Shown here: positions 1-64,000 of the stretch, piece after piece | Layout of the letters: each line of letters starts with the position of its first letter | Numbering within the stretch: the stretch's first letter is position 1 | From: Petrosia ficiformis | Lineage: Eukaryota; Porifera; Demospongiae; Haplosclerida; Petrosiidae | Reading direction: 5' to 3' | Assembly (NCBI GenBank): GCA_947044365.1 | Contig: OX345636.1 | Location: 8,390,001 to 8,454,000 of the forward strand | Length of the DNA stretch: 64,000 nt | Notes under the pieces: model-generated | The model's input: only the letters and a program-made list of their open reading frames with translations | The model's database searches: none | Told to the model about the DNA's origin: nothing | Position numbers and translations under genes: made by a program

Positions 1-162
1 AGAGAGTAATGTTATTAATTTACTCCATTTTTTTACGATAGTATTATAATTAGTCTATAACAAATACAATGTAATTGTGTTTATGTATGAAGTGAAATAT
101 ACTTGGTAAAGCCCTAATCATGTGAAATAATAAATCATACAGTCATCTGTACAGGAATACAC
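1..162. repeat. Segmental duplicate of the flank of the 51.5-kb MATH exon
   Basis: This edge segment is nearly identical, in the same orientation, to 51350-51513, the intron DNA just beyond the donor side of the MATH exon at 51530-52051. Only a few substitutions and a short indel in a T run separate them. At about position 160 the similarity switches to the 47.4-kb region at the shared letters ACATCA/ACACA, so this is a rearrangement junction. A related MATH exon may lie outside the left edge (inference). Confidence 0.85.
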
Positions 163-465
163 ATCATTTAAATAACCTCTATAGCTTTTTTTCAACTATT
201 TAAAAGAAGCTGGTATTTATCATTCATATTTTTAATCCTCATTTATTATGTATTTGTATTGACCTCTTCATGATGAGATCATGTAGATATAATCAAAGGT
301 TGATATTAATATAAATGATGTTACAGACATGCTAAGTGAGCGTTGGTTCTGCTGGTTAGTCTACTGTTCATCAGCTTATAGTCCAGTTAGATATTTGAGA
401 AGATAGAAACAGCTGGCTTTGAAGTTAGCTTTGGAATTAGTACAATCCTATGGTCTTCTGCCATC

Positions 466-540
466 AAGGTATCTGGTGGCTCAGATAGTAAAAGTGCCTG
501 ACTAGATACCAGAGGTCCACGGTTCAATCCCCATTCATAG
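466..540 (+). other. tRNA-like relic (possible SINE head)
   Basis: The stretch has an A-box-like TGGCTCAGATAGTAAAAG, a CCTGA..CCAGA anticodon-arm-like segment and a B-box-like GGTTCAATCCCC. A T-rich run that could stop Pol III follows about 20 bp later. The stems pair poorly, especially the T stem, so it is not a working tRNA. The duplicate near 47724-47790 has lost seven bases of the D-arm region. A tRNA-derived SINE head is the simplest reading. A GGTATCT/AGATACC pair also encloses part of it, so chance resemblance is possible. Confidence 0.35.
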
Positions 541-833
541 TCCATGCAGACTTATATTATTTTTTTCTAATACACATGTACTTGTACCTTATGAAATTAG
601 CCTTATGTCTAAAGTAGACTAGTGTTTGATAGTACATGTACATGTATATAGTAATACTTGTGCATGTACACACTGGATATACATGTACATGTATAGGTGT
701 TTAGTATATTGATATTGTACAGGTAGTGTTTAATATTATATATAGTAATACATGTACACACTGGATATATAACCTATTAGATGTATATGTACATATTATT
801 GTAATACATGTAGTATAATATAAGTATAATGAA

Positions 834-1040
834 CATGTATGTACTGTACTAGATATATAATCAGTATACTAGTATACTAGTGATATTTCATAGTATGATA
901 AACATGTATGTACTGTACTAGATATATACTCAGTATACTAGTATACTAGTGATATTTCATAGTATGATAAACATGTATGTACTGTACTAGATATATAATC
1001 AGTATACTAGTATACTAGTGATATTTCATAGTATAATAAA
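834..1040. repeat. Tandem repeat, about 69 bp, 3 copies
   Basis: Three near-identical units begin at about 833, 902 and 971. Each carries CATGTATGTACTGTACTAG and the palindromic AGTATACTAGTATACT. Non-coding. Confidence 0.9.
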
Positions 1041-1094
1041 CATAGTTATGATTGTACAGATAAGATATACAATATCATAAAAAGATGATGTTTA

Positions 1095-1566
1095 TACATG
1101 TATGATAAACCAGTACATGTAAGTGTATATACTGTACATGTAAAGGTGTTTAGTATTGATGTTGTACTGGTAGTGTATACATGTAAGTGTTGATACAAGT
1201 CACATGTACATGTATGATAAACCAGTACATGTAAGTGTATATACTGTACATGTAAAGGTGTTTAGTATTGATGTTGTACTGGTAGTGTATACATGTAAGT
1301 GTTGATACAAGTCACATGTACATGTATGATAAACCAGTACATGTAAGTGTATATACTGTACATGTACATGTATAGGTGTTTAGTATTGATGTTGTACTGG
1401 TAGTGTATACATGTAAGTGTTGATACAAGTCACATGTACATGTATGATAAACCAGTACATGTAATTGTATATACTGTACATGTACATGTATAGGTGTTTA
1501 GTATTGATGTTGTACAGGTAGTGTATACATGTAAATGTTGATACAAGTCACATGTACATGTATATA
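1095..1566. repeat. Tandem repeat, about 113-120 bp, 4 copies
   Basis: Units begin with CATGTATGATAAACCAGTAC near 1098, 1209, 1321 and 1438. They contain TTTAGTATTGATGTTGTAC and GTGTTGATACAAGTCACATG. The duplicate near 48100-48200 has essentially one unit, so the array expanded after, or shrank since, the duplication. Confidence 0.9.
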
Positions 1567-1859
1567 AGTATATAAGTGTCACTTTGTTTGTATATTACTT
1601 GCTACATGTGACTGATTAGGTGTAAGTGATAAGTGATCCAACAGTAGCTGTATGTGTCAGTATACATGACTTACAGCTGGCAGTGAATAAAATTTCAGCA
1701 GTTGTATTCAATTTGTGGTTTATACATGTACATGTATGTTTGGTTTAATTTTACTGGACCATGTAGTTTTGGGTCAATATATAATTATATTTTAAATAAT
1801 GTTTACAAAGTGTTTTCTGAGCTTGCATGATATTGTAAACTTTATTTTGATTCCAATAG

Positions 1860-2050
1860 CATCTCAGAAGACAAGAAAGTTCTTCGCAATGACTCCTTCA
1901 TCAGCAATTCTCTTCAAAACTTCCTCCAAGCTCTCTAGGTACTGAGTAAGGGTAGATCCAGACACCAAAATATCATCAATGTAACAATGTGTCCTATTTT
2001 GATTATAATCTGAGCTGGCTTGAAATGGGATTCCCTGATCAATGAACTGT
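1860..2050 (-). pseudogene. Reverse-transcriptase fragment (Ty3/gypsy-like), catalytic part
   Basis: Read on the minus strand, about 45 codons give the fingers/palm segment of an LTR-type reverse transcriptase. The catalytic YIDDILVSG is followed by a helix with the LESLEEVLKRIADEG pattern, then a stop. No flanking LTR, integrase or gag was seen. The next piece of the same domain lies on the opposite strand just to the right, so this is an inverted, decayed relic. It sits in an insertion (about 1858-3387) absent from the duplicate copy near 48478. Confidence 0.75.
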
Positions 2051-2067
2051 GAGAAACACTAGCATAG

Positions 2068-2227
2068 TAAGTGCAGATTTTTAACTAATAATGTAGAGTA
2101 CTTAGGCTATGTAATAGATGAGAAGGGATTGCATTCCTAAGACAAAAAGCTTGAAGCTATTCGTAATGCCCCAGTACCCTAGAATGTGCAACAGATGAGA
2201 TTCCTGCTAGGGCTTGTCTACTACAAT
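2068..2227 (+). pseudogene. Reverse-transcriptase fragment, downstream part, opposite strand
   Basis: The plus strand reads VEYLGYVIDEKGLHS, then after a stop DKKLEAIRNAPVP, another stop, and a RFLLGLVYY-like segment. This is the pattern following the YxDD region in Ty3/gypsy-type reverse transcriptases (LGxxIxxxGI...FLGLxNYYR). With the neighbouring minus-strand fragment it makes up consecutive parts of one domain, now head to head. Two in-frame stops show it is dead. Confidence 0.7.
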
Positions 2228-2728
2228 CAGGGCTGCATTTAGGGGGGGAGGCATTCGCCCTCCCTAGGGGAGCTCCTGCCCCCCCTAGACTTTCATGAGT
2301 GTGACGTAAAAGTAAATACCACATGCATAGTCAGCACACAGTTCAGCATTTCCATAATTTTCACCATTCAACACTTAGACCAGCTATACAGATACACGAA
2401 AGAGATGAAAATCATTAATGATTACTGATTTTGATCTCTTTCATGTTATATCTGTATAGTCTAAGTCTTAAATGGTGCAATGCTGAACTGTGTGCTGACA
2501 TTGCTGTAGTTTTCGTCATACAGAATGACTCTAGAGTAGATAATCAGGAAATACATGGCTAGAAATTTCAACTGTTACAGAAAAATACACAAGTGTTTCC
2601 CAAAATGTCACACAAAGTCCCTTAGTTTGCCAATATGTGCTTACGGCACATGGTAACATCGTTGCCCCCCCTACGTTCTCAAAAGTCTCATATTGCCCCC
2701 CTAGCTTCATTTTCTGTATGCAGCACTG
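2228..2728. mobile_element. Non-autonomous DNA transposon with internal hairpin
   Basis: The ends are related inverted repeats: CAGGGCTGCATTTAGGGGGG on the left, and on the right the reverse complement of CAGTGCTGCATACAG. Both sides are flanked by ACAAT (2223-2227 and 2729-2733), a candidate 5-bp target duplication. The CAG-type ends with C-rich subterminal blocks recall hAT-like MITEs, but hAT usually makes 8-bp duplications, so the superfamily is open. No coding capacity. Confidence 0.6.
2330..2499. repeat. Long hairpin inside the transposon
   Basis: The outer arms match perfectly over 21 bp (left begins GTCAGCACACAGTTCAGC, right ends GCTGAACTGTGTGCTGAC). Pairing resumes further in through TATACAGATA and GAAAGAGATGAAAATCA against their reverse complements. 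If transcribed it would fold into an imperfect stem of about 75 bp per arm. Confidence 0.8.
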
Positions 2729-2776
2729 ACAATGGTAAATGTTTTCCCTAATCTGGCTTCAGTCCTATATCCCTTA

Positions 2777-3387
2777 TTAACTCTTACAGCACTGAGCTTG
2801 TTTTACAAATTACTTCCCATTTCCAACACTGGCGACTCTATTGCATATACATGTATTTTGGCCACCGTTCACTTTCTCTATCCCAAACTTGGCTCTTTTT
2901 CCGACATGGAGCACTACTTCTGCCAACTTGCTTACCGGTACTCGAAAGTCCCCAAGCACTTTGTAGGATTAAATCAAATGCAGTGCTCTCCCTCTTTTGA
3001 CTGGAACTGGGGCAAGCAAAATGACCCCACTGCATGTTGGTACCAGCTACACCTACAATTTCAGGTTTTACAGCAAGGGAAATGCCTCAGGTACCCACCA
3101 CAGCACGTGGGTGGGGTCACTGAAACCACAATTTGCCTGGGCGGCGAGGGCGCTGCGCCCCCTTCGAACCCCCTCAAAACAGGGGGACACCCCCCTTTAA
3201 AATTCCCCCGTACTCGTTATTTAGACCAAAGGGCGGCTGAAAAAGCAGCAATTTTTTAAGCCATTTTCATGGTCTTGTGCCTCACATCAATTATAAGGAT
3301 TTGGAGGGCTTCGTAATGCTAGGAACACACTCCGAACCATGTAGGGGTGAAACGTCACATATGTGACATCAGTGTTCTAAGGGTTAA
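2777..3387 (+). mobile_element. piggyBac-like MITE, family 1, copy A
   Basis: This is one of three related elements (others at 13749 and 53672). Members begin TTAACCCTTAGA or a variant and end TCTAAGGGTTAA, so TTAA target sites border CCCT..AGGG ends, as in piggyBac-type elements. The shared interior has TATCTTGGCCACCGTTCAC, CAAACTTGGCTC and a C-rich 3' part. The open frame across it (2732-3259) is broken in the other copies by stops and shifts, so I do not call a protein. Confidence 0.6.
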
Positions 3388-3763
3388 GACTAGATAGCAA
3401 GTAGAAGTAGACATCTGCTTGTGACCAAGCTATAAACACAGTCAAAACAAAATTGGTATCTAATCGATTACTCATATATTATGACAGTGACCTTCCATTA
3501 CTATTAGCTACTGATGTTTCAGCTGATGTGCAGTGATTTCTCATGTATTTCCCAATGGTCTTTGTAAATATTAATTAATATAATTATATTGTAAATAATT
3601 ATGATTATATATTGGCCCAAATAGTGGTCTGGTGAAAACAATACCACCAGGAATAGTTGATATGTCCGCACTATGTTTGTGAACTCATCAAATGTAATTT
3701 TTATCAAATGTTTACTATTTAGATGTTTTGTATAGTAAGCTCTATTTGGTTGTATTCAAGTAG
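3388..3763. repeat. Continuation of the 47-48.8 kb segmental duplication
   Basis: From AAGTAGAAGTAGACATCTGC onward this follows 48480-48790 with scattered substitutions and small deletions. The join fixes the borders of two insertions in the left copy: 1858-3387 and about 3764-4730. Confidence 0.8.
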
Positions 3764-3828
3764 ATAAGCCTCATATACATGTACATGCTTCATGTAATAA
3801 TTAGAGTATATATGGTATTATATTACAT

Positions 3829-4597
3829 CAGGAGCGCATGATGGAAAAGTAAGAGAGAAGGAGCGTGAAACTCCCACGCTTGAATACTGTTAATTAGGTA
3901 TTTCTGTTGCATTCCCACGCTAGCAGATATACTATTTTAAGACACCATGTGATACAGCATGGCTTCAAGAAGAATAGATTCGTCGTTATTAAACATCGAA
4001 AAAACTTGCTACAAGATCTAGAAAGAGCTTCCCACAAGGATGTAGCAACAGAAGCAATCGATGGACTGCTTAATGGAGTTCAATTACAATTCAGTCAATC
4101 GCGAAAGGATTTTGTTGAAATTATTACATGTACTAGCAATTTGACCTGCAAACAATTATTGGAAAAGTGTTGATGCTTTTAGTGAAGGTACGTCTTTATC
4201 GCATTAAACTCAATCTCCGCAGTAATAGAAGTAGCTTCTAATAATCTATACTTCTCAGAACATTTAATAAAAGATTGAAGCTCATCCAACAAAGCTTTGG
4301 ACTCGCCTCTGGTTAAAATAATTTTTTTACGTGTTTCTCTCACTGGAGTAACTTGGTTAGGTGTCTCTTGTTCTAAAAGGTTTTGAGCAGCTAGTCTAGG
4401 AGATTCTCTAGGAGTAACAACAGGTGGTATTGACACTCCTTTGGTCTTCTTTATCGACGCCATAACAGTTTCATGTGGTGTCTAAAAATAGTATATCCGC
4501 TAGTGTGGGAATGCAACAAAAATATCTAATTAACGGCATTCAATGCGTGGGAGTTTCACGCTCCTTCTCTCTTACTTTTTTCCATCATGCGCTCCTG
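3829..4597. mobile_element. TIR transposon with about 120-bp inverted repeats
   Basis: The ends are long inverted repeats: the left begins CAGGAGCGCATGATGG and the right ends with its reverse complement. Similarity continues inward past GGAGCGTGAAACTCCCACGC and CACACTAGCGGATAT. ATTACAT flanks both sides (3822-3828, 4598-4604). Each inverted repeat runs up to a start codon pointing inward (ATGGCTTCAAG on the plus strand near 3960, ATGGCGTCGATAAAG on the minus strand at 4463). It sits in a larger insertion bordered by an inverted TATATACTCTAATTATT word. A CAGGAGCGCATGA end recurs at 39929. Superfamily not assigned. Confidence 0.75.
4179..4463 (-). CDS. Small basic protein encoded inside the TIR transposon
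   Basis: This 94-residue frame starts at an ATG at the inner edge of the right inverted repeat and fills half of the element. It starts MASIKKTKG, has a Pro/Arg-rich middle (residues about 12-45) and a more helical C-terminal half (LLDELQSFIKCSEKYRLLEATS). I recognise no family. A matching ATG in the opposite inverted repeat opens a frame that stops after about 18 codons. This may be the surviving half of a symmetric element gene, or a chance frame. Confidence 0.3.
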   Translation of the reverse strand: MASIKKTKGVSIPPVVTPRESPRLAAQNLLEQETPNQVTPVRETRKKIILTRGESKALLDELQSFIKCSEKYRLLEATSITAEIEFNAIKTYLH

Positions 4598-4730
4598 ATT
4601 ACATGTACAATACTAATAGAACCCTACCCCTGTCTAGAATACATACTAGATAGTGTAATACCATATATACTCTAATTATTTCATGCAGGCTTACATGAAG
4701 CTTTTAAACATAATCATTGTGTTTGTTTCA

Positions 4731-5328
4731 AAACACAATCACATTATAATTCATGAACAAAATTTTAATATCATAACATTATTATGTACATTAATCCAGT
4801 GTTTTAACATAGTGGTGCTGGCATAGAAATCAAGGGATATTTGTGATTTAATTACATTCCTTTGATCATGTCAAAGGGAAATGGCATTACATAGAGTGGT
4901 GCAGCACCTCTCTTCAACTCTTTTGCTAGAACCTTGCATTAATCTTCTCAATAGGAGAGATGTATATCTGAACTAACAATTTGAGTTTACATAATACAGA
5001 GTGAAACGTCATTTCTAAATGAGGCTTTTAATTTGTGCTCTGAAGTGCCACATTAAGATTGATGGTTATGTATCACATGACATGTCACATGATTGTCTAT
5101 AATTTTCATTATGCTAGTAATAATTATAATTATAATTCATAAAGCGGTGATATTGTACATGTAAGTTAATGATACGCATGTACATGTATATGTAGTAGAC
5201 ATGACACATGTATAATATCTTCAGACAGATAAATCTACATGGTATTATTATCAAAATTTATATAATTATTAATAATTATTCATTTCAGTATATTCATATG
5301 TAGTAATATGTTGTATAAGTTATATCAA
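4731..5328. other. No gene seen
   Basis: A+T-rich DNA with TACATGTA words. Around 4890-4975 it resembles about 48860-48930, the tail of the segmental duplication. Confidence 0.5.
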
Positions 5329-5339
5329 GTAGTTTGAGA

Positions 5340-5890
5340 CAGACATAGGGCGAAGCACTTTAGAAAGTGCTTGAGCATAATCTGAAGTATACAGTTAAGT
5401 GCTTGAAGCTGTGAACTGCTCATATAGTTGAACAGGCGGAAGTGCTTTGAGCACAAAATGAAGCACCCTGAAAGTGGTTCAAGCATAATTTTAAGCACAT
5501 TTCTAATTAAACAGCGCCAAAAAAGAAATTTCTAGTGAATTAGATTATTGTTACATTTTATAAACATTGTTTTTTGAAAAGTACTGTCTTTAATTTGTCA
5601 TCATTCAGTCCAAAACACCTTCCAGCTATGCTATAAAGTCATGATAATTACACATTTAAAACTATCAGCCTGGTACATGTATATATTTAAAAGTAATTTA
5701 TAAACTGTTTTGAATCATTTCTACTTAACAAGCACTTAATTGTACTTCATAAGCACTTTTAATAAAACGTGCTTAAGCATAAGCACAAGCACTTTACCAG
5801 AAAGATGATCAAGAGCACTTTCAAGCACTCCAAAAAATGTGCTTATAGCAGTTTTAAGTACAAGCACATTTGTGCTCACTCCATATTTGG
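5340..5890. repeat. AAGCACTT/AAGTGCTT-rich inverted-repeat element
   Basis: AAGTGCTT and AAGCACTT occur many times, mainly as AAGTGCTTGA forms at 5350-5500 and the reverse complement at 5730-5880, giving an imperfect fold-back. The middle is unrelated A+T-rich DNA. A MITE-like relic is likely. Exact ends and target duplication are unclear. Confidence 0.5.
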
Positions 5891-6003
5891 TTTGAGATAC
5901 ATGTAGTCTTGTCTCCACTACCCACACTATTAACAAACAAAAGATATCTGGTGACTTTAATTGAATTTCTTGTCATTTGAAACTAACAAGTGTATATAGA
6001 GAA

Positions 6004-6452
6004 AAAAACATCCCTATGATTGCTTTACAAATTTAAGTGAAGATAAAAGTATGCTTTGTGATGTCCAGCATTCAGTAATCATGGCTGACTTTATCATGCC
6101 TGAAACACAACAGCATACTATAGTTATTATTCTGATTATCTACTCTGTTTACCTTTTAAAGAACCTTGTAGAACTTAAAGAATATATTTCAGGTAGGATA
6201 GCTAGCTATTTGTTCCAGTTTCTACGTAAGCTACACAGTTTTCTTTCTGCTGGGATCTGTAGAGCTTGATCGCGCGTTCTTTTACGCGCCACTCCCATTA
6301 ATTGACCGAGCCCCCGGGAAGATGTAACTTCCTTAACTACATATACAACGCATACTCGCGTAGGTGACACAAGAATATATATTATATATATATATACAAT
6401 GTAGTTCGAACCCGTGGGAAAGCAATCATAGGGATGGCCCTACGGGCCATAA
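6004..6452. mobile_element. MITE of the AATCATAGGGAT family
   Basis: The element is bounded by CATCCCTATGATTGCTTT on the left and AAAGCAATCATAGGGATG on the right, an 18-bp perfect terminal inverted repeat. The interior has CAGCATTCAGTAATCATGGC and the GGGGGCTCGGTCAATTAAT-type block on the minus strand. Both recur in copies at 8865-9138 and 44950-45274, with more divergent relatives at 34383 and 35966 and a short piece at 62245. Non-coding. Confidence 0.7.
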
Positions 6453-7313
6453 AAAGTATCACTGAAAAGATGATGGATCACTACAGATAAGAACTGTATT
6501 GTAGCACTTTATTATTTTATCTACAAAACTATGCTTTTTATAGACTTGATAAACAAAGTAATTTTCTTTAACATTGTTGTGACATCACAAATTTGATTGG
6601 TTAGCCAGAAATCTGCTCAATAACAAGAAACTATACTGAAGTCACCAGTTGACCTTTTACTAATTAAGAGCATGAGCTTTTGGGGATGAGACTACGTTTG
6701 AGTAAGGATCTGATGAACTGTGTAATGTTTTTTGTCTGCTATATAAACTGTAATCTTCATTTCAGTACAATAATAATTGATAAATCACAAATACTTTGGG
6801 CTGACCTAGTATTAGCTTTCATGCTATTTTGTACTAGTCCCTTGCTTTGCATAAATGATTTGTTAATTGTAATGGAGAAGCTCCACCTAAACTACATGTA
6901 GTCACACCACTTGAGATATATCTAGTGATCTTCTATCAATATATTGGTTATGTTGACTCAGTATACAGGGAATCATGCACATCATTCAAATTTAAATTCA
7001 AGTACATGTATATGTATGTTGTAATGTCATCAAAATATCATATGACTAGATGTGTACATGTACTGTACATATGTTGAGGTTCATCACTAATGACTATATA
7101 CTTGTACTATTCTTTATTGTGACTCAGGCTTGTCTCAATTAGAGATATATGTACATGTATGTGTAATAGTATAATTACCATATAAGGAAATGATAATTAT
7201 GAACAAGGAAAGGTGTCTTAATTCTTAATAACTATAAATCTCATCAAACATTGTTTTGTTTATAATTACATACACATAATGTATATTACATGTATGCATA
7301 GATAATAAGGTTA

Positions 7314-8009
7314 AGGGATTGGAAATGGGCGTTCGTGGGTGAAATATGTTACTTGGGGGCCGTATTATAATTATCACATAATTAGAAAATTATTTTGAAA
7401 TCTTTATTGAAAATGGTGAATCGATGGATAAAGTATAGGAAATCCAGTAAATAAAGGTAAGTTAGTAGCTAATGTTTTAATGCTGTAAGTTTAAATTGTG
7501 GTTTGTCTCATGACCCAATCATTCTGTTATTATGTAATGAGTCTAAATCACCATTTAGGCTATTCCTGTGAAAATTACAGGTACAGCCGATCTAGGTACC
7601 ATTTGAGCAGATTTCGATGAGTAGAGAGATTATTATTTATACTGGAAGTTCCAAACTTGGTTCGTCTCATGACCCATGTATATATAGTACTATAACATGT
7701 TTTGACTATTAGTAGTTTATTAGTTGTCGAGTGATAGGTACAGTGAAAACATTTGTTGACAACTGCAGGGTAAATAAAACAGGAGTCTATAAAGTTTATA
7801 GTACGACTTTTCAGTAAATTGGACGAGAGAAGCTGTGCGCACCTTCAAATACTGGCAATTCTTTGCTTACCCTCTAACTGTGTGCAGAAATAGTCTTTTT
7901 AGTGTAAGCTTCTTCTTTCTTTTCACCGTGTTTACATAGGCTTGCTGAGGCCTGCAACGTGCGAAATAGCAAGTACATGTAGCCCGGTTTCTATGGGTTT
8001 CCAATCCCT
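7314..8009. mobile_element. PIF/Harbinger-like MITE with TTA target duplication
   Basis: It starts AGGGATTGGAAA and ends TTTCCAATCCCT, a perfect 12-bp inverted repeat flanked by TTA (7311-7313 and 8010-8012). A 3-bp TTA/TAA duplication is typical of PIF/Harbinger elements. No transposase frame was seen, so it is non-autonomous. Two GGTTTGTCTCATGACCCA-like words lie inside. Confidence 0.65.
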
Positions 8010-8012
8010 TTA

Positions 8013-8864
8013 CTTTATTACCTATGATGTATGTACACGTATGTTAACCACACCCCTTAAGAATAATATTATTCATGAAATAAAACGTTTGCACAATCTT
8101 TTCAGTGTCTCTGTTCATAGTGATACACTGATACACAGTATATACTGTTGATACTAATAATCAATACTCAGTAATGAACACTCTCTTCTTGTATGTTATA
8201 TAACTTATTTTGTGTGTTTAATAGTATCCATGTACATGTACAATATAAAAGTATCAAATCAGACTGTTTATTTACCTTTAAAACTCTTTTGTGTTTGAAT
8301 GTCCTGATATCAATACTAATATCATATATACTGGTTGCATGGTTAGTACTGTTACTTATTAATCACACGTTTTTAATTAAGTACATACTACATCCTTTAT
8401 CATGATTTATTCCACACATACATGTTAAACACATGTGTATAATATTATAATAACATCTTTTATGATAGTGACAACATGTTTATCATGAGGATTACTTCCC
8501 TCTCACTCTATAACTAGTTTTTTCTCAAATAATTGGATATCAAAATCTATATTCAGCTTATATCAATCCCCATTTACCATTTTCTCATAGCATGTTAACC
8601 AATGAGCACCAATACACCTCTACCAACATATCTGATAGCTGTATGGCTATGTGATAAACAGTCTTATAGATTATGATAATTTGATCTAACGGCCTTTAAA
8701 CACTCGCATTTCATAATATTTGGTATCCAGGGAAATGGATACCACATTTAGTGGGCTTCCTATATGTACAGTGTATATAGAAAATGACAGAAATATGAGA
8801 CGATGAGAGAATTACTAGTCATTAGGGACAGTATGTTAGTCAGGGCATGATTACTGAACCATAG
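8013..8864. other. No gene seen
   Basis: A+T-rich DNA with two short hydrophobic open frames (7942-8151, 8193-8405) of low-complexity composition and no splice or family support. Confidence 0.5.
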
Positions 8865-9138
8865 TGTGTACGAAGTTGCGTCATTCCCGGGGGGCTCGGT
8901 CAATTAATTGGCGTGGCACGTACTAGAACTCGAACTCGAACTCAGCAGAATAAAAGCTGCTTGTAGCTTACATAGAATTAGAAACTGGAACTACTAGGTA
9001 ACTATTCTACCTTCTTTAAAAGGTAAACAAAGTAGATAATCAAAATAATAAGTGTAATAGGCTGTTGTGTTACAGGCATGATAAAGTCAGCCATGATTAC
9101 TGAATGCTGGACACCAAAAGCAATCATAGGGATACTTT
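8865..9138. mobile_element. AATCATAGGGAT-family copy
   Basis: This copy shares GAAGTTGCGTCATTCC, the GGTCAATTAAT block, GAAACTGGAACTACTAG, CAGCCATGATTACTGAATGC and the terminal AAAGCAATCATAGGGATA with 44950-45242. The left inverted terminus is missing, so the copy is incomplete. Confidence 0.7.
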
Positions 9139-9139
9139 T

Positions 9140-9846
9140 TTCTTGTTTTTATTAAGTACATACATCCTTTATTAGGATTTATTCCAGTTAAACACGTGTA
9201 AAATGTACATGTACATACATGTAAGTGTCACTTTGTTTCTATATTACTTGTTAGAAACAGGAGTGTATCCACAAGATTATGAGTTGTCTGGTGTGTGTAT
9301 GTACACATTTCCTTTTACATTATACATGTACATGTATGAATTATGTTTCATGTACATGTACTTGTACATGTGTTTATACATGTACAGCTATATAAACTTC
9401 TGTTGATGTGTATACAAAGACAAAGAATCTTTTCTTTGCTCCTGGCTATAATTACAGTGGAACACAACTATACTATTGAAAGCTATATTATTGTAACACA
9501 ATTGAACAGAACTTGTTAACCATACTAGAAACAAGATGTACTTCTGTACAGGATGATGTAATCAGTATTTACTTATATTTCAATTTGCGAAACCTTCATT
9601 TTGTGGGACATAAGAAGTCTTCATGTACTACAGGTTGGTGGATATAATGTGCTTGTATTGGACCAGGGTAAATATGAACAAAGGTTGTAATCTTTGTGCA
9701 TAGGTACTGACCTTTGAATGTACATTTTCACATTCAAAGAGTATAGCTTTACTAAATGTGTATAGTTTGATTACTACAGTGATAATTATGTTGACCAGTT
9801 TACTAAGATAACAACATAATTGTATTAATTATTTTCTACACAATTG
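9140..9846. other. 3' flank of the TRAF-like gene; no coding exon identified
   Basis: The stretch near 9505-9600 (AACAGAACTTGTTAACCATACTA) resembles 50707-50800, which lies beyond the 51.5-kb MATH/tail module. Both MATH units were therefore duplicated together with their 3' flanks. A phase-compatible open stretch on the minus strand near 9640-9773 has no clear membrane segment. I did not see a convincing terminal exon or AATAAA. Confidence 0.4.
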
Positions 9847-9923
9847 TTAAGTCTCGATTTGGATATAACAAGTTATAAAACAGTATATACTACACTGAGT
9901 GTAATGTAACACAATTATATTAC

Positions 9924-12658
9924 CTGTTGGTAAAGTGATTTTGTGTATTTCAATGCACAAAGTATCGTTGCGTAAATACGCACGGTTATTTTCCTGGTCA
10001 AGGTGTAGGTTATCGTGAGATATTAAATGATGACCCCACCCCAGTGCTCTTTCTCCTTCAATAACTCTTGATCTACACTCAATGTCAATACTCTCGTTGA
10101 ATTGAATGATCTTCTCCACATGTTGTTTATCCTCCTTCCAGTTGAGTAGTCGTATAGTGATATCACCTTTGAATGGCCATTGTAGGTATTGATCATTTTC
10201 TCCCTTCATCAGACACACAAACATGGAAACATGTGATCCTTCATGATCACCAAACCCATTTGCAAACACTACTAACTGTAACTTATAGCCACCTATTCTG
10301 GCATAGAAAGGTGGACTATAGTATGTATTGTTAAGTTTCTTGTGTTCGGGAAAGTTAACAATGTTTATTATAAATGGTGAAATAGACTTTGTAGTTTTAG
10401 GAGGAGGAGGATACCAAATGGGAACTACAATTCCTGTTAATTATGAGAATGAAATGATAATAATTCATTATACACACTTGCATTCAAAGGAGTTATTAGA
10501 ATGGACATTGTAATGAGTGAAATTATAATGTTATCAGTTGTGAAATTCTTCATTACCATTATGGATGTTTAATTATAGCATTATAAATCATACCATCACA
10601 ATAATATTATCACTTGAATGAATTACATATTCCTAAAGGACATTTGTTGGGATTCAATAAATGAAATATCAAAATATCATTATCGATATAGCGGATTTAG
10701 CGACAAGTGATATCATCCATTTGAAATTATGTACATGTGCATTCAGTATAAGCCCCAGGATGGAATGCACATGTGTGTAATTTCAAACTTAACTTATAAC
10801 CTTTTATATTCGGTATACATAAAGTATATATTTTCATGTTAAGCTATGGGAGGTCTTCCTGTGAAGTAATTAATTACTTTACTTCCCTATAATTCGATGT
10901 TGAGTGTACTAATTCCCAGCACTTGTTAAAATGAATACACAAGTCTAGATTTGAATCCTTTTAACAAAGGATCTCAGAGTCCTGGTCAAGCATGTGTTCA
11001 AATCAATAATCTGTAGACTCTCTAATTGTTTGTTTGCACAGTTTAAGTACTAGTGATAACATTATTGTACAAGTATGTTTTTTGGAGAGTGATTTACCTA
11101 TTGATTAGTCACTTCATTGTACATGCTTGTTTGTATAAAACTACCCACACAAAATTCCTTATATGGAAGTTTCTGTGAATAAAATTAGATTATTGACCAC
11201 ACTTATATTCCTACTCCCAGTTCACGACTATAATTGTAAAATGATCAGATTCTATAACTTGCATAGCTGCAGATAAGACATTCATTGTTACTGACAGGTT
11301 TAGAGAATATGTGCTGGTTTTGAATTATGCACTTTAACATTGAGTATGCTTAAAATGTCAGTAAATACAATACCTTTCATTCGTGATAACTGTTGTTTCA
11401 ACTGTAGTATTCTACGAGAATTGTGTAAATCATTGGCTTGTATTTGTGCTAGTAGTTCTTCATGATCTCTGGTTATTTTCTCATCTAGCTTTCTCAGTTC
11501 TCTGAGCTCTTCTTCCATCAGCTGGTGTAGCTTATCTGCCCTTTCGCGTACCATTTTAAACTCCCTCATCATTTCTTCCTTGCCTTCCATGAACTCATTT
11601 TCCATTTCTCTTCCATATTTCTCATAAACTTCTTCTAATATCTCTTCACACTCTTCCTCTGTAACATCCTCTAATAACATCATCAGCTCATCCGGAACTG
11701 TCTGGACTATTTCTTTTCTGCTTGCTTCAACCTTCTCTTGCAGCATATCGATTTCCTCTTGTATTATATTGGTTTCACTAGTTGTCTCCTCCACATATAG
11801 ACACTCATTAGTAAGGTGTCTCTCTTGATCACCCAGCTCTCCCACCCATTCACACCCTTTCTCATTGTTTGTACAACGAAGTCTCAATTTCAATAGTTCA
11901 CCATGTTGTTTTCTATTAAATATGTTAGCATACTCTTTTGTACTACAAGAGGGACAGGACTGTTTATTTGCTCTAGTATGTTCTATACACACCTGAAAAT
12001 ATCAATGATTATAATAATAATTAATATTATTGATTATGATTTGTTTATAGTTATAGAGATTATGACTATTTTCATGTTTTACTGAGTATTCTATATACAT
12101 GTGTACTACTGTGCAAGTGAAAATCAGTCTTATTTGAATTTCAAGTTTTTACGTTCAACTGCTCATTTCTCAGTCGACTAGTGCCAGAATTTAACTAAAT
12201 TTTGTAACTAAGAAGTTATTTTAGGGAGTTGAAAGTTTTATTAGCTTTGCTAATAAGATGATATCCCCACTTAGAAAAAAATTGGAAATCAAGTAAGACT
12301 GTTTTTTTGCATACACAGTCTGGAGCTCACAGCCCTGATAAAATCAATAGCAGAAACAAACAGCACTATATATTTAATGTTAAAATAAGCATAAGGTACA
12401 TGTATGTCTAGTATTTAAATTATAATTCTGTACAATAATAATTATCATATTGGATTAGTTCACTGGTTAGAATTCTTCATAATAATGCGTTACCTGACAA
12501 ATAGGAGTTCCACAACACACTAACACATGTGGTTCTCTAACTACTAACAGACACACTGGACAATGAGGTGTTTCTGGAGGAAGATCAAGAAATAGTTGAT
12601 CTTCATATCCACCAGTAGGTAGTGATTCATGAACAGTGATATTAGAAATAGCCATCAT
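9924..12658 (-). CDS. TRAF-like protein: RING, TRAF zinc finger, coiled coil, MATH
   Basis: Three exons on the minus strand: 12658-12494, 11992-11374, 10433-9924, with GT..AG borders and matching phases (0, then 1). The start is the first of two adjacent ATGs. Residues 33-71 form a RING (CPVC, CCGTPIC, VC, CPSC) split by intron 1. Residues 95-119 form a TRAF-type zinc finger (CTNNEKGC...H...C). About 120-260 is an acidic coiled coil, and the last 170 residues are a MATH domain with LMKGENDQYLQWPF and LNWKED motifs. TRAF proteins join receptors to ubiquitin-dependent signalling in the cytoplasm. The usual RING histidine is replaced (CCGTP instead of CCGxH), so ligase activity is doubtful. The MATH exon keeps a CAG/GTAATA donor, so a further exon is expected. 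If read through, the protein ends at 9847. Confidence 0.85.
10640..10925. mobile_element. GTGCTGGGAAT-family MITE, minus orientation
   Basis: The reverse complement starts AAGTGCTGGGAATTAGTAC and shares TAATTAATTACTT.ACAGGAA, a CTGAATGCACATGT-like word and TATCGATA..TCAAAATATCA with 20142-20435. The two copies lie in opposite orientation. They have weak inverted ends (TGCTGGGAA / TGCTAGAA) and no coding capacity. Confidence 0.55.
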
Positions 12659-12938
12659 AGGAAGTGTAGTATACTATGACACACCCAAACTACCTAATCT
12701 AGTTATGTATTTCACACTCTACTATTATCTAATCACAAGTGTACACTCAACATCATGAAAGATAAACATCATCTTTACTATAATTATATCATCATTAGAA
12801 ATATGAAATGTAATATTGAAATTAGTATAACACAAACTGCAATAGATAAATTTCCTATCATTGATTTAGTATTATTGAATAATACATTATACACACTATA
12901 ACAAGATTAAAGCCAGTACAGTGAGCATTTAGTATTCA

Positions 12939-13110
12939 TTATAATATTATATTATCTTGAAGTTGATTGTAGTCCATCTCTAGGTCAATATCAGATGCTG
13001 TATATATAATTATGATAGGGTATAATAATTATATTTATTATGAAATTCATTTTTCTTACTTTCAAATGTGTATTGTTGATGATGAATATCTTGAGAAATA
13101 TCTTGTATAT
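12939..13110 (-). CDS. Two 3' exons of an unrecognised gene
   Basis: On the minus strand, TTTTCAG opens a 51-bp exon (13110-13060, phase 1 at both ends) ending at a GTAAGA donor. A second exon (12997-12939) after TATATACAG starts in the matching phase and ends at TAA. Together they read as a hydrophilic acidic tail with SDIDLEMDYNQLQDNIIL at the end. The composition and two matched splice sites look like real coding DNA, but I recognise no domain. These may be the last exons of the gene starting at 16870, but the middle was not resolved. They lie about 280 bp before the TRAF-like start codon. Confidence 0.35.
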
Positions 13111-13748
13111 CTGAAAATTATAAAACCATTTACTATAAAGTATAATGAGAATTTATTATAGTACATTATAATTATAATACCATGGTACATGGGCAATACC
13201 ATGGGGCTCATAAGAACAGTTAATTACTTTACAGTTTACATAAAGGGAATACTTGTCTCCAGTTTCAAGTGTTACAGTAGATAATTCAAGTGTACTAAGT
13301 GTTTGTTTTCAGTTTGTCTCCTCCCTACATCACTTGTAAAGACTTCCCTTTGTGAACCTTAATTGCATTCCACTGATAAATTTTATAATCACCATGGAGA
13401 TATCTTATCCAGCTTGTGGGAAATCTACATGAACCCTCAACCACAGATGACTATAATCTACCTCTAGTGTGAGATATCCTATACTTACATGTATATACAT
13501 TATTTATAATATCTCATTTATAATATAATTCCAGTGTTAGTATATTATATTACTATACTTTTCATTACATACAGTAATACACATAATATATCATTTATAA
13601 TATAATTCAAGTTATATTACTATAGTATATAAACCTAATAGTAACTGATAGTATAAGATGACTAGTAATAATATTTCACACCTCTGAATACCATAGTAAA
13701 TTAGTAATATCAGTTTACACTTGTCAGTATTTCATTTACTATTAATTA

Positions 13749-14280
13749 TTAACCCTTAGAGGGCTGAGCTTGCTGGTGCTTCTACAGCAGATATCTTGGC
13801 CACTATTCACTTTCTGTACCCCAAACTTGGCTCTTTTTTCGACATGGAGTACTAGTTCTAGCAACTTGATTACCAGGACTCAAAAGTCCTCAAGCGCTTT
13901 GTAGGACTAATTTAAATGCAGTGTTTTCCCTCTTTTGACTGCATACAAAACAAAACTGCTGCATGTTAGCACCAGTTACACCGTGTTACCAGGTGTTAAA
14001 CCAAGAGAAATGACTTAGCTACTCACCAAATTGCATGGATGGGTTTATTGTGTGTGTGTGTGTGGGGGGGGGGGTGGTTGGCAAGGAGGCATACTCCACC
14101 TTCGAAACCCATTAATGGGTTACGGGAGCAAAGGGCAACCGAAAAACCATCAACATTATTAGCCATTTTCATAAGCTTATCCCTAACACCAATTACAAAC
14201 ATCTGGAGTGCTTTGTAATGCTAGGAACACACTCCAAACTGCATAGGGGTCATATCCCACATATATGGTCATTAGCCATA
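13749..14280 (+). mobile_element. piggyBac-like MITE, family 1, copy B
   Basis: It starts TTAACCCTTAGAGGGCTGAGC and follows copy A through TATCTTGGCCACTATTCAC, CATGGAGTACTAG (a stop where copy A is open), a G run after TGTGTGTGTG, and ACACTCCAAACTGCATAGGGG. The 3' terminus is degraded, so the right border is approximate. Confidence 0.6.
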
Positions 14281-15438
14281 CATGTATGTAAGAACACAAA
14301 TTAGACTAACTAATAACATAACACTTTATATTACAAAAATACAAACTATGAATACTAAACTGATGTGTATACTGTATAATGAATGTAATGGGTAATTTTA
14401 AACACTTCAGTTGGTTACAGGAGTTTCAATATAATTTTATTATCTTCAATGTTGAATTGTTATTCCTGCTAGGTAATATCTACATGTACTGGTTTCATTT
14501 CATCTTGATCTATATTGACTAGTACATATATATGTCATGATAAAGCATAGTAACAAAAATAATATTAATACAATAATTATATATAGTATAGTATTATAGA
14601 TACAACCTATGGTGTATTATTATCATGCCATCTGTGAAAACCACAGATGTTACTTACTCATTTCAGAGTAATTAGTATATACATGAATTTATACTTGTAA
14701 TAACAAATAACATCTGCCATAAAAGTTATCAGAATAGTCCAGTCGCCAGTTGCATGTAGGAACTATGGAATGCAATAATGAATATTTTGGACATGATGTC
14801 ACAATGTGATTACCAGTAGAAATGTATTGCTTACTATTAGCTGAAGTGTTCAAATTTAAAATCGTTGCTGCATGTATACTATATGGTATACTCTACATTG
14901 TATATTAGTGAAAAGTGGGCTAAACTAGAATCTTGAATGAACATACCAATCTTTGTTTTGAGACAAAACGACGAGTGGTCCAAGAGATACAGCAAGTTTT
15001 GTTAACAATAACTGGTCATAAGTTTTACATACATGTATATATGTGGAAGTACTAGTACAAACAATCCCAATGTGTAATATTGTATTGAAACTGATGTAAC
15101 CAGATGAGGGTTAAAATAATGTTAATTTATGACCTGACTAAATAGACTGTTTTAATATGACTACATTATAATCATAATTATAAATCATAAACTAATTTTA
15201 AGTCCCAAACACTATAATATATTACCTCGAAATCATCCAGTTTCATTTAATGATTTTAGACTCCATTGCATGGCAAACAGATTAGTCTATTCTTCATAGA
15301 CTATTACACTTCAACAGAAAGGTTTCATTATATAAACTTCACTGTGAATAAAGTTTAATAAAGTTTATGTTTAGAAAGTCATTAAGATAGTACTTACACA
15401 AATCAGAGTGTGGGCAAGGAGTCTAAATGTGTTGAACT
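14281..15438. other. No gene seen
   Basis: A+T-rich DNA without convincing exons on either strand. Confidence 0.4.
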
Positions 15439-15490
15439 CCATGTAAGTGTGGTCTAGCTACTCCTTGCAAAATAGACCACACTTACATGG
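15439..15490. repeat. Perfect 18-bp hairpin
   Basis: The arms CCATGTAAGTGTGGTCTA and TAGACCACACTTACATGG are exact reverse complements around a 16-base loop. Weaker pairing extends outward (GTTGAACT against GGCTTAAC). It could be a small fold-back element or an RNA stem. No target duplication was recognised. Confidence 0.85.
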
Positions 15491-16209
15491 GGCTTAACAT
15501 GGATGTCAGGTTGGAATATGTTCATTGTTTTATGAATACACGTACCTGTGAAACTAACTGTCTTGAGAAAACGTCTCGAATATTGAAGCTGTTTTAGTGA
15601 GCCTTGTGAGTTTTACATGTATCTTGTAAAGACTCAATCCACAGCTATGTGTAATAATAATAGTATATAACATTGTTGTATTAATATTCTTCTAAATCAA
15701 GATCTATTATCTCTTCTCTAGATTCTAGATGAGATCAAAACATTTACATCACAAAGTAAAAGATGATAATATTAACCTGATATTTGGTTTCATCTCTTGA
15801 ACAAGACTTCATATTAACTGAATTGTATCTATTGTGTACTCTTCAATCACATCTAATGATACAATTAACACAAACATTACGTAAACATTGTTATGTAATA
15901 ACACATAATAATAATGTAGTGATGGTATAGTATGTACATGTACAGCCAGACCCTCACAGAAAGGGAGATGGTCTAGAAACACTGTTATACTGAAGTTGCT
16001 CTTAGGGAATGCAGTAATTATAATTACAGGCTTGGGTGTGGTCACACTAAATTAGTACGTGCAACTTGTCATTGTAATCTCACTTCAATGGTCTTTTGAT
16101 ATAGCTATAAACTACAATCACATATCTGTCCTATGACTAGTGGAAAGTCAAATAATCCAGGTAGACATGAAACTATTTCCATCAATATTTGCTACTGCAA
16201 AAACATTAC
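15491..16209. other. Unresolved stretch inside or near the coiled-coil gene
   Basis: Short coding-like pieces occur on the minus strand: an acidic run ending at TAA near 15694 after TCATCTAG, and an open stretch near 16090-16190 resembling the LMEI segment of the exon at 16210. I could not connect them in phase. Confidence 0.25.
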
Positions 16210-16870
16210 CAGACAAAAAGGAGGTAGATCTATGATCTCCATTAGCAAATCTTTTAATTCCTTGTATTCCTGATTTCTATCTACAACTATGGCAGAAGAT
16301 ATAACATATAACAAAACACTCTCATCATCACATGTACATAATGATATTAATAGATTTAGTCATCACTGTTTATATTATTGACTAGTCTGGCGTGGCCACA
16401 CCCTTCCTCCTCCAAGCGAAGGGTGGCTGCGCCAGACTAATTATTGACATGTAATAATTAACCACTGCAACTATAGCTACAGTGGAACAACTTTATTATA
16501 TCAATATTCCCAGTCCATTACTATACAAGTGAATGGACATGCCACACCAAACTAATTATATCATAGATATTACTTTTACTACCTGATATCTTCTGTTTCA
16601 ATTGAAATATCCAGTTAATAGATTAGTTCATTCAGTTTTCTTCTACTGTTCATGTCAGTCATTCTATCATGATATCTGATGACTTATAGTGGACACTACT
16701 GTTGTCTTTCTTGCAATCGTTCAAACACTTTTTTGTATTCTCTTTTTTGTGTCTGCTCAAGATCTCTCGTTTGCTCCCAAATTAGTGTTTCTACTGATAC
16801 TACTTAGCTTCCCTAAAACTATAGTCGATGATAGCTTACGCTTTTCATATTCATATATACTGCTTTGCAT
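16210..16870 (-). CDS. 5' exons of an unrecognised coiled-coil protein
   Basis: Three minus-strand exons fit together: 16870-16840 (ATG start, MQSSIYEYEK, donor GTAAGC), 16793-16700 (donor GTAGTG) and 16276-16210 (donor GTAATG), with phases 1, 2 and 0. Intron 1 is only 46 bp, as in compact sponge genes. The 63 residues form a heptad-like, charged helix with WEQTRDLEQTQKREYKK and NQEYKELKDLLMEI, then a hydrophobic IIDLPPFCL. I recognise no family. The plus-strand frame at 16689-16904 is a shadow of exon 2. Downstream exons are uncertain. Other splice choices are possible, but three matched phases make chance unlikely. Confidence 0.45.
16383..16439. mobile_element. 57-bp palindromic insertion with 9-bp direct repeats
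   Basis: The core starts TAGTCTGGCG and ends CGCCAGACTA. The inner parts CCACACCCTTC and GAAGGGTGGC also pair, so nearly the whole insert is a hairpin. ATTATTGAC flanks both sides (16374-16382 and 16440-16448). It is far more G+C-rich than its surroundings. This looks like a miniature insertion with its target duplication, much smaller than usual MITEs. Confidence 0.75.
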
Positions 16871-17223
16871 AATCTATAGGCGACAGTCTCATTCCCAGAC
16901 TTGATCACTTGAATGACATGACACACCCGGTACCCAGTCATGTTTGATGTTTTAGTGCTAATCCCAATCAGAATCAGAGATTCAGATCAGTTTGCATGTG
17001 AGCACGTGTTTGAACAAGTTTGCAGTAGTGTTACAGCTGAGCCAACTGGACAAGTAGTCAAGTACCACAACGTGGTTTATGCGATATTATATGACTGAGA
17101 TATATATATACTGTTGATCCAAAGTGTATATGAGGGAAATTATAAATATAATGGACTGCCTTATTTAAACGAGGTAAGATTTACTGTTCAGTTCATAATG
17201 TACATTGTAATGCATCATTTTAG

Positions 17224-17224
17224 A

Positions 17225-17259
<35 letters not shown>

Positions 17260-17434
17260 TATAACATAATTTATAATAATTATTTATACAGGGTTTCATT
17301 CACAAAATTTGTTAAAGGAGGGCAAATGAAACGTGGATTTTGAGTGGGCGCCATACAAGGTTATATCACAGTGTGCTTATTGGCAAACAAATTTCAAGGT
17401 GGGACAAATCTATAGCAAGGGGGATGGGGAATGA

Positions 17435-17485
<51 letters not shown>
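17224..17485. repeat. (TA)n microsatellites
   Basis: Two long TA runs (about 17227-17255 and 17440-17483) flank a short unique stretch. Another lies at about 24211-24249. Confidence 0.9.
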
Positions 17486-17644
17486 CAGACTTGTGGTTTG
17501 AATTTCAAAAATCATACATCCTAATCAAGTATTAAGGAAAAAGTCACAACAAGTGAGTAAAATATTTCTTGCCTGTACATTGTGCTAGTGATTAGTTAGT
17601 GACAGTCATAGGTATTGTGACCCTTTTATCACTAGGCTCTTATA

Positions 17645-17865
17645 GTTACTATTTCTTGCCTGTACATTGTACTAGTGATTAGTTAGTGACAGTCATGAAG
17701 AGTAGTGAGCATGTGTCATTGCTTTATAGAATGTATACTGAAGAGTAGTGAGCATGTATCATTGCTTTATAGAATGTATACTGAAGAGTAGTGAGCATGT
17801 ATCATTGCTTTATAGAATGTATATTGAAGATAGTGAGCATGTATTGCTTTATAGAATGTAGACTG
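17645..17865. repeat. Tandem repeat, about 43 bp
   Basis: Four units of the GAAGAGTAGTGAGCATGT / CATTGCTTTATAGAATGTA type. The last is shortened. A longer word, ATTTCTTGCCTGTACATTGT, is duplicated just before (17564 and 17651). Confidence 0.85.
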
Positions 17866-18339
17866 ATTTCTTGACTTATTCTATGTCTCTCTCTATCAGA
17901 TGTTAGCTGTGATTCTCTCTCCATATCAGTTAATGTTGTTCTCGTTTCTCTATGTCTCTGTCTATCCAACTATCTCCTGAACTCTTTTTCTTGTCCTGTC
18001 TCCAAACTTCTTCGTGTTTCTCTATGTCTTTGTCTATCCAAAGATCTCCTGAACTCTCTTTCTTCTTCTGTCTCCAAACTTCTTTTCTGTCTTTGTATAA
18101 TTATGTCTCTAACTCTCCTTGAATCTAAACTCATCTTTTAAACTCAAACGTCTTTACAACGCTAAAATGTTGACATGTCAACGCCTCCTTTTATAACATG
18201 ACATTAACACGCGCATGTGCACATTCACGTTAACACGCGCATGTGCACATTATAGCGTTGGCATTAACGCCTAATTTTCTGGGTCTTTGTTGCAGGTGAA
18301 TTCAACAGACAGACAGACAACGATAATTATATATAGATG

Positions 18340-19680
18340 TACTACACAGTACAAGTGCTCATACATGTACATACATGTATGTGTATAATTATGTACTAGT
18401 GTACTTGCGTGTTCATAGTTATGTACTACACAGTACAAGTACTCATACATGTACATATGTGTATAATTATGTACTAGTGTACTTGTGTGTTCATAGGTAT
18501 GTACTACACAGTACAAGTACTCATATATGTACATATGTGTATAATTATGTACTAGTGTACTTGTGTGTTCATAGTTATGTACTACACAGTACAAGTACTC
18601 ATACATGTACATATGTGTATAATTATGTACTAGTGTACTTGTGTGTTCATAGGTATGTACTACACAGTACAAGTGCTCATACATGTACATATGTGTATAA
18701 TTATGTACTAGTGTACTTGTGTGTTCATAGGTATATACTACACAGTACAAGTGCTCATACATGTACATATGTGTATAATTATGCACTAGTGTACTTGTGT
18801 GTTCATAGGTATGTACTACACAGTACAAGGGCTCATACATGTACATATGTGTATAATTATGTACTAGTGTACGTGTGTGTTCATAGGTATGTACTACACA
18901 GTACAAGTACTCATACATGTACATATGTGTATAATTATGTACTAGTGTACTTGCGTGTTCATAGGTATGTACTACACAGTACAAGTACTCATACATGTAC
19001 ATATGTGTATAATTATGTACAAGTGTACTTGTGTGTTAATAGGTATGTACTACACAGTATAAGTACTCATACATGTACATATGTGTATAATTATGTACTA
19101 GTGTACTTGTGTGTTAATAGGTATGTACTACACAGTACAAGTACTCATACATGTACATATGTGTATAATTATGTACTAGTGTACTTGCGTGTTCATAGGT
19201 ATGTACTACACAGTACAAATACTCATACATGTACATATGTGTATAATTATGTACAAGTGTACTTGTGTGTTAATAGGTATGTACTACACAGTATAAGTAC
19301 TCATACATGTACATATGTGTATAATTATGTACTAGTGTACTTGTGTGTTAATAGGTATGTACTACACAGTACAAGTACTCATACATGTACATATGTGTAT
19401 AATTATGTACAAGTGTACTTGTGTGTTAATAGGTATGTACTACACAGTATAAGTACTCATACATGTACATATGTGTATAATAATTATTATGTACTAGTGT
19501 ACTTGTGTGTTCGTAGGTACATGTATGTACTACACAGTACAAGTACTCATACATGTACATGTACATGTGTGTATAATTAAGTACTAGTGTACTTGTGTGT
19601 TCATAGGTATGTACTACACAGTATAAGTACAAGTAGTCAAGTACTGATACATGTACATATGTGTATTCCTATTTTGTATA
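18340..19680. repeat. 78-bp satellite, about 17 copies
   Basis: The unit contains TACATGTACATATGTGTATA, ATTATGTACTAGTGTACTTG, GTGTTCATAGGTATGTAC and TACACAGTACAAGTACTC. The 78-bp period is 26 codons, so both strands stay open for hundreds of codons (18271-19002 minus, 18375-19580 plus) without being genes. The array ends about 10 bp before the first calpain-like exon, whose catalytic upstream exons are absent. Confidence 0.95.
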
Positions 19681-20141
19681 TTATACATGTAGTTCTCCAT
19701 CATGGAAGCAATTACCACCTGCTAAGCATCGTGAACTCCAGGAAGATGGAATAAAAGAGGTTGGAGAGTTTTGGATGAGTTATGAAGATTTTATCAAACA
19801 CTTTACAGACTGACTCTGAGATGTGTTCTGTTTGTATTGACCAATTGTATTAAGATGAAAAGAGTGAGGACATAGAACAATCACAGATTTAATAATATGT
19901 GTGTAGTCATTCATAAATAGACAGACAAATAGACAGACAAGTATACATACAGTTGTGAATAAAGATACAGACACGAGTGAGACAAAACTGATGTTTTTAG
20001 ACATGAATAGAACAAACAAAGGAATGCTTTGCTAATCTTGCCTACATTGACAAAGGAAGGTAGTGATTATATTGAAGACACACTCACAAGAGAAGTTCAA
20101 TATGTTGCACTATCTGTATTAACTGATAACAGTATTTATAT

Positions 20142-20435
20142 TAGTGCTGGGAATCAGTTAATTGATTATCGATAATATCAGAGGAACTAATTAATTACTT
20201 GACAGGAAAGACCCTCCACTAATTGGCATGAAATACATAATTTGGGTATCATGTACTAAATATAAAACCAGCTGTAAGTTAAGTTACTAGAATGTTTTTA
20301 AAAAAAAACAAATGCCTTGTACTGAATGCACATGTGCATAAGTACAAATTGATATCTGGTCATGATATCAATTATTCCTAAATATGCTATATCGATAATG
20401 ATTATTGATATTTTGATTATCGAGTTCTAGCATGA
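20142..20435. mobile_element. GTGCTGGGAAT-family MITE, plus orientation
   Basis: It starts TAGTGCTGGGAATCAG and ends GATTATCGAGTTCTAGCA. The ends are imperfect inverted repeats followed by ATCGATAA-rich subterminal sequence. It is homologous to 10640-10925 in reverse. It lies where a calpain intron would be. Confidence 0.55.
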
Positions 20436-20554
20436 ATACGAATTATTAATATTGATAAAGAAACCATATCTGTGTAACACTAGACATGATAATACATCAG
20501 TGTCACTAACAGTATAGGACACTCTATCTTTTCATGTACTCTGTGTAACTGTGT

Positions 20555-20990
20555 TAGTGTAAAACAGTAACTCACTTGTTAGTATGATGGAGAACACTTG
20601 TATAACTGTGTGTTAGTGAAAACAGTAACTCACTTGTTAGTATGATGGAGAACACTTGTATAACTGTGTATTAGTGTAAAACAGTAACTCACTTGTTAGT
20701 ATGATGGAGAACACTTGTATAACTGTGTGTTAGTGTAAAACAGTAACTCACTTGTTAGTATGATGGAGAACACTTGTATAACTGTGTGTTAGTGTAAAAC
20801 AGTAACTCACTTGTTAGTAGGATGGATAACACTTGTATAACTGTGTGTTAGTGTAAAACAGTAACTCACTTGTTAGTATGATGGAGAACACTTGTATAAC
20901 TGTGTGTTAGTGTAAAACAGTAACTCACTTGATAGTACAATGGATAACACTGTATGACAGTGTGTGTCAGTGTAAAACAGTCACTGGTTT
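20555..20990. repeat. Tandem repeat, about 59 bp, 7 copies
   Basis: The units contain AACAGTAACTCACTTGTTAG, TATGATGGAGAACACTTG and TATAACTGTGTGTTAGTG. Divergence rises at the right end. Confidence 0.9.
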
Positions 20991-22435
20991 CATGTCTGTA
21001 CTGTTTTCAACTTGACAACCAACCACATGGAATCATTCAGATGATGATCATATACAAAGCTTACTATAATATTGAATTACTTGTTATTAGCATTGTTTTA
21101 ACATGGGCTAAAATAAGTGTGCATATATGAGTAATGCTTTGACTTCGGTACTTCTAGCTAGAAGCATGGAAGTTAGGTTACAAAAAGGCACAGTACGATA
21201 ACTTTGTACATCATCCCCTCAAAGTCTTTCTAATACAGGTTTTGCCACCTTGACAATTTTTTTTATATGAAGGCCTGGTATTGCATAGACGTTATTCTAA
21301 TATTGATTTCTGAAATATAACTGTATTTATATTTAGTCAATCTAAGTTGTACATGTACATGTATGCCTAATTTACATGTACATGTAATTGTACTTAATTA
21401 ACTCTGTATAAAAATGGATAAGGTATGCAAATATTAGATGTAGTTGAATTAAAATGGGCCGAATTTCAGGTTTGGTATTGAAGCATCAACAACTTTGGTA
21501 TCGTGATTTATTACCTTTAATTACATGTAACTATAACTCACAATGCCTTATATTTCTTCCAGGCTCCAGAAGATGGCAGTACTGTACTGACTAAACAATA
21601 TATTGACTACAACTATAGTTCTGGTAACTCAGGTTCTTTCACAAATGCTTGTGAAGTCATGAAGTGGTTTGATTTTGATCTTGGATGTTACTTTGTCTTA
21701 CCATGTGCATTCAAACCAGGGGAGGAGGGAGACTTCCTTTGGAGTATCTTCACTGAGAGTTACTCTGAACAGTGAGTCTATCTATTCAATATGTTTGAAT
21801 AGATCTATTTACCTTTCTACTTTGACAGGAAAACTACCAAAGAGGGAAAGGTTGTTGAACCTTCTGGTCCACAGCCGGTAGGTACACTCAACATTATACG
21901 AATGAGCGTTATTTGATACACAGAGAAACACATTTCGTATATTACACCATTTTACGTTTTTGATAAGGTTTTTGCCTTTTGAGCATGGGCGAAATCGACT
22001 CAGTGGTGTACACCAGATTTCCATACAGAATGTTTTGTTAGGGAGAGAAAGAATTGCTCATACAAAGCACACTGCTCCTGGGGGTGGGGGGTATGCTGCT
22101 ATTAGTGGATATTCCCCTTACTGTATGAAACCCTATACACCATTAGGAATACACCTTGAGCTAATTAATAAAGAGTTAATATTATTAGTGATAATATAAT
22201 CATAATTTAATACACCATCCAATCTTGAGCACTGTACAGTGCCAAATAAAAGCTCTTTATGCCAATAGTATATACATCATATGAGTTCAATAAATAAATT
22301 TTGTTGAAACTCTATTTTTCAGACTAATCCTCGTTTAGCTCAACTCAAAGAAATGTTTGTTGGTGACAATAATGAAATAGATTTTGTGGAACTGCAAGAC
22401 ATTTTGACAGCATCTCTGAGCAAAGGTTAGAGATA

Positions 22436-22740
22436 TATAGAGAGGGAAGGAGGGAGGGAGGGAGGGAGAGAGGAAAGGAGAGAGTGAGAGAGAGAGGTAG
22501 GGAGGGAGAGAGGGAAGGAGAGTGAAGGAGGGAGTCAGAGAGGGAAGGAGGGAGTCAGAGAGGGAGAAGAGTGTGAGAGAGGTGAGGAGAGAGCAAAAAG
22601 GGAGTGAGAGAAAGAGTGAGGGTAGAAGCGAGCGATGGAGAGGAAGGAGGGCTTGAGAGAGGAAGGGAGTGTAGGAGAGAGAAATGAGTGTGTTAGAGAA
22701 GGAGAGAGAAGGGAAGGTGTAAGAGGGATGGGGAGAGAAG
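22436..22740. repeat. Purine-rich (GGGA/GAGA)n stretch
   Basis: About 300 bp of almost pure A/G on the plus strand, inside an intron position of the calpain relic. Such runs can form triplex or slipped structures. Confidence 0.9.
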
Positions 22741-24213
22741 TTATGGCATCATTTTTTAAAATTGTATCCCATTCTCACAGACATGCAGTCTGCAGTGTTC
22801 TCTCTGGATGCCTGTCGCTCCATGATTGCTATGTTGGATGTAAGAATATATAATATACATGTACATGCAATTATAATAATAAAAATAGTAAAAATTACAC
22901 TGTTTTTATTATGCTTAAACGCTGATACTTATATCCAGTAATGGTGGTTGCTAACATATTTCTTCATTGTATATGTGGAAATTTTGACTCTTTGCTGTTC
23001 ACAGAGTATTGACAAATTAAATTTTGACGATTAGCACTTAAATTTCATTATGTGGGTGTGACTGAGCATGTATGTTTTACGTTTAAACAATATGCAGTTG
23101 TTCTGTTTATCACTGGAAGTACTTAGTAGTGGAAGGTGAGATAGATTGTGAGAACTGAGAAATGGAGACTACTACTTCTTGTTAGACACATTCCAAGGAA
23201 GATATCAACTTGTTGTATTGTATTTCTGAATGCGCATGTGTGAACTAATTGGCAAATTTTAATTTGATGGTTTCAACCCAAAACCACCTAACTGCCAAAT
23301 GACAAACCTCATCAATATTTCCACGTATACAGTATGTCATTTTATGTTTTTGTGTGATAATAGTAATAATTACATTCTTTTTTAAGAGGTTGACAAGAAT
23401 GGTACTCTCAATTTTGATGAATTCCAGAATTTGCTGGAGACCATTGCAAAATGGAAGGTATTGAAATATAATATCTTGATATACACTGAGCGATGTGATT
23501 GGTTAGTACTAAGTTTCAGTACTCTCTCTTATAGATTAAGTCCTAGCTCAAATGTTAAGTGTTTAAAGAACTAATATTGTACCTATTGTATCCTTGTCCT
23601 CAGAAAATGCTCATCACTTTAGTTTTGAATGACCAACAATCTTTTTACCTGCACCATTATCATATAATTATCCTTCCCATTTTTTGTGCGTGTGTCAAAT
23701 TTCAATCCATAGCTTCATTATTGATTTAAAATATAATCATGTATTAACCTTATGACATTAAACTATACACTATATTACATATAAATTCATCTCATCATAA
23801 GTTTGAGGACATAGTGAATGTGAACAGACTTTAGTTTATGTGTTACTGTTAGTGTATGTAGTACTGAAAATGGTTTTGATCTCCATGGTAACGGGTTATA
23901 TATTAAATTGTATACTGTTTTGCTTATAATATTTTTATAACACAATCTGTAGAAAATGTTAGAAAATGTTTTTCAAATTTGATCGTGATCGGTCTGGTAC
24001 TCTGGAAAAACAAGAAACCTACAATTGTATTCACTAAAACATGGATAGAGGGAGAGAAGAGAGCCTGGAAGATATTGCATGTGTATGTCTCATGAATCAG
24101 GATGGGATCAGTTGATTTGAAATACAAACCAAGTGTGAAGAGTGAGTTACATGTAGTTATGGTTCATATAATTAGAATTACCACATAATTTAGATATAAT
24201 GATGATGAGGTAT

Positions 24214-24252
<39 letters not shown>

Positions 24253-24864
24253 CAGAGTATTGATAAGTTTTGAAGCATGGGCCAAATTGGCTCAAAAATG
24301 GTTAGCATCTTATATACATGTAGTTACGTACATGTACATGTATGTAAACTATTATCAACTCGTATGTGTAGTTGTGTACTTTCAGGAGATATTTCAGTCT
24401 ACAACATAAATTATACATGTATACAGATAGTGCGTGTAATAAGATACACCTTTTTTTTACCACCCCAACCCCCTTTCAAATCAATTAGGTTTTTTTTATT
24501 CCCTACATGTAGAAGTACATGTACATGTACATGTAGCAATCAAGTACAGTAGACCCTCGCTAGCTTTGTACCCAAAGATCAAATTGATTTTAAAAATTGA
24601 TTACCAAGAAAAATGTGTTGGCACAGCATTTAATCAGATATCCACTGTAGCCGTGATAACATACCTCAACATTTTTTCCACAACATTATTTAAACATTTC
24701 TTCCTGAAACACTTTCCATTACATTATCTTTTTGTATAGTAATTGTATTGAAATTGCACATGTGATTATATTATTGAAAATCTATAAATGGAGGAATACA
24801 CATGTAAATTTACTGTTGAATTATGTCATTTCAGTGTATACTCTTACGTGCATGTAGCCAATGA

Positions 24865-25203
24865 AATTATGTATCCAGGATGAACAATCATTATGTTTTG
24901 TACATGTACTGTATACACCAAATTATATATCCAGGATGAACAATCATTATGTTTTGTACATGTACTGTATACACCAAATTATATATCCAGGATGAACAAT
25001 CATTATGTTTTGTACATGTACTGTATATACCAAATTATATATCCAGGATGAACAATCTTTATGTTTTGTACATGTACTGTATATACCAAATTATATATCC
25101 AGGATGAACAATCATTATGTTTTGTACATGTACTGTATACACCAAATTATATATCCAGGATGAACAATCATTATGTTTTGTACATGTACTGTATATACCA
25201 AAT
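24865..25203. repeat. Tandem repeat, 56 bp, 6 copies
   Basis: The units contain ATATCCAGGATGAACAATC and TTATGTTTTGTACATGTACT. They are nearly identical, with CACC/TACC variants. Confidence 0.95.
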
Positions 25204-25682
25204 TTCAGTGTAATTTATAGTTCTCTGCAGGTACAAACCTGTTTGTAGTATCTGCGAAAAATTGGTTTTGTTTACACAAAGCCGTATTGACACAATTAAC
25301 TAGGTAAGGGTGGGATTTATATCATAGTACATTGTATAGTACCATATATACTCTAATTATTTCATGTGCTTACTACGTATTATATTGTACTAAACTAGTT
25401 ACATGTAGCTAGTATATAGGCTAGGTATATGAATAGAGTTTATGTATTATAATACCATATATACTCTAATTATTTCATATGTACTAGACGTATACACACA
25501 CGTGTACATGAACGTGTGTGTGTGACTAACTGACTATACATATATGTGTATGTATGTATGTGTGTCTAACAATATGTTTTGGTATTGTGTTTACATGTAT
25601 GTGTGTATATGTAACTATGTGTACATCAGGATTGAGATAATGATAATTGTAATTGTAATTAATTAATTAGCCTTTTTGAGTA

Positions 25683-26132
25683 ATTGTAATGGTAATTTAA
25701 AATATGCAACTCTAATGGTAATTGTAATGGTAATGGTAATTTAACATATGTAACTCTAATGGTAATTGTAATGGTAATGGTAATTTAACATATGAAACTC
25801 TAATAGTAATTGTAATGGTAATGGTAATTTAACATATGTAACTCTAATGGTAATTGTAATGATAATGGTAATTTAACATATGTAACTCTAATGGTAATTG
25901 TAATGGTAATGGTAATTTAACATATGTAACTCTAATGGTAATTGTAATGGTAATGGTAATTTAATATATGTAACTCTAAAGGTAATTGTAATGGTAATGG
26001 TAATTTAACATATGAAACTCTAATAGTAATTGTAATGATAATGGTAATTTAACATATGTAACTCTAATGGTAATTGTAATGGTAATGGTAATGGTAATGG
26101 TAATTTAACATATGTAACTCTAATGGTAATTC
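25683..26132. repeat. Tandem repeat, 44 bp, about 10 copies
   Basis: The unit is built from GGTAAT words: TAATGGTAATTGTAATGG, TAATGGTAATTTAACATATG and AACTC. One unit has two extra GGTAAT steps. Confidence 0.95.
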
Positions 26133-26459
26133 ATTTTATGAAGTACTTGAGGTATAATCACTCAATTACTAAATGCACTACTTGACTGAAAGTTCATGAC
26201 AACTGATTATCTCGAATTTTCACAGCTGCTTCTTGCATGAACTTTGGTCAGTATATTCAGCGTAACTCAGCATATTCTATAGCTATGGGCACATGTCATC
26301 TCCAAGTGTAGAATCATTTTCAATTTAGCACGACAGAAAATATTCAACAATGTCGTTTATTGCCAAAACACTTTGAATCATTACTATTCTTAAAAAGTAA
26401 TTGTAATGATAATTAATTTGTTAGTATAGTAATTGACCCCAATCCTGGTGTACATGCAG

Positions 26460-26630
26460 TGCATGTGTGTACATGTACATGTTTGTGACTACATGTATAT
26501 GTGTGTATATGAGTGACTATACTTACTATACATGTAGTAAATGTGTGTGTCACTGTATGTACAGTACATGTATATGTGACTATACATATACCATAATACA
26601 TGTCTGTGTGTATGTTACTATATATACATA
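26460..26630. repeat. Degenerate TG/TACATG minisatellite, left part
   Basis: Same composition as 27225-28045 (CATGTATATGTGACTATACA). The insertion at 26632-27215 interrupts the array. Confidence 0.8.
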
Positions 26631-26631
26631 T

Positions 26632-27215
26632 CAGTGGTGGATTTGGAAATTGAAGAAGGAAATTTCTAAAAACAAAACAGCACATGAAGTGCACCGAATT
26701 TTTATCATTAACTATTCATGAGGGGTGTGGTCAATACATTTTGTAATCACACCTACCTCTGTCGGGCATGACTATAACTTTATCGGGACAGTTAGGAAAG
26801 GTATGCAAACTTACTATACGTTAATAACTTGGCGCTAGCTATCATGATTTATTATACTAAATGTTTGATGAAACGCGAGCATCAGATTCACAAGCAGACT
26901 GAGTGTGAGACTTTATAGCAGTCATGACTACGGCTTTGCCCATCAGCAATCTTCAAATTCAGTTGCATCAGACTTTTACAGACTAGCAACATTATTACTG
27001 AAGTACACATGTAGTACAATCATAGGTACATGTGTATATAGTTATTTATGTACTTATCATCTTTACTAAGTTCTCTTAGAAGCACAATGCTCCTATTGTT
27101 ATATTACGAAATGCTGGTGGGCGTGGCACACAGACTTTTTCTATCAATTTTTTCAAAACATGATTTGAAAGGGGGTTTTCGTAGAAACCGAAGAAACCCC
27201 CTAGATCCACCACTG
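26632..27215. mobile_element. hAT-like MITE inserted in a minisatellite
   Basis: The ends are inverted: CAGTGGTGGATTTGG on the left, and on the right the reverse complement of CAGTGGTGGATCTAGG. The CAGTGGTGG terminus resembles hAT elements. A clean 8-bp target duplication was not seen because the flanks are TACATA-rich. A second purine block (GAAGAAGGAAATT / GGGTTTCTTCGG) lies just inside each end. No transposase. Confidence 0.65.
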
Positions 27216-27224
27216 CATTTACAG

Positions 27225-28045
27225 TAATACATGTATGTGACTATACATGTACATACATGTACACAGTAGTACATGTGTGTATATGTGACTATACATATGC
27301 AATAATACATGTGTACATGTATGTGTGTATATGTGTCTATACAAATACAGTAGTACACTTGTACATGTGTGTGCGTGTGACCAGACATATACATGATGTA
27401 CCTTAGTACACATGTGTGTGTATGTGTCTATGCATATACAAACTGTACACTATACAGTGTACATGTATGTGTGTGACTATACATATACAGTACAATGTAG
27501 TACATGTGTATATGTGACTATAAATATATAGTAGTACATGTGTGTATATGTGACTATACATATACAGTAGTACTTGTGTGTATGTGACTGTACATATACA
27601 GTAGTACATGTGTGTATGTGTGACTATACATATACAGTAGTACATGTGTGTGTATGTGACTATACGTATACAGTAGTACATGTGTGTATGTGACTATACG
27701 TATACAGTAGTACATGTGTGTGTATGTGACTATACATATACAGTAGTACATGTGAGCATGTGACTATACATATACAGTAGTACATGTGTGTGTATGTGAC
27801 TATACATATACAGTAGTACATACACTGTGACTGTACATCTACCACTTGTGTATACATGTATGTATGTGTGAGTATACTTATAGTACATGTGAGACTGTAA
27901 TTATACATCATACACATGTATGTGTATTTGTGTGTGTGACTTTATACGTATAGTACATACATGTATGTGTGTATGTGTGACTATATTATGTATATTATGA
28001 TATACTTACATGTATGTGTATGTATGTGTACATGTACATGTATAT
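27225..28045. repeat. Minisatellite, about 36 bp, more than 20 degenerate copies
   Basis: The unit is of the GTGACTATACATATACAG / TAGTACATGTGTGTGTAT type. Because the unit is a multiple of three, the minus strand shows several Tyr/His/Cys-rich false frames. Confidence 0.9.
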
Positions 28046-28169
28046 AATGTGTCCATTAGTAATAATCATATGTGATAATCATATCGTCTAAATATTATGG
28101 AGTGCCGTTTGCGTCAAACTTATTCGCGTCTCCCGACTCAAACAACATGGATGATAACCCTAATGATCC

Positions 28170-28345
28170 CAAGGCCTAAACTGGGGGGCTCCGCCCCCCC
28201 AGACCCCCCAGTTAAAGATGTCGGATATACTACATGTATATCCGATATCTGATATCATATCGGATGTCGGATATAGTATATCGGATATAGTATATCGGAC
28301 ATCTGATATGATATTGGATGTCGGATATAGTATATCAGAAGGGGT
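28170..28345. repeat. G/C hairpin followed by TCGGATATA repeats
   Basis: CTGGGGGGCTCCGCCCCCCC forms a strong stem with further C runs. After it, TCGGATATAGTATATCGGA and TATCCGATATCTGATATC words repeat in both orientations, about 10 in 130 bp. The G/C block resembles the C-rich blocks in the two CAG-ended elements, so it may be a transposon end. Confidence 0.7.
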
Positions 28346-28639
28346 AATAATGGAGCAGCCAACACAAAACGATTTTGACTCATTTGGCACCCAATAAAAT
28401 ATTGCCATATCATGGTCACAAAAATAATAATTATTGTCCCATAAATTAAGGTGTTCAGTACCATTACATCTACATGTAAATCAGTTTTCAACACTGTTTA
28501 GTCAACAAATAATAGGTATCAGTTTGATTGTTGAATGAAATCTACCTGTACATCTATATGTAAGGTAGCCAATATTTGTGATACATGCACAGACAATAAT
28601 CATATTTTCATAATCACCCATCCCTAATTATAACTATTA

Positions 28640-29120
28640 ATTATTAGGTATTACCTCATGAGTACAATAGTCATTATAACTATTAGGTACTTACCTCATG
28701 AGTACAATAGTCATTAAAACTATTAATTATATTAGGTACTTACCTCATGAGTACAATAGTCATTATAACTATTAGGTACTTACCTCATGAGTATAATAGT
28801 CATTATAACTATTAATTATTAGGTACTTACCTCATGAGTATAATAGTCATTAGAACTATTAAGTACTTACTTCATGAGTACAATAGTCATTAGAACTATT
28901 AGGTACTTACCTCATGAGTACAATAGTCATTAGAACTATTAGTACTTACCTCATGAGTATAATAGTCATTATAACTATTAATTATTAGGTACTTACCTCA
29001 TGAGTACAATAGTCATTATAACTATTAATTATTAGGTACTTACCTCATGAGTACAATAGTCATTATAACTATTAATTATATTAGGTACTTACCTCATGAG
29101 TACAATAGTCATTAGAATTC
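28640..29120. repeat. Tandem repeat, 38-50 bp, about 11 copies
   Basis: The units contain AGGTACTTACCTCATGAG and TACAATAGTCATTATAACTA, with a variable TTAATTATTA spacer. Each unit has an AGGTACTTACCT palindrome. Confidence 0.9.
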
Positions 29121-29289
29121 CCAAGATTTCAGATTACATTGTACATGCAATAATAATTATGTCATCTTCTGAGTGTAGTGAGTGTGCTATCCCAGGGAAA
29201 ACATCCCCTCTCTTTTGTATGTAATATGAAACACTACACATTACACAACTTCACACATACCTAACACACACTTATATACCTACCACAAT

Positions 29290-29365
29290 TATACTCTCTC
29301 TCTCTCTCTCACTCTCACTCTCTCTCTCTATCTCACTCTCACTCTCCTTCTCTCTCTCTATTTCA
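29290..29365. repeat. (TC)n microsatellite
   Basis: CT/CTCTAT run ending TATTTCAG, which resembles a splice acceptor. No coding frame follows. Confidence 0.85.
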
Positions 29366-30204
29366 GGTTGAAGCAGTCGCAAAGAACTGAGAACGTTAAC
29401 ACCAGTAATAAAAATTGATGTTTATTTTTTTCATAATAGTTTTTATTATTAATTTTATAAATTATAAATTATGAAGCCAGAATGACATTCAACTGTCAAG
29501 ACCAGTTTCCAGCCCCACCATGTTTGTATACATGGAGCTATCCAATCAAGAGCTATATGTATGCAGTAATTATTACTTAAGAAGACCACCTATAGTTGAA
29601 TAATCCATTTATAACGTTTTGTGTGTGTATGTAGTACATGTTTCATTAACATGCAAGTGCATTTGAAAGACAATAAGCAGAAACTTGAGAAGCACTTTGA
29701 TCATACTATATATATAAATTATATACACTATATAGGCTGTGGCTATATATATACTGGCCAATAATTATTAGTAAAAATCCAATACACATGGATGAACATA
29801 CAGCTCTGAACTTAGAACACACAATCACATCAAAATGTTGAACTTATAGTCCTGCTCTATGGACCAAAGTGGAAACTCCCAATCCTGTTGTGTTTACACA
29901 CATACACAAAAAAACTAAATGCACAAAAAAAAACGACAGTCCAAGATCAAAAATACAACCTTACACTTATGTAGGATGAAATTATAGCACCCATGTGTGG
30001 TTCACACCACAAGATTGTGACATAGCTGTCATACCATAAGTTGATCCAAGTTATGGTACAATGAAATCCTGCTTGCAACACCAATTGTATGTATTCAAAA
30101 TGAGTGTGCATGTAAATTAAATTTAAAACACATTCATATGTCAATTGCAGTTTGCAAACACTCTTCTACAAGTAATGTTATACACTGAAATTAAAGACCT
30201 ATAA

Positions 30205-31155
30205 GATGTTGCAAGATTTAAACAAGTGTAGTTATAAAGACAGTAAAATCATGCAATTTATATTTCAGATTAAGAAGGCCTCTAAGTGCATAAGATCCGC
30301 AATACCTGGAATTTGGACATTTACTATCATTATTTAATGCGTGCCCAAGTGTATAATTATATACATTACCAAACTGTCATTGTGGAGAATTGTATTATCA
30401 TGAAGATACTTCAATGAATCTTTAGTAGCAAATTAGATTCAAGACCTTGAGGATCATTGTGTTGTGATTTTTTAAAAGGAATATGACATCCCATATAGTA
30501 GATGAGTTTCATGATCTGTAATTCCATCCATTATAGGCAGGGAAGATTCAAGTAAAATAGTTTAGATGACAATACATCATCTTAAGGAAACACTGCAGTC
30601 AGTTCCTTATCATAGGGAAACACTTTATACATACATCTAAATGTGATGGCATATAACCACTACTTACAACACTTTGCAGAAACAATTTAAATCATCTTAA
30701 AATGTTACTATTATATATACCTAATCCTTCTAAGAGTTTTTTAGTGTGGGGATTGTGTTATCCCTACAGATTTCAGTGTGTGGGTGCTGTTAAGAAACTA
30801 TGAATACTTATAACATGTTACAAGATTTAGTTAAAAAAGACAATAACTTGATAATAATTAAATCATGCAAAAATGAAGTAATTCAGCTGAAGAAAGTCTC
30901 CTAGTAGTTAGTGTATAAGTACGGGTAACACAGTAATCCATAGGATGCAATACTTAGAATTTGGAAAAAATTAATTATCTAGCTACAACGCTTTCCAAAT
31001 TAAATCATCTCTGTATTAAATTGTTACTATAATTATTATTGAAATGATGCATTTGTTCCAGATTATGAAAAGGGATACCTTATCCTTATAATAGTTTTTT
31101 AGTGTGGGGATTGTGTTATCCCTACAGATTTCAGAGTGTGGGTGCTGTTAATCAA
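30205..31155. repeat. Diverged tandem duplication, about 360-bp spacing
   Basis: AGTTTTTTAGTGTGGGGATT with the following TTATCCCTACAGATTTCAG and GTGGGTGCTGTTAA occurs at about 30737 and 31095. The preceding ACAAGATTTA..ATCATGCAA blocks also repeat, at 30209 and 30820. No gene was recognised. Confidence 0.7.
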
Positions 31156-31979
31156 CTATCTGGGAAAATATTTTCAAAGACTATAACCATCAGTGTCATG
31201 ATGATGCAGTGATAGAGAGATATCAGCCAGATGACACAACTCAGAAACACATAGCTAAATGGTCTCCTGATAATAGTGAAGGGATAACTAACACTCTTTC
31301 GAAGAAGGAGTTCACGAGAGAACATCAGTAGTAATAATTTTACTGATGAAGGTAAATTCTCAAAGTATATTTTCTGATACCTCTCTTCCTTGAAACACTT
31401 TAGTAACAATTGAAATCTATGTTTCAAACACTCAAAATATAAATTTACAAAATATTCTCTTATTCAAATTTCATATTTTAGTTTCCAGCCCGAAATTTAA
31501 AAGTTAAAGAAGGAGTAATGTCTATCTCACAGCTATTACATAACTAGTTGCTAAATATTCTATTTTCGTGACTAATTATTATTATTATTATCACCAAAAT
31601 TATACAACTCAGATAAGATGTATGACTGAGTCGAATGAGTTTAAGGAGTTGATTGCTGAAGGTACAAAGAAGTTAGAGTGAAGGAAAATTAGATGGAGTA
31701 GTCGAACAGTATATAGGCAAATGTAGTAAAAATGTAGGCACCACAGTGATTTTGGATATGGAATCCTCTCTTTCATAATTTGTCTCTGACTCAACAAACA
31801 AATCAATGCAGGCAGACATTTTAGTTGGCAGTAACACCATTGCTTACCATGTCTGTAGCCATAGATAAAGCATCATCCAGTGTATGTATGGTGATTGATT
31901 TTTGATGATTTGTGTGTTAGAGGCTGCAAACTTTCTCTAAAGATATGGTCTCTTTCTGTCATCCTGTCCTTCAAAAACA

Positions 31980-32680
31980 CAACCAATCTGTTTGCTTATC
32001 CATCTTTCCTCTCTATTTTAACTGATATAAAATCTTCAAATTCTTCCAAAGAAGATGTGCTTCAGTAGTGTTTCGTTTATATTGTGCCATGGTTGCTGTT
32101 TTCAGATCTTTATCATCCAAGTTAGCAGGAAGGAAACATTTCAGAACTGCCTTGATAGTACTACATATTTTAGCAAGTGGAATCTGTTCTGCTAATAAAA
32201 TATAATGCAACTTTCGAGTCGTTGTCAAGTATTGCTTACCACCACCTTTTGTTTTATTGCTAAATCATTCATCAAAAATGTCAAATGATGGACGATGCAG
32301 CTGTAATGGTAGATATTTCTTTTTGAACAAAAAGGCAATGCTTTAGATAACTGATCTATATTAGATAACTGAAAAGCTAAACTGATCTCTGCAGGTAGAC
32401 CTCCTACCTGCAGAGATCAGTCCACCTTTTTCGAGATCTCGTGCTTGCTTTTTCATTTCATCACATTACCCGCAATTTCACTGCTCTCAAATGTATTGTC
32501 AACTTCTGAACTTGTTCAGTACATTCTTTTCCTTCAACTTGCATTGCTTTCACTTGATGTTCCCCTAAGCCAAAGCTCACCACTGAGAATTGATGTTGCA
32601 AGCCTTTCAATAATTCAGTGAGCATTATCAGAGCGGAAACTTCTTGTTTATAAATGCACGTCAATGGCAACATAAAATTT
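31980..32680 (-). pseudogene. Decayed open frame, family unknown
   Basis: On the minus strand about 70 codons (32228-32013) look coding: a KLHYILLAEQIP segment, AKICSTIKAVLKCFLPANL and a TTEAHLLWKNLKILYQL end. Upstream in the same frame, SFDIFDE is followed by a stop where Trp (one base different) would fit, then FSNKTKGGGKQYL. A second run (32673-32461) may be another part. I do not recognise the family. A dead transposable-element gene or a dead host gene are both possible. Confidence 0.35.
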
Positions 32681-33555
32681 TCTAATGGCCATTTTTGTTG
32701 ATGAGCATGTTTAATGACATACTTACCTCCAGCGTTTCTAATTCGAGGAATCCATTCTTTACTTCAGTAAAATACGAGGGGTGAGCCTCAAAGCTTACTT
32801 TCACCTCTTACAGATGGCCTTGTTGGTGCAGCAATACATTTTACCGTGTTATACCACTGCTTCTGACATCCTAATAATCACATGAGGATAAGCATGCTGT
32901 AATTTGGCACACATTCATAGTGTGAACAATCCTCTGACACTTCAAGTAGGTCATCATATGTACGATTTGTGTTACCTGTACAGGTTGAAATGATGCAAAA
33001 AAGTAGGGGAACAATACAACTGTGTTGCATGTATACCTGATGCCATTTCTTTGCCATTAAACTACCAAAACAAGATCAAACTTAGTAACCAAGGAAGAAT
33101 GTAACAGGAAAGAAGAGTAGAAAATCATATAACAAACAGCTCACTGGAAGTCATTCAAAATGGCGTATACAACAAAAAGATTGCCCACCCAGGCAGCAAA
33201 GTATATGTCTACTACCATTGGACATAACACAAAACTTCAGCATAATAGCATGCTTTCTCCAAACTTCTCATGTGGTCAAAAGCACGAGCAGAAACCACTT
33301 TCCTGCACTTATCTGTTGAAAAAGGAGTTGAAGCTGTGCTAACGTTTTTGTGTTGCATTTAGAATCTCTCCAGTAACTCAATCATGCATTTAAAATTTTA
33401 GTGATTGATGTCATAAATCTTCAGTGATCAATTTCCTTTGAATTTGATTTAGTTGGCAGAAATGATAAAAATTATAAATCCTAAATTTGGGTCTGCAACT
33501 GATGTAGTGATTGTAGTACATGTTTCAAACTCCAAACATTCGCTTAATCAACGTA

Positions 33556-33803
33556 TACCTTAAGGCCACCATACAATAGGCAACATTGTTGCCAGCAACA
33601 TGACACAACAGCTATAGTGTTACTGAAATGTTGCCTAATGTATGGTGGTCTTTATTCCCTTGATCTTTCTGGCAACAAGAAATAGGGACTTGCTCTATTT
33701 TCTGGCAACACGTTGCTGTTTGCCTGCAATAGGCAACATTTAAACATACACTGGACAACATTGCTGCAGCAACACTGTTGCCTAGTGTATGGTGGCAATT
33801 ATC
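33556..33803. mobile_element. Fold-back element with CCACCATACA ends
   Basis: It begins GCCACCATACAATAGGCAAC and ends TTGCCTAGTGTATGGTGGC, the same word inverted. A third copy (TTGCCTAATGTATGGTGG) sits at 33632-33649. Internal GGCAACA words repeat in both directions. Non-coding MITE-like element. Confidence 0.7.
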
Positions 33804-34382
33804 CAGCCCCACCCTATTATTACTGCAGAACTAGAACTAGAAGAATTCGACCTAAGGCGGGTGTGACGTCAGTATACGTTTGATGTAAGGATCGCAAGCA
33901 TGTTCCTGCTGTTCTTGTTACTTTGGTTCTTTCTCCTGTCCTCTCTACCCCAGTGGAGGTGCCATCTTATGAAGCTAGAATTACCCTTCCAGGAGGTGCA
34001 GAACAAGTAATATCGATAAGAGAGCTATGACTGTCATCCAGATAATATAGTAACGTGAACCATTTTGAGTAGAATATCATCAGTATTTGGTGGCAGAGGT
34101 GAGCTGGGACTTCAACTTGGGAAGAAGATTGTCTGAAGAAGTAAGTCATGATTACATAATGCTTTTTTGTTCAGTAATACATAATATAATCTCAAGTTAG
34201 TATAATAATAATTATAATAATTATATAACTGAACTACTACAACATTAAACTCTACATAATTATAGTGACATTATGATATTAATTATTATGGGTCTTAGGG
34301 CTATTCCTGTAATTGCTTCCTGCGTCGTATAATTAATTTACATTTATGTTCGTATCATTTACGTGAGTATTCACTGTATAAG

Positions 34383-34655
34383 TAGTTAAGGAAGTTACAT
34401 CATTCCTGGGACCTCGTTCAATTGGTATGTGAAAGAGTATGTGCTTGAGCGACAGACCAGCAGGAGGATTCAGGAAGAATGTAAAACTGCTAATAATTGT
34501 TGTATATAGCAGAGAAACAGAGATCTGTGTGCTTAAGACTGCAATTACACTTACTTCTTTGGGTCCTAGTTTTTTAGTACACAGAAAGGTAGAGACACTA
34601 GTGCCATCAGCAATGATTCATACTTAGTAATCACAAAGCAATTATAGGGATATCA
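34383..34655. mobile_element. Divergent AATCATAGGGAT-family copy
   Basis: It shares AAGGAAGTTACATCATTCC, the CTTGAG..AGACCAGCAGGA block and AAAGCAATTATAGGGATA with other copies. It is closest to 35966-36368. Confidence 0.55.
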
Positions 34656-35965
34656 ATATATCTTGTTATTATTCTTTACACTATACAATATCTATAATAG
34701 AGAGATGTTTGGATATATAATGAGTATCAGAGAGTACGATAGTACTCTCTATGTAGGGATGGCACCAAAAAAATGGACGCCCACACATTTCAATTGCAAG
34801 TGATGAGCTGAAATCTCTGGTAATATATACAAATACACACATACCTATTCATATCTAGTGTTTTTATGACTACCAACACCTTCTAGATGGCCAAACATTG
34901 TCGTTAAGGTAGAGAACCGGCAAAATCTTCATCATATTATTATTATTATTTTCAGACAAATCATTTTTTTGTTTGTTGAAATATCACAATGATTCTAGCA
35001 CCATTCCAGTCACATTTATAGTAAAATTCTGGTCTACAAGTATCGAGATGATATCTACAGATGAAAGAAGACAGTCTCAACGACTACAAAGATTTGATCT
35101 CGAATTGGACGCCATTTTCCTAAGTGGAATTTAATTACGCATGCGCATTCGTTTACTCGGCACATGGAAGCTGAAATGCTTGTTGCATTGGCATATATAG
35201 TGATAAAATTTGTGACCAAATACATTCTTATAATTATAATAATTATTAATATTAAAGCCATTGTATAATAATATTGTATACTATGATAACCACTGGAATA
35301 CTGAATGGTTGACACAGTGACTGACACTACTTCTTGTAGGATGGCAGACAGTGCTGCATGTAAGTGAAATAGAGAATATACATCATCTGTAAGTAAAAGA
35401 GAATGATAATATGTCTATATTTTAATCAATGTTGTACCAAATTATGTGTTTATATAATCTGGATGAGATGAATAAACATACTTATTGAATACATCTGACT
35501 TTTAAAACAGGATATACATCATCATAAAGGTAGTGAGTGTGTCAAGTGACTGTTAATAGATATTTTCTCAGGTATAACTAAACTGTTAATGTTAATATCA
35601 AAGCAACTTATATATTCTGATAGTGTAATACACACAAAAAAATATTATCTTGTCTGAGAAAATCTACCAGTAAACAGTCACTGATTATTCATTACATATA
35701 TAATTATATATATGAAATATGATATTATATTTCAGTAAATGAAGTTTAAAATATTGTCAATTGACTGTAGTAGTAGAATCCAGAAAATGGTGTTGAATAC
35801 ATCAAAACTAATAAGACATATTCAGACAATGAGTGTTTGAGTTTAAAATTATATTGCATTCACATTTTAAATGTCTATTTATGACTCATAGAGATGGCTT
35901 CCAACAGTTTTGAACTGTAATAATTTGTTAAATGTTTGTGACTACACATACATATGTGAACATAG
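34656..35965. other. No gene seen
   Basis: A+T-rich DNA. A start-codon-like piece on the plus strand (35341-35359, ATGGCAGACAGTGCTGCAT before GTAAGT) could be a tiny first exon, but nothing downstream supports it. Confidence 0.35.
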
Positions 35966-36368
35966 TTAAGGAAGTTGCAACATTACATCATTATGGGGAC
36001 TAGCTAATTACTAGGCATGGCATGTGAAAGAACTCACTCTTGAGCCTCAGACTAGCAGGAGAATGTAAAATAGCACCTAATACTAATACCTATTGTATAT
36101 ATCAGAGAAACAGTATAAAAATCATGTAAGAATATTAAACGAGTAAGAAAAGCAAGTAATTATAATGAGTTGTTGAGTTTCAGACATGAGAGAGTCATCA
36201 GCAATGTCTAAGATTAGAGTATTGAAGGAGTACTTCAGTTTCATCAAAGATCTGTAGACTTCAATTATGCATTGTTCAGGCCATAGTTTTCATAGTATGC
36301 ATAAAGGGACACTAGTGCATGCATGATTGATTTATAGTCACTGCAAAGCAATCGTAGGGATACTTTTT
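35966..36368. mobile_element. Divergent AATCATAGGGAT-family copy
   Basis: It runs from AAGGAAGTTGCAACATTAC to AAAGCAATCGTAGGGATAC, with CTTGAGCCTCAGACTAGCAG inside as in the 34383 copy. Confidence 0.55.
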
Positions 36369-36512
36369 CTCAATAATTATATCTTCTTTTCTTTAAAATG
36401 TTGCATATCTCATGAGTCCTCCATTTATTTCATGAATTCTATTTTAGTCATGTGTGGAATATGTGTTCCTACATAAACTGTAGTTCCCATTATTAAATAA
36501 TGTTAATAACTT

Positions 36513-36518
36513 TTTATT
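36513..36518 (-). promoter_or_regulatory. Candidate polyadenylation signal
   Basis: AATAAA on the minus strand (TTTATT on the plus), about 140 bp beyond the stop of the 36.7-kb MATH exon. Confidence 0.4.
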
Positions 36519-36656
36519 AAAATATTAAATGTACTAATATACATGTACCATAACAACAAACTAATATAATATAAAATACTGTATTATCATCTAAAATATA
36601 TAGTAAACTACTTGTATTACATGTAACTAATAATTATATAACTATTGTTTATATTA

Positions 36657-37165
36657 TTAATGTATAATAATTTTAGATATTACAAAACACAATTTATCAC
36701 TATTAATATATTCAGTGTTATAATTAGCATTGTATTCTAAATCACTGTGTGATATGAAGTCACGTTTACCCAATCCACTAGGAGCTGTGTCTCCTTGTGT
36801 GACTCTTGTACGATATTCTAATGGTGCATTGTAATGGTCAATAGTCTTCTCCACATGTCCCTTATCCTCCTTCCAATTGAGTAGTTGAATAGTAATCTCA
36901 CTATTGAAAGGCCATTTTAAGCTCTCGTCATATTCACCTTTCATGAGCACCACACCCACACCTACATGTGTACCTGTACTAGTACCGTAACCATTAGGAT
37001 AAACTCGTAACTCTAGTTTGTATCCACTGGGTCCAGTATAGAATGGTTGACTATACCACTGATCATCTACTCTCTTGTGCTCACTAAAGTTGTACATAGT
37101 GAGAGGGAGGAGATAAGGGAACTCAGTTACAGGTGTAGGAATATACCAACTAGGTACATCTTGAC
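36657..37165 (-). CDS. MATH-domain terminal exon (soluble end)
   Basis: The exon opens after TTGCAG at 37166 in phase 1 (linker QDVPSWYIPTP). It encodes a full MATH domain: QPFYTGPSGYKLELRV, GTHVGVGVVLMKGEYDESLK, ITIQLLNWKEDKGHVE and a final KLCFVISKIIIH, then TAA at 36657. The other MATH exons have CAG/GTAATA at this point. Here that donor is lost (ACATTAATAATA) and the frame stops, with AATAAA about 140 bp further (minus strand, 36518-36513). MATH domains bind short peptide motifs of receptors or adaptors. It is very like the 41-kb exon, so the two arose by recent duplication. No own 5' exons were recognised. It could be the last of a set of alternative 3' ends, a separate gene, or a dying copy. 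Confidence 0.75.
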
Positions 37166-40100
37166 CTGCAATATAATAAATAATAAATAAATTATTAATA
37201 ATTTGATAGTAAATCTAACAGGTATTGACTCCTATGCTAGTAGGCTTTTCAATATCAACAAAGATGTGAAATGATTGGAATTTGATTATGTCACTAGTAC
37301 ATGTTGTTTATACAGTACTGAATATATTTACAAGTTATATTACATGTTTACAAGACTCATGTAGTGTTTCTATATTAATATAATATCAAGTATTATCACT
37401 AATATAATAATGTAAACATGTTATTATAATGTGATGAGTACTAAACTATAATATATCACATTATGATATTTCATGTTCTTTATACTAGGAACTAGATAAT
37501 TATGATGTATATAATTATCACAAGATGATATAAATATATTATTATATTTTATATCATCTAGTGTTATATCATGAATGAATCAGTGTCTGGATATTCATAT
37601 TTATAATGTAAAGTAATGTATTACCTCATTATATTGATTTAAGTAACTACTAACTAACAGACTTAGTGTTTATATTATCTGTTCAGTACTATACAAGATA
37701 AGAAATATGAACACAATCAGCATCTATCATTATTTTATTATAATTATTGATTTGACTAGTTCAGTTTATGTGCAGATATATAATGAATATCCTAACATTA
37801 AAAATCCATTCAGGTATATAGTAATTAAATGAATATTCAGATAGAATGGATATTCATTCCAGTCCTAGTACATAGTCATATAGAATATTAATATCATTAT
37901 GATAGAAGGGCAAAGGTTGGTTGTGTTCAAATACAAATGTTCATCATAGTGTGGTTGTATTGAATGAGATTATTAACACAAAACATGTGATCCATCCTAC
38001 AACTGATAGTTGTGTATATTAATAAACACTGAGTGTAGTATAAATATATTTCAATGAGTTCAGTGAATAGTGAAGAGTACATTTCACTGAATATAAATGT
38101 AATTATACACATGTAATGATAAATCATTCATATTAGTATAGTAACATATTATAATCAAAACTAAACCTATTAAATTATATTAATGATTATAATAATTACA
38201 TAATGTGATGATCATAATCATAACCAGTATTCTTATTATTAAATCACTACATGTCTTGTAATATACTATAGTATAAAACTATTATATATGAAGTTATCAC
38301 ATTATTCATTAGCTAACTGTAAACTACAAGACAATGTATAAACATGACTATGAATATAATTATGATGTAATTATCATTTGTTATCTCTATAGATATCTGT
38401 CTCCTGATTTTATAAGGAACATACTTCAGGGAAATACTACCTGGTACCTGGATCAAAATGGTTGCTCATATCAGAGGAAATTGTAGGTATGGTTCATATA
38501 ATATATACATGTACTATGGATGATGATGTCATACTAAATTACGTGCTTCTAAAATATAAATTAAGTAGTACTGCTACAGCAATAAAAGCAATGGTGAGAA
38601 GATATAGCTCCTGAAAGATGAAGCCTAGTCTTTCAAATACTGAATCTAACAATTCTTGTTAATGAGACTAATACATTTGTAAGGTAACAGGTGATGTTAT
38701 TTTCCTGCTACACAGACTATTAATGTGTCTATCCAGGTTCATTTAACAGTCAGTTATAACAGATTTCATAACTCATAATGTCTGAATGAGTAGTGAGTAG
38801 ATATCTAATGAATCTTAATAGTCATGATGAATATATTATACATGTAATAAAAATAATTGTGAATGCCAACATTTATATCCACAACAATATTGACATAGGA
38901 TGAGATATACTATGTTGTCATAGCAACATAATTGATTTTGTAGGAGGTATATCACTCCTGTTTGCTGATATGTAACTAGGACTATGTATACATGTAGATA
39001 ATAATAATTTATACATGTCTATAAATTATTATGTATTTCATACCAGAAGCTCATGAAAGGGAATGACTCCCACACAAATTATAGTAATTACACAAGTGAT
39101 GTTTCTTATCCTAGTATCCAGTTTAGGTTACATGTTCCTATTATAATTCAGAACTAGATATCATGTATAATATACTATGTCTATTAGTAACTACCTGTGC
39201 ATGTGGTATACATGTGTTTTATACATTTTGTATGTATCTATTAGTTAAAATAAGACATGCTAAATTCTATCAAATCAAATTTTAAAGTGTGTATGTATTT
39301 ATCTTAAGTTCAGTACAATCATCTGTGTCTCATTATATTTGTATGGAAATCCTGTTGATGAGCTTCTGTGTGTTACTATGCACATGTGTACTTTATAATC
39401 AATAGTATGTGGTTAGTTATATCTTGTGTTAGGGATATATGTACATGTAATAATTATGATCTTCTCCTATCTTGATCACTGTGTGGTAATGATTCACTAT
39501 ATCTATAGTCCTGGTAACAGGATCAATTGAAATATATGATTTTTCTAGAATTGATAATTGAATTTGGTCATTCCAATCAAACTTATAATCACACCTAAGC
39601 TCATAAAGGAATCATACATACATCTTGATAGCTAGTCGAGGTGGACTATAACTGAAATGATTTAATTGCAAACATTCCTGTCTTATTGCCTGGACTATAG
39701 ACACAGTGGTTTGATTTTACATGTACATGTACATTGTATGACATGAGTGTATGGGAATGAGACTGTGTAATAATACATGTACGTATGTCATATGAACAGA
39801 TGTTGTATATTGTCAGTATATTAGAACTCTTATCTACAAGTACATGTAACTTGTGATATTTACTAGTAACATAATTATAAAGTCTATAAAGACACATTAG
39901 TTTACTAAATCATATACATGTATATACTCAGGAGCGCATGAACCCCTCCGAAGGTGGGGAAGGAGCGTACAACTGCAAACACTAAGCAAACAAGGTGGAG
40001 GCGCTACATGGCTGACAATACACAAAATTAAATCACATTGGTAGTTAGGAATTAGATAAGCTTTTTGGGTTCATTGTTAATTATAAATGAAATGGTAATG

Positions 40101-40481
40101 TACAGACCAGAAGTAGACAAAACAGGAGTAGATAGAACACAACAAGTCAATATCAAGTATAATAGATAATGAGTATGTGTTTAATTAATCACATGATGTA
40201 TATAACAATTATGTGTAAGAAACAAAATGGTTTGTGTAATTTGTGTTGATACAATTTATATTACATAAAGTGTGTGTATTAAATATAAAACAATGAATCA
40301 TGTCAAATATGTAAATATCAACTTGTAAATTTCATGTTCTTCTCTTATAATTATAATTATCACTAATTACAATCCAATTATCTGTACATCACTAATTATA
40401 ATATTATAAATCTCTTCCTGATGTTACATGTAATCATAATATTGTCCTGATTCATGTACTCCTGTTTCACCTAATCACATT
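37166..40481. other. Intron or intergenic DNA, no clear gene
   Basis: Very A+T-rich. One open stretch on the plus strand (about 38395-38485), between a CTCTATAG acceptor-like and a GTATGG donor-like site, reads YLSPDFIRNILQGNTTWYLD and is otherwise unsupported. A CAGGAGCGCATGA word at 39929 matches the terminus of the TIR transposon at 3829. Confidence 0.4.
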
Positions 40482-41492
40482 TCATCTACTAATTAATTTC
40501 CATTTATAAATTATATATGAGTCTGGTTGAGTTATTATGTGTACAAGACAGTATCTAGAGAGATGTATCTGTATACCAGCTGATACACAAGGTTTAGAGA
40601 GGATTAAAGTTTGTGAGATTATTATGATTATAATTATATTAAAATTAATGATAATACATGAATTACAAGTAGATGAAATGTGAGTGGACAAAACAGGAGT
40701 AGATGAACCTGTTCTAAATAGTAATCATGAGAGGTGACATTATTAGTAAACTTATTATAATATCAGTTACATAACATAATAATAATTGATATAGATAACA
40801 GCTGATAATGATTACTGATCCAATTATCAATACTTCACTAATTCAATATTATTATCAAACATGTGATGTACTAGTTATGTAATTTTAATAATGTGTGTAA
40901 TAATATCATGTTACTACAAAGGGTCTATATGTATACATGTATGTAATGTTATATAATATACAATATGTTTTATTACCTGTATGTATGATAACTTTAGACA
41001 CTCTGAAACATAGTGTGTCGTTATGAAGGTATTCTGTGTTGTTATCAGCATTATACTCTAAATCCTTGTGAGGAATGACTTGAGGTTCAAGCCGTGAACC
41101 TGGTGCTGTACCTTCATCTATTACTCTTGTACGATATGCTATTGTTGCATTGTAGTGTTCAACGATCGTTTCCACATGTGCCTTATCCTCCCTCCAGTTT
41201 AGCAATTGAATAGTAATCTCACTATTCAATGGCCAGTTCAAAGACTCATCATACTCCCCCTTCATGAGACATATACCTACACTTAGGTGTGTACCTTTAC
41301 CAGCAAGAGCACCATTAGCGTGAACACGTAGTTGTAATTTATATCCATTTGTTGTGGAGTAAAAAGGTATACTAAGCCACTGGTCACCAACTCTCTTGTG
41401 TTCATTGTAGTTGTACATTGTTAGTGTACATGGAGGGAGGAGGTGTGGGGACTGAGTCTCAGGAGGGATACACCAGGTTGGTATATCAGTAC
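40482..41492 (-). CDS. MATH exon plus transmembrane tail exon
   Basis: MATH exon 41492-40977 (516 bp, phase 1 at both ends) is followed after a 268-bp intron by a terminal exon 40708-40482 (acceptor AGAACAG, matching phase, stop TGA). The MATH part begins with linker TDIPTWCIPPE and has LMKGEYDESLNWPL and LLNWREDKAHVE. The tail exon adds 74 residues: a Ser/Thr-rich stretch (GSSTPVLSTHISSTCNS), a strongly hydrophobic run (CIIINFNIIIIIIISQ) fitting one membrane span, and a polar end. The protein would be a membrane-anchored TRAF-like molecule; orientation is unknown. No upstream exons of its own were found, so it may be spliced to the constant exons at 60-64 kb or start in unseen exons. Confidence 0.7.
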
Positions 41493-41749
41493 CTATGATA
41501 ATAAATATAATAGTTAATACAATAAATTAATTTACAGAATTATAATATCTTCATGAGGTATAGTAACTATACTATTATTAGTAATGTGTAAATATATTTG
41601 AATAGTATATCATGAAAAGAAGTGGTCACAATATAACTGATCAGGAATGTGTAATTATAATAATTATGTGAGTGTTGTATATAATAGATATGTTTAATAT
41701 ACTATACTTTTATGTATAGTTTCATAACTAGCATAACAATAATTATTAA

Positions 41750-42290
41750 TATACTAGTTAATTACAATTATAGTATGTGGATATTGTATGTAATTGTTAT
41801 ATCATACATGTACCTCTGATCTCCACATGTAATATATTGTTATTGATGGTATGGTGTCATCACAGTATCAATATATTACATGTGTACATGTGTACGTATG
41901 CTATATCTGTTTTGTACATGTAGCATGGAAATGAAGTGGAAATGTTATTCCTTTCCTGAAGTTTTGTAATGGTTTATGGATTCATTCCTTATTTTGTAAA
42001 GAATAGACCTGTTAATTGTAGAATGTCATCATTCTGTCAACATTTATCATGTGTCACTCACTACAAGTGATTATGAAACATGATACATGTATTTGTGTCC
42101 CTTTGATAATGGGTGTATATTAATTGGGATTTAAAATGTGTTGTTATTAATATCAGGTGTTATTAATTGTGTCACATACATCATGTATTTGTACTTTAGT
42201 ATTCAATTACATGTACACAGTGTAACATGTATAATCAGGTTCATGTTTCATGTATATATCCTGACAGGGGTAGGGTTTATATCATACTAT
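41750..42290. repeat. Direct repeat flanking the 82-bp satellite, left copy
   Basis: It matches 45540-46125 over most of its length (GTAGCATGGAAATGAAGTGG, CAGGTGTTATTAATTGT, TTCATGTATATATCCTGACA). The two copies bracket the satellite and one mobile element, so the unit duplicated before or during array growth. Confidence 0.8.
41824..41883. repeat. Stem-loop with paired changes between copies
   Basis: ACATGTAATATATTG and CAATATATTACATGT are exact reverse complements around 29 bases. In the second copy (about 45660-45730) GTAATATAT has become GGAATATAT and ATATATTAC has become ATATATTCC, so a T-A pair is now G-C. Confidence 0.7.
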
Positions 42291-42734
42291 CGTAGTATAG
42301 TATCATAATAACATCTAATATTATTTCATGTGTTTATTTACATGAAGTACAAGTCTATAATTGTTATTATGACATATATCATAATTTGGAATTAATTCAC
42401 AAGAAAAGTAAAAAGTTCAACAGTTGAAGTGTGTATACAAATTTAACAATTATTATACAATGTACTCAATTTTCTATTCACTGCACATGTAGCAAGTTTC
42501 CATAGGAACCGTATACATGTATTTCTAATAGAGTGTCATCTCATGTGTATAGGTACATGTATGTCATCTATATTGTCAGATAGATTTATGATAGCATAAA
42601 CAAAAGATAATACATTGTTATCATAAACACATGTTTACTATGGAAACATGTTACTTGTATTTACATTTTAGTAGCTAATCACATGTACATATTTACCAAT
42701 AAAGCTACTACATCTGTGTTTTATACAACATTAT

Positions 42735-44925
42735 ATGTGCTGTTGAATATGCCCCTTCTAATGAAACCCTATTGTACATGTACATGTACATGTATTATTA
42801 TCTTAACAGGTCCTATTGACTCCTGTGCTATTGAATACCCCCCTTCTAATGAAACCCTATTGTACATGTACATGTATTATTATCTTAACAGGTCCTATTG
42901 ACTCCTGTGCTATTGAATACGCCCCTTCTAATGAAACCCTATTGTACATGTACATGTATTAATATCTTAACAGGTCCTATTGACTCTTGTGCTATTGAAT
43001 ACCCCGCTTCTAATGAAACCCTATTGTACATGTACATGTATTATTATCTTAACAGGTCCTATTGACTCTTGTGCTATTGAATACGCCCCTTCTAATGAAA
43101 CCCTATTGTACATGTACGTGTATTATTATCTTAACAGGTCTTATTGACTCCTGTACTATTGAATACCCCCCTTCTAATGAAACCCTATTGTACATGTACA
43201 TGTATTATTATCTTAACAGGTCCTATTGACTCTTGTGCTATTGAATACGCCCCTTCTAATGAAACCCTATTGTACATGTACGTGTATTATTATCTTAACA
43301 GGTCTTATTGACTCCTGTACTATTGAATACCCCCCTTCTAATGAAACCCTATTGTACATGTACATGTATTATTATCTTAACACGTCCTATTGACTCCTGT
43401 GCTATTGAATACCCCCCTTCTAATGAAACCCTATTGTACATGTACATGTATTATTATCTTAACAGGTCCTATTGACTCCTGTGCTATTGAATACGCCCCT
43501 TCTAATGAAACCCTATTGTACATGTACATGTATTAATATCTTAACAGGTCCTATTGACTCTTGTGCTATTGAATACCCCGCTTCTAATGAAACCCTATTG
43601 TACATGTACATGTATTATTATCTTAACAGGTCCTATTGACTCTTGTGCTATTGAATACGCCCCTTCTAATGAAACCCTATTGTACATGTACATGTATTAT
43701 TATCTTAACAGGTCTTATTGACTCCTGTACTATTGAATACCCCCCTTCTAATGAAACCCTATTGTACATGTACATGTATTATTATCTTAACACGTCCTAT
43801 TGACTCCTGTGCTATTGAATACCCCCCTTCTAATGAAACCCTATTGTACATGTACATGTATTATTATCTTAACAGGTCCTATTGACTCCTGTGCTATTGA
43901 ATACGCCCCTTCTAATGAAACCCTATTGTACATGTACATGTATTAATATCTTAACAGGTCCTATTGACTCTTGTGCTATTGAATACCCCGCTTCTAATGA
44001 AACCCTATTGTACATGTACATGTATTATTATCTTAACAGGTCCTATTGACTCTTGTGCTATTGAATACGCCCCTTCTAATGAAACCCTATTGTACATGTA
44101 CATGTATTATTATCTTAACAGGTCTTATTGACTCCTGTACTATTGAATACCCCCCTTCTAATGAAACCCTATTGTACATGTACATGTATTATTATCTTAA
44201 CACGTCCTATTGACTCCTGTGCTATTGAATACCCCCCTTCTAATGAAACCCTATTGTACATGTACATGTATTATTATCTTAACAGGTCCTATTGACTCCT
44301 GTGCTATTGAATACGCCCCTTCTAATGAAACCCTATTGTACATGTACATGTATTAATATCTTAACAGGTCCTATTGACTCTTGTGCTATTGAATACCCCC
44401 CTTCTAATGAAACCCTATTGTACATGTACATGTATTATTATCTTAACAGGTCCTATTGACTCCTGTGCTATTGAATACCCCCCTTCTAATGAAACCCTAT
44501 TGTACATGTTCATGAATTAATATCTTAACAGGTCCTATTGACTCTTGTTATATTGAATACCCCCTTCCAAATGAAACTCTGCTACATGTACATGTACATT
44601 GTATACATGTATGTACGTGTACATGTATTATCTTACTTTACCAACAGGTCCTATTGACTCCTGTGCTATTGAATACGCCCCTTCTAATGAAACCCTATTG
44701 TACATGTACATGTATTATTATCTTAACAGGTCCTATTGACTCCTGTGCTATTGAATACCCCCCTTCTAATGAAACCCTATTGTACATGTACATGTATTAT
44801 TATCTTAACAGGTCCTATTGCTATTGAATACCCCGTTCTAAATGAAACTCTGCTACATGTACATTGTATATGTACATGTACATGTATTATCTTACTTTAC
44901 CAACAGGTCCTATTGACTCCTGTGC
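42735..44925. repeat. 82-bp satellite, about 26 copies
   Basis: The unit contains TATCTTAACAGGTCCTATTG, ACTCCTGTGCTATTGAAT, CCCCTTCTAATGAAACCCTA and TTGTACATGTACATG. Higher-order order is visible: variant units (TGAATACGCCCC, AATACCCCGC, CTTAACACGTCC) recur in sets of about five. Each unit carries a good splice-acceptor string (TTATCTTAACAG/GTCC). The last unit passes into a 45-bp open stretch ended by GTAAGA. Confidence 0.95.
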
Positions 44926-44949
44926 TATTGATTTGGCGAGAATTATGAC

Positions 44950-45274
44950 CAGTAAGAAGTTGCGTCATTCCTGTGGGCTAGGTCAATTAATGGGTGTGGT
45001 GGTAAAAGAACGCGCATTCGAGACCAGCAGAAAGAAAGCTCCCTTAGCTAAGTAGCTTACGTAGAAACTGGAACTACTAGCTAGCTATTCTGTCTGAAAT
45101 ATACCCCTACAAGGTCCTTTGAAAGGTCAGGAGAGTAGATAATCAAAATAATAACTATAATACGCTGTTATCTTTCATGCTTGATAAAGTCAGCCATGAT
45201 TACTGAATGCTGGACACAACAAAGCAGTCATAGGGATACTTTTATAAATTTGTAAAGCAATCATAGGGATGTTT
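44950..45274. mobile_element. AATCATAGGGAT-family copy
   Basis: Close to the 8865 copy. It ends with two successive termini (GCAGTCATAGGGATAC and GCAATCATAGGGATG) about 33 bp apart, suggesting one insertion beside another. Confidence 0.7.
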
Positions 45275-45539
45275 TTTTTCTCTATAATTATACACTTGTT
45301 ATAATAATGTTATATATAGTATGTGATGTTGGTTATAATAGATATGTACAATACTACATGTTATAATAATTATTATAATAATGTTATATAGTATGTGGTG
45401 TTGTTTATAATATATATAATTATAATATTCTACATGTCATGTATAATTATAATTAAACAATACTCACATATTTTAGTTTAGTAAATAACAACTATTGCTC
45501 TACCTAATTCCAAATTTAGTTATCAAAATGACTAGTAAT

Positions 45540-46125
45540 GAACATTTAAATGTAAGCATTTGACCAAATTATTATTTGACAAATAACTGATTTTCATATC
45601 CATAAGTCACATATGAGTGTTGTGTGTAATAGTTATATAATACATGTACCTACAAGTGCCACACGGAATATATTTTTATTGAGAGTGTGGTCACTGTTGT
45701 ATCATCACAGTGATAATATATATTCCATGTGTACATGTGGAGGTATACTATAACTGTTTTGTACATGTAGCATGGAAATGAAGTGGAAATGTTATTCCTT
45801 TCCAGTAGTTATGGAATGGTTTATGGATTCACTCCTTATCTTGTAAATAGACCTGTTAATTGTCGAATGTCATCTTTTTGTCAACATTTATCATGTGTCA
45901 CTCACTACAAGTGATTATGAAACATGATACATGTATTTGTGTCCCTTTGATAATGGGTGTATAATTGGGATTTAAAATGTGTTGTTATTAATATCAGGTG
46001 TTATTAATTGTTTCACATACATCATGTATTTGTACTTTAGTATTCAATTACATTTTCACAGTGTAACATGTATAATCAGGTTCATGTTTCATGTATATAT
46101 CCTGACAGGGGGAGGTCATACTATC
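45540..46125. repeat. Direct repeat flanking the 82-bp satellite, right copy
   Basis: Counterpart of 41750-42290, with small deletions. Confidence 0.8.
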
Positions 46126-47417
46126 ATACATACGGAGGAGGTTAGTACCTATATATAACAGTAGCCCATGTAAGAATAAACTGTTCAATGATATGCAGGA
46201 GTGTTTGACATCTGTATTACACACTGTACTAGTTATGTTATATACACACAAGGGTTTTCATAATTCTCAAAATATGTTTTAATTGTCAACCCATTGTGTC
46301 TGTAAAGTGATCATCAAATATCACAATACATTCATACATGTCAACCCAACAAGTGTTTAGGAGTACATAATATATTTATGATATAAATGGTCACTATTGA
46401 AAAATGTGCCAAGTGGGTGTGTTTAGGTGTGGTTTAATCAATAATCAATCATTACACATGGTGCGCATGAAAGTTGATAATTAGACCTACGTATGTACAT
46501 TATGATGATATAACTTTAGGATATGAAAAGTATTGAGTATAATACTGGTATAATATATTACTTATTATTACTGGATCACATGATCTAGTAAATGGTTACA
46601 TATTATTATCACAGCTGCTGTTATTATTTTCCTGTCCATTCATTGTTGTTCATATTATAACTAGTAATAGGTATATTGAACAGTTGAGACAACATTTTTT
46701 ACAGTATAACAATCATTAACTATTATGAACTAACACTTACACACACCTCATCATACCATATCTTTTTATTAAAGTATAATGATAATAATAATTATTAACT
46801 CGTGTCATACCAGGATATAATAGGATCAAATGAAATGTGTAATTGTAACATACATGTACATGTAACATAACAGGGTATCATAATGTGGATAGGTTTATAT
46901 GAGTATAGATAATATATTCAATGTTATTTGCATTGTACTAAATAAACTTACAAGTTCTAATTTACAAGAGTCATGTACTGTTTATCAATAACACATTAAC
47001 CACTAATGTAATTATATTACATAATTATGATAATGAAGTGACTATATATACATGTATTATATAAAGTACATGTAATTGAATAATATATCCTATTAGAGGT
47101 TATTTGATTACATCATTTACATGATAATACATAAAAAGTAAACTGTGTCACACTGTGAGTCTGATATTTTGAGTGGTAAACTACTATACAAAACAATAAT
47201 AACAGTATCCATTACATGTACTTGTTGTGTTCTACTACTGGTAATATAATGTTGATAAAACCCTTTAGTCTGGTAGTTCCTAAGTGTAGTTGAATAACAT
47301 ACTAGGTATATATGATTACAACTATTTTGTTTCCACATAATACAATAGAATCAAGCTTTCTTTTACCACTCATTTCATGAAGAATATCTGGTAAATCCCA
47401 GAGTATGAAATATTGTG
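46126..47417. other. No gene seen
   Basis: A+T-rich DNA with short chance frames only. Confidence 0.5.
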
Positions 47418-48930
47418 ACATCATTTAAATAACCTCTCAACTATTTAAAAGAAGCTGGTATTTATCATTCATATTTTTAATCCTCATTTATTATGTACAT
47501 GTATTGTATTTGTATTGACCTCTTCATGATGAGATCATGTAGATATAATCAAAGATTGATATTAATATAAATGATGTTACAGACATTCTAAGCGAGGGTT
47601 GGTTCTGCTGGTTAGTCTACTGTTCATCAGCTTATAGTCCAGTTAGATATTTGAGAAGATAGAAACAGCTGGTTTTGAAACTAGTTTTGGAATTAGTACA
47701 ATGCTATGCTCTTCTGCCATCAAGGTATCTGGTGGCGTAAAAGTGCCTGACTAGATACCAGAAGGTCCATGGTTCAATCCCCATTCATAGTCCATGCAGA
47801 CTTATTTTATTTTATTATTTTTTCTAATACACATGTACATGTACCTTATGATATTAGCCTTATGTCTAAAGTAAACTAGTGTTTAATAGTACATGTACAT
47901 ATATAGTAATACTTGTGCATGTACATACTGGATTGGATATACATGTACATGTATAGGTGTTTAGTATTGATATTGTACAGGTAGTGTTTAATATTATATA
48001 TAGTAATACATGTACACACTGGATATACATGTACATGTAAAGGTGTTTAGTATTGATATTGTACAAGTAGTGTTTAATATTATATATAGTAATACATGTA
48101 CACACTGGATATACATGTACATGTATGGGTGTTTAGTATTGATGTTGTACTGGTAGTGTATACATGTAAGTGTTGATACAAGTCACATGTACATGTATAT
48201 AAGTGTCACTTTGTTTGTATATTACTTGCTACATGTGACTGATTAGGTGCAAGTGATCCAACAGTAGCTGCATGTGTCAGTATACATGACTTACAGCTGG
48301 CAGTGAATAAAGTTTCAGCAGTTGTATTCAATTTGTGGTTTATACATGTACATGTATCGTTGGTTTAATTTACTGGACCATGTCGGTTTGGGTCAATATA
48401 TAATTATAATTATTTTAAATAATGTTTGCAAAGAGATTTCTGAGCTAACATGATGTTTTTGCAAACTTTATTTTATAGTAAGTAGAAGTAGACATCTGCT
48501 TGTGACCAAGCTATAAACACAGACAAAACAAAATTAGTATCTAATAGATTACTCATATATTTTGACTTCCCATTACTATTAGCTACTGATGTGCAGTGAT
48601 TTCCCCCTGTATTTCCCAATGGTCTTTGTAAATATTTATTATGATTATATATTGGCCCAAACAGTGGTCTGATGAAAACAACACCAACAGGAATAGTGGA
48701 TACATTCACACCATGTTTGTGAACTGATCAAATGTAATTTTTATCAAATGTTTACTATTAGATGTTTTCTATAGTAAGCTCTATTTGGTTGTATTCAATA
48801 ATTCATAGTCACATTACAATCCATTGGCAAAACTTCAATACGATGACAACTTGATGTTGGTATTATGAATATTAATCCTCTCAATAGGAGAGATGCATAT
48901 CTGAACTGAATAGTTTGAATTTACATAATA
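47418..48930. repeat. Segmental duplicate of the window's left end
   Basis: This copy lacks the insertions found at 1858-3387 and 3764-4730, so it approximates the pre-insertion state. The tRNA-like stretch at 47724-47790 has a 7-bp deletion relative to 466-540. Confidence 0.85.
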
Positions 48931-49403
48931 CAAATTGTAATAGATGTAATTTTATAAAGCTAGTCCATTATCAGAATAATAACTAAGTAACACTATATAA
49001 TATTATTATCAGTATTTATAATATAGCTAAGTATTATAATAGTATTTATAATAATACTGATATCAGCTTGTGTCTCTCTGGATTGAGATAATGAAGTCTA
49101 TGCGAAATGTGTAAGTGTATCTTATTATATTAGTCACATTTTATCACATCAGTTTTACATTATAGTTATGGAATTTGTGTGTGGCCTATTGTTGAAATAT
49201 AACATGGTGGTGATATGACCGAGTCCACAAGATGATATGAAACATATTGGGTAAAACTGACTACATATGTACATTCCATAAGTGCTTATAACCTGCATGC
49301 CATTACTACATGTGTGATAACTCTATTATCATAGTTAAGAACTTTGTGAGGTAACTGGAAGTTATAAATTATAAACTGATAAATACAGTTTGTATAACAA
49401 TAT

Positions 49404-49992
49404 TTGGAGGTTTTTAAGCACATGCTTGGTTTGTAGCACATATTTGCAAATAAGCACATACTGGTTACTGGTATTTTAGCTGACATTTAAGCGCATGCAT
49501 CATATTATTAATAATTAATAATTAATTTGCATTATAATTATTATTAATTAATTTTGTGGGAGTGATCGCGTGCTGATCATCGTGTAGTGAAGTGTGAAGA
49601 GCGAATAGAATTGCTCAATGTCTACAGTCTTCTTTAGATGGATGCATAGTTAAAACAAAGACCAAGAACTACAGTCATGAGTTTAAGCTTGGTGTAGTGG
49701 GTTCTATGAAGAACATGATCTTTACCAAACGAATAAGAAATATATTTTAAAATACGAAGGCGGTACTGCATTGGAAAACGCATAAAGCAAAGATACACAA
49801 AAGTAATAAAGGAAGCAAACATGTTGTTCACAAGCACCAAGGACACTTTTCTAATATATAAACATCATGTGCACTAATGTGGGCGTGAGTGAGAATGTGG
49901 AAGCGTTGAAGCACGTTAAGCACATACTAAAATCTTTACACATATTTCTTATCGCTTTTGTCAATAAGCGCATACACTTAAAAACCTGCAAA
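49404..49992. mobile_element. TIR element with GGTTTTTAAG ends
   Basis: The left end GGAGGTTTTTAAGCACATGC and the right end (reverse complement GCAGGTTTTTAAGTGTATGC) are inverted repeats. GCACAT/GCGCAT words cluster inside each end. The interior holds a short frame (49634-49846, minus) without family resemblance. Confidence 0.6.
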
Positions 49993-51030
49993 TACAGTAA
50001 CAACATAGTAACACGATATAAATTGATATTTTAAATTTTTAATCTACATGTATTACATGTATTGATTTCATTTCTATATGTTCTGTAATTCAACTGAATG
50101 TTATAATATATATATACATGTACTATACAAACACACTATACAAAATACACAAAACTTTTATTCAGTTTTCATGAAAATTAGTGTTAGCCTAAGGTCTTAG
50201 TCTTAAATTGTGATTATTAAAGTGTGTACATACAATGTATTTTTAGTCAGTGACATGACCTGACTCTTGCATAGATGAAGGGTTAGGGAAAGTACATATT
50301 GTATGTATGTACTAATAAAGTGTACTTATATCACTTTGGGTATGTCTGAAGCATATATAATTAGTGTGTGGTTCAGTAGTCTGTTAGTACACTAGTAAAC
50401 ACATTTCTACAATCTACAAAACTGTAATAGTATCTCATATATTAGGTATATCTTCACACAATCATTATATCAATAATATATATTATCAGCAAATGTCATA
50501 TACATGTATGTCATAAACATGTATGTCACTTCCTATGATCAAACGTACTTCCCTTGTACATAAAGATGACCTGACTACATTGTGACTATATAGTAGAGCA
50601 TAACCTCACAATTCCATAGTCATACCATATACAACATTGTATTTAATATCATTGTTATATCATTAGTGTTATACAAGTACTACACTTAAATATTTTGTAG
50701 TTCATTCAACAGAACTTGTTAATCATACTACATACAAGATATATTCCTTTGATGTAATATCCTCTTATACACACTTGTACTTTAATTTTGTGAAAGCCTA
50801 CTTATGTTAGATAGGTATCTTCAGGGTTTGCTTACTCCATTTTTACCTATTCAGGTTTTGCCTACTAGCTAAATAAGTTATTACATTAAGAGCCATTGTC
50901 ATAGCTCAGTGCCTCCAACTAGAAATTACTCTTAGTGTTTATAATCTTAAGTATTGTTATGAAACTTTACGTACATGTATTTTCAAAAATAAAAACATGA
51001 TGAATAACATATATATATACACTCAGTTAT

Positions 51031-52051
51031 TCAGTACAACTGGTCCAGAACAACTGGTTGGTTTAGTTGAAATTTTAGTTTTTTCTCTAGCAGGTACACT
51101 GACATTAGTATCACTAACTGTAACACTACTAGCTGTAGACTCACTACTATAGGTTTTACTAGATCTGAGCTACTGCTGAAAGACACTCCATGTTTTTAGT
51201 CAAAGCACATGCACTTTCTGTACTTGTAGTGTAATGTTCTGTGATCCATATTATTATACGTATAATTTCATATAATTAGTGAAAAATCCATGTAATTGGA
51301 GGCACTGAATGCTAACCTGATTATCTACATGTATATTGTAGTTATAAAAAGAGAGTAATGTTATTAATTTACTCCATTTTTGTTTACGATAGTATTATAA
51401 TTAGTCTATAACAAATACAATGTAATTGTGTTTATGTATGAAGTGAAATATACTTTATAAAGCCCTAATCATGTGAAATAATAAGTCATACAGTGATCTG
51501 TACAGGAATACACAACACAATCATATTACCTGTTAGTAAGGTGATTTTGGGTATTTTAATACATAGAGTGTCCTCCTGTAGATATGCACAATTTTTCTTA
51601 GGATCATACTCAAGATCAGCAATACGTATGAACTCATGATAACCCAATCCTTCTCCTATTTCTCCTTTGATTACTTTCGATCGACATTCAATGTCAGCCC
51701 TATCATCGAGTGGTATAATCATCTCCTTGTGTTGATTATCTTCCCTCCAGTTCAGCATTTGAATAGAAATTTCACCTTTGAATGGCCATTGTAGGTATTG
51801 ATCGTGTTCTCCTTTCATCAGACACACAAACAAGGAAACATATGTTCCTTTTCCTTTCCCTATTCTGTTTGCATAAACCTTCATTTGTAACTTGTATCCA
51901 TCAGTACTGGTATAGAAAGGGGGACTATACCAGATCTCGTTAGATTTCTTGTGTGTTGAGAAATTCATCATGTTGATTATTAATGGTGGAAGGGAATATG
52001 ATGACTTTGTAATCATGGGAGGATACCAATCTGGTACTATACATGTAGGAC
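51031..52051 (-). CDS. MATH exon plus transmembrane tail exon
   Basis: MATH exon 52051-51530 (522 bp, phase 1 at both ends) opens after CTACAG with linker PTCIVPDWYPP. It contains SPPFYTSTDGYKLQMKV, VCLMKGEHDQYLQWPFKG and MLNWREDNQHKE. The tail exon 51164-51031 opens after TAGCTCAG in the matching phase: 43 residues with a long hydrophobic run (IVVSLQLVVLQLVILMSVYL), then EKKLKF and a short polar end before TGA. This fits a single membrane span with a basic inner flank. It is the closest relative of the MATH exon in the TRAF-like gene at 9924. The same tail DNA is also open in a Ser/Thr-rich frame, but that frame does not match the splice phase. Confidence 0.7.
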
Positions 52052-52371
52052 CTGTAGATATAAAATGAAGATTATTCTCAACTGCATTAGTTTCAGTTGA
52101 TCATATGACATCTCAATAATATTATATATATTAACAATTATTGTTTGATTTCCAACACTATTCTGTATTTTAACCTAGCTGCTATTACTGATAGATTGTT
52201 ATCTATGTAGGTGAGTGACAATAATCCCATAAGTAGATGATATCTGATGAACTTATAAGTATACTACATGCTATTTATAGTATAATTATGTGCTACATTG
52301 ATTTGATTAGGAGGTGGTGTCTCTTTAATAACATGTACACAAAAATGTAATGTATATAAGTGATTCGTTAA

Positions 52372-52915
52372 TATGGAGGTATACATGTACATGTACTGTA
52401 AGATTTAAGTATAAGACTAGTACTTGTACATGTACTAAGTAAAGTATTAATATGGAGGTATACATGTACTAAGTAAAGTATTAATATGGAGGTATACATG
52501 TACATGTACTTCAAGAATTAAGTATAAGACTAGTACTTGTACATGTACTAAGTAAAGTATTAATATGGAGATATACATGTACATGTACTTCAAGATTTAA
52601 GTGTAAGACTAGTACTTGTACATGTACTAAGTAAAGTATTAATATGGAGGTATACATGTACATGTACTTCAAGATTTAAGTGTAAGACTAGTACTTGTGC
52701 ATGTACTAAGTAAAGTATTAATATGGAGGTATACATGTACATGTACTTCAAGATTTAACTATAAGACTAGTACTTGTACATGTACTAAGTAAAGTATTAA
52801 TATGGAGGTATACATGTACATGTACTTCAAGATTTAAGTATAAGACTAGTACTTGTGCATGTACTAAGTAAAGTATTAATATGGAGGTATACATGTACTA
52901 AGTAAAGTATTAATA
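52372..52915. repeat. Tandem repeat, about 79 bp, 6-7 copies
   Basis: The unit contains TACATGTACATGTACTTCAA, GATTTAAGTATAAGACTAG and AAGTATTAATATGGAGG. Shortened units lie at both ends. Confidence 0.9.
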
Positions 52916-53671
52916 TTTTCATCTTGTTTATTGAAAGAGTGTTCATCATTGAAGCAATAATTATATATATATATACCCTTCATACTGAATACATAATATA
53001 CAATACTATATACATGTACATGAAAAAAAGGTATTCTTACACTGCAAAAAATAAATCATTAAAATAACCAGGTTAGTACAGTTGCAATTGGAATATCATG
53101 AGTTTCGATTTAGTTTGTCAATTATCATAGAAGATATAGTGGCCTTGGGTACACGCATGTATGTTTCTATAACATAATGTGCACCAAGTATTGGAATGTA
53201 TAAATTGTATTATGTGTTTGCGGGTTTACAAAACCTTTTGAGAGACAGATACAATTACATGTACTTTAGTATAAATTGTACTAAATCTTTGACATGAAAT
53301 ATGAGTAGACAACACCCTAAAATTATAGTGATTCAACTATAATTACAAAGTATCTGTGGTATAAGATGTATGTATTCCTAACAACCAACCAATGGTTAAA
53401 TCCTTGCAACTGTACTAACCATTAAATTAGTCTTTTGCAGTGTATGATTGCTTTATGACCTGTCAGACTGTTGACATTCATAGCTCTGAAACCTAACAAA
53501 TCTATTTCTCCATTCTTCCTACTATAGTTATATAACATTTCAGTTGCTACAGCTGTTAGGCACAGTATTTATAAGCAGCTGTCTTTTAGTCATGCATCAG
53601 TCTATAGCTGACCACATGTCTGGTTGCTACCATGAATATGTATCATTATAATAATACAGTCTCTAGAATAA

Positions 53672-54243
53672 TTAACGCTTAGTGGTCTGATGCATCATCC
53701 TCTAGGGTCATATGTCACATATATATGACATATTTGTGACATTTGAACCCTACGCAGTTTGTAGTGCATTCCTAGCATTATGAAGCACTCCAAATGTTTC
53801 CAATTAGTGTCAGTGATAAGCCAATGAAAATGGGAGAAAAAGTTGATTATTTTTGGCTGCCCTTTGCCCAAATATTAGACTACAATGGGAATTTTAAAGA
53901 GGGCCTGTGCAATGTTGAGATTCAGTAACCCTGCCCACGCAATGTGGTGGATAGCTGAGACATTTCTCTTGTTATAAAACCTGATATCGTGCGTGTAACT
54001 GGTGCCAATGTGCAGTGGGGTTGTTTTATTGCAGCTACAGCAAAAGAGGGAGAACAATGCATTTGAATTAGTCCTACAAGCGCGTAGGGCTTTCGAGTCC
54101 CGTTAAGCAAGTTGGTAAAAGTAGTACTCCATGTCGGAAAAGAGCCAAATTTAGAGTACAGAAAGTGAACGGTGGCCAAGATATCTGTAACAGAGATACC
54201 AGTGTTTGTTGGGAAGAATTTTGAAAAACAATCCCAGGGTTAA
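53672..54243 (-). mobile_element. piggyBac-like MITE, family 1, copy C
   Basis: It is bordered by TTAA on both sides (53672-53675, 54240-54243) with GCTTAG / CAGGG next to them. The interior matches copies A and B in reverse. It contains the nested palindrome GTCACATATATATGACATA near one end, also present in shorter form in copy A. Confidence 0.65.
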
Positions 54244-55890
54244 CAGCACAAGCTAAAAATCTGTCAACATTTTAATTAATTGTATTTCACATCTGATCAA
54301 TAAGTAACATATTAAAGAATTGAGGAAGGAATTTATAAATGTATGCAGTAGTACATGATGTTACACAGTACTATATAAATATACATGAGAATAATTAGTA
54401 CTTAAAATGTACTTGTAGTATTTCCTGATTGTGAATCCAAAGCTACTGATAATCAAAGTGGATAAATATATTAACACTACAGCTGATATTATCCTTCATA
54501 TTTATCATGTATTGTATGTGTATGAATTTACTGGCTCCAATCTCATTATATTAGATGAAAAAGAGATCAAAAAAGAGAAGTACTTCCAGATGTACAATTA
54601 TTATGACTAACAAGAATTCATTATAGTAGTACATTAAAAGATATTAATGTAAATTTCTAATACATCATCATAATGAATTGATCACTGTACATCATAGGCT
54701 GTCTATTTTTTTTTGTTGTTTTTTTTGCACAAATATAAAAAGCTCATAAAAGAAACAGTTTAAATGTGGATATAAAATTATTTAATACACACCAATTACC
54801 AACAGTGATTTGAGCCAGAAGTATAATATTTGAAAACAAGACATGGAATATAGAAATCTCAATTAGATAAGCATGCACATCTCCTCTATAGAGCTTTGTT
54901 GTGGAGGCTTTTGCTAACAACAATGTGGTTGGTCATGTTATTGTGATAGTATTTCTAAATCAGTTGAATATAATAATTATTATTGCAACTATCAAAATTT
55001 TCTATTAGCATTTGAAAGCTTAAGATGCAGCTGACATTCTTCAAAGTAATGTAGAAGGCGTTATCTATACGGGTTCCCAACTTGGCTCCAGTAGTCACAT
55101 AGCAGAGGTGAATTTATTAAACAGTGGTGTGCTGTGATTATAATCTAATCATAATTATGTAGAGTATAATTATTGCTATATAGGCAAATTTAGATTAGGT
55201 TCCAGTAGCTTATATAGTACTCAGAACTCCAGTTGGATTTATTTACCAGTGATGATTATCATTGTTCACAAAAGTGGAATGTCAATGTTGTGTCACTGTT
55301 GTGATATAATTGCATCCTGAACTAGTCATTTACTACAATTAAACAAATATTATATTATAGTAAACTGCACTCATTTCGAAGTTCAGATTTCATGCAGTTT
55401 GATAATCACTGATATAATTGATCAAGTTAATCATGATACTACAAACATTGATGATTGCCAATACCAACTAATGCACACCTCTATAATTACATCACTGTCA
55501 ATAATCTTCTATATTATGATACATCATTGTTTTGTTATTAGCTACATAAATACTATTTTCCTTTCGTCATTATGATCATTGATCATAAATACCATTTTCC
55601 TTTAGTAATTATAATTGACATGGCAGCATACTTTGCATATTATAATAAGTACAGGTATTATAATAATTATAATAATCATACAATCACTGATTATTATTCT
55701 TATAGTAAATCAACGACACTGCATGACTGTTAATTATTACAGTGAATTCACAGTAAATGCAGCTACTAAACTGGATTGAGACTGAATTCAGTAAATCACA
55801 CAATGTTATTACAATAGCTCAGTTTTGCATTTCATTCAAAATTGATTGTGGTCATCCCTTTTTATGAGGTTTCATCATAATTATTAATTA
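54244..55890. other. No gene seen
   Basis: A+T-rich DNA without recognisable exons or repeats. Confidence 0.45.
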
Positions 55891-56440
55891 ACCCGAGCCC
55901 GCGTAGGCGGAGGGTTACAGTAGTCTTCTTTTGTGTGTGTCTGTGCGCGCGCGCGTGTGTGTCTCTGTGTCTGTGTGTCTGTGTGTTACCGCTTGATCTC
56001 CACAACTGCAAGGTCTTACTGCATTCTGAGCATATCGGCAGAATACTGGTATAGTGGCAGGTAAGAAATAAGTGCGATTTGTTCTGACCTTGACTTGTTG
56101 CAGAGAAACAGCCGTGTAAATTCTCATCGATCTGTCGCCATCTTGAAATTTCATCGTTTTTGCTGATGTCAGCAGAAAACACTGAAACACTAACTTTTGT
56201 ATCTTTGAAGCTTTGTTTCTTGGGCTTTGTCTATCGTCCTAACGAGTGTTTATACAGCTATTTGTGAAGTTTTGTCCAGAAATTCGCTAGTTCTCGAGAT
56301 CTGATGGCCATGCTATCCCCATAATTTGTACTGACTTAGTGTTCATATGTTTTGGGCTGTTGCAATATGTTACTTAGGCAAAGTTGTTCTAAAGTCATGC
56401 TGTTTTAGCAATAGCTAGCGAGGGTTCTGCACTTTAGTGC
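55890..56440. repeat. G+C-richer repeat-like block with (GT)n
   Basis: It starts TTAACCCGAGCCCGCGTAGG, followed by a GTGTGTCT/GCGCGC microsatellite and a distinctly less A+T-rich stretch. It looks inserted, but no second terminus was identified. Confidence 0.4.
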
Positions 56441-56689
56441 ATTTATTTTATTTGTGTTATTACAATATCAGTTACATATTTCAAATACTGATACTAGAAG
56501 TAAAGTCCAATAATGACTGATTACCAATCTTTGTATCAGTGAATCACTAGTATAAATGATCATCATTTTTTTGTACATTTATGACAATAATTATTATGAG
56601 TATAATATCTATATGAACAATGTAATTACAATGATTGAGATAAAGTACTACTATGATCGCTTTGCAGTAGCTATCACTCATTGCTTAAT

Positions 56690-57435
56690 TAAGGTTGTAC
56701 TAGGGGGAGGGGTAGATGAAACTCCAATCGGTTACTAGTTTTGCCAGCTTCTTGCTGCATACAATCTGGTTCAATTCTGTATCTTTTGCCCGGGGGTATA
56801 ATTATTGGGCCTAAATGTTTTCACTGATAGTTTCTAAACGTGGTGGAGGGGGCGGTAGCCGGGTAACCCTGGCAGGGTAACTGTAGTTGCTCTCTGAGAA
56901 AGATCGGAATTTGATAGTGTCTAGAAAGGTAAATTTTATGGTTTCGGTGAAAAGCTACAGAATTCAGCTTTCTTCAGCCTCTTGTAACTATAAAAGTAAA
57001 ATGAATTTGCAGAAAACGGCTCTATTTGTTTTCTCAAAATGCATTGTACTTGGTGCGCGCACGCCATGATTGGTGGGCGTGGCTTTCTTGGTTTTGTACT
57101 TACTACGATTGCAAAAATGGACATTTTTCCAACACTCCCACTCTTGCAGACAAGTATAAAGATCATTAGAAGATATGAAGGTTGCTATTACACCAGGTTA
57201 GAGTCATATTATATAATATTCTATTCTGAAACTGATTAAGGTGCTACTAGGGAGTGGGCGGATGCGACTCCAATCAGTGAAAACATTTAGGCCCAATAAC
57301 TATACCCCCGGGTGGGTGTGGCTTCCAAAAGATACAGATTTCAACCAGATTGTATGCAGCAAGAAGCTGGCAACACTAGAAACTGATTGGAGTAGCACCC
57401 GCCCATGGAAAAGACTACAACCTTTAAGGCACTAG
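56690..57435. mobile_element. Fold-back element with about 150-bp arms
   Basis: 56697-56835 and the reverse complement of 57280-57430 share ACTCCAATC, GCCAGCTTCTTGCTGCATAC, CAATCTGGTT, CTGTATCTTTTG, CCCGGGGGTATA and TTGGGCCTAAATGTTTTCAC. A further partial arm lies at 57244-57275. It lies right after the stop of the 57.5-kb tail exon. Confidence 0.75.
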
Positions 57436-57467
57436 TATCAGTAGCGTTATTTCATGCACCACGCTTA

Positions 57468-58186
57468 TTAACTTTTCATCAGCAGGCTGACCCCCTGCAA
57501 CTTCTTTAACAACATACACAAAGCAAGTGTCCCCAAAATTGATAAGTAGATATAGAGCGTGAGAAATGTAGTAACTGTTGGTTCTGTTGAGTTTTATTTT
57601 AATATTCAAATAATGAAGTATGAAAATGAGATGACATGAGTAATAATTTTTAATTTTTGTATTAAATTACCTGCTGGTAGTGAGACCTGGAAACATAGAC
57701 TATCTTGATGAAGATATTCGGTGTTTTTGTCGCTGTTGTATTGTAGATCTGCATGGGGGATAAGCTGATGTTCAAACATACCATTTGGTGCTATGGCATC
57801 TTCAGTAATTTTATTTCGACAGTCAAATGGCGTACTATCGTTGAAGGGAACAATCGTCTCCACATGTCTGTTATCCTCTCTCCAGTTGAGAAGTTTAATC
57901 GTAACATCAATTTTCAAAGGCCAATCTAAGCTGAGATCATCCTCTCCTTCTGTTAGGAACACACCTGCAGATATGTGTGTACCTTTACCACTATCAGATC
58001 CATCAGGATCAACAACTAATTGTAAGCGATATCCGCGTTTTGATGTGTAAAATGCAGGGCTCCACCATCTGCTACTAATGCTTTTGTATTCATGGAAATT
58101 GGACATGGTTAGTAGACATGGAGCAATGAGTTGAGAGGATTCACTGATAGGAGAATTATACCAGCTTGGTGTGTCAACAGTTTCAC
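57468..58186 (-). CDS. MATH exon plus transmembrane tail exon
   Basis: MATH exon 58186-57671 (516 bp, phase 1 both ends) opens after ATACAG with linker ETVDTPSWYNSP and carries SPAFYTSKRGYRLQLVV, GTHISAGVFLTEGEDDLS and LLNWREDNRHVE. After an intron of only 87-96 bp, the tail exon 57583-57468 follows in phase. Two acceptors nine bases apart (CTCAACAG, ACCAACAG) both keep the frame. The tail encodes a hydrophobic span (FLTLYIYLSILGTLALCMLL), then KKLQG and MKS before TAA. LMKGE, usual in this set, is LTEGE here. It probably ends transcripts beginning with the exons at 60-64 kb, with or without the MATH exon at 59.3 kb. Confidence 0.75.
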
Positions 58187-59280
58187 CTGTATATTTAAAT
58201 ATAGAAAATAATTATAAACTGATAATCATTATGTACATTTAATATGAATCATATATTCAGTACAACAGTGTATATCTCAAGGACGTCATGCATATTGATA
58301 GAATGATAATTATTCTTATATCAGTTGTAATTGTTATCCTGTTGAATATTTGAGAATACAATAGTATCTTTCACTTCACACAAATTTTGTTATCCAGGAA
58401 AGTACTGTATATTGCCTATTCTCTGAAATTTATGAAGTCTAAATCATGAGGAAGATAAGGAGTTTCATTTGACACTAAATTCTTCAGAAGTGGACTTTCA
58501 AACATTGTGTGGTAGAAGAACATCTCTTTACACTTTATAATACACTTATGGATCACTATCAGGTATTCATGTGAGAAGTAAATATTCATTAATGATTAAT
58601 CAGAAGTCTTGTTTTTGCTCAATTTTAAATATCATTGCTATGTGCTACCAAATTATAAATAGCAGTGTATAATAATTATGAAACCATAACTTGTAAATTG
58701 TTCATATTTATAATTATTGTGCACCTATAACACAGATCTATATCAGTCTAATTATGTGTTGTATATTTTCCACTATCATAAATACTGCATCTACAATACT
58801 CTACTGCATTTTGTTACTGAACATGACGACAAATAGAGAGAGGAAATATATGTGAGTGTTACAATAATCATATACAACTTAACTATCTACTTGTCAAATC
58901 AGCAACAAAAATAGTAAATGTTGTTTTATATCTACACCTGGAGTGGTACATGGGAAAATAATAATGAATTGTTGTTTTAGCTACAATTTAAGCAAACCAA
59001 GTTTAATGGACATTTTCTATAATTATATAGTTTATGCTATTCATTTTCGAATTATCCTTAGACACCAACAACTAATTATAGTAGTCCAATAATTACATTG
59101 ATAAATAGTTCAATGATTGATTAGTCAGTCTAGAGGGGAGAGAGGTCAGATACTAATGTAACAATAACATTAAATAGTTGTGGAGTGTCCTAGAATATAA
59201 ACCTCTGACATAATTATAAGTACTTTATCTAAATTGAACTTGTTATAATGGTTCACAAACTGTGTTTTATAATATATTAC

Positions 59281-59760
59281 CTGTTAACATAGTAACTTTA
59301 GAAACTTTAAAATACAGTGTATCGTCACAAAGATAATGTGTGCTCCTATCAATGTTGTGGTGTAGATTACTGTGAGCAATGAATTGTTGATAGTACATCC
59401 CTCCAGCTGCTCTGTCTCCAATAGACACTCGGTCTAAACAAAAGGATGGAGCCATATTGTGACTGAAGATTCTTTCGACATGATTTCGATCCTCCTTGGA
59501 GTTGAGAAGCTGCAAGTTAATGAAGCCTTCGAAAGGCCATTTCAACTTGTCGTCATTCTGACTTTTCATAAGATACACAGAGGCAGATATATGTGTACCT
59601 TTAGCACTACTATGACCAACAGCATCAATTTTTAATTGTGCTTTGTATCCATTGGGTGCTGTATAAAAAGGAGGGCTGAACCAGGAATCATCATTGGTTT
59701 TGTGTTGGGAGAAGTTATTCATTGCTATTATACACGGTGGATGTGCAATTGTCATATAAT
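59281..59760 (-). CDS. MATH exon, first of the array
   Basis: The exon (480 bp, phase 1 at both ends) follows GTTATAG and joins the linker exon 60050-59982 in frame. It carries SPPFYTAPNGYKAQLKI, GTHISASVYLMKSQNDDK and LLNSKEDRNHVE. It differs from the others in a shorter leader without the conserved Pro-x-Trp-Tyr and in Ser for Trp in LNWxED. The donor is CAG/GTAATA. No convincing tail exon of its own lies before 58186, so it may be spliced to the next MATH exon, giving a double-MATH protein, or be alternative to it. Confidence 0.75.
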
Positions 59761-59981
59761 CTATAACATAAAAAGTAAATGTTCTATAACAATAATATTT
59801 TATTATTATGCTTCATAAAATCATGCAATGCATGTATACTTATAAGTATAATTATACAATGAACATTAGGAAATTAGTGACAGTTTTCTCTAATCATGAA
59901 ATGTTTAGTATGTATACTGTTAGCTTTTTGTGAAATCTGATTTTAATGCACATAACTAATATTTCTTCACTATAATTATAC

Positions 59982-60935
59982 CTGCATCAGTTACATTTGT
60001 CACATTCACTTGTGATATTCGGTTCTTCAGTGCTTCTAACTTCTGATTTCCTGTATTCAATGAAAGTAAAAACTTTGATAAATTTAATCCTTCTTAATGA
60101 TATGTAGTTTTCTGTAAGTGGAGAATACATTATTTAATCTCCAATTACAAATAACTACTTACAACGTAAACTGTGAGATTCAATGTCTTTATGATTAATA
60201 AGGTCAATTTGCTTGTCGTAGTAAAATCTCTAACATCTCTAAAATCTCACAGTTTTACAAACTCTAAAGAGTACAAAACCAACTTTTCATACAAAAAATA
60301 GTGCTTGTAAAAAATATTGTGCTAGTTCAAATGAATTGTTTTTGCAGTATGCAGTCCATCATGTATATGACTTAAAGTAATATACTGTAGCACAATTAAT
60401 GGATAATACAATATACAGTAGAATTCATTTTGACATTTTCCACAACTTTATAATATTATATATACCACCCAAAAATTATTGAGCACGTTTAGTAAAATAT
60501 TTAAAACACTAAAAACTGATATTCTATAATTATAATGAGTATATTAAACACATAAGTGTCACCAGATTCAATTTGTATTGTTTTCATTTTGGACATCTTC
60601 TTCTCAACATCCAAAGTTTTACTTAGCTGGATTTTTTCTGCTGTTATTTTGTTGATTTGATCCTTATAAACTGTAATTAAACACTATGAGTTAGTATGTA
60701 ATTCAAATATGAAATTAATACCTTTCAGCTCTTCAGTGAGTTTGATAAGAGGTTCAACTGGTTTTGATCTTTTAGCTATACAAGTAAAATAAATAATAAT
60801 TATTATTCAGTTTACAAATTCTTTAAAGTGTTTTGATTATTATAACCAATAGCTTACCTCCAATATTACCAATCTTGTCTGTCCCCTTTTCTTGTATAAA
60901 GCCACTCTTAGAGCTACCACTTCCTCCATCATCAT
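59982..60935 (-). CDS. Coiled-coil/linker exons, second set
   Basis: Four short exons, all phase 1 at both ends: 60935-60858 (78 bp, Gly/Ser-rich DDDGGSGSSKSG), 60775-60722 (54 bp, ending LIKLTEELK), 60670-60563 (108 bp, YKDQINKITAEKIQLSKTLD and DVEKKMSKMKTIQIESG) and 60050-59982 (69 bp, NQKLEALKNRISQVNVTN). They form a helical coiled coil leading into the MATH exon at 59760. The first three repeat the order and lengths of the exons at 62585-62958, so an exon triplet was duplicated. Because each exon is a multiple of three, any can be skipped without shifting the frame. Confidence 0.7.
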
Positions 60936-61388
60936 CTAATATTTTATGTAAATTTGGTGAATAAATTTCAGTAGTAAAATACATCAGATTGAGCACAACA
61001 TTTGTATTTTCTAGTTATAATTATTCTTACACATGAGCAGGAATTTCTATTTTTATATAATTACTTCCATTATTTAGAGGTTTCCGTGATTATGTATTTA
61101 AACATTAAAATATTATTATATTCATAAATAAATTGTATTAAGTACATTCCATTCCCAAGACTATTATTTTAGTACAAAAAAAGGTAACAATAGACATGCA
61201 AAGGAAAGACCAAATTTCTGTCATGTGGGAAATGGTTTAATTACTATTATGACCAAATTAATTACAGATTATGGCAATAATAATTATTCAAGCACCATAG
61301 TGTAAAGCAATTTATTTAATTTCTATTTTCTGTTAAGTTTTATCTGCCAAATGTATTGGAATAACCAGGTGTGAATGAAAAAGACTAC

Positions 61389-61455
61389 CTTTCAGCTGTA
61401 TAGTGGTTTCAGTGATAGGTTTCAGTGACAGATTCCATTGTTTTTAAACTCTCAG
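61389..61455 (-). pseudogene. Decayed extra copy of the 54-bp linker exon
   Basis: Between an acceptor-like TGTAG and a donor-like GTAGTC, the minus strand ends PITETTIQLKG, as the 54-bp linker exons do. It is 67 bp long, not a multiple of three, and has a stop (TAA) upstream in that frame. It looks like a third triplet that has died. Confidence 0.5.
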
Positions 61456-61681
61456 CTACACATGCGAAATTTATTATCATGATGACTTCCTCATGTCTGA
61501 CACTCAATGACTTTTTGTATTTATGTATTAAACAGCTATTAGCATTTTATTTAGTCCATTTAGTTACAGTTTTACATTCTTTCCTAGTTCGAGCGTGAAT
61601 TCCTTTATGTGCCATGCCCCTTAACACAATTTTCATGTATGTGACATAAGCAAATTATAATAATTATATAATATATATTAA

Positions 61682-62198
61682 CCCTTTTAACGCGCTGGGC
61701 GTGTTTCTACAAAAAAAAATAAGACAAAACAAAAACAGCAAGACATAAACAAATAGTATAATGAGGAAAGATATATTATACATAAAAATAAAACATAAAG
61801 TCAAGACAAGTCTACTATCCATTTCCTTAAGAGATTTTTAAACACCGAGGTGGATGGAGTCTCTCTCAACTCCCTAGGTAGAAGATTCCACTCCTGGGAT
61901 CCTTTAAATGCAAATGATCGTTTATACCACTCTTTTCAATATCATCATCTATATTACCATCAAAGTTGTCATCACTGTCTCCATCACTGTCCATCATAAT
62001 ATCTATGACATCATTGATATTGAATTTTCCATTATGAGTAAATACATTAAAAACAACCACAAGAAATAGTTTACACAGTAACCACAAGAAAAGACTGCTA
62101 CATTAATAATATTTTTACACCTGGTCATTATATAATGACCACCGCGTATTCAGGAAGTCATACGCAGTCATTATATAATGACGGTCGCGCTAAAAGGG
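61682..62198. mobile_element. piggyBac-like element, family 2
   Basis: Inverted ends CCCTTTTAACGCGC and (reverse complement) CCCTTTTAGCGCGACC are flanked by TTAA at 61678-61681 and 62199-62202. Near the right end, GTCATTATATAATGAC occurs twice (62125, 62173) around ACGCAGT/ACGCGGT, a second palindrome. The TTAA duplication and CCCTTT ends fit piggyBac-type elements. It sits inside the intron between the two coiled-coil exon sets. Confidence 0.75.
61801..61920 (-). pseudogene. C-terminal scrap resembling a non-LTR retrotransposon ORF
   Basis: Forty codons on the minus strand read RSFAFKGSQEWNLLPRELRE, then TPSTSVFKNLLRKW and a stop. The WNxLPxxxR..FKxxL pattern is the usual C-terminal tail of non-LTR (LINE-type) reverse-transcriptase proteins. 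It lies within the family-2 piggyBac-like element, so it was either captured or inserted. Confidence 0.6.
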
Positions 62199-62584
62199 TT
62201 AATATATAAATAAATATATATTTGTATATTTATATATAGTTTGAACATGTGAGAAAGCAATCATAAGTATGACCCTACAGGCCATGAAAATTAATGAGCT
62301 TTGATTTATGGAATTTATTGTAAGCAGAACATCATAATCACATTTTAGCATTGAAAATGACTGATGAAATAGCATGCTTTGCATGTCATTTTTGGCAGGT
62401 TCATAATTTCCTTTGCTGGAGAGAAAATCTCTCAAGAAAATCCCAAAATAATCTTTGTCTCTGTGAAAGCAGCAAGGGTTTATACAATGTTTTAAGCTTG
62501 GGAATGCCCATGTGGTTTAACAATGTTGGATTTACCATTTTACTATGTCTCCGCTATTAAAATGCAACATTTTGTCATAATAAC

Positions 62585-62958
62585 CTGATTGAATTTGTAA
62601 AGACTTTGGTTTTGAAATTTTCTTCTCAATTTCCAAACTTTTCTCCAGCAGCTTTTTGTCTGCTGTTAGTTTGTTGATTTCTTCTTTGAAAACTGTTATG
62701 AAACATTAATTGAGTAAGTGTGAAATGAAACAATGAAACAATGAAACTTACTTTTTAGTTGTTCAGTGAGTTGATTGTTGAATTCTTTGGCTTTTTTACT
62801 ATCATCTGAAATCAACAATATATTTTTATAACAAGTATTAAAATAGTTGCACATAATACCTCCAAAGGTAGTGATCACATCTTCTTTCTGCATCACAGTT
62901 GGTTCATAAGATCTTAGACTACTACTAGAAGCATTGCTTTCTTCATGGCTATCTGATA
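62585..62958 (-). CDS. Coiled-coil/linker exons, first set
   Basis: Three phase 1-1 exons: 62958-62860 (99 bp, Ser-rich SDSHEESNASSSSLRS, then an acidic part), 62805-62752 (54 bp, DDSKKAKEFNNQLTEQLK, donor GTAAGT) and 62692-62585 (108 bp, FKEEINKLTADKKLLEKSLE and IEKKISKPKSLQIQSG). They follow the exon at 63137-63041 in frame. The 54- and 108-bp exons match those at 60722 and 60563 in length and sequence (INKLTADK against INKITAEK). They probably form a coiled coil used for oligomerisation, as in TRAF proteins (inference). Confidence 0.7.
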
Positions 62959-63040
62959 CTACATCAATAATTATGTAAAAGTAATCATTATTAATCAAGT
63001 GAATTATAAATTTATAACCAGTCAAACACAGATTTTATAC

Positions 63041-63137
63041 CTTTGTCTTTTTGTTGAAAATCAAGTGTATATAGTATGTCTTTATTCTCTGTTGCTGCAT
63101 GTTCTATATCTATTGTGGTTTCTTCTTCAGTTGATGT
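63041..63137 (-). CDS. Linker exon
   Basis: A 97-bp exon between ATATAG and the GTATAAAA donor. It starts in phase 0 and ends in phase 1, and so sets the phase used by every later exon. It codes TSTEEETTIDIEHAATENKD and a Gln/Lys end, an acidic linker. Confidence 0.65.
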
Positions 63138-63453
63138 CTATATGAATGTGAATGATAAACATAATAATAATTATTATACTTAATATATAAGCCTACATGC
63201 TTTATTAATCAATGTGATTTCGATTCAGTTTAAAATACTACTGCATGGTCAATGAATGAATGCATATGCCATTGTCATGTTTATGCTACCATTGTGGCCT
63301 CATAAAAATGACACTTACTTGAGTAGCTTAATATTTATAATTATAATTATTTTAACTATAATTATTTATATTTACAATTATATTATCATTGAGGCTCAAA
63401 ATGGTAATTGGGATATTCAATCAATAAACAATTAAAAAATGGTTGATACATAC

Positions 63454-64000
63454 CTTCTTTGCTGTGTATTCTAGGACTACACAATATCCAATGGACAAGC
63501 CAATAACACCAGCTTCAGTCAAGATGGAAAGATTTCGTTGCGCAATCAGGACTAGTAGGCTAGTGATAGTGTGAGGTGAACAACAGGTAAGAGTGATGGA
63601 ATTTCCTGTTTTTATGTCAACTACAATCACTTCATTTGCTAATTCTCCAAATGCTTTAGAAAGAAGTCGCTTTATGTCACTGAGTGTGTAATCATCAGTC
63701 TCCCACTCTAAAATAAATTTCACTGTTTCACATTTGAGAGGCATATGTGATAACGAAGAAGAGTGTTGAAGTAAGCGTTTACCCATACAAAAAGTAAGAC
63801 GAATTGTGTCACAGAAGTCAGATAAGTCATCCTCGTATTTTTTTATACATTCTTGTGCCTCTTGGATTTTAAAGTGTTCAGCAATTGCTTTCATGCAAGA
63901 AAGATTAAGTAAAGAACACTTTTCTTCAATAATTTCTAGCACTTGGTAGGTAGACGTACATTGTGTTAACCTGGGTTTCAATGCACGATAAGATAACCCA
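63454..64000 (-). CDS. Globular domain exon of the TRAF-like membrane gene (5' end cut by window)
   Basis: The frame is open from the window edge to a GTATGT donor at 63454 (phase 0) and joins the linker exon 63137-63041. It reads ALKPRLTQCTSTYQVLEIIE, a helical region with HFKIQEAQECIKKYE, FCDTIRLTFCMGKRLL, ETVKFILEWETDDYTL, IKTGNSITLTCCSPHTI, then VIGLSIGYCVVLEY. The apparent start near 63981 is a TTG, so the true start lies outside. I recall this LKPxLTxCTS...NSxTxTC...LxIGYCxV pattern from unnamed sponge predicted proteins but know no assigned function. No signal peptide or membrane span is visible here. It is the N-terminal or middle part of proteins that may end in MATH and a membrane tail. 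Confidence 0.65.

Follow-up and report, generated by a model that had tools for sequence, protein, structure and literature searches.

A candidate TRAF-like gene with five serial MATH exons in a hypervariable tandem array of the sponge Petrosia ficiformis

The window analysed here is a stretch of 64,000 nucleotides of the P. ficiformis genome (contig OX345636.1). Its minus strand carries five MATH exons, as the preliminary description had proposed, and all five reading frames lie above the Pfam cut-off (TRAF-mep_MATH, E-values 1e-16 to 1e-29), sharing with the TRAF family the TRAF/meprin class of MATH domain. From 5′ to 3′ these are exon 1 (m59, 59281..59760, 480 bp), exon 2 (m57, 57671..58186, 516 bp), exon 3 (M51 or class 1, 51530..52051, 522 bp), exon 4 (class 2, 40977..41492, 516 bp), which is hypervariable between copies, and the terminal exon 5 (class 3, 36657..37165). 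Against the PDB, the exons at 52.1 and 41.5 kb match TRAF1-6, with TRAF5 best, and the matches listed for each are TRAFs in 28 of 28 cases. The first four exons are multiples of three with phase 1 at both ends, as had been described (the length of exon 4 is arithmetic from its observed acceptor and donor). Exon 5 does end at its own stop (36657-36659), the only stop codon among the MATH exons of the window; it leaves no room for a BTB domain of the MATH-BTB type after MATH. An AATAAA (36513..36518, minus strand) follows, 141 nt away as counted from the stop codon's first base, and this distance is equal in three of four copies (also in Q and R, not in S).

All 24 class-2 copies keep the acceptor AG and the donor ACAG/GTAATA, and none has a stop within this exon. 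Close copies of m59 (dN/dS 0.14-0.19) occur in seven of the eight units that begin with the N-terminal domain (NTD) described below, as does m57; in the eighth, the m57 place is taken by a MATH exon whose type is uncertain and which was labelled by position. M51 has 12 close copies in the cluster, the window's own included. Tandem repeats (annotated on the plus strand) lie in the introns before exon 3 (79 bp, 5.5 copies, 52461..52898) and exon 4 (82 bp, about 23 copies, 42736..44820). The former is longer in paralogue B, and the copy at 8375 kb is preceded by a shorter 82-bp array.

Upstream of the MATH exons and on the same strand, the NTD exon (a helical part and a putative TRADD-N-type domain, see below) occupies 63454..64000 and runs in open frame to about 64134, beyond the window. 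Over the window part, identity to paralogues A and B is 67-71%, with dN/dS of 0.19-0.29. Four linker or coiled-coil-type exons follow in phase: e2 (63041-63137), e3 (62860-62958), e4 (62752-62805) and e5 (62585-62692). A second set comprises e6 (60858-60935), e7 (60722-60775), e8 (60563-60670) and e9 (59982-60050), in which e7 and e8 resemble the e4/e5 pair. Coiled coil here denotes heptad-like exons judged by eye, not by a predictor. Paralogue A has counterparts of all of e2-e9, and paralogue B of e4-e9 without e2 and e3. That only one 5′ exon set, at 60-64 kb, precedes all five MATH exons was borne out: when profiles of six of these 5′ exon types were run over 264 kb, only the window gene's own exons scored above 11 bits, so that by these profiles the distal MATH exons have no 5′ exons of their own, and zinc-finger/coiled-coil and NTD queries found sets at 8401, 8509 and 8453 kb only in the same 264 kb.

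We tentatively classify the NTD as TRADD-N-type through a chain of homology. PF13820 gave no Pfam hit with the window NTD or with paralogue A, and E = 0.046, below the cut-off, with paralogue B. L055, which belongs to the NTD family and shares 36% identity with the window NTD, matches PF13820 above the cut-off (E = 1.7e-5), the one place in the genome to do so. TRADD-N domains of the NCOA6 clade, with which we compared the NTD, have a small residue followed by serine in the β2-β3 turn; at the expected place Asn-Ser is invariant in four of four aligned sequences and Gly-Asn-Ser is present in three of the four. A PDB profile search with the NTD returned nothing credible, and a protein-collection search with the predicted first 781 residues (8000 candidates scored) returned none at E ≤ 0.001.

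The next gene of the array begins in the same window (9924..12658, minus strand, boundaries by arithmetic) with a half-RING exon (about 12494-12658), a RING/zinc-finger/coiled-coil exon (about 11374-11992) and a class-1 MATH exon (9924-10433); its class-2 and class-3 exons fall outside. RING and zinc finger were judged by eye, a RING-like cysteine pattern being split over the two exons, and Pfam named neither RING nor TRAF zinc finger on the second. A compact relative on contig C11 (C11:2344278-2347921) fits a half-RING exon, a RING/zinc-finger/coiled-coil exon, three MATH exons, a stop and an AATAAA into 3.7 kb, with introns of 266-386 bp and an AATAAA-stop distance about as in the window gene. 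This relative shows MATH exons as putative consecutive parts of one gene.

Such units recur along C1:6.26-9.03 Mb, where we recognised 36 5′ sets. The preliminary description had offered a tandem gene array as its alternative; this holds one level up, for the whole unit, tandem copies of which extend over about 2.8 Mb. A 5′ set is followed by MATH classes 1, 2 and 3 in that order in 30 of 36 units (27 if near-ties between class 2 and class 3 are scored as misses), whereas none of 20,000 label shuffles gave more than 8, and class 1 comes first after the 5′ set in 35 of 36; with two weak sets left out the counts are 30/34 and 33/34. The m59, m57 and M51 exons stay together in seven of eight NTD units. 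The full order is missing in six 5′ sets: that at 8076 kb is without a MATH exon, at 9034, 8509 and 8034 kb neither class 2 nor class 3 is clear, and both weak sets, near 6.27 Mb, have just one MATH exon each. Conversely, no 5′ set was recognised near six of the MATH sets, of which three start with M51, two with M1 and one with class 2, or near some stray exons, so that the pairing of 5′ and MATH sets is not one to one. Nine 5′ sets, eight RING-type and the NTD set at 8034 kb, are interrupted by an in-frame stop within the part that matched. Genome-wide, there are at least 150 MATH and 125 NTD-family matches.

We consider it likely that the locus is one gene, consisting of the NTD, the coiled-coil-type exons and five serial MATH exons with the stop in the last, and that it belongs to a germline-diversified family of multi-MATH TRAF-like proteins. 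A single gene might instead include its MATH exons alternatively, as cassettes or in the mutually exclusive, Dscam-like manner, to yield several MATH combinations. Any subset of the four donor-bearing exons would remain in frame, given their phases and lengths, and the repeats that precede MATH exons 3 and 4 vary in copy number. Equal phases are, however, also predicted by plain tandem domain duplication, and the compact relative, judged from DNA alone, appears constitutive; we regard such exon choice as unlikely, if worth keeping in mind.

Two neighbouring genes, NTD-m59-m57 and M51-class 2-class 3, the latter with 5′ exons of its own that escaped recognition, would account for the MATH sets lacking a 5′ set, half of which begin with M51. 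They would also fit the rise in DNA identity to A and B along the locus, from 76 and 71% in the NTD to 87 and 84% in m59-m57 and 93 and 89% in M51. Against this, the donors of m59 and m57 are intact, no terminal exon is conserved in three units, m59-m57-M51 travel together as described above, and within the window the class-3 exon alone supplies a stop. We find a division into two genes rather improbable.

Divergence in the variable exons greatly exceeds that of the adjacent DNA. Among the 20 of 24 class-2 copies with ordinary flanks, divergence is 9.7% in the exon versus 1.3% in the adjoining introns; the exon exceeds its flanks in 190 of 190 pairs, with an exon-flank correlation of -0.03. 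Inclusion of the four copies whose flanks have diverged lowers this figure: over all 24, the exon exceeds the mean flank divergence in only 194 of 276 pairs. Copies P and R differ by 13.7% in class 2 and 10.9% in class 3 versus 2.2% outside, and P and S by 23.9% in class 3 versus 2.0% outside.

TRAF2 groove sites were mapped onto class 2 through a TRAF5 alignment. Besides R393, Y395, S454 and S455 we used D399, G400, F410, F447, R448, S453, F456, S467, G468 and C469, which we take, with their numbering, to be the other groove residues. The first four are partner contacts in an AlphaFold3 model and by reference to other partners, in the passages of PMC12457700 that concern them. Mean class-2 entropy is 1.24 at the 14 groove-equivalent sites versus 0.39 elsewhere (P 2e-5), and among 170 circular shifts the only one as high is the true one. 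Restricting the test to the four literature residues gave P 0.003, and class 3, with four copies, gave P 1e-5. Two of the sites (410 and 447) are invariant in class 2. Residues expected to grip target peptides appear, in both classes, to vary far above the surrounding DNA, as expected of a recognition repertoire.

The class-2 exon has an overall pN/pS of 0.65. Of its 170 positions, blocks 61-80 and 111-140 have the higher pN; in block 51-60, which holds the R393 and Y395 equivalents, pS (0.398) exceeds pN (0.129). Synonymous divergence is itself raised (pS 0.144 versus 1.3% in the flanks), so point selection alone is insufficient as an explanation, and recombination among class-2 copies is clear (PHI, 0 of 1000 permutations as low). 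These same values, pS, recombination and overall pN/pS, would suit an exon/intron contrast produced by homogenisation of the introns, through gene conversion or a young backbone duplication, with no selection for new specificities. Homogenisation alone predicts neither amino-acid variability at groove positions in two exon classes nor the excess of pN in the two groups of blocks, and as a full account we think it has little chance of being right.

The preliminary description had given three of the MATH exons a membrane-spanning terminal exon. By criteria of our own choosing (AG, phase 1, 20-80 aa, a hydrophobic 19-mer, a stop), tail-like exons, counted by distinct stops, number 0.82 per kb on the minus strand and 1.14 on the plus strand; at about one per kb, one is expected within 2 kb of any donor. 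The tail after m57 (57454..57583, minus strand, tandem stops near 57470) was rejected: its acceptor AG is lost and its frame broken in paralogue A, the window lacks one base present in both A and B, and the frame from the acceptor differs between A and B. The tail that follows 51.5 kb has a frameshift past its span in A, though it is intact in B, and for the one that follows 41.0 kb the comparison is uninformative, since copies are almost identical throughout the intron. With this third tail setting the limit, the paralogue comparison revealed no conserved private terminal exon per MATH module. A constant 5′ part joined to alternative MATH-plus-membrane 3′ ends, yielding the proposed family of membrane-bound TRAF-like receptors, would use the single 5′ set, the equal-phase MATH exons and the open tail frames after three donors, but tails at chance density, two of three disrupted in a paralogue, class-2 splice sites kept in every copy, a stop-bearing class that comes last in 30 of 36 units and introns of just 266-386 bp in the compact relative make it highly improbable.

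Exon order and phases, class-2 splice signals, the repetition of the unit, its compact homologue, groove-focused variability and recombination are direct observations, and the best reading is that of germline-diversified multi-MATH TRAF-like adaptors or ligases, probably serving recognition. With splicing across introns of 4-10 kb assumed, the transcript of the window gene would join the 5′ module to all five MATH exons and end in the fifth; its product would be TRAF-like, about 1,300 residues long and equipped with five MATH domains. The gene would be one of about three dozen in the array, most of the others combining a RING-type zinc-finger/coiled-coil front with three MATH domains. The front and first MATH domains would stay fairly constant and the last two vary, chiefly at groove-equivalent positions, as recombination reshuffles MATH variants between copies while introns remain nearly identical. 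Most likely, each MATH domain would dock a short peptide, of a receptor tail or of a foreign or self protein, and the coiled coil would cluster the complex; RING members would ubiquitinate and TRADD-N members recruit signalling partners, presumably in the cytosol and perhaps in an immune or self/non-self role.

The arrangement resembles that of animal TRAFs (TRAF1-6) in its TRAF-class MATH domains, nearest to TRAF5, 3, 2 and 1 among the PDB matches listed, in the coiled-coil-type region before them and in the RING/zinc-finger-type fronts of the array neighbours. A single MATH domain is typical of TRAFs, whereas here, on the single-gene reading of the DNA, three to five MATH exons are serial, the window gene having five and the compact relative three, and the front of the window gene would be TRADD-N-type, not RING. 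In vertebrates, TRADD-N and MATH are known binding partners. Constant 5′ exons, the design first proposed for this locus, are known from the fly mod(mdg4) and lola loci; unlike these, the Petrosia locus yielded no conserved alternative terminal exons. The MATH-BTB proteins of Caenorhabditis elegans were reportedly treated by Thomas in 2006. They too have fast-evolving MATH domains, with positive selection in the substrate-binding domain, and have been proposed as immune degraders, but are BTB/Cullin adaptors, as against RING-type or TRADD-N-type fronts with serial MATH here; exon-confined divergence between near-identical introns, a feature of this locus, is not noted for them in the sections concerned (PMC4334554). 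Arthropod Dscam-hv likewise carries, inside a single gene, duplicated exons for the same kind of domain, spliced in a mutually exclusive manner according to the relevant part of PMC3364881, whereas here every MATH exon may be constitutive. Groove positions differ here between neighbouring genes, whereas in TRAF2 R393, Y395, S454 and S455 are given as partner contacts (PMC12457700, same passages).

Expanded TRADD-N proteins of Amphimedon are outlined in excerpts of Kaur et al. (2021, PMC8195603) as a Death-like (helical) part, TRADD-N and a variable C-terminus, with MATH among the C-terminal domains, an order like that of the window gene. The same excerpts state that MATH shows no matching expansion where TRADD-N is expanded, unlike P. 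ficiformis with its numerous matches to both families, and the published statement, as worded there, is thereby qualified. Neither serial MATH nor variability of the groove features in these excerpts. TRAF-like domains are enriched in two sponges (PMC4772301, in extract). In the open-access literature searched, as far as its texts extend, we found no report of serial-MATH TRAF genes or groove hypervariability in sponges.

More tentatively, and with somewhat less than even confidence, we propose a germline repertoire of intracellular TRAF-like proteins in this sponge that read peptides through serial hypervariable MATH grooves, recombination acting in effect on MATH exons over homogenised introns and in-frame exon choice perhaps multiplying the variation. 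If so, TRADD-N and MATH would be fused in one chain, and the array would amount, in an animal, to a counterpart of NLR- or MHC-type diversity based on the TRAF adaptor itself. TRAFs are usually few and conserved hubs on which immune signals converge. With a megabase array whose docking-domain groove varies from gene to gene among near-constant introns, an early-branching animal would have made the adaptor itself the recognition repertoire, which raises the testable question of how sponges, without lymphocytes, distinguish symbionts, pathogens and self inside cells.

The five MATH exons of the window (C1:8390001–8454000) have the presence, sizes and phases given in the preliminary description, and the 5′ exons at 60–64 kb are there as it described. 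From the sequence, we read this minus-strand locus as a single gene of, by arithmetic, ∼ 1,300 residues, in which the 5′ domain (NTD, from 63454 beyond 64000), 5′ exons e2–e9 and MATH exons m59, m57, M51, class 2 (40977–41492) and class 3 (36657–37165) are joined in series. We favour this reading because the only stop among the window MATH exons sits in the last one, because the same class order recurs elsewhere and because a compact relative exists on contig C11. Within 3.7 kb the relative holds a half-RING exon, a RING/zinc-finger/coiled-coil exon, three MATH exons joined by phase 1 introns of 266–386 bp, a stop and an AATAAA. In the window an AATAAA lies 141 nt from the stop, a spacing that is equal in copies Q and R of the class-2/class-3 region and not in copy S.

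The private membrane-span terminal exons previously placed behind the MATH exons at 57.7, 51.5 and 41.0 kb are not upheld. Across 264 kb spanning the window, exons with an acceptor AG, phase 1, 20–80 aa, a hydrophobic 19-mer and a stop (criteria of our choosing) were counted, as distinct stops per kb, at 0.82 for the minus strand and 1.14 for the plus; shuffled sequence gave 0.47. At such a chance-level density, candidates behind MATH donors are expected. The window unit (U) was also compared with the paralogous NTD units A (8806–8820 kb) and B (7330–7348 kb). A no longer has the acceptor AG of the candidate after 57.7 kb, and a one-base gap in U relative to both A and B is what puts this candidate's membrane span in the acceptor's frame. 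The candidate after 51.5 kb is frameshifted beyond the span in A and intact in B; the third is uninformative because its intron is nearly identical among the copies. In the same comparison the frames of m59, m57 and M51 are intact in all three units.

Two tandem repeats, of 82 bp (42736–44820, before MATH exon 4) and 79 bp (52461–52898, before MATH exon 3), vary in copy number among the paralogues and could have a role in recombination or splicing. The e5–e6 intron (∼ 61.7–62.0 kb) holds, judged by eye, a possible LINE-type reverse transcriptase remnant. At 18271–19580 a long minisatellite-like stretch has an open frame on each strand, of 254 and 417 codons; it is probably no gene. In the left part of the window a further gene of the same array (z1) starts at 12.7–9.9 kb, with a RING-type/zinc-finger/coiled-coil front and a first MATH exon.

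Genome-wide searches (191 Mb, 29 contigs) were run with the NTD, the zinc-finger/coiled-coil exon and the MATH exons, and the matches were ordered along C1:6.24–9.06 Mb. The layout comprises at least 34 5′ sets (8 NTD, 26 RING-type), raised to at least 36 by two weak RING-type sets added afterwards, and at least 146 MATH exons or exon fragments. The array occupies 6.26–9.03 Mb on the minus strand and includes repeated pieces and damaged copies. The first MATH exon after a 5′ set is of class-1 type in 35 of 36 sets, and the order 1, 2, 3 follows in 30 of 36 (label shuffles: mean 1.7, maximum 8), or in 27 if five near-ties between classes 2 and 3 (within 10 bits) are scored as misses. Six sets lack the full order: the one at 8076 kb has no MATH exon, each of the two weak sets has a single one, and the remaining three lie at 9034, 8509 and 8034 kb. 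Some units are probably dead, since nine 5′ sets carry an in-frame stop within the matched stretch. For six further MATH sets and some stray exons, no 5′ set was recognised in the vicinity. Identity between window 49.8–64 kb and paralogous units (L029–L032) climbs in steps, lowest in the 5′ part of the gene and highest in the 3′ part, a pattern suggestive of segment replacements on separate occasions. Elsewhere, C13 carries a second MATH array (∼ 5.0–5.17 Mb) of many apparently intronless open frames, each of ∼ 350–500 aa with a MATH domain. Open frames of 1181–1184 aa at C5 ∼ 3.73–3.77 Mb, one with three MATH matches, indicate that serial MATH domains also occur without introns.

Among the window copy P and copies Q, R and S, the class-2 and class-3 exons differ by 11–24%. 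Five distinct comparisons were made, one of the pairs being run both ways; outside these exons the difference is 1.3–2.2% in four of them and 5.7% in the shortest. The class-2 sample was enlarged to 24 copies by 20 further exons with 150 bp of flank, taken from the top of 34 other matches of at least 280 bits with two passed over, a choice that favours copies nearest the window's exon. Median divergence was 10.5% in the exon, 2.2% upstream and 0.7% downstream. Exon exceeded mean flank divergence in only 194 of 276 pairs, because four copies have flanks diverged on one or both sides; among the other 20 it did so in all 190 pairs (9.7% versus 1.3%, correlation −0.03). This contrast is not shared by every exon. 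In z1 versus its 8509-kb copy, the zinc-finger/coiled-coil exon differs by 1.1%, the class-1 MATH exon by 3.9% and the surroundings by 4.0%. Exons m59 and m57 differ by 1.9–4.2% and 3.5–6.2% (surroundings 4.9–8.1%), and M51 by 3.8–6.0% versus 1.9–2.4% around it. Variability is therefore greatest in the last two MATH domains.

Fourteen TRAF2 groove positions were carried to class 2 through a TRAF5 alignment. Mean entropy was 1.24 at these sites and 0.39 over the remaining 156 (P = 2e-5, taking sites as independent and with no correction for shared ancestry, as for all groove P values here), and the true placement was the only one of 170 circular shifts to score as high. Twelve of the 14 vary; the F410 and F447 equivalents are invariant. 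Restriction to R393, Y395, S454 and S455, named in PMC12457700, gave P = 0.003. Four class-3 copies have 2.71 distinct residues at groove sites versus 1.53 elsewhere (P = 1e-5). In class 2, pN exceeds pS in blocks 61–70, 71–80, 111–120, 121–130 and 131–140, and also, with both very low, in 1–10 and 11–20; block 51–60 (R393 and Y395 equivalents) has pS 0.398 above pN 0.129, and the whole exon has pN/pS 0.65. The exons have also recombined: PHI rejected clonal descent (0/1000), and pairwise distances of nucleotides 1–150, 151–300 and 301–450 are nearly uncorrelated (r = 0.07, −0.03, 0.26).

A Pfam search with the window NTD gave no match. By eye, it has a helical part and then a β-α-β-β-α-β pattern, and all four aligned sequences carry Asn-Ser where the turn is expected. 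The NCOA6_TRADD-N model matches the genome at a single place, C1:33.886 Mb, where a family member sharing 36% identity with the window NTD scores over the curated cut-off; paralogue B matches weakly in the same part of the profile and A does not match. According to Kaur et al. (2021; PMC8195603), Amphimedon has 357 TRADD-N proteins, whose C-termini vary and include MATH, and there is no corresponding MATH expansion; in contrast, the present genome has at least 150 MATH matches and 125 NTD-family matches. Together with base composition and the size of the genome, this expansion suggests that the DNA comes from a sponge. Large arrays of the NTD family also lie at C3 5.9–10.9 Mb and C5 5.1–8.3 Mb, some C3 copies with a zinc-finger match ∼ 1.8 kb downstream.

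The C. elegans MATH-BTB family, for which PMC4334554 describes positive selection on substrate-binding domains of like kind, provides a precedent. We suggest that the coiled coil would cluster the proteins and the MATH grooves would dock short peptides; ligase activity may lie with the RING members and recruitment with the TRADD-N members.
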